Shown one piece after another: positions 1 through 64,000 of a stretch of DNA of 64,000 nucleotides. Numbering within the stretch: position 1 is the first letter of the stretch; each line of letters starts with the position of its first letter. Under the pieces are notes generated by a model, which saw only the letters and a list, made by a program, of their open reading frames with translations, was not told the DNA's origin and ran no database searches. Source of the DNA: Hexactinellida sp. DTS-2022. Taxonomy: Eukaryota > Porifera > Hexactinellida. Made by a program: the position numbers and the translations under genes. The DNA is taken from the NCBI GenBank assembly GCA_028753945.1, contig JAPNXP010000002.1:15321624-15385623 (forward strand). The letters run 5' to 3'.

Positions 1-146
1 ATACACACTTTGTAAATAGTTCCCAATTCTGTTTGTCCAGAGGGTACACTCTGGAAGAGAGTCCCAATCTTAGTTCTTGTTTCAACTCTGCTAATAGGAT
101 AGGGAGCAGTGTATTCAGTTTGTTTACTTGTTTGTTTGTTTCATTG

Positions 147-203
147 ATGTTTGGATCTAAACTAAGATTGAGGATATTCATAGTTTTTCTACTTTTCCTT
201 TCG
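147..203 (+). CDS. CACNA2D: alpha2delta exon 1 (signal peptide)
   Basis: ATG at 147 encodes 19 residues: a basic start (GSKLRLR) then a hydrophobic core (IFIVFLLFLS), ending exactly at a TCG|GTAAGT donor in phase 0. This joins in frame to exon 2. An earlier in-frame start upstream (position 33) would bury the signal peptide, so 147 is preferred. Confidence 0.8.
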
Positions 204-359
204 GTAAGTTTGTTATAAATATTTCTATGTCAGTCAGGTCTGCTTATTGTGAACTATTTTCGTCTGCTTAAACTTTTTATTATGATCCCAATTTACAACT
301 TACATAGGGTTTGTATTAAGTTGAGTTCGCTTACTATTATCGCAATTGTTGGTCCCTTG

Positions 360-533
360 TACAGTAGAACCTCGTTAGTACGAACACGGTTAATACGAAT
401 TTCCGGATAAGACGAACAAACAGTTCCACAAAATCAGGTCCCTACAATGGGTATTACTCCGGTATTACAAACTCCTGATAAAGCGAACAGATTTTACCGT
501 ATAACATGTTCGTACTAACGAGGTTCTACTGTA
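360..533. mobile_element. Pogo-like MITE, family A (intron 1)
   Basis: Near-perfect terminal inverted repeats: TACAGTAGAACCTCGTTAGT on the left and ACTAACGAGGTTCTACTGTA on the right. Flanked by TA, the Tc1/mariner–pogo target. No coding capacity. It occupies much of intron 1 (204–605). Confidence 0.85.
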
Positions 534-605
534 TGTTCATAATACGAACTGCTATTTATACATAACCCCACATCCCGTTAGGCACTTGGCCTATCAGAAT
601 GCCAG

Positions 606-888
606 CTGCTAGCTACGGACGTGGACACCTGGGCTGACTCAATGGGTACCTTCACGCATAACATCACATGGCGACTCTTGCAGGTAGAATCTCTACAGAA
701 CATATTTAACTCTGCTACTTATTCGCAGTTGCGGGTTGACGGCTCTCAGCTGAGAGACGAGATGGCCACTCAGCTGACTGGTGTTTATCAGGAGGCCACA
801 CTGGCTGTTCGCACCCTGGTTAGCAGCACGGAACAGCTGTTCCGTAGCGAGTGCGAACACACTGATGGCATACAGTACACTGACCTAG
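606..888 (+). CDS. CACNA2D: alpha2delta exon 2 (VWA-N region)
   Basis: Acceptor ATGCCAG|CTG at 605/606, donor G|GTACAG at 888/889, phase 0 in and 1 out. Encodes LLATDVDTWADSMGTFTHNI and a helical stretch, matching the mature N-terminus of alpha2delta proteins (VxxWAxxxG). Confidence 0.85.
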
Positions 889-900
889 GTACAGTGTTCC

Positions 901-1140
901 TATAATAGCAATTGCTATAGTAGCAAGCGAGCATTTAATGTTACTTCTGTTCGTCTAATAGCAAGTTATTTCTGTCCCCAAGCGAGCATTTAACATGTGA
1001 ATTATGTTACTCTAATATCAATTGCTATAATAGCAAGTTATTTCTGTCCCCAAGCGAGCATTTAATGTTAATTCTGTTCCTCTAATAGCAATTGCTCTAA
1101 TAGCAAGTTATTTCAATCCTCAAGCGAGCATTTAATGTTA
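901..1140. repeat. ~70-bp tandem repeat in intron 2 derived from MITE family H
   Basis: Four copies of AAGCGAGCATTTAA with surrounding 'CTAATAGCAATTGCT' segments, spaced about 55–72 bp. The same sequence, inverted, forms the interior of the inverted-repeat element at 58195–58352. Confidence 0.7.
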
Positions 1141-1154
1141 ACCGATATTCCCTT

Positions 1155-1427
1155 ATACGTGTTCTTATTAACCAGAGCTGAGTATTACTGTAGTTAGTCA
1201 GTTAGCTAGTTAGTTAATTAGTTATTGTGTTCCTATTAACAGAGTATACTGTAGTTAGTCAGTTAGTTAGTTGGTTAATTAGTTATTCTGTTCCTATTAA
1301 CAGAGTATACTGTAGTTAGTCAGTTAGCTAGTTAGTTAATTAGTTATTCTGTTCCTATTAACAGAGTATACTGTAGTTAGTCAGTTAGCTAGTTAGTTAA
1401 TTAGTTATTGTGTTCCTATTAACGAGT
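1155..1427. repeat. 61-bp minisatellite in intron 2 carrying a pogo-like terminus
   Basis: The unit starts GTTCCTATTAACAGAGTATA at 1229, 1290, 1351 and 1412, exactly 61 bp apart, with a diverged copy upstream. Each unit contains CTATTAACAGAGT-A-TACTGTAG, almost the family B terminal repeat, followed by GTTAGT-rich sequence. Confidence 0.9.
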
Positions 1428-1454
1428 GTCTATAATTATATTTCTAACTTTCAG

Positions 1455-1796
1455 ATGAGCTACGAAAAGCCGGTTTATTTTACGACGCTGACACAACAAG
1501 TTTCTCCCCCAACACAAACTTGAGTTCGGTTAAGATATCTGATAGCGTAGATAGAAAGGGACTGACACAAGAGATCGCATTAACTGCTAATCTTACCGAT
1601 ACATTCATCAGTGTAAAGAAAGGGAGTCAGTATATAACGAGACTCTATTTCGGGTCCGTAATTGGGTTTCTACGAGAGTTCCCGGGTAAGGAGTGGGAAA
1701 GAGATATAATCGGGTTCCCAAAGGAGTATGACCCTAGGCTACAAAACTGGTATCATGCAGCCACCTCAAGGCCAAAAGATATTGTTATTGTTATTG
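1455..1796 (+). CDS. CACNA2D: alpha2delta exon 3 (VWA-N/Cache motif)
   Basis: Acceptor TTTCAG at 1454, donor G|GTAAGT at 1797. Encodes the VWA-N region ending YDPRLQNWYHAATSRPKDIV, the signature just before the VWA beta-strand. The last base splits the codon of the first MIDAS aspartate. Confidence 0.9.
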
Positions 1797-1852
1797 GTAA
1801 GTCGTATATAGTACAGTAGAACTATTATTGTTATTGGTAAGTTATATGCAGT
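1783..1852 (+). repeat. Duplicated 5' splice-site segment of exon 3
   Basis: The exon 3 end plus donor (TTATTGTTATTGGTAAGT then a CAGTAGAAC stretch) is repeated in tandem about 40 bp downstream. The second GTAAGT is at 1837. Use of the second donor would shift frame and soon meet TAG. Confidence 0.75.
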
Positions 1853-1911
1853 AGAACTAGATTAGTATGTACTTCGGCTAAAAGTTACAAAAGTTACGTA
1901 ACGTTTCCAAA

Positions 1912-1933
1912 GGGGGGGGGGGGGGGGGGGGGG
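1912..1933 (+). repeat. Poly-G tract (22 G)
   Basis: Uninterrupted G run in intron 3. The surrounding 1,940–2,040 sequence is related, inverted, to 58,415–58,500 (both carry a CCCTCC-TATGTCACG core), suggesting another dispersed element. Confidence 0.8.
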
Positions 1934-2246
1934 CGCTTAATTAACAACTAATGTGTGACAGACCATCCCTTTTGTATTAATAAATGGTAAAAATGCGTGA
2001 CATAGGGAGGGAAGTATCAAATTTTCTGGAATTTTGCGTTATATAACGTTTGGATTTTTTGAAGAAATTCCACTTTTATTTTATTTTAAATCGGTTTATT
2101 CTAACTATCGCATTATCTTACTTTATTCCATGCAAAGAATTGGTTAGAAACCGGTTTCGACTGTATTCCCATAAATCTTCTAAATGCCTGAATAAGCCTA
2201 GGAAAGTTGCAATTATACAAATGCCTATAATTTCTCCTATTTATAG

Positions 2247-2510
2247 ACTGCAGCAGCTCAATGCTAGAGAACGACAGATGGCAATTGGCGCTCTCCACCA
2301 TTGAGATTCTCCTGCAGACTCTTACACAGGAGGATTTCATTAACATTATTTGCAGCGCAAGTTCTGCTTATCGGGACCAAGAGAGCTCGCTGCCCAGCTT
2401 TATAAACGCTAGGGTCATGAGTCCCTGTTCCCAGGAGTCACTCATGCCAGCTACCAGTGGCGTGAAGAGACACCTCATGGCGGTCATGAGGAACGAACCA
2501 CCCTTTGGAG
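2247..2510 (+). CDS. CACNA2D: alpha2delta exon 4 (VWA domain, MIDAS)
   Basis: Acceptor TTTATAG at 2246, donor G|GTATGA at 2511. Begins by completing the Asp of DCSSSM, an intact metal-ion-dependent adhesion site (DxSxS), followed by QTLTQEDFINIICSA, the typical second VWA strand. Confidence 0.9.
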
Positions 2511-2645
2511 GTATGATATACTACAGTAGAACCTGCGTAAATATGCTTTATTTAATGCTACTTATACAGTGAATAGTATATACAGTAGAATATAACCTGC
2601 ATTAATATGCTTTATTAAATGACTACTTATACAGTGGATAGCATA

Positions 2646-2803
2646 TACAGTAGAACATCGTTAGTACGAACACGGTAAATAAGAACACTATTTTAGTTCC
2701 CTTCAAAGCTTTCTATATAAATGATTTTGGTTAATACGAATTCCGGATAAGGCGAACGCATTTGACGGTCCCTTGGTGTTCCTACTAACGAGGTTCTACT
2801 GTA
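2646..2803. mobile_element. Pogo-like MITE, family A (intron 4)
   Basis: Left end TACAGTAGAACATCGTTAGT, right end ACTAACGAGGTTCTACTGTA. Internal TTAATACGAATTCCGGATAA is shared with other family A copies. Two fragments of the left terminus lie just upstream (2,522 and 2,580). Confidence 0.82.
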
Positions 2804-2847
2804 CCTGTCATAAAACTCAACTATAATATATCAAATTTCAAAAGATA

Positions 2848-2853
2848 TTTATT
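2848..2853 (-). terminator. Possible polyadenylation signal for the 2913–4223 minus-strand gene
   Basis: TTTATT on the plus strand (AATAAA on minus), about 60 bases past the TGA stop of the minus-strand gene. Confidence 0.45.
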
Positions 2854-2912
2854 TAGTATATTCGATAAGTTAGATAAATAAATAAATAAATAAGAATAAG
2901 AGCCTATACATA

Positions 2913-3168
2913 TCAGAACGCGTGTCCCTTATCACTAGCGAGTGCCTGCTTAACTGGAACCAGCCCTATGTGCGGCATGTTATGGTAGCAGTACTGCTCG
3001 TCCTCCCTGTGTCGGGACATAGAGCTGGAGACCCGCTGGTATCTGTCACAGCTGTCCGAGACCAGCTCAGGGGGCACGTCCCCCGAAACGCCCCAGGAGG
3101 GGGGGCGGTGTTTGTAGGGCCGCCCGATGGACGGGGTCATCTCTCGGAGAGAGGACCAGTTCTCGTCT
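2913..3168 (-). CDS. Nested minus-strand gene, exon 2 (uncharacterised)
   Basis: Acceptor CCGTGTAG just upstream (3,169–3,176); stop TGA at 2915–2913. Spliced to the exon at 3929–4223, phase 2 is completed to AGA and the frame stays open: DENWSSLREMTPSIGRPYKH, PPSWGVSGDVPPEL, then HREDEQYCYHNM and a terminal GHAF. The exon is far more GC-rich than the intron around it, as coding sequence is here. I do not recognise the family. The proline- and arginine-rich, low-hydrophobic make-up is reminiscent of ciliary microtubule-associated proteins, but that is a guess. Nested antisense in intron 4 of the alpha2delta gene. Confidence 0.6.
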
Positions 3169-3354
3169 CTACACGGACACACAGTTATATAGTATGTGTT
3201 ATGCTATTAGGCAGCTATAGAAATGAGGTTTCATTCAGGCATGCGTGCATTTTAATTAATAATTTTAATTTGGCCTGGATGAATTAGGTTGCTAAAATGT
3301 CTATTCATATTTTGCGTTCGCCTAAAGCCCTAAACTAACGTAGACAATTTTAGA

Positions 3355-3418
3355 CGCCTGCTATTCAAGTATCGTATGTATATGCCTACCATAGGTAACT
3401 ACGTATTTGAATAGCAGG
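3355..3418. repeat. Inverted repeat (hairpin) in the minus-strand gene's intron
   Basis: GCCTGCTATTCAA ... TTGAATAGCAGGC arms bracket about 38 bp. This looks like a small foldback element; no target duplication was established. Confidence 0.7.
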
Positions 3419-3597
3419 CTAGGCGATTATAGTTTTTTCGCCATTTTGGGAGCAAATTTGTAGTGAGATTTCGAGAATATCGCACTTATTACAATTTATA
3501 TTATAATCGGTTGATAATCGCATTGAGACTTAGTATATTTAGATAAAGATGTTTACTCCGGGCAGCGGTACAAATATTTATTTGCTACTTTTGGGAA

Positions 3598-3925
3598 GCG
3601 AATATTCGAGGGGGGCTACTATTCCAGTACATATATATACGGTATTCCCTACAATACATTACTGATTATCTATTACATTAAATCGCTCACATTAAATTAA
3701 TAGTGTCCAGTTTTTTATAACCTGTGTCCAGGATTTTTGTCGAAATTATGAGAAATGTCCAGGTTTAGCCCTAAATCCTCTGGTCATCCTAAGTATATAC
3801 GGTATGCCCTACAATACCCTACACTGATTATCTAGTGTTTAGGAATATTCGAGGGGGGGGGGGGGGGGGCTACTATTCCAGTATATACGGTATTCCCTAC
3901 ATACACTACTGATTATCTATTGTAC
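3598..3925. repeat. Direct repeats with a 17-G tract
   Basis: GAATATTCGAGGGGG-CTACTATTCCAGTA plus TATACGGTATTCCCTACA and ACTGATTATCTATT occurs near 3599–3680 and again near 3843–3920, with a partial copy at 3793–3836. The second copy has a G tract at 3853–3869. Confidence 0.7.
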
Positions 3926-3928
3926 TAC

Positions 3929-4223
3929 CTGGTATCGGGTTGAGATCTGTAGAGCCCCGTCTCTACCATTCCCCTTCTCACCTCTCTGGAGGAGACCCCT
4001 CTAGCCCCCACCCAGCTCTCCGGCACCCTCTCTAGGGGTACCCTCTCGCTCTTGAGAGGAGACAGCGGCATCGGCATGTTAGCCCGCAGGTCCCTGGGGT
4101 TGTATCTTCTGTGTACCCACACAACTTCGTTCTTAGGCCTATTGGTAGTGGTATCTCTTTTGATTGGGCAGCATCTCCCGCTGTGGAGATGTCTACTGTA
4201 CCCTTTGTAGCTGAACATTTGAT
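3929..4223 (-). CDS. Nested minus-strand gene, exon 1 (uncharacterised)
   Basis: ATG at 4218–4216, donor CCAG|GTAGTA at 3929/3928, phase 2 out. A TTTCAG acceptor ends at 4224, so a 5' untranslated or further coding exon may lie upstream. Encodes MFSYKGYSRHLHSGRCC, then basic, polar sequence (NEVVWVHRRYNPRDLRANMP, VPESWVGARG). Joined to 2913–3168 it gives 181 residues. No signal peptide or membrane segment is visible. Intron 3169–3928 holds a hairpin and direct repeats. Function unknown. Confidence 0.6.
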
Positions 4224-4297
4224 CTGAAATACAAACTAATTGGTGTTCTCTCTAATAGCCACTAGTGGGCAAATGGTACAAAGTGGACTATTGTAGA

Positions 4298-4550
4298 TAC
4301 AGTCAACTCCCGTTATAACGAAGTGCTCGGGACCGTGGTTTCATTTCGTTATAACCGGAGTAAAATCAATAGTTTAGAGGCTATTTGGGATTTAAATGAC
4401 TTCGTTAAAAGCGGAATTTCGTTATATCCATTTCGTTGTAACCGGAGTTTTAATAATGCAATAAAATAGAAGGATTTCCGGACCATTGAATGACTTCGTT
4501 ATAAGCAGGTACTTCGTTATATCCGACTTGGTTATAACGGAAGTTGACTA
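4298..4550. mobile_element. Pogo-like MITE, family D
   Basis: Left end TACAGTCAACTCCCGTTATA, right end TTATAACGGAAGTTGACTA. Internal CTTCGTTATATCC motifs repeat inside. Terminal inverted repeats typical of pogo/Tigger-type elements; non-coding. Confidence 0.8.
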
Positions 4551-4814
4551 GTTGATTTGGACAAGTAAATTAGTGGACAGTTAGAGAGAACACCGTAATT
4601 GCTATTGATATTGCTATTGTTCCTTGTGAGCTATATATATGGGACAGTAGTAATAGCTGTGTTGTGTTCTTAGCAGATATCGGAATTGTTTAGAAATAGT
4701 TGGAATGGATTAGTGCGCTTTCCTCATTGTTATAAGCTGTCAATTGATACGTACTATTCATTATGCCACATGCAAATGTGAATATATTGTAACACCCATT
4801 TGGGAGTATATGAG

Positions 4815-4995
4815 AACCAAGGAATTTTCCAGGAGTGCGAGACGCTCCTTTTCGTGTATGATTTTGGAAAAATTTAATTAGGAGCGCGAAAATTTGGAAT
4901 TTTCTCCTATACCGCAACATTAATTTGTGATTTAGGCGTATGTAAATTGGAACATACCAGGAATAGGAGCGTATTTACAAATGGCTGTGTAATAT
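4815..4995 (-). mobile_element. Dispersed repeat family C, copy 1
   Basis: Inverted relative to copies at 11424–11606 and 62095–62275. Shared cores include ATTTGTAAATACGCTCC, TTACGGTATAGGAGAGGATT and GGAGCGTCTCGC (given in the orientation of the other copies). Non-autonomous; termini not defined. Confidence 0.75.
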
Positions 4996-5033
4996 GATAA
5001 CTGTTAAATTGGTCGTGGGTGTTGTTTTGTTAT

Positions 5034-5176
5034 TTACAGTAGAACTCGTTAATAGGAACAACAGAGGACTGTCAATTAAGTTATATTACCCGGAAATCGT
5101 AATAACCGGAGTCACTCACATGCATTTGTATAGGCTAGAGGTTATACCCTGTACTCCTGTTCGTATTAACGAATAA
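5034..5176. mobile_element. Degenerate pogo-like MITE, family B
   Basis: Starts TACAGTAGAACTCGTTAATA, contains CATGCATTTGTATAGGCTAG, a family B interior, and ends GTTCGTATTAACGA without the terminal CTACTGTA. The rest of 4996–5446 shows nothing else I can name; it should hold the promoter of the NHL gene. Confidence 0.65.
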
Positions 5177-5446
5177 TATTTTCTACATAATGTATCTAAG
5201 ATGGAATTTCACTATTGTGAGCATTTTTGTAATAATTATGTAATATCCCTTACTTTGTGGCTTATTTTCCCTTACAAGACCCTTACAAGACCTAATGTTT
5301 GTAATCAGTATGCTGGTGCATAGCTATCCTCCATTCATGTTGCTAGGCTGTATTACAAAGGATAATACAATACAATCGTATCACGTAAATTTTCCTATAA
5401 TCGTCCTATTTAAGGTAAAACAATTTCTTCTGTATAAACTATAACA

Positions 5447-7015
5447 ATGTCTAAATACGACGAAGTACTCACTGAATTCTCAGTTCAGATAAACGAAGCG
5501 AAAAATAAGATAAAAAGCAATATTTCCAATCTGCACTCTCTCCTAGACTCCCGTGAATCGGAATTAATAGAATCTTTAAACCAAATAGAAGATGCCTACA
5601 AGAACGACCGAACTAGAATCGTTCAGGAAATCAGGACTTTAGAGGAAATGCGTAATGTGAGTTGCTCGCTTAGAACGTGTTCGCCCAGCTCGATTAAAAT
5701 GGCTGTTGATGCGCAAATGTGTAATCTCACTGCCTCGCTAAAAACTAAAAACGTTAAAGTAGATTTCCAACAAAACTTTGAAGAAATACTCACTAATTTC
5801 GCTACAATTCGAATCGAGGATTCCACCAACATTTCTCCACCTAATGGGAAATCCGGTCTTAAGAAAAATCGCTCCAAAACCTCAGCTAATCCCTGTGACA
5901 AACCTAACAACAGTAACGACCAAAGGAATTTATCTACGAACCTCGACGATGCAATTGGTTGCTCTAAAATAGCGATAACAGCAGCTGCCCAATCAGAACG
6001 CTTACAATCCTCTCGTACCAGAGTGTGGGAGGGCGCCCCCCTGCCTTTGCCGGAGAAAAAGCGATCTTTGGAAGGAAAACCAAGCTCCAAATACAACACA
6101 CTCGAGTCCACAGGTCGCTCAAAGGCATTCACTTACAACCGGGGCATTCCATCCAGCCCTACCCGTTACCAGGATATGGAAGTGATGGGTTATTCGGCAC
6201 AGAAGGGAAATAAAATTGGGGAACTTTCTAACGGACACGGGATAGCGGTTGACTCGTGTCTGCGACGAATCTACGTTTGCGATTTTGATAATAACCGTGT
6301 CCAGGTTTTCTTTGAGTCACTACAGCCTGCGTTCGTATTCGGAGAGAGTAGAATATCGCGGCGCAATCGAATGGATGGTCCCTGGGGAATTGACATTGAG
6401 GGGTCTCGTGTGTACGTCACTCAGAACAAAGCACACTGCGTGTTTGTGTATAGTCTAGAGGGGAAATTCATGACCCAAATAGGGGGTCAGGGGACTGGAA
6501 ATGGCGAGTTTAAGTACCCACAAGGTGTCAGTGTTGATTCGGGACATACCGTGTATGTGTGCGATAACGGGAACTGTAGAGTACAAGTGTTTTATTTCGA
6601 TGGGAAGAAATACCATTATTATATGGAGATAGGGGAGAAAGGGAGTTTGACTTGGCCAATGGATGTGTACGCGAAACATTCGTTTGTGTACATACTGGAT
6701 AGCATGTCACCGTGTTTGCAAGTGTGGACTAAGGATGGTTCGTTTGTTAAGAAACTCCTTAATACTGGGCCTGGACAAGATGTGGATTCGCCTTTATTCT
6801 TCACTTTGGATGAGGAAGGGAATATCCTAGTTAGCGATTGTGGACATAGCGTAATAGCTGTGTTCAGAGCTAATGGGGAACCGTTGGCGTTTGTAGGCTG
6901 TATTGGAGAAGGTCTCGGGTGTCTCAATAAACCGAAAGGAATCTGTTTGTTGCCAGACGGTGGGATTGTTTGTGTGGACGATAAACGTTATCCGGTATTA
7001 CAGGTTTTTAGTTGA
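5447..7015 (+). CDS. Coiled-coil/NHL-repeat protein, intronless, nested in alpha2delta intron 4
   Basis: 522 residues from ATG in context ACAATGT. Residues 1–60 are heptad-like and charged (KNKIKSNISNLHSLLDSRES), followed by further coiled-coil-like sequence to about 120, a Ser/Asn/Lys-rich linker (about 125–240), then six NHL repeats from about 250 to the end: GIAVDS..YVCDFDNNRVQVF, GPWGIDIEG..VYVTQ, YPQGVSVDSG..VYVCDNGNCRVQVF, WPMDVYAK, FFTLDEEGNILVSDCGH, KPKGICLLPDGG. Six repeats predict a closed beta-propeller, a protein- or RNA-binding module. The architecture is like TRIM-NHL proteins but without a RING or B-box. Same strand as its host gene; converges on its paralogue at 7991–9193. Ligand unknown. 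Confidence 0.92.
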   Translation: MSKYDEVLTEFSVQINEAKNKIKSNISNLHSLLDSRESELIESLNQIEDAYKNDRTRIVQEIRTLEEMRNVSCSLRTCSPSSIKMAVDAQMCNLTASLKTKNVKVDFQQNFEEILTNFATIRIEDSTNISPPNGKSGLKKNRSKTSANPCDKPNNSNDQRNLSTNLDDAIGCSKIAITAAAQSERLQSSRTRVWEGAPLPLPEKKRSLEGKPSSKYNTLESTGRSKAFTYNRGIPSSPTRYQDMEVMGYSAQKGNKIGELSNGHGIAVDSCLRRIYVCDFDNNRVQVFFESLQPAFVFGESRISRRNRMDGPWGIDIEGSRVYVTQNKAHCVFVYSLEGKFMTQIGGQGTGNGEFKYPQGVSVDSGHTVYVCDNGNCRVQVFYFDGKKYHYYMEIGEKGSLTWPMDVYAKHSFVYILDSMSPCLQVWTKDGSFVKKLLNTGPGQDVDSPLFFTLDEEGNILVSDCGHSVIAVFRANGEPLAFVGCIGEGLGCLNKPKGICLLPDGGIVCVDDKRYPVLQVFS

Positions 7016-7394
7016 AATGTTACAGGTTTTTAGTTGAAATGTTGCAAGTTTTTAGTTGAAATATTACAAGTTTTTAGTTGAAATATTACAAGTTTTTCGT
7101 TGAAATATTACAGGTTTTTCGTTGAAATATTACAGGTTTTTAGTTGAAATGTTGCAGGTTTTTAGTTGAAATGTTACAGGTTTTTCGTTGAAATGTTACA
7201 GGTTTTTAGTTGAAACGTTACAAGTTTTTAGTTGAAATATTACAGGTTTTTAGTTGAAATGTTGCAAGTTTTTAGTTGAAATATTACAGGTTTTTCGTTG
7301 AAATATTACAGGTTTTTCGTTGAAATGTTACAAGTTTTTAGTTGAAATGTTGCAGGTTTTTAGTTGAAATGTTATAACTTTTTGTTGAAACACG
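6996..7394 (+). repeat. 22-bp minisatellite made from the NHL gene's own stop-codon region
   Basis: About 18 copies of a 22-bp unit (TTACAGGTTTTTAGTTGAAATG with G/A and A/C variants). The first copy is the last codons of the gene (LQVFS-stop), so the 3' untranslated region is a repeated image of the end of the reading frame. Confidence 0.93.
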
Positions 7395-7715
7395 TTGGAT
7401 ATTAGAATTGAAATTTGTTGTATTACATAATATTTATTCTTATTCTTAATTAGATTATGTCATTCTAAGTGTAAATACATTTTAATGTTCTGTAATGTCA
7501 TTTGAGATACGAGACATATTATGTCATTATTATGTATATTTAGTTTATTATTAGTAATTAATCTCATTTGATAATCCCTTTGGATTAAACCAATTTGAAT
7601 TCTCCGTATACGTTTTTATTGTAAAATCCGGCTTCGCAAAGGTTATTTTTATTTTTGTTACAAAAATGGTATTGACAATGCCTGAAATTACATTAGAAAA
7701 GGTGTTGGCCGATAA

Positions 7716-7897
7716 ATAGTAGAACCTTGTTAGTAGGAAAACCAGGAGACCTTCGAAATGCGTTTGCTTTATCCGGAATTCGTATTAACCGGTGTCATTT
7801 GTATTGAAAAGGCTTTGAAGTTTGAAGGGACTGAAATAGTGTTCGTATTAACCGGAATTTCGTATTAACCGTGTTCGTACTAATGAGGTTCTACTGT
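7716..7897. mobile_element. Pogo-like MITE, family A
   Basis: Left end AGTAGAACCTTGTTAGTAGG, right end GTACTAATGAGGTTCTACTG, with CCGGAATTCGTATTAACCGG inside. Lies between the convergent NHL genes; the remaining 7,395–7,715 is AT-rich without visible features. Confidence 0.78.
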
Positions 7898-7990
7898 TAA
7901 TTCTTTTCATTGTCCGTTCCAATAACGGAATCGATATTACAATTATTTTTATTAAAATTAATTGAGCATTGTATAAAATCACATTTACAA

Positions 7991-9193
7991 TTAGAATACT
8001 TTGAGTTGTCCCTCTTCGCTCTCATCAACAAGAAATACGTCGCCACACTCACCAACTGAAATCCCTTTCGGACACAAGAACGTATCTGAAATCGAAATAA
8101 CTGCCACTAAATGTCCCTCGGAATTAAACACTTTAACTGCATGGTTTAGCCAGTCTGAGATAACAAAGTTTCCTTCTTCGTCGATATCGAAGAATTTTGG
8201 ATTATCAACTTCTTTCTTGGGTCCGTTTGTAATTAAGCTTTTTGAGTATTTGTAGCTTATGTCGAACTGATGCAAGCATTTCGTACTAGAATCCAAAACG
8301 AATATTTGTGCGTTGAATATTTTGATATCAAGTGGATTCATTAATGTTCGTATTCCGAAGTTTTTCGAATATTTAAACTCTTTTCCTTGTTTTGCGAAAA
8401 TCTGGATTCTGTTGTTGTTTGAATCGCAGATTAAAACTTCAGATCCGTTAGAACATATCCCAGTTGGACAGCTGAAAAACCCAATGCCAAACCCTTTTCC
8501 CCCAAAGCGCGTTACAAAGCTCTTATTTCGCGTGTACACATCTACACAGTGTCCGTTGTACTGTGTAACGAATACGAACTCTTCTGATGTACAAATGCCC
8601 CAGGGTTTATCCATTCGTGGGTCAGACATGAATATGTGAGATAAAGTCCGTGTTCGCTCCTTAATAGTTGGCGTGTTTGTAGTGTTGCCGTGTTGGTATA
8701 CTTGTATTCGGTTGTTTCCTGAATCGGCAATGAACAATCTCTCTGTCTCTCTATCATAGACAAGTCCGTGTGGGTTATTTAGCTCCACTTTACCACAGCC
8801 CTTTGGGAATAGAATCTTCTCTAACTTACGGTCTTTGTAGCCGCGAGATTTGGAAGCGAATATGTAAGAAAGAGTTTTGTCAAGCGAGGATGATTGAGAT
8901 CTCTGTTTTTGTAGGTTTGAACTAAAACCTGGACTTTCGTTAGTTTCAAAATCTACAATTTCGCCTTCTGGAATTAACACCCAATCCTCTGAGGAGATTG
9001 AGACCAGTCGGTTCGCTCGCTTTATTTCGCGAGTATCGCTATGCGGCCTGTAACCCTCGAAATCGCGACCCTCTGATAGATTCAGTTCCATATTATCACA
9101 CCTCTCATTAGTTCCAATTTCAGTCAGTGAATCAAATCCTGTTTCTGAATTATCAATTGCTACCTGCCACTTAAACTCACTACACTTTTTCAT
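7991..9193 (-). CDS. NHL-repeat protein, intronless, nested antisense in alpha2delta intron 4
   Basis: 400 residues; ATG at 9193, stop at 7991. Residues 1–120 are polar and Ser/Glu-rich without a recognisable domain. From about 130 there are six NHL repeats: NNPHGLVYD..FIADSGNNRIQVY, DKPWGICTSEE..VFVTQ, CPTGICSNG..LICDSNNNRIQIF, NPLDIKIF, FFDIDEEGNFVISDW, CPKGISVGECGD. Blade order and spacing follow the 5447–7015 gene closely (both have PWGI..VFVTQ or VYVTQ and FF-x-DEEGN), so the two are paralogues, but this one lacks an obvious coiled coil. Predicted soluble beta-propeller scaffold; partner unknown. Confidence 0.92.
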   Translation of the reverse strand: MKKCSEFKWQVAIDNSETGFDSLTEIGTNERCDNMELNLSEGRDFEGYRPHSDTREIKRANRLVSISSEDWVLIPEGEIVDFETNESPGFSSNLQKQRSQSSSLDKTLSYIFASKSRGYKDRKLEKILFPKGCGKVELNNPHGLVYDRETERLFIADSGNNRIQVYQHGNTTNTPTIKERTRTLSHIFMSDPRMDKPWGICTSEEFVFVTQYNGHCVDVYTRNKSFVTRFGGKGFGIGFFSCPTGICSNGSEVLICDSNNNRIQIFAKQGKEFKYSKNFGIRTLMNPLDIKIFNAQIFVLDSSTKCLHQFDISYKYSKSLITNGPKKEVDNPKFFDIDEEGNFVISDWLNHAVKVFNSEGHLVAVISISDTFLCPKGISVGECGDVFLVDESEEGQLKVF

Positions 9194-10228
9194 GATTACA
9201 AATGTATTAGTGTTCTATGTGGATATATTATGTATATTTATAGCTGTAAACCAATGGTTTGTAATCGAATACGTAGTCATTTAAGTTATATGCTAAACAA
9301 GTAATTTATAATTTATCCTCAAATTATACATAGGAATATATTTTGTTTATTTATAGTGTATGTAACATTTTCTTTTTAATGAGAAATTAATCAAATTATG
9401 TTTAATCATAGTAATGTAAGCGCTTTGTTTGTAATCTTACATTTGTTTATTTCTGTAAAAAGTACCCGATATGAAACTGAAACTTATAACATAGTTCCTA
9501 TATTTATATTACTTTTTATTATTATTATTATTTACTCGATTAATGGGACATTGTCAAGGACCAATTTGTCCCTATATCTTGTTAATAAATTAATTATTAT
9601 CGAATAGCCTAACAAAGATTACTGTATCTATTTATAATTGTTAATTAAAAATATAATTGGGGATTTATTTTGTTTGATATTCCAATTATGATTATCCTAC
9701 TTAATCCTGTGACAAACCACTGTACAAAGGTTAATTTATTTCTTACAAACCCGACTGTATGATAATTAGTTCTAGTTAAACCAATGATTAGAAAAGTTTA
9801 ACTTTCAAGTGTTTGGTTATTATACAAATTACATATAACAAAGTGCTTGGGACCTGTAAATTCCTTCGTTATATCCGGATATCCGTTATAAGCGGATAAT
9901 AATTAATGCATTTAGTGCTATAGAGGAAATCTCCATTTCGTTATAACGGGAGTTCACTGTATTTGAGAATGTTAGAACATCATAACAGTTGCCCGAAGAT
10001 TGAAGTACAAAGTTGAATACATTATATAATAGTGCCTTAATTACTATGGAATATTAAGCAAGGTTGAATATTTTATTACATGGAAAAAGAGGTTATTATA
10101 ATAGTTTCGCAATCTATCGATTATTATTCATTATTTTGTTATAAGCGTGTTAGACAATATACACTTAATAAAACACTACTTTCCTATGTTTGCATATTAT
10201 ATTTAATTAAAGAATTACTTATACAGTG
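9194..10228. other. AT-rich intron 4 stretch
   Basis: No convincing gene. Short open frames at 9398–9607 and 10080–10292 have AT-driven composition and no homology I recognise. The upstream region of the minus-strand NHL gene lies at the left end. A family D MITE fragment sits at 9834–9961. Confidence 0.6.
9834..9961. mobile_element. Pogo-like MITE, family D, left end truncated
   Basis: Right end is intact (CGTTATAACGGGAGTTCACTG) and the interior has GGATATCCGTTATAAGCGGA and AATAATTAATGCATTTAG. The left terminal repeat is missing, starting instead at ATAACAAAGTGCTTGGGAC. Confidence 0.75.
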
Positions 10229-10345
10229 TATTAAAAACCTCGCTACTTTCTACCGATTGTTTTTTATAAACATAAAAAAACAATCGGTCTAAAGTAGCAG
10301 GTTTTTTTATACAAACGCCGATGATCGGTGGATAAGTAAACTCTA
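10229..10345. mobile_element. Hairpin element, family G, copy 1
   Basis: Arms CTCGCTACTTTCTACCGATT and AATCGGTCTAAAGTAGCAGG flank a short A/T loop, followed by ACGCCGATGATCGGTGGATA. A related inverted copy lies at 52966–53022, just after the satellite array. Confidence 0.7.
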
Positions 10346-10382
10346 AATTTAATACTACTTTCCTATATCTGTCTATTTATAG

Positions 10383-10591
10383 GCAGCGACCACAGAGATG
10401 CATTCACGCTAGCATTCAAGTTGTTATGGAACCAGGCGTCCGTAGGTTCCCGGATGTGCGAGCCTCTCATTCTGTTCCTGACGGACGGACAGGCGTCTGA
10501 CCCGGTCCTGTGTCGGCCGGCAGCCTACTTCGGAACTGAGGAGGGAGCTCTCTTTGTCCCCGGGCCCAGGTGTCTGTACGACTTTAATCAG
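10383..10591 (+). CDS. CACNA2D: alpha2delta exon 5 (VWA domain)
   Basis: Acceptor TTTATAG at 10382, donor CAG|GTGTCT at 10592, phase 1 in and 0 out. Encodes MCEPLILFLTDGQASDP, the VWA strand with the third MIDAS residue (TDG). An alternative CAG|GTGTCT donor lies at 10570/10571, also in frame; using it would drop 7 residues. Confidence 0.88.
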
Positions 10592-10682
10592 GTGTCTAGC
10601 TAGCCACTGTTAGTACTGTAGAACCCCTATAACAGTAGTAGCTACAGTAGCTCTTTTAATACTCTAGTAATACCTTGGTTTA

Positions 10683-10815
10683 CTTCGTTAAGAGCAGCAA
10701 CTCCCAACCTTTTTAAACCGTGGACCCCCTGTAGAAAACATTAGACATTCTGTGGACCCCTCCCATTGACCGTAATACAAATTTTAAGATCTTGTGGACT
10801 CCCAAGGGTCCAAGG
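10683..10815. mobile_element. hAT-like MITE fragment
   Basis: AGCAACTCCCAACCTTTTTA and AACCGTGGACCCCCTG resemble hAT terminal sequence (CAGTGGTTCTCAACC-type) and the more complete element at 57609–57693. Intron 5. Confidence 0.55.
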
Positions 10816-10872
10816 AGTATTTAACTAGAAAGTGCTTTATAGAGGATGGCTACATTACAAATTTAATGGAAC

Positions 10873-11034
10873 TACTGTAGACTCTCGTGTTAATAGGAAC
10901 ACGGATAAGGGAAATATCGGTTAAGGAGTACAAGGTTAATTCCCCTAGCCTATACAAATGCATGCAAGTGACTCCGGTTAATACGAACATATTAAGACGA
11001 TCCCCTGGTGTTCCTATTAACAGAGTCTACTGTA
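10873..11034. mobile_element. Pogo-like MITE, family B
   Basis: Left CTGTAGACTCTCGTGTTAAT, right TATTAACAGAGTCTACTGTA. Interior has CCCTAGCCTATACAAATGCA. Occupies intron 5 before exon 6; a short GTT microsatellite (near 11140) follows. Confidence 0.8.
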
Positions 11035-11185
11035 TGTTGTTGAAAGTCTGTTAGGAACTAGAAATAAAGTCACACGAAATATTATAATAGAACTGTTATT
11101 ATAGAACTGAACTGCCTAAAGTGAGGTGTTACCAGAGCGCTGTTGTTGTTGTTGTTGTGTATTTGTTTACATCTCTTCCCAACAG

Positions 11186-11279
11186 GTGTACGCACACATC
11201 GACAGACTTGAGTCGGACTATGCCAGCAATTGGAACAGGAGTGGAATTAAGATTATAGGATTTGCTATCTCCAACACAG
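11186..11279 (+). CDS. CACNA2D: alpha2delta exon 6 (VWA domain)
   Basis: Acceptor CCCAACAG at 11185, donor G|GTTCGT at 11280. Encodes VYAHIDRLESDYASNW and GIKIIGFAISNT, the VWA strand equivalent to RIFTYLIG in vertebrate alpha2delta-1. Confidence 0.85.
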
Positions 11280-11333
11280 GTTCGTAATACACCTTTCTTT
11301 GTCCGTTATTTAGTTGACCCAATCAAGTTAATA

Positions 11334-11698
11334 TACAGTAGACTCTGGTTTTCTATATATCTATATATAGGAACACCAGGGGACCGTATTAATATATTCC
11401 TATTATCCGGAGTCACTTGCATGTAGTGTATTATACAGCTATTTGTAATTCCTAATCCTGGTCTGATCCAATTTTCATACGCCTAAATCACAAAATAATG
11501 TTACGGTATAGGAGAGGATTCCAAATTTTCGCGCTCCTAAATTCAAATTTTTCAAAAATCATGCTCCAAAAAAAGGGGGGATAATTCCTGAATAATTTCT
11601 CGATTACATGCATTTGTATAGGCTAGGGGAATTAACCTTGTACACCTTAACCGATATTTCCCTTATCTCTATTAAGAGAGTATCCTGCATTAGCATAC
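11334..11698. mobile_element. Pogo-like MITE, family B, split by a family C insertion
   Basis: Left end TACAGTAGACTCTGGTTTTC; right part ATTTGTATAGGCTAGGGGAA to TTAAGAGAGTATCCTGCA. The two halves are separated by the family C element at 11424–11606. It fills most of intron 6 (11280–11712). Confidence 0.75.
11424..11606 (+). mobile_element. Dispersed repeat family C, copy 2 (nested)
   Basis: Starts TAGTGTATTATACAGCTATT and contains TTACGGTATAGGAGAGGATT. It interrupts a family B MITE; CATG is present on both sides (possible target duplication). Confidence 0.7.
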
Positions 11699-11712
11699 CT
11701 GTGTTCCCATAG

Positions 11713-12038
11713 CTATAACGCTCCCATACAACCTCTCCTGTTCCCACGGCGGGTTCGGCCTAACCATAACTTCCGGTCTGGCGATATACTCCCAGCTGTC
11801 TCGCTACTTCTCCTACATAAACCAGAACTCCACAGCCATAGAGCTGCTTAACCCCTACGGGGGGGCAGACGGTCAGCTGATACTAACAGCTGTCTCCCCG
11901 GTCTATAGGCAGTGCGGAGGCGATAGGACTCTGGTAGGGGTGGTAGGGGTGGACTATGCGCTGTCAGCTGTGCAGGTTGTCTTGTCACGAGTGAGAACTG
12001 ATGGGAGCTACGCGTTCATTATTAACCAGTTTGGGGAA
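11713..12038 (+). CDS. CACNA2D: alpha2delta exon 7 (end of VWA, Cache region)
   Basis: Acceptor CCCATAG at 11712, donor GAA|GTGAGT at 12039, phase 1 in and 0 out. Encodes NLSCSHGGFGLTITSG (end of VWA), then ILTAVSPVYR and TLVGVVGVDYALSAVQ, a typical Cache strand, ending GSYAFIINQFGE. Confidence 0.9.
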
Positions 12039-12115
12039 GTGAGTTTAAGCATAAGTACACAAGGGACCTAAATGTGTTCATAATAGAGGCTTTATAATAA
12101 GCGAACTCAACTTTA

Positions 12116-12226
12116 TACAGTAGAACCTGTCTAATCCAACACTCATTGGGATAAGGAAAAGTGTCGGTTCTGCTGAATTCCGGATTATAGAGGGTCGGAT
12201 TAAAGGGATTATCCAGGTTATACCGT
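12116..12226. mobile_element. Pogo-like MITE, family E (intron 7)
   Basis: Starts TACAGTAGAACCTGTCTAAT and ends near TTATCCAGGTTATACCGTA, with CTGAATTCCGGATTATAGAG inside. Termini of the Tigger type (CAGTAGAACCTGTCTAATCC). Confidence 0.65.
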
Positions 12227-12362
12227 ACAAACCGCATGTAAGTTATTAAATTGAGACCATAGGCTTATTCACAAAAATTTCTTCATATTAAGCAAACGAA
12301 AACTGTTCACAATAAGCATACCTGCATACTAATTCATATTTTAACACTTCACTCTCCCCTAG

Positions 12363-13239
12363 GCCCTGTTCCACCCCAGAATAGACCCGACAGCTCGTCT
12401 CATCCCTAACCCTATATACCCGCCTCTCTCCTCGCTAGAGAACTGTCCGAACAATTCTAACATTTCCATTTGTGCCAGCTCTGTCGCTACCAACATAGAA
12501 TCTATAATCACGAATAGCACCAGTCCCACGGGTACATTTATTGTGTCCTCTGTCCCTCGTCTCACCTTGAGAGGGGACCATCAAGACGGAGTAGAATGGA
12601 CCCTTGGGAACTCAAACTATTATTATACACCCATAGCGAACACTAGTTTTATCCTGGGATTGAATTTAGATGATTCCTTCCTGAATCAATCTGTGTTGAC
12701 TTGTCTGCCTCCTAATGAGAGCTATAGTGAGCCATTCTACAATGTGTTCACAGAATACCCTCGGGACACCCTCGACACTTTTGGGCTCGAGCCACCAAAG
12801 TTCTGTGTCAGTTCTCCCTTCAATGTTTCCACCAATCAATCGCTTATTACCCTGGCCCCTATTTCGGTCTGTGATCCGAGTAATTATAAGCTTAACCAAA
12901 TCCCTGGTCCACTAACAGTGTACAAATACTTCTCTGGATATCTGAATCGGTCTGTGACGAATAGTTTCGAAGGTTGCGTAGCCGGGACTAAGATATTTCG
13001 CGATAGAATCCTGTCGTCTATTCTGCTCACCTCTCCGATAGGTGACAAGTGGCAGAATGTGGCATCTAACGGAGTCACGTGGCGGTACATTGGATTGGAG
13101 AACGGAGTGCTACGTATACTCCCGGGTGTTAATATTGGGACTAACTATAATCCCACTGTTAGGCCCTGGTATAGGCGAGCTGTCGCCGAGAGGGGTAGAT
13201 TAGCCATTTCGTACGTCTACCTAGATGCAGGGGGGGCTG
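12363..13239 (+). CDS. CACNA2D: alpha2delta exon 8 (Cache region, N-glycosylated ectodomain)
   Basis: The largest exon (877 nt). Acceptor CCCCTAG at 12362, donor G|GTATGT at 13240. It opens ALFHPRIDP (the Cache 'HP' strand) and closes with NPTVRPWYRRAVAERG and SYVYLDAGG, a second Cache-like motif. Many N-x-S/T sequons fit an extracellular protein. Confidence 0.92.
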
Positions 13240-13242
13240 GTA

Positions 13243-13290
<48 letters not shown>
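13243..13290 (+). repeat. (TTG)n microsatellite in intron 8
   Basis: Sixteen TTG/GTT units directly after the exon 8 donor; a shorter GTT run recurs at 13449–13461 before exon 9. Confidence 0.9.
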
Positions 13291-13291
<1 letters not shown>

Positions 13292-13443
13292 ACAGTAGAA
13301 CTCGGTAATAACGTGGGTTAGTACGTAGTAATTACTTTAAAAACAAGTTTATAAAGCAGTATGTATTTCTAAGTAGGGTAAACTCGGTTAGCACGTATTT
13401 ATTCCATTCCCGAGGGGGTACGTTATACCAGAGTTCTACCGGA
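13291..13443. mobile_element. Pogo-like MITE, family F, copy 1 (intron 8)
   Basis: Starts TACAGTAGAACTCGGTAATA; the right side carries GTACGTTATACCAGAGTTCT. Interior ATAAAGCAGTATGTATTTCT recurs inverted in the copy at 53577–53707. Confidence 0.78.
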
Positions 13444-13479
13444 TACTATTGTTGTTGTTGTTATAATTGTATATATTAG

Positions 13480-13574
13480 GAAAGACGGTTACTTTGTCCA
13501 GAGCTATATTCAAGAGTCCTGCGATTAACTCAACTAACTGCTCTAATGCTAATGCATGCATTCCAGAGTTAGAA
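13480..13574 (+). CDS. CACNA2D: alpha2delta exon 9 (short exon before the 39-kb intron)
   Basis: Acceptor ATATTAG at 13479, donor GAA|GTAGGT at 13575. Encodes GKTVTLSRAIFKSP, corresponding to the alpha2delta strand before 'VAAVGIQ', and ends phase 0 (IPELE). Confidence 0.8.
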
Positions 13575-13639
13575 GTAGGTTGTCTTAGTTACCCGCTTAT
13601 ACTAAGTTATATATATTCCCTAGATAGATAAATTTGTTT

Positions 13640-13679
13640 ACATTTACTCCGCTTATAACGAAGTAAACCAATTATTAAT
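13640..13679. mobile_element. MITE family D fragment at the left border of the satellite
   Basis: CCGCTTATAACGAAGTAAAC then CAATTATTAATGC matches interior sequence of family D elements (for example ACCGCTTATAACGAAATGG and AATAATTAATGC at 57880–57965). It runs directly into the first satellite monomer. Confidence 0.55.
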
Positions 13680-16600
13680 GCGTACAATATTATAAAGTGG
13701 ATATAATGAATTCCGAATACTAACTAAGTCTACAGTAGTATAATGTGCTATATATTGTACGCAAAAAGCGTACAATATTATAAAGTAGATATAATGAATT
13801 CCGAATTCTAACTAAGTCTACTGTATGTAATGTGCTATATATTGTACGCAAAATGCGTACAATATTATAAAGTGGATATAATGAATTCCGAATTCTAACA
13901 AAGTCTACTGTAGTATTATAATGTGCTATATATTGTACGCAAAAAGCGTACAATATTATAAAGTAGATATAATGAATTCCGATTACTAACTAAGTCTACT
14001 GTAGTATAATGTGCTATTTATTGTACGCAAAAAGCGTACAATATTATAAAGTAGATATAATGAATTCCGAATTCTAACTAAGTCTACTGTATGTAATGTG
14101 CTATATATTGTACGCAAAATGCGTACAATATTATAAAGTGGATATAATGAATTCCGAATTCTAACAAAGTCTACTGTAGTATTATAATGTGCTATTTATT
14201 GTACGCAAAAAGCGTACAATATTATAAAGTAGATATAATGAATTCCGATTACTAACTAAGTCTACTGTAGTATAATGTGCTATATATTGTACGCAAAAAG
14301 CGTACAATATTATAAAGTAGATATAATGAATTCCGAATTCTAACTAAGTCTACTGTAGTATTATAATGTGCTATTTATTGTACGCAAAAAGCGTACAATA
14401 TTATAAAGTGGATATAATGAATTCCGAATACTAACTAAGTCTACTGTAGTATAATGTGCTATATATTGTACGCAAAAAGCGTACAATATTATAAAGTAGA
14501 TATAATGAATTCCGAATTCTAACTAAGTCTACTGTATGTAATGTGCTATATATTGTACGCAAAATGCGTACAATATTATAAAGTGGATATAATGAATTCC
14601 GAATTCTAACAAAGTCTACTGTAGTATTATAATGTGCTATTTATTGTACGCAAAAAGCGTACAATATTATAAAGTAGATATAATGAATTCCGATTACTAA
14701 CTAAGTCTACTGTATGTAATGTGCTATATATTGTACGCAAAATGCGTACAATATTATAAAGTGGATATAATGAATTCCGAATTCTAACTAAGTCTACTGT
14801 AGTATTATAATGTGCTATTTATTGTACGCAAAAAGCGTACAATATTATAAAGTGGATATAATGAATTCCGAATACTAACTAAGTCTACTGTAGTATAATG
14901 TGCTATATATTGTACGCAAAAAGCGTACAATATTATAAAGTAGATATAATGAATTCCGAATTCTAACTAAGTCTACTGTATGTAATGTGCTATATATTGT
15001 ACGCAAAATGCGTACAATATTATAAAGTGGATATAATGAATTCCGATTACTAACTAAGTCTACTGTAGTATAATGTGCTATATATTGTACGCAAAATGCG
15101 TACAATATTATAAAGTGGATTTAATGAATTCCGAATCCTAACTAAGTCTACTGTAGTATAATGTGCTATATATTGTACGCAAAATGCGTACAATATTATA
15201 AATTGGATATAATGAATTCCGAATTCTAACTAAGTCTACTGTAGTATAATGTGCTATATATTGTACGCAAAATGCGTACAATATTATAAATTGGATATAA
15301 TGAATTCCGAATACTAACTAAGTCTACTGTAGTATAATGTGCTATATATTGTACGCAAAATGCGTACAATATTATAAAGTGGATATAATGAATTCCGAAT
15401 TCTAACTAAGTCTACTGTAGTATTATAATGTGCTATTTATTGTACGCAAAAAGCGTACAATACTATAAAGTAGATATAATGAATTCCGATTACTAACTAA
15501 GTCTACTGTAGTATAATGTGCTATATATTCTACGCAAAATGCGTACAATATTATAAAGTGGATATAATGAATTCCGAATCCTAACTAAGTCTACTGTAGT
15601 ATAATGTGCTATATATTGTACGCAAAATGCGTACAATATTATAAATTGGATATAATGAATTCCGAATTCTAACTAAGTCTACTGTAGTATAATGTGCTAT
15701 ATATTGTACGCAAAATGCGTACAATATTATAAAGTGGATATAATGAATTCCGAATTCTAACTAAGTCTACTGTAGTATTATAATGTGCTATTTATTGTAC
15801 GCAAAAAGCGTACAATACTATAAAGTAGATATAATGAATTCCGATTACTAACTAAGTCTACTGTAGTATAATGTGCTATATATTCTACGCAAAATGCGTA
15901 CAATATTATAAAGTGGATATAATGAATTCCGAATCCTAACTAAGTCTACTGTAGTATAATGTGCTATATATTGTACGCAAAATGCGTACAATATTATAAA
16001 TTGGATATAATGAATTCCGAATTCTAACTAAGTCTACTGTAGTATAATGTGCTATATATTGTACGCAAAATGCGTACAATATTATAAAGTGGATTTAATG
16101 AATTCCGAATCCTAACTAAGTCTACTGTAGTATAATTAGCTATATATTGTACGCAAAATGCGTACAATATTATAAATTGGATATAATGAATTCCGAATTC
16201 TAACTAAGTCTACTGTAGTATAATGTGCTATATATTGTACGCAAAATGCGTACAATATTATAAAGTGGATATAATGAATTCCGAATTCTAACTAAGTCTA
16301 CTGTAGTATTATAATGTGCTATTTATTGTACGCAAAAAGCGTACAATACTATAAAGTAGATATAATGAATTCCGATTACTAACTAAGTCTACTGTAGTAT
16401 AATGTGCTATATATTCTACGCAAAATGCGTACAATATTATAAAGTGGATATAATGAATTCCGAATCCTAACTAAGTCTACTGTAGTATAATGTGCTATAT
16501 ATTGTACGCAAAATGCGTACAATATTATAAATTGGATATAATGAATTCCGAATTCTAACTAAGTCTACTGTAGTATAATGTGCTATATATTGTACGCAAA

Positions 16601-19600
16601 ATGCGTACAATATTATAAAGTGGATATAATGAATTCCGAATTCTAACTAAGTCTACTGTAGTATAATGTGCTATTTATTGTTCGCAAAATGCGTACAATA
16701 TTATAAAGTAGATATAATGAATTCCGAATTCTAACTAAGTCTACTGTAGTATAATGTGCTATATATTGTACGCAAAATGCGTACAATATTATAAAGTAGA
16801 TATAATGAATTCCGAATTCTAACTAAGTCTACTGTATGTAATGTGCTATATATTGTACGCAAAATGCGTACAATACTATAAAGTGGATATAATGAATTCC
16901 GAATCCTAACTAAGTCTACTGTAGTATAATGTGCTATATATTCTACGCAAAATGCGTACAATATTATAAATTGGATATAATGAATTCCGAATTCTAACTA
17001 AGTCTACTGTAGTATTATAATGTGCTATTTATTGTACGCAAAAAGCGTACAATATTATAAAGTGGATATAATGAATTCCGAATTCTAACTAAGTCTACTG
17101 TAGTATAATGTGCTATATATTGTACGCAAAATGCGTACAATATTATAAAGTGGATATAATGAATTCCGAATTCTAACTAAGTCTACTGTAGTATTATAAT
17201 GTGCTATTTATTGTACGCAAAAAGCGTACAATATTATAAAGTAGATATAATGAATTCCGAATACTAACTAAGTCTACTGTAGTATAATGTGCTATATATT
17301 GTACGCAAAAAGCGTACAATACTATAAAGTAGATATAATGAATTCCGATTACTAACTAAGTCTACTGTAGTATAATGTGCTATATATTGTACGCAAAATG
17401 CGTACAATATTATAAAGTGGATTTAATGAATTCCGAATCCTAACTAAGTCTACTGTAGTATAATGTGCTATATATTGTACGCAAAAAGCGTACAATACTA
17501 TAAAGTAGATATAATGAATTCCGATTACTAACTAAGTCTACTGTAGTATAATGTGCTATATATTGTACGCAAAAAGCGTACAATACTATAAAGTAGATAT
17601 AATGAATTCCGATTACTAACTAAGTCTACTGTATGTAATGTGCTATATATTGTACGCAAAATGCGTACAATATTATAAAGTGGATATAATGAATTCCGAA
17701 TTCTAACTAAGTCTACTGTAGTATTATAATGTGCTATTTATTGTACGCAAAAAGCGTACAATATTATAAAGTAGATATAATGAATTCCGAATACTAACTA
17801 AGTCTACTGTAGTATAATGTGCTATATATTGTACGCAAAAAGCGTACAATACTATAAAGTAGATATAATGAATTCCGATTACTAACTAAGTCTACTGTAG
17901 TATAATGTGCTATATATTGTACGCAAAATGCGTACAATATTATAAAGTGGATTTAATGAATTCCGAATCCTAACTAAGTCTACTGTAGTATAATGTGCTA
18001 TATATTCTACGCAAAATGCGTACAATATTATAAATTGGATATAATGAATTCCGAATTCTAACTAAGTCTACTGTAGTATTATAATGTGCTATTTATTGTA
18101 CGCAAAAAGCGTACAATATTATAAAGTGGATATAATGAATTCCGAATACTAACTAAGTCTACTGTAGTATAATGTGCTATATATTGTACGCAAAATGCGT
18201 ACAATATTATAAAGTGGATTTAATGAATTCCGAATCCTAACTAAGTCTACTGTAGTATAATGTGCTATATATTCTACGCAAAATGCGTACAATATTATAA
18301 ATTGGATATAATGAATTCCGAATTCTAACTAAGTCTACTGTAGTATTATAATGTGCTATATATTGTACGCAAAATGCGTACAATATTATAAAGTGGATTT
18401 AATGAATTCCGAATCCTAACTAAGTCTACTGTAGTATAATGTGCTATATATTCTACGCAAAATGCGTACAATATTATAAATTGGATATAATGAATTCCGA
18501 ATTCTAACTAAGTCTACTGTAGTATTATAATGTGCTATATATTGTACGCAAAAAGCGTACAATATTATAAAGTAGATATAATGAATTCCGAATTCTAACT
18601 AAGTCTACTGTATGTAATGTGCTATATATTGTACGCAAAATGCGTACAATATTATAAAGTGGATATAATGAATTCCGAATTCTAACTAAGTCTACTGTAG
18701 TATAATAATGTGCTATTTATTGTACGCAAAAAGCGTACAATATTATAAAGTAGATATAATGAATTCCGAATTCTAACTAAGTCTACTGTAGTATAATGTG
18801 CTATATATTGTACGCAAAAAGCGTACAATACTATAAAGTAGATATAATGAATTCCGATTACTAACTAAGTCTACTGTAGTATAATGTGCTATATATTGTA
18901 CGCAAAATGCGTACAATATTATAAAGTGGATTTAATGAATTCCGAATCCTAACTAAGTCTACTGTAGTATAATGTGCTATATATTCTACTCAAAATGCGT
19001 ACAATATTATAAATTGGATATAATGAATTCCGAATACTAACTAAGTCTACTGTAGTATAATGTGCTATATATTGTACGCAAAATGCGTACAATATTATAA
19101 AGTGGATTTAATGAATTCCGAATCCTAACTAAGTCTACTGTAGTATAATGTGCTATATATTCTACGCAAAATGCGTACAATATTATAAAGTGGATTTAAT
19201 GAATTCCGAATCCTAACTAAGTCTACTGTAGTATAATTAGCTATATATTCTACGCAAAATGCGTACAATATTATAAATTGGATATAATGAATTCCGAATT
19301 CTAACTAAGTCTACTGTAGTATAATGTGCTATATATTGTACGCAAAATGCGTACAATATTATAAAGTGGATATAATGAATTCCGAATTCTAACTAAGTCT
19401 ACTGTAGTATAATGTGCTATATATTGTACGCAAAATGCGTACAATATTATAAAGTAGATATAATGAATTCCGAATTCTAACTAAGTCTACTGTAGTATAA
19501 TGTGCTATATATTGTACGCAAAATGCGTACAATATTATAAAGTAGATATAATGAATTCCGAATTCTAACTAAGTCTACTGTATGTAATGTGCTATATATT

Positions 19601-22600
19601 GTACGCAAAATGCGTACAATACTATAAAGTGGATATAATGAATTCCGAATTCTAACTAAGTCTACTGTAGTATAATGTGCTATATATTGTACGCAAAAAG
19701 CGTACAATACTATAAAGTAGATATAATGAATTCCGATTACTAACTAAGTCTACTGTATGTAATGTGCTATATATTGTACGCAAAATGCGTACAATATTAT
19801 AAAGTGGATTTAATGAATTCCGAATTCTAACTAAGTCTACTGTAGTATAATGTGCTATATATTGTACGCAAAAAGCGTACAATACTATAAAGTAGATATA
19901 ATGAATTCCGATTACTAACTAAGTCTACTGTAGTATAATGTGCTATATATTGTACGCAAAATGCGTACAATATTATAAAGTGGATTTAATGAATTCCGAA
20001 TCCTAACTAAGTCTACTGTAGTATAATGTGCTATATATTCTACGCAAAATGCGTACAATATTATAAATTGGATATAATGAATTCCGAATTCTAACTAAGT
20101 CTACTGTAGTATTATAATGTGCTATTTATTGTACGCAAAAAGCGTACAATATTATAAAGTGGATATAATGAATTCCGAATTCTAACTAAGTCTACTGTAG
20201 TATAATGTGCTATATATTGTACGCAAAATGCGTACAATATTATAAAGTGGATATAATGAATTCCGAATTCTAACTAAGTCTACTGTAGTATTATAATGTG
20301 CTATTTATTGTACGCAAAAAGCGTACAATATTATAAAGTAGATATAATGAATTCCGAATACTAACTAAGTCTACTGTAGTATAATGTGCTATATATTGTA
20401 CGCAAAAAGCGTACAATACTATAAAGTAGATATAATGAATTCCGATTACTAACTAAGTCTACTGTAGTATAATGTGCTATATATTGTACGCAAAATGCGT
20501 ACAATATTATAAAGTGGATTTAATGAATTCCGAATCCTAACTAAGTCTACTGTAGTATAATGTGCTATATATTGTACGCAAAAAGCGTACAATACTATAA
20601 AGTAGATATAATGAATTCCGATTACTAACTAAGTCTACTGTAGTATAATGTGCTATATATTGTACGCAAAATGCGTACAATATTATAAAGTGGATTTAAT
20701 GAATTCCGAATCCTAACTAAGTCTACTGTAGTATAATGTGCTATATATTCTACGCAAAATGCGTACAATATTATAAATTGGATATAATGAATTCCGAATT
20801 CTAACTAAGTCTACTGTAGTATTATAATGTGCTATTTATTGTACGCAAAAAGCGTACAATATTATAAAGTGGATATAATGAATTCCGAATACTAACTAAG
20901 TCTACTGTAGTATAATGTGCTATATATTGTACGCAAAAAGCGTACAATATTATAAAGTAGATATAATGAATTCCGAATTCTAACTAAGTCTACTGTATGT
21001 AATGTGCTATATATTGTACGCAAAAAGCGTACAATATTATAAAGTAGATATAATGAATTCCGAATTCTAACTAAGTCTACTGTAGTATAATGTGCTATAT
21101 ATTGTACGCAAAATGCGTACAATATTATAAAGTGGATATAATGAATTCCGAATTCTAACTAAGTCTACTGTAGTATTATAATGTGCTATTTATTGTACGC
21201 AAAAAGCGTACAATATTATAAAGTGGATATAATGAATTCCGAATTCTAACTAAGTCTACTGTAGTATAATGTGCTATATATTATACGCAAAATGCGTACA
21301 ATATTATAAATTGGATATAATGAATTCCGAATTCTAACTAAGTCTACTGTAGTATAATGTGCTATATATTGTACGCAAAATGCGTACAATATTATAAAGT
21401 GGATATAATGAATTCCGAATTCTAACTAAGTCTACTGTAGTATAATGTGCTATATATTGTACGCAAAATGCGTACAATACTATAAAGTAGATATAATGAA
21501 TTCCGATTACTAACTAAGTCTACTGTAGTATAATGTGCTATATATTGTACGCAAAATGCGTACAATATTATAAAGTGGATATAATGAATTCCGAATTCTA
21601 ACTAAGTCTACTGTAGTATAATGTGCTATATATTGTACGCAAAAAGCGTACAATATTATAAAGTGGATATAATGAATTCCGAATTCTAACTAAGTCTACT
21701 GTAGTATAATGTGCTATATATTGTACGCAAAATGCGTACAATATTATAAAGTAGATATAATGAATTCCGAATTCTAACTAAGTCTACTGTATGTAATGTG
21801 CTATGTATTGTACGCAAAAAGCGTACAATATTATAAATTGGATATAATGAATTCCGAATTCTAACTAAGTCTACTGTAGTATTATAATGTGCTATTTATT
21901 GTACGCAAAATGCGTACAATATTATAAAGTAGATATAATGAATTCCGAATTCTAACTAAGTCTACTGTATGTAATGTGCTATGTATTGTACGCAAAAAGC
22001 GTACAATATTATAAATTGGATATAATGAATTCCGATTACTAACTAAGTCTACTGTAGTATAATGTGCTATATATTGTACGCAAAATGCGTACAATATTAT
22101 AAAGTGGATATAATGAATTCCGATTACTAACTAAGTCTACTGTAGTATAATGTGCTATATATTCTACGCAAAATGCGTACAATATTATAAATTGGATATA
22201 ATGAATTCCGAATTCTAACTAAGTCTACTGTAGTATAATGTGCTATATATTGTACGCAAAATGCGTACAATATTATAAAGTGGATATATTGAATTCCGAA
22301 TTCTAACTAAGTCTACTGTAGTATAATGTGCTATATATTGTACGCAAAATGCGTACAATATTATAAAGTAGATATAATGAATTCCGAATTCTAACTAAGT
22401 CTACTGTATGTAATGTGCTATATATTGTACGCAAAATGCGTACAATACTATAAAGTGGATATAATGAATTCCGAATTCTAACTAAGTCTACTGTAGTATA
22501 ATGTGCTATATATTGTACGCAAAAAGCGTACAATACTATAAAGTAGATATAATGAATTCCGATTACTAACTAAGTCTACTGTAGTATAATGTGCTATATA

Positions 22601-23629
22601 TTGTACGCAAAATGCGTACAATATTATAAAGTGGATATAATGAATTCCGAATTCTGACTAAGTCTACTGTAGTATAATGTGCTATATATTGTACGCAAAA
22701 AGCGTACAATATTATAAAGTAGATATAATGAATTCCGAATTCTAACTAAGTCTACTGTAGTATAATGTGCTATATATTGTACGCAAAAAGCGTACAATAC
22801 TATAAAGTAGATATAATGAATTCCGATTACTAACTAAGTCTACTGTAGTATAATGTGCTATATATTGTACGCAAAATGCGTACAATATTATAAAGTGGAT
22901 ATAATGAATTCCGAATTCTAACTAAGTCTACTGTAGTATAATGTGCTATATATTGTACGCAAAATGCGTACAATATTATAAAGTAGATATAATGAATTCC
23001 GATTACTAACTAAGTCTACTGTATGTAATGTGCTATTTATTGTACGCAAAAAGCGTACAATATTATAAAGTAGATATAATGAATTCCGAATTCTAACTAA
23101 GTCTACTGTAGTATAATGTGCTATATATTGTACGCAAAAAGCGTACAATACTATAAAGTAGATATAATGAATTCCGATTACTAACTAAGTCTACTGTAGT
23201 ATAATGTGCTATATATTGTACGCAAAATGCGTACAATATTATAAAGTGGATATAATGAATTCCGAATTCTAACTAAGTCTACTGTAGTATAATGTGCTAT
23301 ATATTGTACGCAAAATGCGTACAATATTATAAAGTAGATATAATGAATTCCGAATTCTAACTAAGTCTACTGTATGTAATGTGCTATGTATTGTACGCAA
23401 AAAGCGTACAATATTATAAATTGGATATAATGAATTCCGAATTCTAACTAAGTCTACTGTAGTATAATGTGCTATATATTGTACGCAAAATGCGTACAAT
23501 ATTATAAAGTGGATATAATGAATTCCGAATTCTAACTAAGTCTACTGTAGTATAATGTGCTATATATTGTACGCAAAAAGCGTACAATACTATAAAGTGG
23601 ATATAATGAATTCCGAATTCTAACTAAGT

Positions 23630-26600
23630 CTACTGTAGTATAATGTGCTATATATTCTACGCAAAATGCGTACAATATTATAAATTGGATATAATGAATT
23701 CCGAATTCTAACTAAGTCTACTGTAGTATAATGTGCTATATATTGTACGCAAAATGCGTACAATATTATAAAGTGGATATAATGAATTCCGAATTCTAAC
23801 TAAGTCTACAGTAGTATAATGTGCTATATATTGTACGCAAAATGCGTACAATATTATAAAGTAGATATAATGAATTCCGAATTCTAACTAAGTCTACTGT
23901 ATGTAATGTGCTATGTATTGTACGCAAAAAGCGTACAATATTATAAATTGGATATAATGAATTCCGAATTCTAACTAAGTCTACTGTAGTATAATGTGCT
24001 ATATATTGTACGCAAAATGCGTACAATATTATAAAGTGGATATAATGAATTCCGAATTCTAACTAAGTCTACTGTAGTATAATGTGCTATATATTGTACG
24101 CAAAATGCGTACAATATTATAAAGTGGATATAATGAATTCCGAATTCTAACTAAGTCTACTGTAGTATAATGTGCTATATATTGTACGCAAAATGCGTAC
24201 AATACTATAAAGTGGATATAATGAATTCCGAATTCTAACTAAGTCTACTGTAGTATAATGTGCTATATATTGTACGCAAAATGCGTACAATATTATAAAG
24301 TGGATATAATGAATTCCGAATTCTAACTAAGTCTACTGTAGTATAATGTGCTATATATTGTACGCAAAATGCGTACAATATTATAAAGTGGATATAATGA
24401 ATTCCGAATTCTAACTAAGTCTACTCTAGTATAATGTGCTATATATTGTACGCAAAAAGCGTACAATACTATAAAGTAGATATAATGAATTCCGATTACT
24501 AACTAAGTCTACTGTATGTAATGTGCTATTTATTGTACGCAAAATGCGTACAATATTATAAAGTAGATATAATGAATTCCGAATTCTAACTAAGTCTACT
24601 GTAGTATAATGTGCTATATATTCTACGCAAAATGCGTACAATACTATAAAGTAGATATAATGAATTCCGAATTCTAACTAAGTCTACTGTAGTATAATGT
24701 GCTATATATTGTACGCAAAAAGCGTACAATACTATAAAGTAGATATAATGAATTCCGAATTCTAACTAAGTCTACTGTAGTATAATGTGCTATATATTCT
24801 ACGCAAAATGCGTACAATATTATAAAGTAGATATAATGAATTCCGAATTCTAACTAAGTCTACTGTAGTATAATGTGCTATATATTCTACGCAAAATGCG
24901 TACAATATTATAAAGTAGATATAATGAATTCCGATTACTAACTAAGTCTACTGTATGTAATGTGCTATATATTGTACGCAAAAAGCGTACAATACTATAA
25001 AGTAGATATAATGAATTCCGATTACTAACTAAGTCTACTGTATGTAATGTGCTATTTATTGTACGCAAAATGCGTACAATATTATAAAGTGGATATAATG
25101 AATTCCGAATTCTAACTAAGTCTACTGTAGTATAATGTGCTATATATTGTACGCAAAAAGCGTACAATACTATAAAGTAGATATAATGAATTCCGATTAC
25201 TAACTAAGTCTACTGTATGTAATGTGCTATTTATTGTACGCAAAATGCGTACAATATTATAAAGTAGATATAATGAATTCCGAATTCTAACTAAGTCTAC
25301 TGTAGTATAATGTGCTATATATTCTACGCAAAATGCGTACAATACTATAAATTGGATATAATGAATTCCGAATTCTAACTAAGTCTACTGTAGTATAATG
25401 TGCTATATATTGTACGCAAAATGCGTACAATATTATAAAGTGGATATAATGAATTCCGAATCCTAACTAAGTCTACTGTAGTATAATGTGCTATATATTC
25501 TACGCAAAATGCGTACAATATTATAAATTGGATATAATGAATTCCGAATACTAACTAAGTCTACTGTAGTATAATGTGCTATATATTCTACGCAAAATGC
25601 GTACAATATTATAAAGTGGATTTAATGAATTCCGAATCCTAACTAAGTCTACTGTAGTATAATTAGCTATATATTGTACGCAAAATGCGTACAATATTAT
25701 AAATTGGATATAATGAATTCCGAATTCTAACTAAGTCTACTGTAGTATAATGTGCTATGTATTGTACGCGAAATGCGTACAATATTATAAAGTGGATTTA
25801 ATGAATTCCGAATCCTAACTAAGTCTACTGTAGTATAATGTGCTATATATTCTACGCAAAATGCGTACAATATTATAAATTGGATATAATGAATTCCGAA
25901 TTCTAACTAAGTCTACTGTAGTATAATGTGCTATATATTCTACGCAAAATGCGTACAATATTATAAATTGGATATAATGAATTCCGAATTCTAACTAAGT
26001 CTACTGTAGTATAATGTGCTATATATTGTACGCAAAATGCGTACAATATTATAAAGTGGATATAATGAATTCCGAATTCTAACTAAGTCTACAGTAGTAT
26101 AATGTGCTATATATTGTACGCAAAATGCGTACAATATTATAAAGTAGATATAATGAATTCCGAATTCTAACTAAGTCTACTGTATGTAATGTGCTATGTA
26201 TTGTACGCAAAAAGCGTACAATATTATAAATTGGATATAATGAATTCCGAATTCTAACTAAGTCTACTGTAGTATAATGTGCTATATATTGTACGCAAAA
26301 TGCGTACAATATTATAAAGTGGATATAATGAATTCCGAATTCTAACTAAGTCTACTGTAGTATAATGTGCTATATATTGTACGCAAAATGCGTACAATAT
26401 TATAAAGTGGATATAATGAATTCCGAATTCTAACTAAGTCTACTGTAGTATAATGTGCTATATATTGTACGCAAAATGCGTACAATACTATAAAGTGGAT
26501 ATAATGAATTCCGAATTCTAACTAAGTCTACTGTAGTATAATGTGCTATATATTGTACGCAAAATGCGTACAATATTATAAAGTGGATATAATGAATTCC

Positions 26601-28198
26601 GAATTCTAACTAAGTCTACTGTAGTATAATGTGCTATATATTGTACGCAAAATGCGTACAATATTATAAAGTGGATATAATGAATTCCGAATTCTAACTA
26701 AGTCTACTCTAGTATAATGTGCTATATATTGTACGCAAAAAGCGTACAATACTATAAAGTAGATATAATGAATTCCGATTACTAACTAAGTCTACTGTAT
26801 GTAATGTGCTATTTATTGTACGCAAAATGCGTACAATATTATAAAGTAGATATAATGAATTCCGAATTCTAACTAAGTCTACTGTAGTATAATGTGCTAT
26901 ATATTCTACGCAAAATGCGTACAATACTATAAAGTAGATATAATGAATTCCGAATTCTAACTAAGTCTACTGTAGTATAATGTGCTATATATTGTACGCA
27001 AAAAGCGTACAATACTATAAAGTAGATATAATGAATTCCGAATTCTAACTAAGTCTACTGTAGTATAATGTGCTATATATTCTACGCAAAATGCGTACAA
27101 TATTATAAAGTAGATATAATGAATTCCGAATTCTAACTAAGTCTACTGTAGTATAATGTGCTATATATTCTACGCAAAATGCGTACAATATTATAAAGTA
27201 GATATAATGAATTCCGATTACTAACTAAGTCTACTGTATGTAATGTGCTATATATTGTACGCAAAAAGCGTACAATACTATAAAGTAGATATAATGAATT
27301 CCGATTACTAACTAAGTCTACTGTATGTAATGTGCTATTTATTGTACGCAAAATGCGTACAATATTATAAAGTGGATATAATGAATTCCGAATTCTAACT
27401 AAGTCTACTGTAGTATAATGTGCTATATATTGTACGCAAAAAGCGTACAATACTATAAAGTAGATATAATGAATTCCGATTACTAACTAAGTCTACTGTA
27501 TGTAATGTGCTATTTATTGTACGCAAAATGCGTACAATATTATAAAGTAGATATAATGAATTCCGAATTCTAACTAAGTCTACTGTAGTATAATGTGCTA
27601 TATATTCTACGCAAAATGCGTACAATACTATAAATTGGATATAATGAATTCCGAATTCTAACTAAGTCTACTGTAGTATAATGTGCTATATATTGTACGC
27701 AAAATGCGTACAATATTATAAAGTGGATATAATGAATTCCGAATCCTAACTAAGTCTACTGTAGTATAATGTGCTATATATTCTACGCAAAATGCGTACA
27801 ATATTATAAATTGGATATAATGAATTCCGAATACTAACTAAGTCTACTGTAGTATAATGTGCTATATATTCTACGCAAAATGCGTACAATATTATAAAGT
27901 GGATTTAATGAATTCCGAATCCTAACTAAGTCTACTGTAGTATAATTAGCTATATATTGTACGCAAAATGCGTACAATATTATAAATTGGATATAATGAA
28001 TTCCGAATTCTAACTAAGTCTACTGTAGTATAATGTGCTATGTATTGTACGCGAAATGCGTACAATATTATAAAGTGGATTTAATGAATTCCGAATCCTA
28101 ACTAAGTCTACTGTAGTATAATGTGCTATATATTCTACGCAAAATGCGTACAATATTATAAATTGGATATAATGAATTCCGAATTCTAACTAAGTCTA
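23630..28198. repeat. 2,283-bp (26-monomer) tandem duplication within the satellite
   Basis: The block at about 23,630–25,915 is repeated immediately as 25,915–28,198. Rare variants recur at exactly 2,283 bp: CTACAGTAGTATAAT (23,808 and 26,091) and CTACTCTAGTATAAT (about 24,421 and 26,704). Confidence 0.9.
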
Positions 28199-31100
28199 CT
28201 GTAGTATAATGTGCTATATATTGTACGCAAAATGCGTACAATATTATAAAGTAGATATAATGAATTCCGAATTCTAACTAAGTCTACTGTAGTATAATGT
28301 GCTATATATTGTACGCAAAATGCGTACAATATTATAAAGTAGATATAATGAATTCCGATTACTAACTAAGTCTACTGTATGTAATGTGCTATGTATTGTA
28401 CGCAAAAAGCGTACAATACTATAAAGTGGATATAATGAATTCCGAATCCTAACTAAGTCTACTGTAGTATAATGTGCTATATATTCTACGCAAAATGCGT
28501 ACAATATTATAAATTGGATATAATGAATTCCGAATTCTAACTAAGTCTACTGTAGTATAATGTGCTATATATTGTACGCAAAATGCGTACAATATTATAA
28601 AGTGGATTTAATGAATTCCGAATCCTAACTAAGTCTACTGTAGTATAATGTGCTATATATTCTACGCAAAATGCGTACAATATTATAAATTGGATATAAT
28701 GAATTCCGAATACTAACTAAGTCTACTGTAGTATAATGTGCTATATATTCTACGCAAAATGCGTACAATATTATAAAGTGGATTTAATGAATTCCGAATC
28801 CTAACTAAGTCTACTGTAGTATAATGTGCTATATATTCTACGCAAAATGCGTACAATATTATAAATTGGATATAATGAATTCCGATTACTAACTAAGTCT
28901 ACTGTAGTATAATGTGCTATATATTGTACGCAAAATGCGTACAATATTATAAAGTGGATATAATGAATTCCGAATTCTAACTAAGTCTACTGTACTATAA
29001 TGTGCTATATATTGTACGCAAAAAGCGTACAATATTATAAAGTAGATATAATGAATTCCGAATTCTAACTAAGTCTACTGTAGTATAATGTGCTATATAT
29101 TGTACGCAAAATGCGTACAATATTATAAAGTGGATATAATGAATTCCGAATTCTAACTAAGTCTACTGTACTATAATGTGCTATATATTGTACGCAAAAA
29201 GCGTACAATATTATAAAGTAGATATAATGAATTCCGAATTCTAACTAAGTCTACTGTAGTATAATGTGCTATATATTGTACGCAAAATGCGTACAATATT
29301 ATGAAGTAGATATAATGAATTCCGAATTCTAACTAAGTCTACTGTAGTATAATGTGCTATATATTGTACGCAAAATGCGTACAATATTATAAAGTGGATA
29401 TAATGAATTCCGAATACTAACTAAGTCTACTGTAGTATAATGTGCTATATATTGTACGCAAAAAGCGTACAATATTATAAAGTGGATATAATGAATTCCG
29501 AATTCTAACTAAGTCTACTGTAGTATAATGTGCTATATATTGTACGCAAAATGCTTACAATATTATAAAGTGGATATAATGAATTCCGAATTCTAACTAA
29601 GTCTACTGTAGTATAATGTGCTATATATTGTACGCAAAAAGCGTACAATATTATAAATTGGATATAATGAATTCCGAATTCTAACTAAGTCTACTGTAGT
29701 ATAATGTGCTATATATTGTACGCAAAATGCGTACAATATTATAAAGTAGATATAATGAATTCCGAATTCTAACTAAGTCTACTGTAGTATAATGTGCTAT
29801 ATATTGTACGCAAAAAGCGTACAATACTATAAAGTAGATATAATGAATTCCGAATTCTAACTAAGTCTACTGTAGTATAATGTGCTATATATTGTACGCA
29901 AAATGCGTACAATATTATAAAGTGGATATAATGAATTCCGAATTCTAACTAAGTCTACTGTAGTATAATGTGCTATATATTGTACGCAAAATGCGTACAA
30001 TATTATAAAGTAGATATAATGAATTCCGAATTCTAACTAAGTCTACTGTATGTAATGTGCTATATATTGTACGCAAAATGCGTACAATACTATAAAGTGG
30101 ATATAATGAATTCCGAATTCTAACTAAGTCTACTGTAGTATAATGTGCTATATATTGTACGCAAAAAGCGTACAATACTATAAAGTAGATATAATGAATT
30201 CCGATTACTAACTAAGTCTACTGTATGTAATGTGCTATTTATTGTACGCAAAATGCGTACAATATTATAAAGTGGATATAATGAATTCCGAATTCTAACT
30301 AAGTCTACTGTAGTATAATGTGCTATTTATTGTACGCAAAATGCGTACAATATTATAAAGTGGATATAATGAATTCCGAATTCTAACTAAGTCTACTGTA
30401 GTATAATGTGCTATATATTGTACGCAAAATGCGTACAATATTATAAAGTAGATATAATGAATTCCGAATTCTAACTAAGTCTACTGTAGTATAATGTGCT
30501 ATATATTGTACGCAAAATGCGTACAATATTATAAAGTAGATATAATGAATTCCGATTACTAACTAAGTCTACTGTATGTAATGTGCTATGTATTGTACGC
30601 AAAAAGCGTACAATACTATAAAGTGGATATAATGAATTCCGAATCCTAACTAAGTCTACTGTAGTATAATGTGCTATATATTCTACGCAAAATGCGTACA
30701 ATATTATAAATTGGATATAATGAATTCCGAATTCTAACTAAGTCTACTGTAGTATAATGTGCTATATATTGTACGCAAAATGCGTACAATATTATAAAGT
30801 GGATTTAATGAATTCCGAATCCTAACTAAGTCTACTGTAGTATAATGTGCTATATATTCTACGCAAAATGCGTACAATATTATAAATTGGATATAATGAA
30901 TTCCGATTACTAACTAAGTCTACTGTAGTATAATGTGCTATATATTGTACGCAAAATGCGTACAATATTATAAAGTGGATATAATGAATTCCGAATTCTA
31001 ACTAAGTCTACTGTACTATAATGTGCTATATATTGTACGCAAAAAGCGTACAATATTATAAAGTAGATATAATGAATTCCGAATTCTAACTAAGTCTACT

Positions 31101-33837
31101 GTAGTATAATGTGCTATATATTGTACGCAAAATGCGTACAATATTATAAAGTGGATATAATGAATTCCGAATTCTAACTAAGTCTACTGTAGTATAATGT
31201 GCTATATATTGTACGCAAAATGCGTACAATATTATGAAGTAGATATAATGAATTCCGAATTCTAACTAAGTCTACTGTAGTATAATGTGCTATATATTGT
31301 ACGCAAAATGCGTACAATATTATAAAGTGGATATAATGAATTCCGAATACTAACTAAGTCTACTGTAGTATAATGTGCTATATATTGTACGCAAAAAGCG
31401 TACAATATTATAAAGTGGATATAATGAATTCCGAATTCTAACTAAGTCTACTGTAGTATAATGTGCTATATATTGTACGCAAAAAGCGTACAATATTATA
31501 AATTGGATATAATGAATTCCGAATTCTAACTAAGTCTACTGTAGTATAATGTGCTATATATTGTACGCAAAATGCGTACAATATTATAAAGTAGATATAA
31601 TGAATTCCGAATTCTAACTAAGTCTACTGTAGTATAATGTGCTATATATTGTACGCAAAAAGCGTACAATACTATAAAGTAGATATAATGAATTCCGATT
31701 ACTAACTAAGTCTACTGTATGTAATGTGCTATTTATTGTACGCAAAAAGCGTACAATATTATAAAGTGGATATAATGAATTCCGAATTCTAACTAAGTCT
31801 ACTGTAGTATAATGTGCTATATATTGTACGCAAAAAGCGTACAATACTATAAAGTAGATATAATGAATTCCGAATTCTAACTAAGTCTACTGTATGTAAT
31901 GTGCTATGTATTGTACGCAAAAAGCGTACAATATTATAAAGTAGATATAATGAATTCTGAATTCTAACTAAGTCTACTGTAGTATAATGTGCTATATATT
32001 GTACGCAAAATGCGTACAATATTATAAAGTGGATATAATGAATTCCGAATTCTAACTAAGTCTACTGTAGTATAATGTGCTATATATTGTACGCAAAAAG
32101 CGTACAATACTATAAAGTGGATATAATGAATTCCGAATTCTAACTAAGTCTACTGTAGTATAATGTGCTATATATTGTACGCAAAATGCGTACAATACTA
32201 TAAAGTAGATATAATGAATTCCGAATTCTAACTAAGTCTACTGTAGTATAATGTGGTATATATTGTACGCGAAATGCGTACAATATTATAAAGTGGATTT
32301 AATGAATTCCGAATCCTAACTAAGTCTACTGTAGTATAATGTGCTATATATTCTACGCAAAATGCGTACAATATTATAAATTGGATATAATGAATTCCGA
32401 ATTCTAACTAAGTCTACTGTAGTATAATGTGCTATATATTGTAATCAAAATGCGTACAATATTATAAAGTGGATATAATGAATTCCGAATTCTAACTAAG
32501 TCTACTGTAGTATAATGTGCTATATATTGTACGCAAAATGCGTACAATATTATAAAGTGGATTTAATGAATTCCGAATCCTAACTAAGTCTACTGTAGTA
32601 TTATAATGTGCTATTTATTGTACGCAAAAAGCGTACAATATTATAAAGTAGATATAATGAATTCCGAATACTAACTAAGTCTACTGTAGTATAATGTGCT
32701 ATTTATTGTACGCAAAATGCGTACAATATTATAAAGTGGATATAATGAATTCCGAATTCTAACTAAGTCTACTGTAGTATAATGTGCTATATATTGTACG
32801 CAAAAAGCGTACAATACTATAAAGTAGATATAATGAATTCCGATTACTAACTAAGTCTACTGTAGTATAATGTGCTATATATTGTACGCAAAAAGCGTAC
32901 AATACTATAAAGTAGATATAATGATTTCCGATTACTAACTAAGTCTACTGTATGTAATGTGCTATATATTGTACGCAAAATGCGTACAATATTATAAAGT
33001 AGATATAATGAATTCCGAATTCTAACTAAGTCTACTGTATGTAATGTGCTATATATTGTACGCAAAATGCGTACAATATTATAAAGTGGATATAATGAAT
33101 TCCGAATTCTAACTAAGTCTACTGTAGTATTATAATGTGCTATTTATTGTACGCAAAAAGCGTACAATATTATAAAGTAGATATAATGAATTCCGAATAC
33201 TAACTAAGTCTACTGTAGTATAATGTGCTATATATTGTACGCAAAAAGCGTACAATACTATAAAGTAGATATAATGAATTCCGATTACTAACTAAGTCTA
33301 CTGTAGTATAATTAGCTATATATTGTACGCAAAATGCGTACAATATTATAAATTGGATATAATGAATTCCGAATTCTAACTAAGTCTACTGTAGTATAAT
33401 GTGCTATGTATTGTACGCAAAAAGCGTACAATACTATAAAGTAGATATAATGAATTCCGATTACTAACTAAGTCTACTGTAGTATTATAATGTGCTATTT
33501 ATTGTACGCAAAAAGCGTACAATATTATAAAGTAGATATAATGAATTCCGAATTCTAACTAAGTCTACTGTATGTAATGTGCTATATATTGTACGCAAAA
33601 TGCGTACAATATTATAAAGTAGATATAATGAATTCCGAATTCTAACTAAGTCTACTGTATGTAATGTGCTATATATTGTACGCAAAAAGCGTACAATATC
33701 ATAAAGTAGATATAATGAATTCCGAATACTAACTAAGTCTACTGTAGTATAATGTGCTATATATTGTACGCAAAAAGCGTACAATACTATAAAGTAGATA
33801 TAATGAATTCCGATTACTAACTAAGTCTACTGTAGTA

Positions 33838-34750
33838 TTATAATGTGCTATTTATTGTACGCAAAAAGCGTACAATATTATAAAGTAGATATAATGAATT
33901 CCGAATTCTAACTAAGTCTACTGTATGTAATGTGCTATATATTGTACGCAAAATGCGTACAATACTATAAATTGGATATAATGAATTCCGAATTCTAACT
34001 AAGTCTACTGTAGTATAATGTGCTATGTATTGTACGCAAAAAGCGTACAATATCATAAAGTAGATATAATGAATTCCGAATACTAACTAAGTCTACTGTA
34101 GTATAATGTGCTATATATTGTACGCAAAAAGCGTACAATACTATAAAGTAGATATAATGAATTCCGATTACTAACTAAGTCTACTGTAGTATTATAATGT
34201 GCTATTTATTGTACGCAAAAAGCGTACAATATTATAAAGTAGATATAATGAATTCCGAATTCTAACTAAGTCTACTGTATGTAATGTGCTATATATTGTA
34301 CGCAAAATGCGTACAATACTATAAATTGGATATAATGAATTCCGAATTCTAACTAAGTCTACTGTAGTATAATGTGCTATGTATTGTACGCAAAATGCGT
34401 ACAATATTATAAATTGGATATAATGAATTCCGAATTCTAACTAAGTCTACTGTAGTATAATGTGCTATATATTGTACGCAAAAAGCGTACAATACTATAA
34501 ACTAGATATAATGAATTCCGATTACTAACTAAGTCTACTGTAGTATTATAATGTGCTATTTATTGTACGCAAAAAGCGTACAATATTATAAAGTAGATAT
34601 AATGAATTCCGAATTCTAACTAAGTCTACTGTATGTAATGTGCTATATATTGTACGCAAAATGCGTACAATACTATAAAGTGGATATAATGAATTCCGAA
34701 TTCTAACTAAGTCTACTGTAGTATAATGTGCTATATATTGTACGCAAAAT
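33838..34750. repeat. 354-bp (4-monomer) higher-order repeat
   Basis: A run containing one 91-bp monomer (GTAGTATTATAATG), an 87-bp and two 88-bp monomers recurs at 33,838, 34,192 and 34,546; a further copy starts at about 35,955. Confidence 0.8.
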
Positions 34751-37700
34751 GCGTACAATATTATAAAGTAGATATAATGAATTCCGAATTCTAACTAAGT
34801 CTACTGTAGTATAATGTGCTATATATTGTACGCAAAAAGCGTACAATACTATAAAGTAGATATAATGAATTCCGATTACTAACTAAGTCTACTGTATGTA
34901 ATGTGCTATTTATTGTACGCAAAAAGCGTACAATATTATAAAGTAGATATAATGAATTCCGAATTCTAACTAAGTCTACTGTAGTATAATGTGCTATATA
35001 TTGTACGCAAAAAGGGTACAATACTATAAAGTAGATATAATGAATTCCGATTACTAACTAAGTCTACTGTAGTATAATGTGCTCTATATTGTACGCAAAA
35101 TGCGTACAATATTATAAAGTGGATATAATGAATTCCGAATTCTAACTAAGTCTACTGTATGTAATGTGCTATATATTGTACGCAAAATGCGTACAATATT
35201 ATAAAGTGGATATAATGAATTCCGAATTCTAACTAAGTCTACTGTAGTATTATAATGTGCTATTTATTGTACGCAAAAAGCGTACAATATTATAAAGTAG
35301 ATATAATGAATTCCGAATACTAACTAAGTCTACTGTAGTATAATGTGCTATATATTGTACGCAAAATGCGTACAATATTATAAAGTGGATTTAATGAATT
35401 CCGAATCCTAACTAAGTCTACTGTAGTATAATGTGCTATATATTCTACGCAAAATGCGTACAATATTATAAAGTGGATATAATGAATTCCGAATTCTAAC
35501 TAAGTCTACTGTAGTATAATGTGCTATATATTGTACGCAAAATGCGTACAATATTATAAAGTAGATATAATGAATTCCGAATTCTAACTAAGTCTACTGT
35601 ATGTAATGTGCTATGTATTGTACGCAAAAAGCGTACAATACTATAAAGTAGATATAATGAATTCCGAATTCTAACGAAGTCTACTGTAGTATAATGTGCT
35701 ATATATTGTACGCAAAATGCGTACAATATTATAAAGTGGATATAATGAATTCCGAATTCTAACTAAGTCTACTGTAGTATAATGTGCTATATATTGTACG
35801 CAAAAAGCGTACAATACTATAAAGTAGATATAATGAATTCCGATTACTAACTAAGTCTACTGTATGTAATGTGCTATTTATTGTACGCAAAATGCGTACA
35901 ATATTATAAATTGGATATAATGAATTCCGAATTCTAACTAAGTCTACTGTAGTATTATAATGTGCTATTTATTGTACGCAAAAAGCGTACAATATTATAA
36001 AGTAGATATAATGAATTCCGAATTCTAACTAAGTCTACTGTATGTAATGTGCTATATATTGTACGCAAAATGCGTACAATACTATAAATTGGATATAATG
36101 AATTCCGAATTCTAACTAAGTCTACTGTAGTATAATGTGCTATGTATTGTACGCAAAAAGCGTACAATATCATAAAGTAGATATAATGAATTCCGAATAC
36201 TAACTAAGTCTACTGTAGTATAATGTGCTATATATTGTACGCAAAAAGCGTACAATACTATAAAGTAGATATAATGAATTCCGATTACTAACTAAGTCTA
36301 CTGTAGTATTATAATGTGCTATTTATTGTACGCAAAAAGCGTACAATATTATAAAGTAGATATAATGAATTCCGAATTCTAACTAAGTCTACTGTATGTA
36401 ATGTGCTATTTATTGTACGCAAAAAGCGTACAATACTATAAAGTAGATATAATGAATTCCGATTACTAACTAAGTCTACTGTAGTATAATTAGCTATATA
36501 TTGTACGCAAAATGCGTACAATATTATAAAGTAGATATAATGAATTCCGAATTCTAACTAAGTCTACTGTATGTAATGTGCTATATATTGTACGCAAAAT
36601 GCGTACAATACTATGAAGTGGATATAATGAATTCCGAATTCTAACTAAGTCTACTGTAGTATAATGTGCTATATATTGTACGCAAAAAGCGTACAATACT
36701 ATAAAGTAGATATAATGAATTCCGATTACTAACTAAGTCTACTGTATGTAATGTGCTATTTATTGTACGCAAAAAGCGTACAATATTATAAAGTAGATAT
36801 AATGAATTCCGAATTCTAACTAAGTCTACTGTAGTATAATGTGCTATATATTGTACGCAAAAAGGGTACAATACTATAAAGTAGATATAATGAATTCCGA
36901 TTACTAACTAAGTCTACTGTAGTATAATGTGCTCTATATTGTACGCAAAATGCGTACAATATTATAAAGTGGATATAATGAATTCCGAATTCTAACTAAG
37001 TCTACTGTAGTATAATGTGCTATATATTGTACGCAAAATGCGTACAATATTATAAAGTAGATATAATGAATTCCGAATTCTAACTAAGTCTACTGTATGT
37101 AATGTGCTATGTATTGTACGCAAAAAGCGTACAATATTATAAATTGGATATAATGAATTCCGAATTCTAACTAAGTCTACTGTAGTATAATGTGCTATAT
37201 ATTGTACGCAAAATGCGTACAATATTATAAAGTAGATATAATGAATTCCGATTACTAACTAAGTCTACTGTAGTATAATGTGCTATTTATTGTACGCAAA
37301 AAGCGTACAATATTATAAAGTAGATATAATGAATTCCGAATTCTAACTAAGTCTACTGTAGTATAATGTGCTATATATTGTACGCAAAAAGGGTACAATA
37401 CTATAAAGTAGATATAATGAATTCCGATTACTAACTAAGTCTACTGTAGTATAATGTGCTCTATATTGTACGCAAAATGCGTACAATATTATAAAGTGGA
37501 TATAATGAATTCCGAATTCTAACTAAGTCTACTGTAGTATAATGTGCTATATATTGTACGCAAAATGCGTACAATATTATAAAGTAGATATAATGAATTC
37601 CGAATTCTAACTAAGTCTACTGTATGTAATGTGCTATGTATTGTACGCAAAAAGCGTACAATATTATAAATTGGATATAATGAATTCCGAATTCTAACTA

Positions 37701-40700
37701 AGTCTACTGTAGTATAATGTGCTATATATTGTACGCAAAAAGCGTACAATACTATAAAGTAGATATAATGAATTCCGATTACTAACTAAGTCTACTGTAG
37801 TATAATGTGCTATATATTCTACGCAAAATGCGTACAATATTATAAATTGGATATAATGAATTCCGAATTCTAACTAAGTCTACTGTATGTAATGTGCTAT
37901 GTATTGTACGCAAAATGCGTACAATACTATAAAGTGGATATAATGAATTCCGAATTCTAACTAAGTCTACTGTATGTAATGTGCTATGTATTGTACGCAA
38001 AATGCGTACAATACTATAAAGTAGATATAATGAATTCCGATTACTAACTAAGTCTACTGTAGTATAATGTGCTATATATTCTACGCAAAATGCGTACAAT
38101 ATTATAAATTGGATATAATGAATTCCGAATTCTAACTAAGTCTACTGTAGTATAATGTGCTATATATTGTACGCAAAATGCGTACAATACTATAAAGTGG
38201 ATATAATGAATTCCGAATTCTAACTAAGTCTACTGTAGTATAATGTGCTATATATTGTACGCAAAAAGCGTACAATACTATAAAGTAGATATAATGAATT
38301 CCGATTACTAACTAAGTCTACTGTAGTATAATGTGCTATATATTCTACGCAAAATGCTTACAATATTATAAATTGGATATAATGAATTCCGAATTCTAAC
38401 TAAGTCTACTGTAGTATAATGTGCTATATATTGTACGCAAAATGCGTACAATACTATAAAGTGGATATAATGAATTCCGAATTCTAACTAAGTCTACTGT
38501 AGTATAATGTGCTATATATTGTACGCAAAAAGCGTACAATACTATAAAGTAGATATAATGAATTCCGATTACTAACTAAGTCTACTGTATGTAATGTGCT
38601 ATTTATTGTACGCAAAAAGCGTACAATATTATAAAGTAGATATAATGAATTCCGAATTCTAACTAAGTCTACTGTAGTATAATGTGCTATATATTGTACG
38701 CAAAAAGCGTACAATACTATAAAGTAGATATAATGAATTCCGATTACTAACTAAGTCTACTGTAGTATAATGTGCTATATATTGTACGCAAAATGCGTAC
38801 AATATTATAAAGTGGATATAATGAATTCCGAATTCTAACTAGGTCTACTGTAGTATAATGTGCTATATATTGTACGCAAAATGCGTACAATATTATAAAG
38901 TAGATATAATGAATTCCGAATTCTAACTAAGTCTACTGTATGTAATGTGCTATGTATTGTACGCAAAAAGCGTACAATACTATAAAGTAGATATAATGAA
39001 TTCCGAATTCTAACTAAGTCTACTGTAGTATAATGTGCTATATATTGTACGCAAAATGCGTACAATATTATAAAGTGGATATAATGAATTCCGAATTCTA
39101 ACTAAGTCTACTGTAGTATAATGTGCTATATATTGTACGCAAAAAGCGTACAATACTATAAAGTAGATATAATGAATTCCGATTACTAACTAAGTCTACT
39201 GTATGTAATGTGCTATTTATTGTACGCAAAATGCGTACAATATTATAAAGTGGATATAATGAATTCCGAATTCTAACTAAGTCTACTGTAGTATTATAAT
39301 GTGCTATTTATTGTACGCAAAAAGCGTACAATATTATAAAGTAGATATAATGAATTCCGAATACTAACTAAGTCTACTGTAGTATAATGTGCTATATATT
39401 GTACGCAAAAAGCGTACAATACTATAAAGTAGATATAATGAATTCCGATCCTAACTAAGTCTACTGTAGTATAATGTGCTATATATTCTACGCAAAATGC
39501 GTACAATATTATAAATTGGATATAATGAATTCCGAATTCTAACTAAGTCTACTGTAGTATAATGTGCTATATATTGTACGCAAAATGCGTACAATATTAT
39601 AAAGTGGATTTAATGAATTCCGAATCCTAACTAAGTCTACTGTAGTATAATGTGCTATATATTCTACGCAAAATGCGTACAATATTATAAATTGGATATA
39701 ATGAATTCCGAATACTAACTAAGTCTACTGTAGTATAATGTGCTATATATTCTACGCAAAATGCGTACAATATTATAAAGTGGATTTAATGAATTCCGAA
39801 TCCTAACTAAGTCTACTGTAGTATAATTAGCTATATATTGTACGCAAAATGCGTACAATATTATAAATTGGATATAATGAATTCCGAATTCTAACTAAGT
39901 CTACTGTAGTATAATGTGCTATGTATTGTACGCGAAATGCGTACAATATTATAAAGTGGATTTAATGAATTCCGAATCCTAACTAAGTCTACTGTAGTAT
40001 AATGTGCTATATATTGTACGCAAAATGCGTACAATATTATAAATTGGATATAATGAATTCCGAATTCTAACTAAGTCTACTGTAGTATAATGTGCTATAT
40101 ATTGTACGCAAAATGCGTACAATATTATAAAGTGGATATAATGAATTCCGAATTCTAACTAAGTCTACTGTAGTATAATGTGCTATATATTGTACGCAAA
40201 ATGCGTACAATACTATAAAGTGGATATAATGAATTCCGAATTCTAACTAAGTCTACTGTAGTATAATGTGCTATATATTGTACGCAAAAAGCGTACAATA
40301 CTATAAAGTAGATATAATGAATTCCGATTACTAACTAAGTCTACTGTATGTAATGTGCTATTTATTGTACGCAAAATGCGTACAATATTATAAAGTGGAT
40401 ATAATGAATTCCGAATTCTAACTAAGTCTACTGTAGTATAATGTGCTATATATTCTACGCAAAATGCGTACAATATTATAAAGTAGATATAATGAATTCC
40501 GAATCCTAACTAAGTCTACTGTAGTATAATGTGCTATATATTCTACGCAAAATGCGTACAATATTATAAATTGGATATAATGAATTCCGAATACTAACTA
40601 AGTCTACTGTAGTATAATGTGCTATATATTCTACGCAAAATGCGTACAATATTATAAAGTGGATTTAATGAATTCCGAATCCTAACTAAGTCTACTGTAG

Positions 40701-40839
40701 TATAATTAGCTATATATTGTACGCAAAATGCGTACAATATTATAAATTGGATATAATGAATTCCGAATTCTAACTAAGTCTACTGTAGTATAATGTGCTA
40801 TGTATTGTACGCGAAATGCGTACAATATTATAAAGTGGA

Positions 40840-43800
40840 TTTAATGAATTCCGAATCCTAACTAAGTCTACTGTAGTATAATGTGCTATATATTCTACGC
40901 AAAATGCGTACAATATTATAAATTGGATATAATGAATTCCGAATTCTAACTAAGTCTACTGTAGTATAATGTGCTATATATTGTACGCAAAATGCGTACA
41001 ATATTATAAAGTGGATATAATGAATTCCGAATTCTAACTAAGTCTACTGTAGTATAATGTGCTATATATTGTACGCAAAATGCGTACAATACTATAAAGT
41101 GGATATAATGAATTCCGAATTCTAACTAAGTCTACTGTAGTATAATGTGCTATATATTGTACGCAAAAAGCGTACAATACTATAAAGTAGATATAATGAA
41201 TTCCGATTACTAACTAAGTCTACTGTATGTAATGTGCTATTTATTGTACGCAAAATGCGTACAATATTATAAATTGGATATAATGAATTCCGAATTCTAA
41301 CTAAGTCTACTGTAGTATAATGTGCTATATATTGTACGCAAAATGCGTACAATATTATAAAGTAGATATAATGAATTCCGAATCCTAACTAAGTCTACTG
41401 TAGTATAATGTGCTATATATTCTACGCAAAATGCGTACAATATTATAAATTGGATATAATGAATTCCGAATACTAACTAAGTCTACTGTAGTATAATGTG
41501 CTATATATTCTACGCAAAATGCGTACAATATTATAAAGTGGATTTAATGAATTCCGAATCCTAACTAAGTCTACTGTAGTATAATTAGCTATATATTGTA
41601 CGCAAAATGCGTACAATATTATAAATTGGATATAATGAATTCCGAATTCTAACTAAGTCTACTGTAGTATAATGTGCTATGTATTGTACGCGAAATGCGT
41701 ACAATATTATAAAGTGGATTTAATGAATTCCGAATCCTAACTAAGTCTACTGTAGTATAATGTGCTATATATTCTACGCAAAATGCGTACAATATTATAA
41801 ATTGGATATAATGAATTCCGAATTCTAACTAAGTCTACTGTAGTATAATGTGCTATATATTGTACGCAAAATGCGTACAATACTATAAAGTAGATATAAT
41901 GAATTCCGAATTCTAACTAAGTCTACTGTAGTATAATGTGCTATATATTGTACGCAAAATGCGTACAATATTATAAAGTAGATATAATGAATTCCGAATT
42001 CTAACTAAGTCTACTGTATGTAATGTGCTATATATTGTACGCAAAATGCGTACAATACTATAAAGTGGATATAATGAATTCCGAATTCTAACTAAGTCTA
42101 CTGTAGTATAATGTGCTATATATTGTACGCAAAATGCGTACAATATTATAAAGTAGATATAATGAATTCCGAATTCTAACTAAGTCTACTGTAGTATAAT
42201 GTGCTATATATTGTACGCAAAAAGCGTACAATACTATAAAGTAGATATAATGAATTCCGATTACTAACTAAGTCTACTGTATGTAATGTGCTATTTATTG
42301 TACGCAAAATGCGTACAATATTATAAAGTGGATATAATGAATTCCGAATTCTAACTAAGTCTACTGTAGTATAATGTGCTATATATTGTACGCAAAATGC
42401 GTACAATATTATAAAGTAGATATAATGAATTCCGAATTCTAACTAAGTCTACTGTAGTATAATGTGCTATATATTGTACGCAAAAAGCGTACAATACTAT
42501 AAAGTAGATATAATGAATTCCGATTACTAACTAAGTCTACTGTATGTAATGTGCTATGTATTGTACGCAAAAAGCGTACAATACTATAAAGTAGATATAA
42601 TGAATTCCGAATCCTAACTAAGTCTACTGTAGTATAATGTGCTATATATTCTACGCAAAATGCGTACAATATTATAAATTGGATATAATGAATTCCGAAT
42701 TCTAACTAAGTCTACTGTAGTATAATGTGCTATATATTGTACGCAAAATGCGTACAATATTATAAAGTGGATTTAATGAATTCCGAATCCTAACTAAGTC
42801 TAATGTAGTATAATGTGCTATATATTCTACGCAAAATGCGTACAATATTATAAATTGGATATAATGAATTCCGAATACTAACTAAGTCTACTGTAGTATA
42901 ATGTGCTATATATTCTACGCAAAATGCGTACAATATTATAAAGTGGATTTAATGAATTCCGAATCCTAACTAAGTCTACTGTAGTATAATTAGCTATATA
43001 TTGTACGCAAAATGCGTACAATATTATAAATTGGATATAATGAATTCCGAATTCTAACTAAGTCTACTGTAGTATAATGTGCTATGTATTGTACGCGAAA
43101 TGCGTACAATATTATAAAGTAGATATAATGAATTCCGAATCCTAACTAAGTCTACTGTAGTATAATGTGCTATATATTCTACGCAAAATGCGTACAATAT
43201 TATAAATTGGATATAATGAATTCCGAATCCTAACTAAGTCTAATGTAGTATAATGTGCTATATATTCTACGCAAAATGCGTACAATATTATAAATTGGAT
43301 TTAATGAATTCCGAATCCTAACTAAGTCTAATGTAGTATAATGTGCTATATATTCTACGCAAAATGCGTACAATATTATAAATTGGATTTAATGAATTCC
43401 GAATCCTAACTAAGTCTACTGTAGTATAATGTGCTATATATTCTACGCAAAATGCGTACAATATTATAAATTGGATATAATGAATTCCGAATTCTAACTA
43501 AGTCTACTGTAGTATAATGTGCTATATATTGTACGCAAAATGCGTACAATATTATAAAGTGGATATAATGAATTCCGAATTCTAACTAAGTCTACTGTAG
43601 TATAATGTGCTATATATTGTACGCAAAATGCGTACAATACTATAAAGTGGATATAATGAATTCCGAATTCTAACTAAGTCTACTGTAGTATAATGTGCTA
43701 TATATTGTACGCAAAAAGCGTACAATACTATAAAGTAGATATAATGAATTCCGATTACTAACTAAGTCTACTGTATGTAATGTGCTATTTATTGTACGCA

Positions 43801-45530
43801 AAATGCGTACAATATTATAAATTGGATATAATGAATTCCGAATTCTAACTAAGTCTACTGTAGTATAATGTGCTATATATTGTACGCAAAATGCGTACAA
43901 TATTATAAAGTAGATATAATGAATTCCGAATCCTAACTAAGTCTACTGTAGTATAATGTGCTATATATTCTACGCAAAATGCGTACAATATTATAAATTG
44001 GATATAATGAATTCCGAATACTAACTAAGTCTACTGTAGTATAATGTGCTATATATTCTACGCAAAATGCGTACAATATTATAAAGTGGATTTAATGAAT
44101 TCCGAATCCTAACTAAGTCTACTGTAGTATAATTAGCTATATATTGTACGCAAAATGCGTACAATATTATAAATTGGATATAATGAATTCCGAATTCTAA
44201 CTAAGTCTACTGTAGTATAATGTGCTATGTATTGTACGCGAAATGCGTACAATATTATAAAGTGGATTTAATGAATTCCGAATCCTAACTAAGTCTACTG
44301 TAGTATAATGTGCTATATATTCTACGCAAAATGCGTACAATATTATAAATTGGATATAATGAATTCCGAATTCTAACTAAGTCTACTGTAGTATAATGTG
44401 CTATATATTGTACGCAAAATGCGTACAATACTATAAAGTAGATATAATGAATTCCGAATTCTAACTAAGTCTACTGTAGTATAATGTGCTATATATTGTA
44501 CGCAAAATGCGTACAATATTATAAAGTAGATATAATGAATTCCGAATTCTAACTAAGTCTACTGTATGTAATGTGCTATATATTGTACGCAAAATGCGTA
44601 CAATACTATAAAGTGGATATAATGAATTCCGAATTCTAACTAAGTCTACTGTAGTATAATGTGCTATATATTGTACGCAAAATGCGTACAATATTATAAA
44701 GTAGATATAATGAATTCCGAATTCTAACTAAGTCTACTGTAGTATAATGTGCTATATATTGTACGCAAAAAGCGTACAATACTATAAAGTAGATATAATG
44801 AATTCCGATTACTAACTAAGTCTACTGTATGTAATGTGCTATTTATTGTACGCAAAATGCGTACAATATTATAAAGTGGATATAATGAATTCCGAATTCT
44901 AACTAAGTCTACTGTAGTATAATGTGCTATATATTGTACGCAAAATGCGTACAATATTATAAAGTAGATATAATGAATTCCGAATTCTAACTAAGTCTAC
45001 TGTAGTATAATGTGCTATATATTGTACGCAAAAAGCGTACAATACTATAAAGTAGATATAATGAATTCCGATTACTAACTAAGTCTACTGTATGTAATGT
45101 GCTATGTATTGTACGCAAAAAGCGTACAATACTATAAAGTAGATATAATGAATTCCGAATCCTAACTAAGTCTACTGTAGTATAATGTGCTATATATTCT
45201 ACGCAAAATGCGTACAATATTATAAATTGGATATAATGAATTCCGAATTCTAACTAAGTCTACTGTAGTATAATGTGCTATATATTGTACGCAAAATGCG
45301 TACAATATTATAAAGTGGATTTAATGAATTCCGAATCCTAACTAAGTCTAATGTAGTATAATGTGCTATATATTCTACGCAAAATGCGTACAATATTATA
45401 AATTGGATATAATGAATTCCGAATACTAACTAAGTCTACTGTAGTATAATGTGCTATATATTCTACGCAAAATGCGTACAATATTATAAAGTGGATTTAA
45501 TGAATTCCGAATCCTAACTAAGTCTACTGT
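40840..45530. repeat. 2.1-kb satellite block repeated at a 2,548-bp offset
   Basis: About 40,840–42,980 recurs as 43,390–45,530. Shared rare markers: AATTAGCTATATATTG (41,584 and 44,132), CTAATGTAGTATAAT (42,802 and 45,350) and GCGAAATGCG. Offset equals 29 monomers. Confidence 0.88.
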
Positions 45531-46289
45531 AGTATAATGTGCTATATATTCTACGCAAAATGCGTACAATATTATAAATTGGATATAATGAATTCCGATT
45601 ACTAACTAAGTCTACTGTAGTATAATGTGCTATATATTGTACGCAAAATGCGTACAATATTATAAAGTGGATATAATGAATTCCGAATTCTAACTAAGTC
45701 TACTGTACTATAATGTGCTATATATTGTACGCAAAATGCGTACAATATTATAAAGTAGATATAATGAATTCCGAATTCTAACTAAGTCTACTGTATGTAA
45801 TGTGCTATGTATTGTACGCAAAAAGCGTACAATATTATAAATTGGATATAATGAATTCCGAATTCTAACTAAGTCTACTGTAGTATAATGTGCTATATAT
45901 TGTACGCAAAATGCGTACAATATTATAAAGTGGATATAATGAATTCCGAATTCTAACTAAGTCTACTGTAGTATAATGTGCTATATATTGTACGCAAAAT
46001 GCGTACAATATTATAAAGTGGATATAATGAATTCCGAATTCTAACTAAGTCTACTGTAGTATAATGTGCTATATATTGTACGCAAAAAGCGTACAATATT
46101 ATAAAGTGGATATAATGAATTCCGAATTCTAACTAAGTCTACTGTAGTATAATGTGCTATATATTGTACGCAAAAAGCGTACAATACTATAAAGTAGATA
46201 TAATGAATTCCGATTACTAACTAAGTCTACTGTAGTATAATGTGCTATATATTGTACGCAAAAAGCGTACAATATTATAAAGTGGATAT

Positions 46290-48382
46290 AATGAATTCCG
46301 AATTCTAACTAAGTCTACTGTAGTATAATGTGCTATATATTGTACGCAAAATGCGTACAATATTATAAAGTGGATATAATGAATTCCGAATTCTAACTAA
46401 GTCTACTGTATGTAATGTGCTATGTATTGTACGCAAAATTCGTACAATATTATAAAGTGGATATAATGAATTCCGAATTCTAACTAAGTCTACTGTAGTA
46501 TAATGTGCTATATATTGTACGCAAAATGCGTACAATATTATAAAGTAGATATAATGAATTCCGAATTCTAACTAAGTCTACTGTATGTAATGTGCTATGT
46601 ATTGTACGCAAAAAGCGTACAATATTATAAAGTAGATATAATGAATTCTGAATTCTAACTAAGTCTACTGTAGTATAATGTGCTATATATTGTACGCAAA
46701 ATGCGTACAATATTATAAAGTGGATATAATGAATTCCGAATTCTAACTAAGTCTACTGTATGTAATGTGCTATATATTGTACGCAAAATGCGTACAATAT
46801 TATAAAGTAGATATAATGAATTCCGAATTCTAACTAAGTCTACTGTATGTAATGTGCTATATATTGTACGCAAAATGCGTACAATATTATAAAGTGGATA
46901 TAATGAATTCCGAATTCTAACTAAGTCTACTGTAGTATTATAATGTGCTATTTATTGTACGCAAAAAGCGTACAATATTATAAAGTAGATATAATGAATT
47001 CCGAATACTAACTAAGTCTACTGTAGTATAATGTGCTATATATTGTACGCAAAAAGCGTACAATACTATAAAGTAGATATAATGAATTCCGATCCTAACT
47101 AAGTCTACTGTAGTATAATGTGCTATATATTGTACGCAAAATGCGTACAATATTATAAAGTGGATTTAATGAATTCCGAATCCTAACTAAGTCTACTGTA
47201 GTATAATGTGCTATATATTCTACGCAAAATGCGTACAATATTATAAATTGGATATAATGAATTCCGAATACTAACTAAGTCTACTGTAGTATAATGTGCT
47301 ATATATTCTACGCAAAATGCGTACAATATTATAAAGTGGATTTAATGAATTCCGAATTCTAACTAAGTCTACTGTAGTATAATGTGCTATATATTGTACG
47401 CAAAATGCGTACAATACTATAAAGTGGATATAATGAATTCCGAATTCTAACTAAGTCTACTGTAGTATAATGTGCTATATATTGTACGCAAAATGCGTAC
47501 AATATTATAAAGTGGATATAATGAATTCCGAATTCTAACTAAGTCTACTGTATGTAATGTGCTATGTATTGTACGCAAAATTCGTACAATATTATAAAGT
47601 GGATATAATGAATTCCGAATTCTAACTAAGTCTACTGTAGTATAATGTGCTATATATTGTACGCAAAATGCGTACAATATTATAAAGTAGATATAATGAA
47701 TTCCGAATTCTAACTAAGTCTACTGTATGTAATGTGCTATGTATTGTACGCAAAAAGCGTACAATATTATAAAGTAGATATAATGAATTCTGAATTCTAA
47801 CTAAGTCTACTGTAGTATAATGTGCTATATATTGTACGCAAAATGCGTACAATATTATAAAGTGGATATAATGAATTCCGAATTCTAACTAAGTCTACTG
47901 TATGTAATGTGCTATATATTGTACGCAAAATGCGTACAATATTATAAAGTAGATATAATGAATTCCGAATTCTAACTAAGTCTACTGTATGTAATGTGCT
48001 ATATATTGTACGCAAAATGCGTACAATATTATAAAGTGGATATAATGAATTCCGAATTCTAACTAAGTCTACTGTAGTATTATAATGTGCTATTTATTGT
48101 ACGCAAAAAGCGTACAATATTATAAAGTAGATATAATGAATTCCGAATACTAACTAAGTCTACTGTAGTATAATGTGCTATATATTGTACGCAAAAAGCG
48201 TACAATACTATAAAGTAGATATAATGAATTCCGATCCTAACTAAGTCTACTGTAGTATAATGTGCTATATATTGTACGCAAAATGCGTACAATATTATAA
48301 AGTGGATTTAATGAATTCCGAATCCTAACTAAGTCTACTGTAGTATAATGTGCTATATATTCTACGCAAAATGCGTACAATA
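46290..48382. repeat. 0.95-kb satellite block repeated at a 1,142-bp offset
   Basis: About 46,290–47,240 recurs as 47,432–48,382 (13-monomer offset). The unique variant GCAAAATTCGTAC marks both copies (46,433 and 47,575), as does ATGAATTCTGAATTC. Confidence 0.88.
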
Positions 48383-51300
48383 TTATAAAGTGGATTTAAT
48401 GAATTCCGAATTCTAACTAAGTCTACTGTAGTATAATGTGCTATATATTGTACGCAAAATGCGTACAATACTATAAAGTGGATATAATGAATTCCGAATT
48501 CTAACTAAGTCTACTGTAGTATAATGTGCTATATATTGTACGCAAAAAGCGTACAATACTATAAAGTAGATATAATGAATTCCGATTACTAACTAAGTCT
48601 ACTGTATGTAATGTGCTATTTATTGTACGCAAAATGCGTACAATATTATAAAGTGGATATAATGAATTCCGAATTCTAACTAAGTCTACTGTAGTATAAT
48701 GTGCTATATATTCTACGCAAAATGCGTACAATATTATAAATTGGATATAATGAATTCCGAATACTAACTAAGTCTACTGTAGTATAATGTGCTATATATT
48801 CTACGCAAAATGCGTACAATATTATAAAGTGGATTTAATGAATTCCGAATCCTAACTAAGTCTACTGTAGTATAATTAGCTATATATTGTACGCAAAATG
48901 CGTACAATATTATAAATTGGATATAATGAATTCCGAATTCTAACTAAGTCTACTGTAGTATAATGTGCTATGTATTGTACGCGAAATGCGTACAATATTA
49001 TAAAGTGGATTTAATGAATTCCGAATCCTAACTAAGTCTACTGTAGTATAATGTGCTATATATTCTACGCAAAATGCGTACAATATTATAAATTGGATAT
49101 AATGAATTCCGAATTCTAACTAAGTCTACTGTAGTATAATGTGCTATATATTGTACGCAAAATGCGTACAATATTATAAAGTGGATATAATGAATTCCGA
49201 ATTCTAACTAAGTCTACTGTAGTATAATGTGCTATATATTGTACGCAAAATGCGTACAATATTATAAAGTAGATATAATGAATTCCGAATTCTAACTAAG
49301 TCTACTGTATGTAATGTGCTATATATTGTACGCAAAATGCGTACAATATTATAAATTGGATATAATGAATTCCGAATACTAACTAAGTCTACTGTAGTAT
49401 AATGTGCTATATATTGAACGCGAAATGCGTACAATATTATTAAGTGGATATAATGAATTCCGAATACTAACTAAGTCTACTGTAGTATAATGTGCTATGT
49501 ATTGTACGCAAAATGCGTACAATATTTTAAATTGGATATAATGAATTCCGAATACTAACTAAGTCTACTGTAGTATAATGTGCTATTTATTGTACGCAAA
49601 AAGCGTACAATACTATAAAGTAGATATAATGAATTCCGAATTCTAACTAAGTCTACTGTAGTATAATGTGCTATATATTGTACGCAAAATGCGTACAATA
49701 TTATAAAGTAGATATAATGAATTCCGAATTCTAACTAAGTCTACTGTAGTATAATGTGCTATATATTCTACGCAAAATGCGTACAATATTATAAAGTGGA
49801 TTTAATGAATTCCGAATTCTAACTAAGTCTACTGTAGTATAATGTGCTATATATTGTACGCAAAATGCGTACAATACTATAAAGTGGATATAATGAATTC
49901 CGAATTCTAACTAAGTCTACTGTAGTATAATGTGCTATATATTGTACGCAAAAAGCGTACAATACTATAAAGTAGATATAATGAATTCCGATTACTAACT
50001 AAGTCTACTGTATGTAATGTGCTATGTATTGTACGCAAAAAGCGTACAATACTATAAAGTAGATATAATGAATTCCGAATCCTAACTAAGTCTACTGTAG
50101 TATAATGTGCTATATATTCTACGCAAAATGCGTACAATATTATAAATTGGATATAATGAATTCCGAATTCTAACTAAGTCTACTGTAGTATAATGTTCTA
50201 TATATTGTACGCAAAATGCGTACAATATTATAAAGTGGATTTAATGAATTCCGAATCCTAACTAAGTCTACTGTAGTATAATGTGCTATATATTCTACGC
50301 AAAATGCGTACAATATTATAAATTGGATATAATGAATTCCGAATACTAACTAAGTCTACTGTAGTATAATGTGCTATATATTCTACGCAAAATGCGTACA
50401 ATATTATAAATTGGATATAATGAATTCCGAATCCTAACTAAGTCTACTGTAGTATAATGTGCTATATATTCTACGCAAAATGCGTACAATATTATAAAGT
50501 GGATTTAATGAATTCCGAATCCTAACTAAGTCTACTGTAGTATAATGTGCTATATATTCTACGCAAAATGCGTACAATACTATAAAGTGGATATAATGAA
50601 TTCCGAATTCTAACTAAGTCTACTGTAGTATAATGTGCTATATATTGTACGCAAAATGCGTACAATACTATAAAGTAGATATAATGAATTCCGAATTCTA
50701 ACTAAGTCTACTGTAGTATAATGTGGTATATATTGTACGCAAAATGCGTACAATATTATAAAGTAGATATAATGAATTCCGAATACTAACTAAGTCTACT
50801 GTATGTAATGTGCTATTTATTGTTCGCAAAATGCGTACAATACTATAAAGTGGATATAATGAATTCCGAATTCTAACTAAGTCTACTGTAGTATAATGTG
50901 CTATATATTGTACGCAAAATGCGTACAATACTATAAAGTGGATATAATGAATTCCGAATTCTAACTAAGTCTACTGTATGTAATGTGCTATATATTGTAC
51001 GCAAAATGCGTACAATATTATAAATTGGATATAATGAATTCCGAATCCTAACTAAGTCTACTGTAGTATAATGTGCTATATATTCTACGCAAAATGCGTA
51101 CAATATTATAAAGTGGATTTAATGAATTCCGAATCCTAACTAAGTCTACTGTAGTATAATGTGCTATATATTCTACGCAAAATGCGTACAATACTATAAA
51201 GTGGATATAATGAATTCCGAATTCTAACTAAGTCTACTGTAGTATAATGTGCTATATATTGTACGCAAAATGCGTACAATACTATAAAGTAGATATAATG

Positions 51301-52874
51301 AATTCCGAATTCTAACTAAGTCTACTGTAGTATAATGTGGTATATATTGTACGCAAAATGCGTACCATATTATAAAGTAGATATAATGAATTCCGAATAC
51401 TAACTAAGTCTACTGTATGTAATGTGCTATTTATTGTTCGCAAAATGCGTACAATACTATAAAGTGGATATAATGAATTCCGAATTCTAACTAAGTCTAC
51501 TGTAGTATAATGTGCTATATATTGTACGCAAAATGCGTACAATACTATAAAGTGGATATAATGAATTCCGAATTCTAACTAAGTCTACTGTAGTATAATG
51601 TGCTATATATTCTACGCAAAATGCGTACAATATTATAAAGTGGATTTAATGAATTCCGAATCCTAACTAAGTCTACTGTAGTATAATGTGCTATATATTC
51701 TACGCAAAATGCGTACAATACTATAAAGTGGATATAATGAATTCCGAATTCTAACTAAGTCTACTGTAGTATAATGTGCTATATATTGTACGCAAAATGC
51801 GTACAATACTATAAAGTAGATATAATGAATTCCGAATTCTAACTAAGTCTACTGTAGTATAATGTGGTATATATTGTACGCAAAATGCGTACAATATTAT
51901 AAAGTAGATATAATGAATTCCGAATACTAACTAAGTCTACTGTAGTATAATGTGCTATATATTGTACGCAAAATGCGTACAATACTATAAAGTGGATATA
52001 ATGAATTCCGAATCCTAACTAAGTCTACTGTAGTATAATGTGCTATATATTCTACGCAAAATGCGTACAATATTATAAAGTGGATTTAATGAATTCCGAA
52101 TCCTAACTAAGTCTACTGTAGTATAATGTGCTATATATTCTACGCAAAATGCGTACAATACTATAAAGTGGATATAATGAATTCCGAATTCTAACTAAGT
52201 CTACTGTAGTATAATGTGCTATATATTGTACGCAAAATGCGTACAATACTATAAAGTAGATATAATGAATTCCGAATTCTAACTAAGTCTACTGTAGTAT
52301 AATGTGGTATATATTGTACGCAAAATGCGTACAATATTATAAAGTAGATATAATGAATTCCGAATACTAACTAAGTCTACTGTATGTAATGTGCTATTTA
52401 TTGTACGCAAAATGCGTACAATATTATAAATTGGATATAATGAATTCCGAATACTAACTAAGTCTACTGTAGTATAATGTGCTATGTATTGTACGCAAAA
52501 TGCGTACAATATTTTAAATTGGATATAATGAATTCCGAATACTAACTAAGTCTACTGTAGTATAATGTGCTATATATTGTACGCAAAATGCGTACAATAC
52601 TATAAAGTAGATATAATGAATTCCGAATTCTAACTAAGTCTACTGTAGTATAATGTGCTATATATTGTACGCAAAATGCGTACAATATTATAAAGTAGAT
52701 ATAATGAATTCCGAATTCTAACTAAGTCTACTGTATGTAATGTGCTATATATTGTACGCAAAATGCGTACAATACTATAAAGTGGATATAATGAATTCCG
52801 AATGCTAACTAAGTCTACTGTATTATAATGTTATTTATATTCTAGTTACTTTTGGCTTCTTTAATTTATATTTC

Positions 52875-52918
52875 GTTTTATCCGACTTCGTTATAACTTA
52901 TAATGGGAGTTCACTGTA
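52875..52918. mobile_element. MITE family D right terminus at the right border of the satellite
   Basis: TCGTTTTATCCGACTTCGTT, then ATAACTTATAATGGGAGTTCACTGTA, is the right end of a family D element with a small internal change (compare 53519–53556). It begins about 45 bp after the last recognisable monomer. Confidence 0.7.
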
Positions 52919-52965
52919 AGTATACGGTCTATGAACTATTGTATATTTGTTATGAGAATACTTAT

Positions 52966-53022
52966 CCACCGATCATCGGCGTTTGTATTAAAAACATCGC
53001 TACTTTCTTCCGATGATGTTTT
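52966..53022. mobile_element. Hairpin element, family G, copy 2
   Basis: CTTATCCACCGATCATCGGC and CATCGCTACTTTCTTCCGAT match the inverse of parts of 10229–10345. Lies between the satellite and exon 10. Confidence 0.65.
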
Positions 53023-53061
53023 TTATATTATGCACAATACTATTACTGTATAACTACCTAG

Positions 53062-53290
53062 GCTTGCACCACAGATCGCATAGCAGGTGTGACAGGATTT
53101 GATTACACCTACACAGAGTTCTCCTCTACCATTCATTCGCACCTTGAGTCATTGAGCTACTCAGAACACTGCAGAGCAGACAGGAACTGCTCCTTCTATA
53201 TATTCGATTCGCAGACCTTTATAGTCCTAGCGGACGAGATACTGTATGCCCCTTCCTACGACACGGCTAAATACGAGATGGTGTCTCTAG
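53062..53290 (+). CDS. CACNA2D: alpha2delta exon 10 (first exon after the satellite intron)
   Basis: Acceptor ACCTAG at 53061, donor G|GTAGGT at 53291, phase 0 in and 1 out. Encodes ACTTDRIAGVTGFDYTYTEF (Cache strand) and HCRADRNCSFYIFDSQTF, matching the Cys-rich alpha2delta segment. Phase agreement with exon 9 across 39.5 kb supports one gene. Confidence 0.88.
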
Positions 53291-53393
53291 GTAGGTGGTG
53301 CTCACACCTTATTGGGACCAGGGGGCAGGGGATTGTTACTTGTATAGAGAGGCGTATTTTGAGGTCAATTGTATGGGAACATTTGTTGTTAAG

Positions 53394-53556
53394 TACAGTG
53401 AACTCCCGTTGGTTATAACAAAGTACGTGGGGCCTTGGTTTACTTCGTTATAAGCGGGTTGAAAGCAAATACTTTATTCGTCTGGGAAATATTTATAACT
53501 TCGTTATAAGTGGGTATTTCGTTATATCCGACTTCTTATAACGGGAGTTTACTGTA
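53394..53556. mobile_element. Pogo-like MITE, family D (intron 10)
   Basis: TACAGTGAACTCCCGTTGGT on the left and CTTATAACGGGAGTTTACTG on the right, with GGTTTACTTCGTTATAAGCG inside. A full-length reference copy for the fragments flanking the satellite. Confidence 0.85.
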
Positions 53557-53576
53557 TAGTATGATTAAAAAATTGG

Positions 53577-53707
53577 TATGTTATAACGTACCCCCCGAAT
53601 AAGTACGTATTTTCCGAGTGTACGTACTAACCAAGTTTACCCTACATAGAAATACATACTGCTTTATAAACTCACCAAGGTACGTTATATACCCGAGTTC
53701 TACTGTA
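53577..53707. mobile_element. Pogo-like MITE, family F, copy 2 (intron 10)
   Basis: Inverted relative to 13291–13443: CTACATAGAAATACATACTG and TATACCCGAGTTCTACTGTA. Further terminus fragments (GTACGTTATACCCGAG) run up to the exon 11 acceptor. Confidence 0.78.
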
Positions 53708-53799
53708 TTATAATATGCCTGTTGTATTTATTCTTACCCAGTATGTACGTTATACCCGAGTATGTTATACTACTATACTACTATACTACTGTACTATAG

Positions 53800-54051
53800 G
53801 ATACTTCCAGCCCGAGATAGTGAGAGATCTGGTGGACAACAAGGGCCTATTGGTGGAGGAAGTTAGCTTTGACTTTCAGAGCAGCTGTCTCTACTCCAGA
53901 TCTGCTTCTCTGGCAAAGGAGATAAACAATAGTTTGCTGGAAGAGACGGGGAGATTCCCCCCCTACCAAAGCGAGTACAGCTGTCTACAGACAGTTAGGA
54001 ACTTCTATATTAACGAGACTCTGTTGGAAACCTTAAACGGGACTGTTAATG
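53800..54051 (+). CDS. CACNA2D: alpha2delta exon 11
   Basis: Acceptor ACTATAG at 53799, donor G|GTGAGA at 54052, phase 1 in and out. Encodes GYFQPEIVRDLVDNKGLL, equivalent to the 'FGEIEGAVMNKLL' region of vertebrate alpha2delta. A pogo-like terminus starts about 5 bp into the following intron. Confidence 0.87.
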
Positions 54052-54057
54052 GTGAGA

Positions 54058-54135
54058 ACAGTAGACTCTCGTTAGTATGAACACCAGGGGACCTCGTATT
54101 AACCGGAGTCACTTCATTTGTATAGGCTAGGGGAA
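54058..54135. mobile_element. Family B half-element (intron 11)
   Basis: ACAGTAGACTCTCGTTAGTA starts about 5 bp inside the intron; GAGTCACTTCATTTGTATAG follows, then homology ends. The rest of intron 11 (to 54,366) shows nothing else. Confidence 0.65.
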
Positions 54136-54366
54136 AACCATTGGATTTTGTTGTATATGACTACCGTAATTACTCGAATAATCGCCCTCCTAAGGGTTTT
54201 TACATTATCAATAGCGAACAAATGTTAAATGTACCTACATCTAAGTAGGTAACTAGGAAATCCGGGTATACATTATAATACAGGTTAATTGTGTTTAACT
54301 TCCACAAATAGCAAATAGTAGCTCAACTCAAATAATATCCTAAAAATCAATAATTGCCTACTCTAG

Positions 54367-54677
54367 GTTACATTTCTTCTGATAACAACTGTCGATACGG
54401 TGACTATTATGTGTCAGCTATTTCTGGTACGAATGCCTTTCTTCTTGTCCTTGACAACTGGGTAGCAACAAAGGAATGCAGTTTAGACCCAACTGCCAAA
54501 TCAGGGCCTATAACAGGAGGAACTCAATGTGCTGGACTTTTCAGTGAAATCCAGCTTACAGCTAGCTACAGTTGTTCCCCTATTTATACTGATTCGTGTG
54601 AGCCTATTTCTGGTGATACACGTACAGTGGGTAGCTCGATTCTAATTGGCCTGCTGTGCCTCCTGATGTGTTTGTAG
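54367..54677 (+). CDS. CACNA2D: alpha2delta exon 12 (C-terminus, membrane-anchor signal)
   Basis: Acceptor CTCTAG at 54366; stop TAG at 54675–54677. Encodes CRYGDYYVSAISGTNAFLLV, then Cys-rich sequence (TDSCEPISG) and a terminal hydrophobic run (SSILIGLLCLLMCL). No basic tail follows it, which favours GPI anchoring over a transmembrane anchor. Confidence 0.9.
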
Positions 54678-54738
54678 ATATTATTTTGAAACTATTTGTA
54701 TATGATGTTGCTGCTGTTTTGATTATGTCTATACAAAC

Positions 54739-54744
54739 AATAAA
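54739..54744 (+). terminator. Polyadenylation signal of the alpha2delta gene
   Basis: AATAAA 61 bases past the stop codon, in AT-rich sequence. It is the first such hexamer downstream on this strand. Confidence 0.6.
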
Positions 54745-55087
54745 TATATTTTACTTCTTTAATTGAATTATTATTAAGTTGAAAACCCCTTATAGGGGAA
54801 AAAATTTTATTCATAAACAGAACATCAAAAAGCCAATATTGCCTGTTAGTTCAAAAGTGCTGTTAATTCTCAATTTACTCTTGAGTCATATTTATTTTAG
54901 GGGCTTTTTCTTTTTAAAACATCAACAACAAATTGATGCTATCTCATGCCACAGTAATACTTTTATATTTTTATATCATAATTGCGTGTGTAATATTAGC
55001 AAATATGGTAAATTTAATTTAAATATAAATATTTCGAAATTGATATAAATAATAGAACAAAATTAATTTGTTTACAAACATTGTATA
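54745..55087. other. Intergenic, AT-rich
   Basis: Between the alpha2delta polyadenylation signal and the next start codon. No feature seen; an open frame at 54779–55048 begins with TTG and has intergenic composition. It presumably includes the promoter of the membrane-protein gene. Confidence 0.5.
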
Positions 55088-56230
55088 ATGTGCTCTAAAT
55101 CGATTGATATTCTAAAGAAATCTGTTTATAACATTTTCTTCATATTACTGATTGTTTACTTCTTGTTTACGTTGGGCTGGTTGATTGTTTTCATTCGCAA
55201 ATGCTACTACCAAATAATCGCATATAAGAAATGTAAGAATTCCCCTGCATTTCACCCTATTTATTCGGATGTCAAGTTCTTACAAAAACAGCGCCGATTA
55301 TACAATTTCATAACACATCTCGTTAAATCCGTAATAATATCATTGTGTCTATTTATAGAACCAGTTAGTATACTTTGGTTCGTATTAACAGATTATTTGC
55401 AAGCGAATGTATCATATCCTAAAAACGATTCGGTTATTCTCCAGTACGAACAAATACATAATTGTAAGATCCACCGTTCAGTATTAAGATTTTACTACAG
55501 CACTGCTTATATGATAGCATACAACATTAATTTCGTTTTCATGATTATGTTGCTCGCTTTGATTTCTATCCTATCTCGATATTTAGCTTCTAGATATCTC
55601 AATCATCCTTTCCGTAAAACCCTGATTAAATATATTATTTGGATTATAGTGGAATGTGGCCTTATAGCGTTTTGCTCTACTATCTATACAATGATTGCAT
55701 CAACAATTATTTTCCCTTTTCTATTCCTTATAAATCTAATTCTGTTAATACGAGACAGTTTGATTCTATCTCGTGTTCTTAAGCTGAATCTTAAAGACCT
55801 TATACAACACGGTGATCCCGTATTGTATAGAGAACAACTTAGAGCATTTAAGTTCTACCAAATATTCCGGATTTTGTATATCATTTCAATTTTCCTTCTT
55901 TTGGTCTGTTTTTCTTTCCTGTATGTTTACGAGGCAATCGATGTTTTTGTTGACGTCTGTTCCATAGAATTCTTATATGGAATAAGTATTCCCACAAATA
56001 TCATAGATACCGTCTACTTCTATAGAAACGCTATCAAGGCATTAGAATGCACATCACTGGTAATTGGTATAATGTTCGTCCTTATATACGTGTTGTCTTT
56101 GAATGTGCCACTAATTGGTGTCACATTATGGCCAACTGTCCATGAATTCATAAAGAGATACACAGCCAAGGAAGCTCAGTTCCGATTCAACTATGATAAT
56201 ATGAAACCTCTATTGAGACACCAGTTATAA
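55088..56230 (+). CDS. Multi-pass membrane protein, uncharacterised, intronless
   Basis: 380 residues from ATG (AATGTGC context) to TAA. I do not recognise the family. Hydrophobic segments suggest seven or eight membrane passes: about 15–37 (FFILLIVYFLF), 78–100 (VIISLCLFIEPVSILWFVLT), 140–165 (FVFMIMLLALISIL), 178–200 (YIIWIIVECGLIAF), 203–225 (IFPFLFLINLILLI), 255–285 (ILYIISIFLLLVCFSFLYVY), a weak one near 298–315, and 322–350 (LVIGIMFVLIYVLSLNVPLI). The C-terminal tail is short and charged (HEFIKRYTAKEAQF). There is no signal peptide and no DRY- or NPxxY-type motif, so it is not an obvious rhodopsin-like receptor. A lineage-specific receptor-like or transporter-like protein is possible but unsupported. 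Downstream 56,231–56,691 has no visible feature apart from the RCAN upstream region. Confidence 0.85.
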   Translation: MCSKSIDILKKSVYNIFFILLIVYFLFTLGWLIVFIRKCYYQIIAYKKCKNSPAFHPIYSDVKFLQKQRRLYNFITHLVKSVIISLCLFIEPVSILWFVLTDYLQANVSYPKNDSVILQYEQIHNCKIHRSVLRFYYSTAYMIAYNINFVFMIMLLALISILSRYLASRYLNHPFRKTLIKYIIWIIVECGLIAFCSTIYTMIASTIIFPFLFLINLILLIRDSLILSRVLKLNLKDLIQHGDPVLYREQLRAFKFYQIFRILYIISIFLLLVCFSFLYVYEAIDVFVDVCSIEFLYGISIPTNIIDTVYFYRNAIKALECTSLVIGIMFVLIYVLSLNVPLIGVTLWPTVHEFIKRYTAKEAQFRFNYDNMKPLLRHQL

Positions 56231-56691
56231 TAGTATTGTGTTTGTATTTAATTAATTAACATTAAATGCTATGGTTTGCTATACATCAGTTGATACTATA
56301 TATTTTAGCACTTCCCTCAATATGAATGTTATCACATTATTATGCCACCAAGGGCACCTACACAAATTATTTATTTATTATATGGATCAAGTTTGCACTT
56401 TGATTCCATAACTTTATATTTCTTAATCTAATAAAATTATACCTAGACGAAATCTCATCTAATTCACTATTAGAGATAATAATAGACTCCAACCTGTTGC
56501 TTACTCTCAGATGACAGTCTGACTTTAACTTTTAAAGCCCAAAACGCTAGCGATTTAGGGATAGGGGACCTAAAACGCTGTGGTCCCCAAAGCGCTTATT
56601 CGAAGCAATTCGGCAATTAGATTAGTTATAACTCCCTTAGTTGCATCTATAACAATAATATTCTAGAGCTATTAATTAGCATAGAGATTGC

Positions 56692-57306
56692 ATGAGCGGG
56701 TACGACTATTTGTGTCCGGAAATGGACTATTTGAGTTCGGAGGACTGCCTATGCGAAGAGAGCATATTTGTGTCCAGATTGCCGCCTCAGATATTCTCGG
56801 AGAGATCCCACGAACTCCGGGAACGCCTCGAGGACATATTTAAGCGATACGGACAAACCCCCGCATTCCATTACCTCCCCTCTGTATCCAAGGTGTGTGT
56901 GGTGTACTACAGTCCCGGCGAAGCGGCCTTGGCGAGGGACGAACTCGACGAATCTAATTTCCTAACTTACGGTCCGATTCGCGTGGAATCCTTATCTCTC
57001 CTCACTGCTCCTTGGAGCGACCGATACTTGAAAGTCCCCCAACCCCAGAAGCAGTATTTACTCAGCCCCCCCTCCTCCCCTCCCGTGGGGTGGGAGCCCT
57101 CAGAGGAGCCGGCCCCTGTCCGTCCGGCCGCTCTAGAGTCGGCGCTGCGTCCCCTGGCGTGTGTCCCGGGGGGACACGTGGCTCTGTTCCAATCTGAGAA
57201 CCCGAGTCACCCAGTTATACGCCTCGACACGGCATTCGTGGGAGCGGACCAATCAGATCGCGGGCTCTCTCTGGCAGCTGTCAGGACCGCTAGGCCGAAC
57301 TTCTGA
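56692..57306 (+). CDS. RCAN: Calcipressin / regulator of calcineurin (RCAN-like), intronless
   Basis: 204 residues. Residues about 24–103 form an RRM-like fold (SIFVSRLPPQIF, SKVCVVYYSPGEAALARDEL). The family signature is at 116–134: PQPQKQYLLSPPSSPPVGW, equivalent to the FLISPPxSPPVGW motif of RCANs. HPVIRLDTAF (173–182) matches the calcineurin-inhibitor segment (PSVVVHVC in vertebrate RCAN1), and AVRTARPNF closes the protein at the position of the PxIxIT-like end (IIQTRRP). The protein stops there, without the TxxP tail of vertebrate RCANs, and the PxIxIT proline is not conserved. Known role: binds and modulates the Ca2+/calmodulin phosphatase calcineurin in the cytoplasm. GC content is higher than in its neighbours, mostly in the Pro-rich C-terminal half. 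Confidence 0.88.
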   Translation: MSGYDYLCPEMDYLSSEDCLCEESIFVSRLPPQIFSERSHELRERLEDIFKRYGQTPAFHYLPSVSKVCVVYYSPGEAALARDELDESNFLTYGPIRVESLSLLTAPWSDRYLKVPQPQKQYLLSPPSSPPVGWEPSEEPAPVRPAALESALRPLACVPGGHVALFQSENPSHPVIRLDTAFVGADQSDRGLSLAAVRTARPNF

Positions 57307-57413
57307 AACTATAAAAGGAACTGCTGCGCTGTTTGGCGCATAAAGGTGTAACTTTCAAATGGAATCTCTGAGCTATTATAGGCTTATGTGGACAGATTAA
57401 TTAATTAATTTAT
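57307..57413. other. RCAN 3' flank
   Basis: No canonical AATAAA is seen directly after the stop. AACTATAAAAGGAACTGC occurs at once downstream, and the segment ends at a MITE. Confidence 0.3.
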
Positions 57414-57521
57414 TACAGTAGAACCTCGTTAGTATGAACACGGTTAATTAGTACGAATTACGGATAAAGCGAACGCATTTCGACGGTCCCCTGGTGTTCG
57501 TACTAACGAGGTTCTACTGTA
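57414..57521. mobile_element. Pogo-like MITE, family A (short)
   Basis: TACAGTAGAACCTCGTTAGT and ACTAACGAGGTTCTACTGTA termini, TA-flanked. At 108 bp it is the shortest complete family A copy here. Confidence 0.88.
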
Positions 57522-57608
57522 TTTATAAAATGACTTTTATGAATCCAGGGGTGTTAAATTATAACTCGCCATTTTGGCACATTTACATGGAAATTTTCCA
57601 CATTTATA

Positions 57609-57693
57609 GTAGCGAATCCCAACTTCTTTCAACCGTGGACCCCTATAGTCATTATTATACATATATTCTGTGGACCCAGGTTGGGAGCCACTG
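57609..57693. mobile_element. hAT-like MITE
   Basis: Right end CCCAGGTTGGGAGCCACTG reads inversely as CAGTGGCTCCCAACC, typical of hAT termini; the left end is GCGAATCCCAACTTCTTTC. Both halves carry GTGGACCC. Target duplication not resolved. Confidence 0.7.
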
Positions 57694-57726
57694 TTTTAGA
57701 GAATGTATATTTAATTAGATTTATTT

Positions 57727-57789
57727 ATGGCGCAACCACAGTCACACGTCTTATGCCAGGGCCCACTGAACTACTGGGTGCAGAATCAA
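57727..57789 (+). CDS. PH–PTB adaptor exon 1
   Basis: ATG at 57727 gives MAQPQSHVLCQGPLNYWVQN-Q and meets a strong CAA|GTGAGT donor in phase 0. GPLNYW is a typical first PH strand. Confidence 0.7.
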
Positions 57790-57840
57790 GTGAGTTAATA
57801 ACAATAACAATAATAATAATGTCTGCTAGTCCATTCTTTA

Positions 57841-58028
57841 GAGTGAACTCCCGTTATAACCAAGTCGGATATAACGAAATAACCGCTTATAACGAAATGG
57901 ATATTTTCCCCCAGAGCACTAACTACTAAGCATATAATAATTAATGCATTTCTAATAATTAATGCATTTAGCTAAATGCATTAATTATTATTCGCCCAAG
58001 CACTTCGTTATAACGAGAGTTCACTGTA
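57841..58028. mobile_element. Pogo-like MITE, family D (adaptor intron 1)
   Basis: GAGTGAACTCCCGTTATAAC on the left, CGTTATAACGAGAGTTCACT on the right. Interior has two AATAATTAATGCATTT stretches in inverted arrangement. Fills most of intron 1 (57790–58102). Confidence 0.85.
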
Positions 58029-58102
58029 TTTTGATAACCATGGATATTCGCCAGTTAACTACTCTATTATTTCAGGTTCCTTAATGCATTTGTATCCTTT
58101 AG

Positions 58103-58139
58103 TGGTACCAACTAACAGCTGTGATTATAGCACACGGAG
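58103..58139 (+). CDS. PH–PTB adaptor exon 2 (37-nt micro-exon)
   Basis: Acceptor CCTTTAG at 58102, donor G|GTTTGT at 58140. Encodes WYQLTAVIIAHG, phase 0 in and 1 out, completing PH strands 2–3. An alternative acceptor (TTTCAG at 58078) does not keep the frame with exon 1. Confidence 0.62.
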
Positions 58140-58194
58140 GTTTGTTCTGTTTGTTATACGAACCATGGATACTCCTCAGTTATGAGATTATAGA

Positions 58195-58352
58195 TACAGT
58201 GGTGTTCGTAATAGTAAGTCGCATTTTGCATGAATTTGCTTGCTATTAGGCGAAGTTGCTATTAGAGGAACAGAATTAACATTAAATGCTCGCTTGGGGA
58301 CTGAAATAACTTGCTATTATAACTATATTGCTATTTGGTGAACACCACTGTA
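58195..58352. mobile_element. Inverted-repeat MITE, family H (adaptor intron 2)
   Basis: TACAGTGGTGTTCGTAATAG and CTATTTGGTGAACACCACTG termini. The interior (AACATTAAATGCTCGCTTGG) is the source of the intron 2 tandem repeat at 901–1140. The rest of intron 2 has an inverted relative of 1,940–2,040 at 58,415–58,500. Confidence 0.82.
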
Positions 58353-58523
58353 GTATTAATTCAACCTTTCCTTATAGAGAGGTATTACTTAACGCATTAG
58401 TATAATAGTTAGAGACGTTACGTATCCCAAAATTCCCAAAAAATATATCCCTCCATATGTCACGTTTGTTGGTCATTTGTAATACAAATAGGTTGGTTTA
58501 TATCCCTTCTATTCCCTAACTAG

Positions 58524-58766
58524 ATTTCTACAGTCTGACCCTGACCCGGCTTCCCATCCACGTCTGGCTAAGCGACCCGTCCCAAGGAGTTATCCTAGAC
58601 ATGAGTCTCTCCTCAGTGCTGGCGATGGAGTCTGCGTCCGTTGGGACCATGGACGGTACCTTCCTGATTCTGCTTTTCACCAAACGGTCAGCTCACGTGC
58701 TGTCAGCTGTCAGCGAGCAGGAGAGACTCAGCTGGCAAGAGAAGTTCGAACAAATCATAGGAGAAG
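58524..58766 (+). CDS. PH–PTB adaptor exon 3 (PH domain core and C-terminal helix)
   Basis: Acceptor AACTAG at 58523, donor G|GTACTC at 58767. Encodes DFYSLTLTRLPIHVWLSDPS to HVLSAVSEQERLSWQEKFEQ; the ER..W pattern is the conserved PH C-terminal helix. GC-rich compared with its introns. Confidence 0.85.
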
Positions 58767-58826
58767 GTACTCACTAGGTTATAGGGACATACTTAGGTCG
58801 TATATAGCTAATAGAACTAATAGTTA

Positions 58827-59107
58827 ATTACAGTGACACCGGTTAATAGAGCCCCGGTTAATAAATTTAACTGTTTATCGGGTCAAATTTCACAGGATTT
58901 ATAGGACGGAATTACCCCGAATAAGTGTCGGGTCAATAAAAATGGAATTTGTATGATAAAATTCAAACACATTAGTTGATCACTGGAGTGTAATTCCATT
59001 GATTTTGGCAACTTCGGTAAGTATACTGTGAGAACCATTAGAACCGACCTAAATATTATTTTTGGGATTTTTCAAAAAAAATCAGGATAATTTTGGCCTA
59101 CGAAAAC
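58827..59107. other. Intronic stretch with a degenerate terminus
   Basis: ACAGTGACACCGGTTAATAG at about 58,830 and CCGAATAAGTGTCGGGTCAA at about 58,917 look like a degenerate MITE; no right terminus could be fixed. No gene seen. Confidence 0.4.
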
Positions 59108-59214
59108 AATACAAGGTTTAATTCCCCTAGCCTATACAAATGCATAAGTGACTCCGGATAATACGAACATATTAGGACGGTCCCCTGGTGTTCCTATTAA
59201 CAGAGTCTACTGTA
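59108..59214. mobile_element. Family B MITE, left end missing, abutting exon 4
   Basis: CCCTAGCCTATACAAATGCA inside; right terminus TATTAACAGAGTCTACTGTA ends about 10 bp before the exon 4 start, so the element sits where the branch point and pyrimidine tract are expected. Confidence 0.78.
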
Positions 59215-59223
59215 TTTGTTTAG

Positions 59224-59345
59224 AATGGAAGTTTAAGGTTACAATCCCTTGCCAACTTGACATGAAACTGGAAAGTCAGGGAGTATTAAGATTTAACACC
59301 AAAAGAAGAACAGTTGTTATCACATACACACAAGATATTAAACAG
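59224..59345 (+). CDS. PH–PTB adaptor exon 4 (N-terminal half of PTB)
   Basis: Acceptor TTTGTTTAG at 59223, donor CAG|GTAAAC at 59346, phase 1 in and 0 out. Encodes EWKFKVTIPCQLDMKLESQG and VLRFNTKRRTVVITYTQDIK. The acceptor lies about 10 bp after the end of a family B MITE. Confidence 0.78.
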
Positions 59346-59439
59346 GTAAACAAATATATTTACTCTTATAATGTAAACAAAATAACATACATACGTGTGG
59401 ATATATATATATATAAGTAAACAATATATTTGTTGTTAT

Positions 59440-60102
59440 TTATTTTGTGAAATTAATCGCTTTCACTTGTTTAAGATTTTTCAGATATTTAATCCTTCCA
59501 AAATCAATATTTTTCGGTTTACCCATTTTTTTTCTGCATATTTTTCTCTTTAACTGATGTTCCACTAATTCAACGCTTTCATCGCTTTCACTATCAGTGT
59601 ACGGTTGTATTATTATTTCCGGTATAATCATGTCCGGGATATCAGATTCTGTCTCTGTTTTCTCTATTTTTGGTTCCGGAATGATTCTAAGTGTGACTTC
59701 CAATTCGTCTAACATAGCTAAATACTTTTCGTATGAATAGTTTGCCCAGTTTTTAACTTCTTTAGGTTTTGCAATGGATTTCTTTGCTTTTGCAGTGAAA
59801 ATATCCTCTGTACTCATGTTGCTATTAAGTTCTATTTTTCTGTTTTCTTGTTGACTTCTGTTGCTGAATACACTCGACCTGTCGTCTGCTTGATCTGATA
59901 TTTTCCGTAAATTGTCTTTGTGGATTGAGCTCTTTATTTGCTCCAGGGATTTCCATTTTGTTGTTCGCACCTTTTCGATATGGAAAATATGGAATTTCCT
60001 TCTGTTGTCCTCTTCCCGTTCCAAAACTCGCATTTTCATTTTCCATAATTCCTCTTCTTTGTAGTTTGATTTCTTTGCTCGCATAAAACTCTCGCTTAGC
60101 AT
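59440..60102 (-). CDS. Hypothetical Lys/Glu-rich protein, intronless, nested antisense in adaptor intron 4
   Basis: 220 residues; ATG at 60102, stop TAA at 59442–59440, which overlaps an AATAAA motif on this strand. I do not recognise it. The N-terminal half is strongly charged and likely helical or coiled coil (KEEELWKMKMRVLEREEDNR). The middle has EVKNWANYSYEKYLAMLDEL; the acidic stretch YTDSESDESVELVE precedes a basic C-terminus (KRKICRKKMGKPK, nuclear-localisation-like). No membrane segment or signal peptide. Open length in such AT-rich DNA supports a real gene. Cell site and role are unknown. Confidence 0.65.
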   Translation of the reverse strand: MLSESFMRAKKSNYKEEELWKMKMRVLEREEDNRRKFHIFHIEKVRTTKWKSLEQIKSSIHKDNLRKISDQADDRSSVFSNRSQQENRKIELNSNMSTEDIFTAKAKKSIAKPKEVKNWANYSYEKYLAMLDELEVTLRIIPEPKIEKTETESDIPDMIIPEIIIQPYTDSESDESVELVEHQLKRKICRKKMGKPKNIDFGRIKYLKNLKQVKAINFTK

Positions 60103-60678
60103 ACTTCCAAACTCAAATATTATAAAACAATTGTTTTTAAGTTTACTGCTGTCTGATATTATACTGATGAGGGGTGTTTAATGCAAATAACTTCATTGTT
60201 TCCTTTGTATTGTCAGGACCAGGGACGCGTTTGCATTATTGTATTCAGTCGACTCCGCTTAATGAGTCATTTTCCAGGAACAGAATTATGGCAATAGAAG
60301 TTAATGCAAAGATTTTGGTTAATCGGGCATAAATTTTATAATTCTGGACTAAAATAGGGTTAATTTATTGGCTCAATATATTTAATTAAATTAAAGAGAT
60401 ACTATATATGTAGACCGTCTATTTTAGAGCAATTTTTCTTGACATTAATGGTATTAGTTACGGCAAGGGCTTTGGTCTACAAATTTTTAGTTTAGTTTGT
60501 ATGAGCTTTAAAAGACCGTCTACATACATATAAGGAAGCTCTTAATTAAAAGTTTTTTTAAAATTAATCGGTTTAATATCCAGTTATTGTTACAAAGTAC
60601 TTAAGTAGGTGTATTTATATTACTCCTATGGTATAGTATACTATATGTCAACAAAGTAGCTAATATATTTGTGTGTAG
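60103..60678. other. Intron 4 remainder
   Basis: Upstream flank of the nested minus-strand gene plus AT-rich sequence. TAGACCGTCTATTTTAG (about 60,411) and TTTAAAAGACCGTCTACATA (about 60,506) form an inverted pair of AGACCGTCTA motifs. Nothing else seen. Confidence 0.4.
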
Positions 60679-60887
60679 TTCCCAGCTGTTCTCGACCAAT
60701 GGCCATTGAAGAGCATAAAGAGTTTTGGTGCCAATAAGGACCTCTTGGTACTTGACACCTCCAACTTCTCAGAGACAGGCAAATCCTACTTCTGCGTCAA
60801 CACGCCCCAAGCAGAGGACATACTCAAGGTGTTAAGAGAAGCCACAGGAATACTGCCCTATACTGGGGAAACAGCTGATCCCGGAAG
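60679..60887 (+). CDS. PH–PTB adaptor exon 5 (C-terminal half of PTB)
   Basis: Acceptor GTGTGTAG at 60678, donor AG|GTACAC at 60888, phase 0 in and 2 out. Encodes FPAVLDQWPLKSIKSFGANK, then SYFCVNTPQAEDILKVLREA. The W-P-L..I..FG pattern followed by a helix is the IRS/DOK PTB hallmark. A second acceptor (CCCAG at 60685) would break frame with exon 4. Confidence 0.85.
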
Positions 60888-60958
60888 GTACACTCATAAT
60901 ACTTAGTCACTCCATTCGTACTATACTGTATGTTGTTATTTCATTATGCCATACATAC

Positions 60959-61118
60959 AGTAGACTCTGTTAATAGGAACACGGATAAGGGAAATATAGG
61001 TTAAAGATTACAAGGTTTAATTCCCCTAGCCTATACAAATGCATGCAAGTGACTCCGGTTAATACGAATTCTGGATAATACGAACATATTAAGACGGTCC
61101 CCTGGTATTCCTATTAAC
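60959..61118. mobile_element. Pogo-like MITE, family B (adaptor intron 5)
   Basis: ACAGTAGACTCTGTTAATAG on the left, GTCCCCTGGTATTCCTATTAACGA on the right, where the last terminal bases are lost. Interior matches 10873–11034 closely. Confidence 0.8.
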
Positions 61119-61450
61119 GATCAGGGTTTCATCAAGGCGCGTATTTTGAAGGGAACTTGTCTAGGAGTAGGAGTACCAAAATCTATAAATGCTCCCATAG
61201 ACGTAATACAAATAGAACATTTTAGGCGCGTGTGAGCGAGCTCAAACTTATTCTAAGATTGCATAACATTTTGCCTGGATGAAAGCTTGTTAACGAGAGT
61301 ACTGTATTATTGGATTTTTATGTTATTTTAAAGACGAAATAATGGGTAAATTGCTGAAACTGAATTTTATATTATTTTAAAAGTATTTTTATTGCGAATA
61401 AGCCTCTTCCGATATAGTGTATAATAATTTGTGAACAGAATATGGTATAA

Positions 61451-61976
61451 TTGTTGTTGTTTACTCATTTGTTTACTTGTTTGTTTACTTGTTTGTTTAC
61501 TTGTTTGTTTACATGTTTGTTTACATGTTTGTTTACTTGTTTGTTTACTTGTTTGTTTACATGTTTGTTTACTTGTTTGTTTACATGTTTGTTTACTTAT
61601 TTGTTTACTTGTTTGTTTACATGTTTATTTACATGTTTATTTACATGTTTGTTTACTTGTTTGTTTACTTCTTTGTTTACATGTTTGTTTACTTGTTTGA
61701 TACTTGTTTGTTTACTTGTTTGTTTACTTGTTTGTTTACATGTTTGTTTACTTGTTTGTTTACTTGTTTGTTTACATGTTTGTTTACTTGTTTGTTTACT
61801 CATTTGTTTACTTATTTGTTTACTTGTTTGTTTACATGTTTATTTACATGTTTATTTACATGTTTGTTTACTTGTTTGTTTACTTCTTTGTTTACATGTT
61901 TGTTTACTTGTTTGATACTTGTTTGTTTACTTGTTTGTTTACATGTTTGCTTACCTGTTTGTTTACTCATTTGTTT
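61451..61976 (+). repeat. 12-bp minisatellite (TTTGTTTACTTG)n in adaptor intron 5
   Basis: About 44 units of TTTGTTTACTTG / TTTGTTTACATG with occasional TTTATTTACATG and TTGATACTTG breaks. One segment of roughly 225 bp (near 61,480–61,705) is itself duplicated. Because 12 is a multiple of 3 all three frames stay open, giving spurious Leu/Cys/Val-rich frames. It ends at the exon 6 acceptor. Confidence 0.95.
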
Positions 61977-61980
61977 GTAG

Positions 61981-62098
61981 GAACTCGGCTCGGTTTGCTG
62001 ATATTGACAGAGTCAAGCGAGCTATCGAGAGGAAGAACACGACTACTAGAAGCCAGCTACAATCGGAAGTTTTGTCACACAATGATAATGGTAGTTAG
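61981..62098 (+). CDS. PH–PTB adaptor exon 6 (C-terminal tail)
   Basis: Acceptor TTTGTAG at 61980, at the very end of a T-rich minisatellite. Encodes RNSARFADIDRVKRAIERKN and LSHNDNGS, then TAG at 62096–62098. The stop sits at the first bases of a family C repeat. A donor-like G|GTAGTT at 62,090/62,091 would avoid this stop if used. Confidence 0.65.
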
Positions 62099-62275
62099 TG
62101 TATTATACAGCCATTTGTAAATACGCTCCTAATCCTGGTCTGATCCAATTTTCATACTCCTAAATCACAAATTAATGTTACGGTATAGGAGAGGATTCCA
62201 AATTTTCCAAAAAACCATGCTCCAAAAGGAGCGTCTCGCTTTCCTGGATAATTCCTTGATGGTAGTATGTTGTTA
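62095..62275 (+). mobile_element. Dispersed repeat family C, copy 3
   Basis: TTAGTGTATTATACAGCCAT at the start, then TTACGGTATAGGAGAGGATT and GGAGCGTCTCGC. The first bases include the TAG stop of the PH–PTB adaptor. Confidence 0.75.
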
Positions 62276-62390
62276 TTTCTTTTTGATACATTCACGTTAT
62301 ACCCTAGCTAATCCGAACATTTATGTACCAAAGACAAACATTGTCTGGTCAGTTAATACTTATGACCGACAGAGAAATACGAATACAGTA

Positions 62391-62575
62391 GATGCCGGAT
62401 ATAAGAACACCGGTTATAAGAACATTATATTGCAAAACATTTGCCATATACCCTATATACTTTATGCCGGTTATAAGAACACCGGTTATAAGAAGATGCG
62501 GATATAAAAACATTATATTGCAAAACGGTTACCATATACCCTATATACTTTATGCCGGTTATACAAACAGTCTCG
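62391..62575 (+). repeat. Tandem repeat with pogo-like start
   Basis: Starts after ACAGTAGATGCCGGATATAA; GGTTATAAGAACA, AACATTATATTGCAAAAC and CATATACCCTATATACTTTA recur about 2–3 times in units of roughly 75–85 bp. Confidence 0.75.
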
Positions 62576-62930
62576 ATCAATTTATACTAATTGAATGCTA
62601 GCTGCTGATCCATACTGGGACAACCCTTGAATTTAATTGGCTAAAGGTTTTGTCACCTTTTGGGAGGGAAGATGTGAATATTTATCTTAGATATTAGAAC
62701 TTGTTTCTAGATACAGTATTCCCTACCCCCCTGCCAAATTTAAGGTATGTAGCTCTTACCAGTTCCTCAATCTATTCCGGGCAAACAGACATTATAATTG
62801 AATTTATTTGGGTTACGTGTACTGTGCATTAGCTACCCAAAGTAAATAAAATGCGTAGTAAAAAATTGTGTTTTAACTTTATAAGAAAACCCACCCGCTT
62901 TTCAAATTACTGAGGTTACGATTTAAATAT
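62576..62930. other. Intergenic between convergent genes
   Basis: AATAAA at 62845–62850 could serve the plus-strand adaptor gene. TTTATT at 62803–62808 (AATAAA on minus) could serve the minus-strand NHL gene. Nothing else recognised. Confidence 0.4.
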
Positions 62931-63974
62931 TTAATAGAAAATATGCAAACGAAACTTAGTACGAATAGAAGTACAAATAATCTTGTTGTTGTCTGTCACT
63001 GTTATTCCTTGTGGTCTTATTCTCCTATCTTCTTCCTGCGTATTTCCCAGTGTGTGTAGCAGAGCTCCTTCTCGAGAGAATACTTTAATGGAATTAGCTT
63101 CTGAGTCGCTAATGAGGATATTCTGCTGTTTGTCGAAACAGAAGAAGTATCCGCTTTTAACTTGTTCGTTTCCTCGTGAGCTACGTGTTATGAGGGAGCG
63201 GAGTTTCTCACCAGATTGTGAGAACACATGGAGACACGGGTTGTCACTAGAGCTGAGGACAAACACCTCATTGCCCAGTAGTTTGACGTCACGTGGCTGT
63301 GTCATGCTGGCATGCGAGATGGACAGTTGGAATTCGAGTTTATTTGTCAACACTACTACTCTGTTATTATTCCTATCTGCTATAAGTACAGACCCGTTAG
63401 GCGCTACTGTGAGTTGTCGAGGATAATCGAACTTTCCGTTACCAGTTCCTTGCTTGCCTACCTTAGTTATTAACCGGAAACCTGGCAACTTAAAGTGGAG
63501 AATGGAATGCAGGCCTGAGTCGCTCACATACACCTCATCCCCATTAATGGCTATGCCTAGTGGCCATACAACTTGTCCCTCACAGAATGTATTAATGTAT
63601 TCTTCGGTAACAGAGAATACAATAATACAAGTATTGATTGAAAATAATGGATTTCCGTTCGCTACGTAGATTAGCTGAGTTCGCTCATCGAAAGCTATTC
63701 CATTTGGGCAGCCAACTTCTCCCGGACCTGTTCCTTCCTTCCAGACTGAGATCCGAGGTTGTAGGAGTGCGGGGTAGTTCGGAACTGGAACTGGAACTGG
63801 AACTATCTCCCTCTCTGCCAGCTGTCCCAGTGCAGAGATGGTCTCCTCCAGCTGTCGAGTGTGGCACTCAAACAACACCTCCATTTCTCTCTCCGGCACC
63901 TCCAGCTGTGCCATCCGAGTCTCGATCTCCGCTACCATTCTCTCCCGCATGGAGCGGAGCAGGTTCTCCTTCAT
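62931..63974 (-). CDS. Coiled-coil/NHL-repeat protein, third paralogue, possibly cut by the window edge
   Basis: 347 residues from ATG at 63974 to TAA at 62931. The frame stays open upstream of this ATG to the window end (residues TRANLQTQ precede it), so the start may lie outside. The N-terminus is a coiled coil (RERMVAEIETRMAQLEVPER, HTRQLEETISALGQLAE), then a VPVPVPVP run and six NHL repeats: CPNGIAFDE, WPLGIAING..VYVSDSG, YPRQLTVAPNGSVLIADRNN, QPRDVKLLGNEVFVLSS, FFCFDKQQNILISDSEANS, RPQGITVTDNN. Like the 5447–7015 gene it is TRIM-NHL-like without a RING or B-box in the visible part. GK(Q)GTGNG(K/E)F is shared with that paralogue. Beta-propeller scaffold; binding partner unknown. Confidence 0.9.
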   Translation of the reverse strand: MKENLLRSMRERMVAEIETRMAQLEVPEREMEVLFECHTRQLEETISALGQLAEREIVPVPVPVPNYPALLQPRISVWKEGTGPGEVGCPNGIAFDERTQLIYVANGNPLFSINTCIIVFSVTEEYINTFCEGQVVWPLGIAINGDEVYVSDSGLHSILHFKLPGFRLITKVGKQGTGNGKFDYPRQLTVAPNGSVLIADRNNNRVVVLTNKLEFQLSISHASMTQPRDVKLLGNEVFVLSSSDNPCLHVFSQSGEKLRSLITRSSRGNEQVKSGYFFCFDKQQNILISDSEANSIKVFSREGALLHTLGNTQEEDRRIRPQGITVTDNNKIICTSIRTKFRLHIFY

Positions 63975-64000
63975 TTGGGTTTGGAGATTAGCTCTCGTGT

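Follow-up and report, generated by a model that had tools for sequence, protein, structure and literature searches.

How does a satellite array of some 39 kb come to lie inside a single intron of a protein-coding gene, and is it a peculiarity of that gene or of the place in the genome where the gene sits? We addressed this question in a stretch of 64,000 nucleotides (C11:15321624-15385623, hereafter the window) taken from a sponge genome assembly of 112.4 Mb in 18 contigs, which are called C1 to C18 here.

The original prediction was that an 88-bp unit is repeated about 445 times, over about 39 kb and without interruption, in one intron. TRF and the intron borders both upheld it (Table 1). The array was single and gap-free, with 94% matches and 0% indels. 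The 437 anchor-to-anchor distances that give the unit spacing were mostly of 88 bp (n=316), the others being of 87 bp (n=83), 91 bp (n=32), 176 bp (n=5) and 264 bp (n=1); by unit segmentation, the largest anchor gap was 176 bp, that is, two units. Identity to the consensus averaged 96.6% over 419 segmented units, with a minimum of 89%, and was even along the array (95.5-96.9% in each of eight 5-kb bins). There were 117 distinct unit sequences. Of neighbouring units, 1.4% were identical, and a higher-order periodicity was seen locally, at 25-26, 10 and 13 units. Such a long head-to-tail array of homogenised units is satellite DNA. Its G+C content was 28-29%, versus 32-42% outside (2-kb steps). 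The observed/expected ratio of CpG in the array was 1.7, hence no sign of CpG loss, and Rfam returned no match in the window.

Both flanks of the array are pieces of one short repeat family that is present elsewhere in the window. The left flank (13590..13671, minus strand) matched positions 53435-53516 in reversed orientation, at 79.5% over 83 bp (E 2.5e-14), and the right flank (52869..52923, plus strand) matched 53515-53562 and 57838-57881 (E 3.1e-8 and 2.5e-9, respectively). By inspection, this short repeat family appears MITE-like, and the flank pattern is consistent with, without proving, growth of the array inside a MITE-like element. The 88-bp unit itself gave marginal matches to the rest of the window (E 0.005 or worse).

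Eleven exons with AG/GT borders, named A to K, yielded a single open frame of 1,095 residues when joined. Exon A starts at an acceptor, so the gene begins upstream of the window. Eight of the ten introns are 240-594 bp long, another has 7,872 bp, and the remaining one holds the array, which starts 102 bp past the donor and ends 230 bp short of the acceptor. The exons flanking the array had been predicted to keep phase 0/0 (as exons 9 and 10), and this held within the single open frame over the 11 exons. Linkage of the exons across the array rests on the assembly, the splice phase and the open frame. The original prediction that the satellite units must be transcribed and spliced out would hold provided that the gene produces a full-length mRNA.

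Table 1. Positions in the window of the satellite array, its intron and the exons of the host gene.
Feature	Position	Strand	Basis
88-bp satellite array, 444.8 copies	13677..52831	+	TRF, unit analysis
Array-holding intron, 39,487 bp, GT...AG	13575..53061	+	splice borders, open frame
Exon A, first exon seen	598..888	+	AG/GT borders, open frame
Exon B, VWA_N match below Pfam cut-off	1455..1796	+	frame, Pfam
Exon C, VWA domain	2247..2510	+	frame, Pfam
Exon D, VWA domain	10383..10591	+	frame, Pfam
Exon E	11186..11279	+	frame
Exon F, weak dCache_1 match below cut-off	11713..12038	+	frame, domain search
Exon G, Cache-type part matching CACHD1	12363..13239	+	frame, PDB-set search
Exon H, last before the array (exon 9 of the original prediction)	13480..13574	+	frame
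Exon I, first after the array (exon 10 of the original prediction)	53062..53290	+	frame
Exon J	53800..54051	+	frame
Exon K, last coding exon, stop codon 54675-54677	54367..54677	+	frame

The identity of the host gene had to be revised, as had the claim of protein homology across the array. The gene had been taken for an alpha2delta calcium-channel subunit gene. Among solved structures, CACHD1 (PDB 8s7c) was the best match (E 5e-22, query residues 27-334 and 455-815); alpha2delta-1 matched over the VWA region only (residues 135-335, ~1e-12), and the VGCC_alpha2 family (PF08473) was absent from the Pfam hits at E<=1. In Pfam, VWA_2 passed its cut-off, and VWA_N, VWA and a PDC/Cache part fell short of theirs. 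The host is thus predicted to be an alpha2delta/CACHD1-type gene with CACHD1 as its best match among solved structures. It shares with CACHD1 and alpha2delta proteins the VWA_N, VWA and Cache-type parts in the same order, but differs from them in that the part encoded after the array bears no detectable similarity. As a matter of fact, the post-array exons taken alone had no match at E<=10 in the PDB set, exons I to K had no domain match, and in a longer query the colinear post-array stretch of CACHD1 scored a non-significant -2.3 bits. Frame and phase therefore support one gene, while homology across the array is weak. The idea that exons F and I are repeated Cache ends was given up, as 24 of 1000 shuffles scored equally well.

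A second array of the family was found on C15 (369,842-372,426, ~29 units), where it is flanked by exons of an IP3-receptor gene. Excision of C15:369662-373371, a GT-AG segment of 3,710 bp, joined LQLLC to ENHDMHMQKL, and the resulting protein matched IP3 receptors with an E value of 5e-34 in an alignment that spans the join. The same query also returned weak ryanodine receptor matches, and TAL effectors at ~1e-5. At three other array edges (C6, C2 and C15 at 103 kb), no exon was confidently identified. The exon-like stretches beside the C15 103-kb and C2 arrays had no match above the Pfam cut-off, that beside the former had no PDB match below E 0.39, and these two arrays were left out of the intronic count. 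Together, this supports two of the five array loci with some flank read as intronic.

Satellites are where assemblies fail. A possibility was, then, that the array joins unrelated places or is of wrong length, the gene being in reality split or ending before it, and the post-array exons, which alone lack detectable homology, would fit this idea. However, the window contains no N, and the frame, the phase and the GT-AG borders agree on both sides of the array. No exact word of 3 kb recurs in the array and 2.7% of 2-kb words do so, hence longer reads could in principle place its units. Moreover, a genome search with the 516 residues of exons F to J gave five matches, all of them the window's own exons, and the satellite family also occupies the well-supported IP3-receptor intron. 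We consider such an assembly artefact unlikely.

We then considered whether the array might act on its host gene, for which the anatomy of the unit is relevant. The junction of two units forms the palindrome TATTGTACGC-AAAAT-GCGTACAATA, and the units carry inverted repeats at their ends, as do MITEs and DNA transposons. Over 432 junctions, chosen by GCG or CGC beside the loop, a choice that favours the innermost positions, ten arm positions paired in 81-100% and the eleventh in 63% (G-U counted). The RNA of the unit was predicted to fold at -24.5 kcal/mol versus a shuffled mean of -11.7 (z -5.2), and the DNA fold had a z of -3.6, with 1 of 200 shuffles as good. Counts of palindrome variants, in which three alternatives were allowed at the arms and two at the loop, gave one place genome-wide with C or G as the last loop base and the palindrome otherwise exact, and 33 and 36 places for two nearby arm positions altered, the rest being exact.

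That the RNA folds far better than its shuffles, and that 39 kb lengthens the time of transcription, might point to a regulatory array, operating by slowed transcription, nucleation of silent chromatin or a structured RNA. A 14.9-kb intron has been described as affecting the expression timing of knrl (PMC6508621). Yet the fold follows from the palindrome, which is common to the whole family, and no feature specific to the host gene's array was seen. With units taken in equal direction, the C15 array lies antisense to its gene and the C11 array sense to its own. Because the two intronic arrays are thus oppositely oriented relative to their genes, neither the array unit nor the comparison of orientations lent sequence support to a regulatory effect on the host gene, which we regard as distinctly unlikely.

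The strands of the array also differed in signal content. On the sense strand of the gene, there was no AATAAA, ATTAAA, GTAAG or GTGAG, versus 59, 50, 2 and 0, respectively, on the other strand; the sense strand also held 80 GTATGT, 436 TATAAA and 443 AATGAA. Selection for the avoidance of poly(A) and splice signals was rejected despite these zeros, since a single unit was amplified to make the array and its counterpart in the IP3-receptor gene is reversed.

What, then, do the two intronic arrays have in common? We looked at the distribution of the family, which includes 88- and 154-bp units, across the genome. Sixteen spots were located, on 12 of the 18 contigs, and, among the matches listed, all 16 lie 25-474 kb from a contig end, near ends and not in the interior, the zone within 474 kb of contig ends making up 15% of the genome. 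The array of the window thus belongs to a satellite family, end-near among the matches listed, and is not a lone expansion. No spot was found on C1, C3, C4, C7, C9 and C14 among the matches listed.

Several searches contributed to this picture. The unit search revealed, among the matches listed, related arrays on C15, C13, C2 and C16; the matches listed did not include the window's own array or the spots on C5, C6, C8, C10, C12, C17 and C18. The exact junction palindrome occurs at 2,742 places genome-wide (1,460 + 1,282). The first 100 of these in contig order, which reach C6, corresponded to one array near the C2 end, one near the C5 end and one beginning near the C6 start, with none in C1, C3 and C4. 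Another pattern (100 of 408 places listed) added the C8 and C10 spots, and the C15 start spot came from a pattern with 100 of 272 places listed. Complete lists were obtained for the rarer forms, and all their places were subterminal: one variant is confined to the C13 end (87 of 87 places), rare variants lie at the C13 start, the C17 end and both ends of C18 (33 of 33), others at the C12 end and in more of C10 and C15 (36 of 36), and a second C11 spot was given by one place out of one. These complete rare-variant lists cover all contigs; the other four lists give some of the places, so interior copies on C6-C18 are possible. The spots at the C12 end and the C18 start and the second one on C11 each consist of one pattern match rather than a demonstrated array, and one further family pattern had no match in the genome.

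The consensuses drawn from eight sources (that of C6 from three units, those of C2, C5 and C16 from two units each) align over the whole 88 bp, and the surroundings of the junction palindrome are well conserved in all eight. The 154-bp form consists of the 88-bp unit plus ~66 bp, a diverged repeat of part of the unit. Part of the sampled 154-bp units is identical to the terminal stretch of a common local repeat (CTAACGAGGTTCTACT), a longer form of which has five copies in the window outside the array. Some variants are common to different ends, the C13 start sharing one with the C18 end, and the C17 end one with the C18 start (the latter at one place). The coexistence of confined and shared variants is probably the mark of local homogenisation with some exchange.

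The contig ends themselves carry something else. A separate satellite of 211-212 bp was present on 13 of the 18 contig starts (10 kb each) and on 13 of the 18 ends (1.2 kb each), in plus orientation at 12 of the 13 starts, C7 being the exception, and in minus orientation at all 13 ends. Five of the remaining sampled ends matched 408-bp or 41-bp-type repeats. That 26 of the 36 ends sampled carry the 212-bp satellite suggests that the chromosomes are nearly complete. Five consecutive TTAGGG units occur nowhere in the assembly, hence "end" means contig end here. As the 212-bp satellite is the outermost, the place of the 88-bp family is further from the ends, and at least part of it is among genes.

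The explanation that we favour, with a probability of about 0.72, is a subterminal satellite that enters introns and expands there, and is tolerated because splicing removes it. Ectopic exchange, or the re-insertion of excised copies, would carry units from one chromosome end to another, and arrays would then grow locally by unequal exchange, a step to which the higher-order periods may point. In genes near chromosome ends, arrays would persist thanks to the intron being transcribed and spliced out whole. The array would thus be a tolerated passenger of chromosomal position, and not an element selected for its host gene.

A bolder reading, which we hold to be quite improbable, is that the family is a working chromosome-end element able to sit in introns, such as an array that uses the conserved palindrome for pairing, anchoring or protein binding; conserved Ca2+-signalling genes would then carry and transcribe chromosome-end machinery. 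We also hold it improbable that the arrays are centromeres lying near one chromosome end, with the host gene straddling one of them: array lengths that reach tens of kb, a variant specific to one contig, higher-order repeats and the palindromic box conserved in the eight consensuses would suit this, but a centromeric satellite with one array per chromosome was dropped on finding arrays near both C13 ends, C18 has a large array near one end and a single match near the other, C1, C3 and C4 have no exact junction, and C15 has two loci, one of only 2.6 kb.

A subterminal satellite tolerated in introns can be compared with known systems. Subtelomeric satellites form tandem arrays near many chromosome ends, with variants common to several ends. 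The 88-bp family resembles them in lying near many contig ends and in sharing variants between ends; it differs in that a separate satellite is outermost, the family sits further in, and two of its arrays are inside genes.

Satellites inside introns are known as well. In the Drosophila Y genes kl-3 and kl-5, gigantic introns are filled with satellite that is transcribed with the gene, and megabases of simple repeats are described in these Y-linked spermatocyte genes (PMC6508621). As in those introns, the C11 and IP3-receptor arrays lie between exons of one gene. The present case differs from them in size and setting: copies of an 88-bp unit fill 39 kb close to the end of a contig in a compact genome. 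In Tribolium, 29 of 68 euchromatic elements of the TCAST satellite are reported to be in introns (PMC3411249). TCAST is likewise one family with intronic members, and also has a transposon-like form with inverted repeats; however, it is a pericentromeric satellite with dispersed arrays up to tetramers (PMC3411249), whereas here an end-near family reaches hundreds of units. Our search of the literature on subtelomeric or intronic satellites found no match to the 88-bp family, which is no proof of absence.

Satellite-bearing introns are, therefore, already known. What is unusual is an array of 39 kb and 445 units in a gene that otherwise has, for the most part, introns below 0.6 kb, and also the tie of the family to chromosome ends. 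An intronic satellite may, it seems, arise as a by-product of where on the chromosome a gene lies. The two genes, with their arrays in opposite orientations, offer a natural test of satellite load on pre-mRNA in a 112-Mb genome, in which the possible influence of array length, of orientation and of nearness to a chromosome end can be assessed.

Lastly, we noted several features in the neighbourhood of the host gene. Three single-ORF genes encode NHL repeats (5447-7015, plus strand; 7991-9193 and 62931-63974, minus strand), and the first two, which point opposite ways, lie nested within the 7,872-bp intron of the CACHD1-type gene. An array of 17.9 copies of a 22-bp unit (6998-7390) begins at the very end of an NHL ORF, and another of 43.5 copies of a 12-bp unit (TTGTTTACTTGT, 61457-61976) ends, by eye, at an apparent exon border. 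A single-ORF gene for calcipressin (RCAN), a calcineurin regulator, lies 2 kb downstream of the host gene (56692-57306, plus strand). Together with the CACHD1-type gene and the IP3-receptor gene of C15, it makes three Ca2+-linked genes, possibly by chance.
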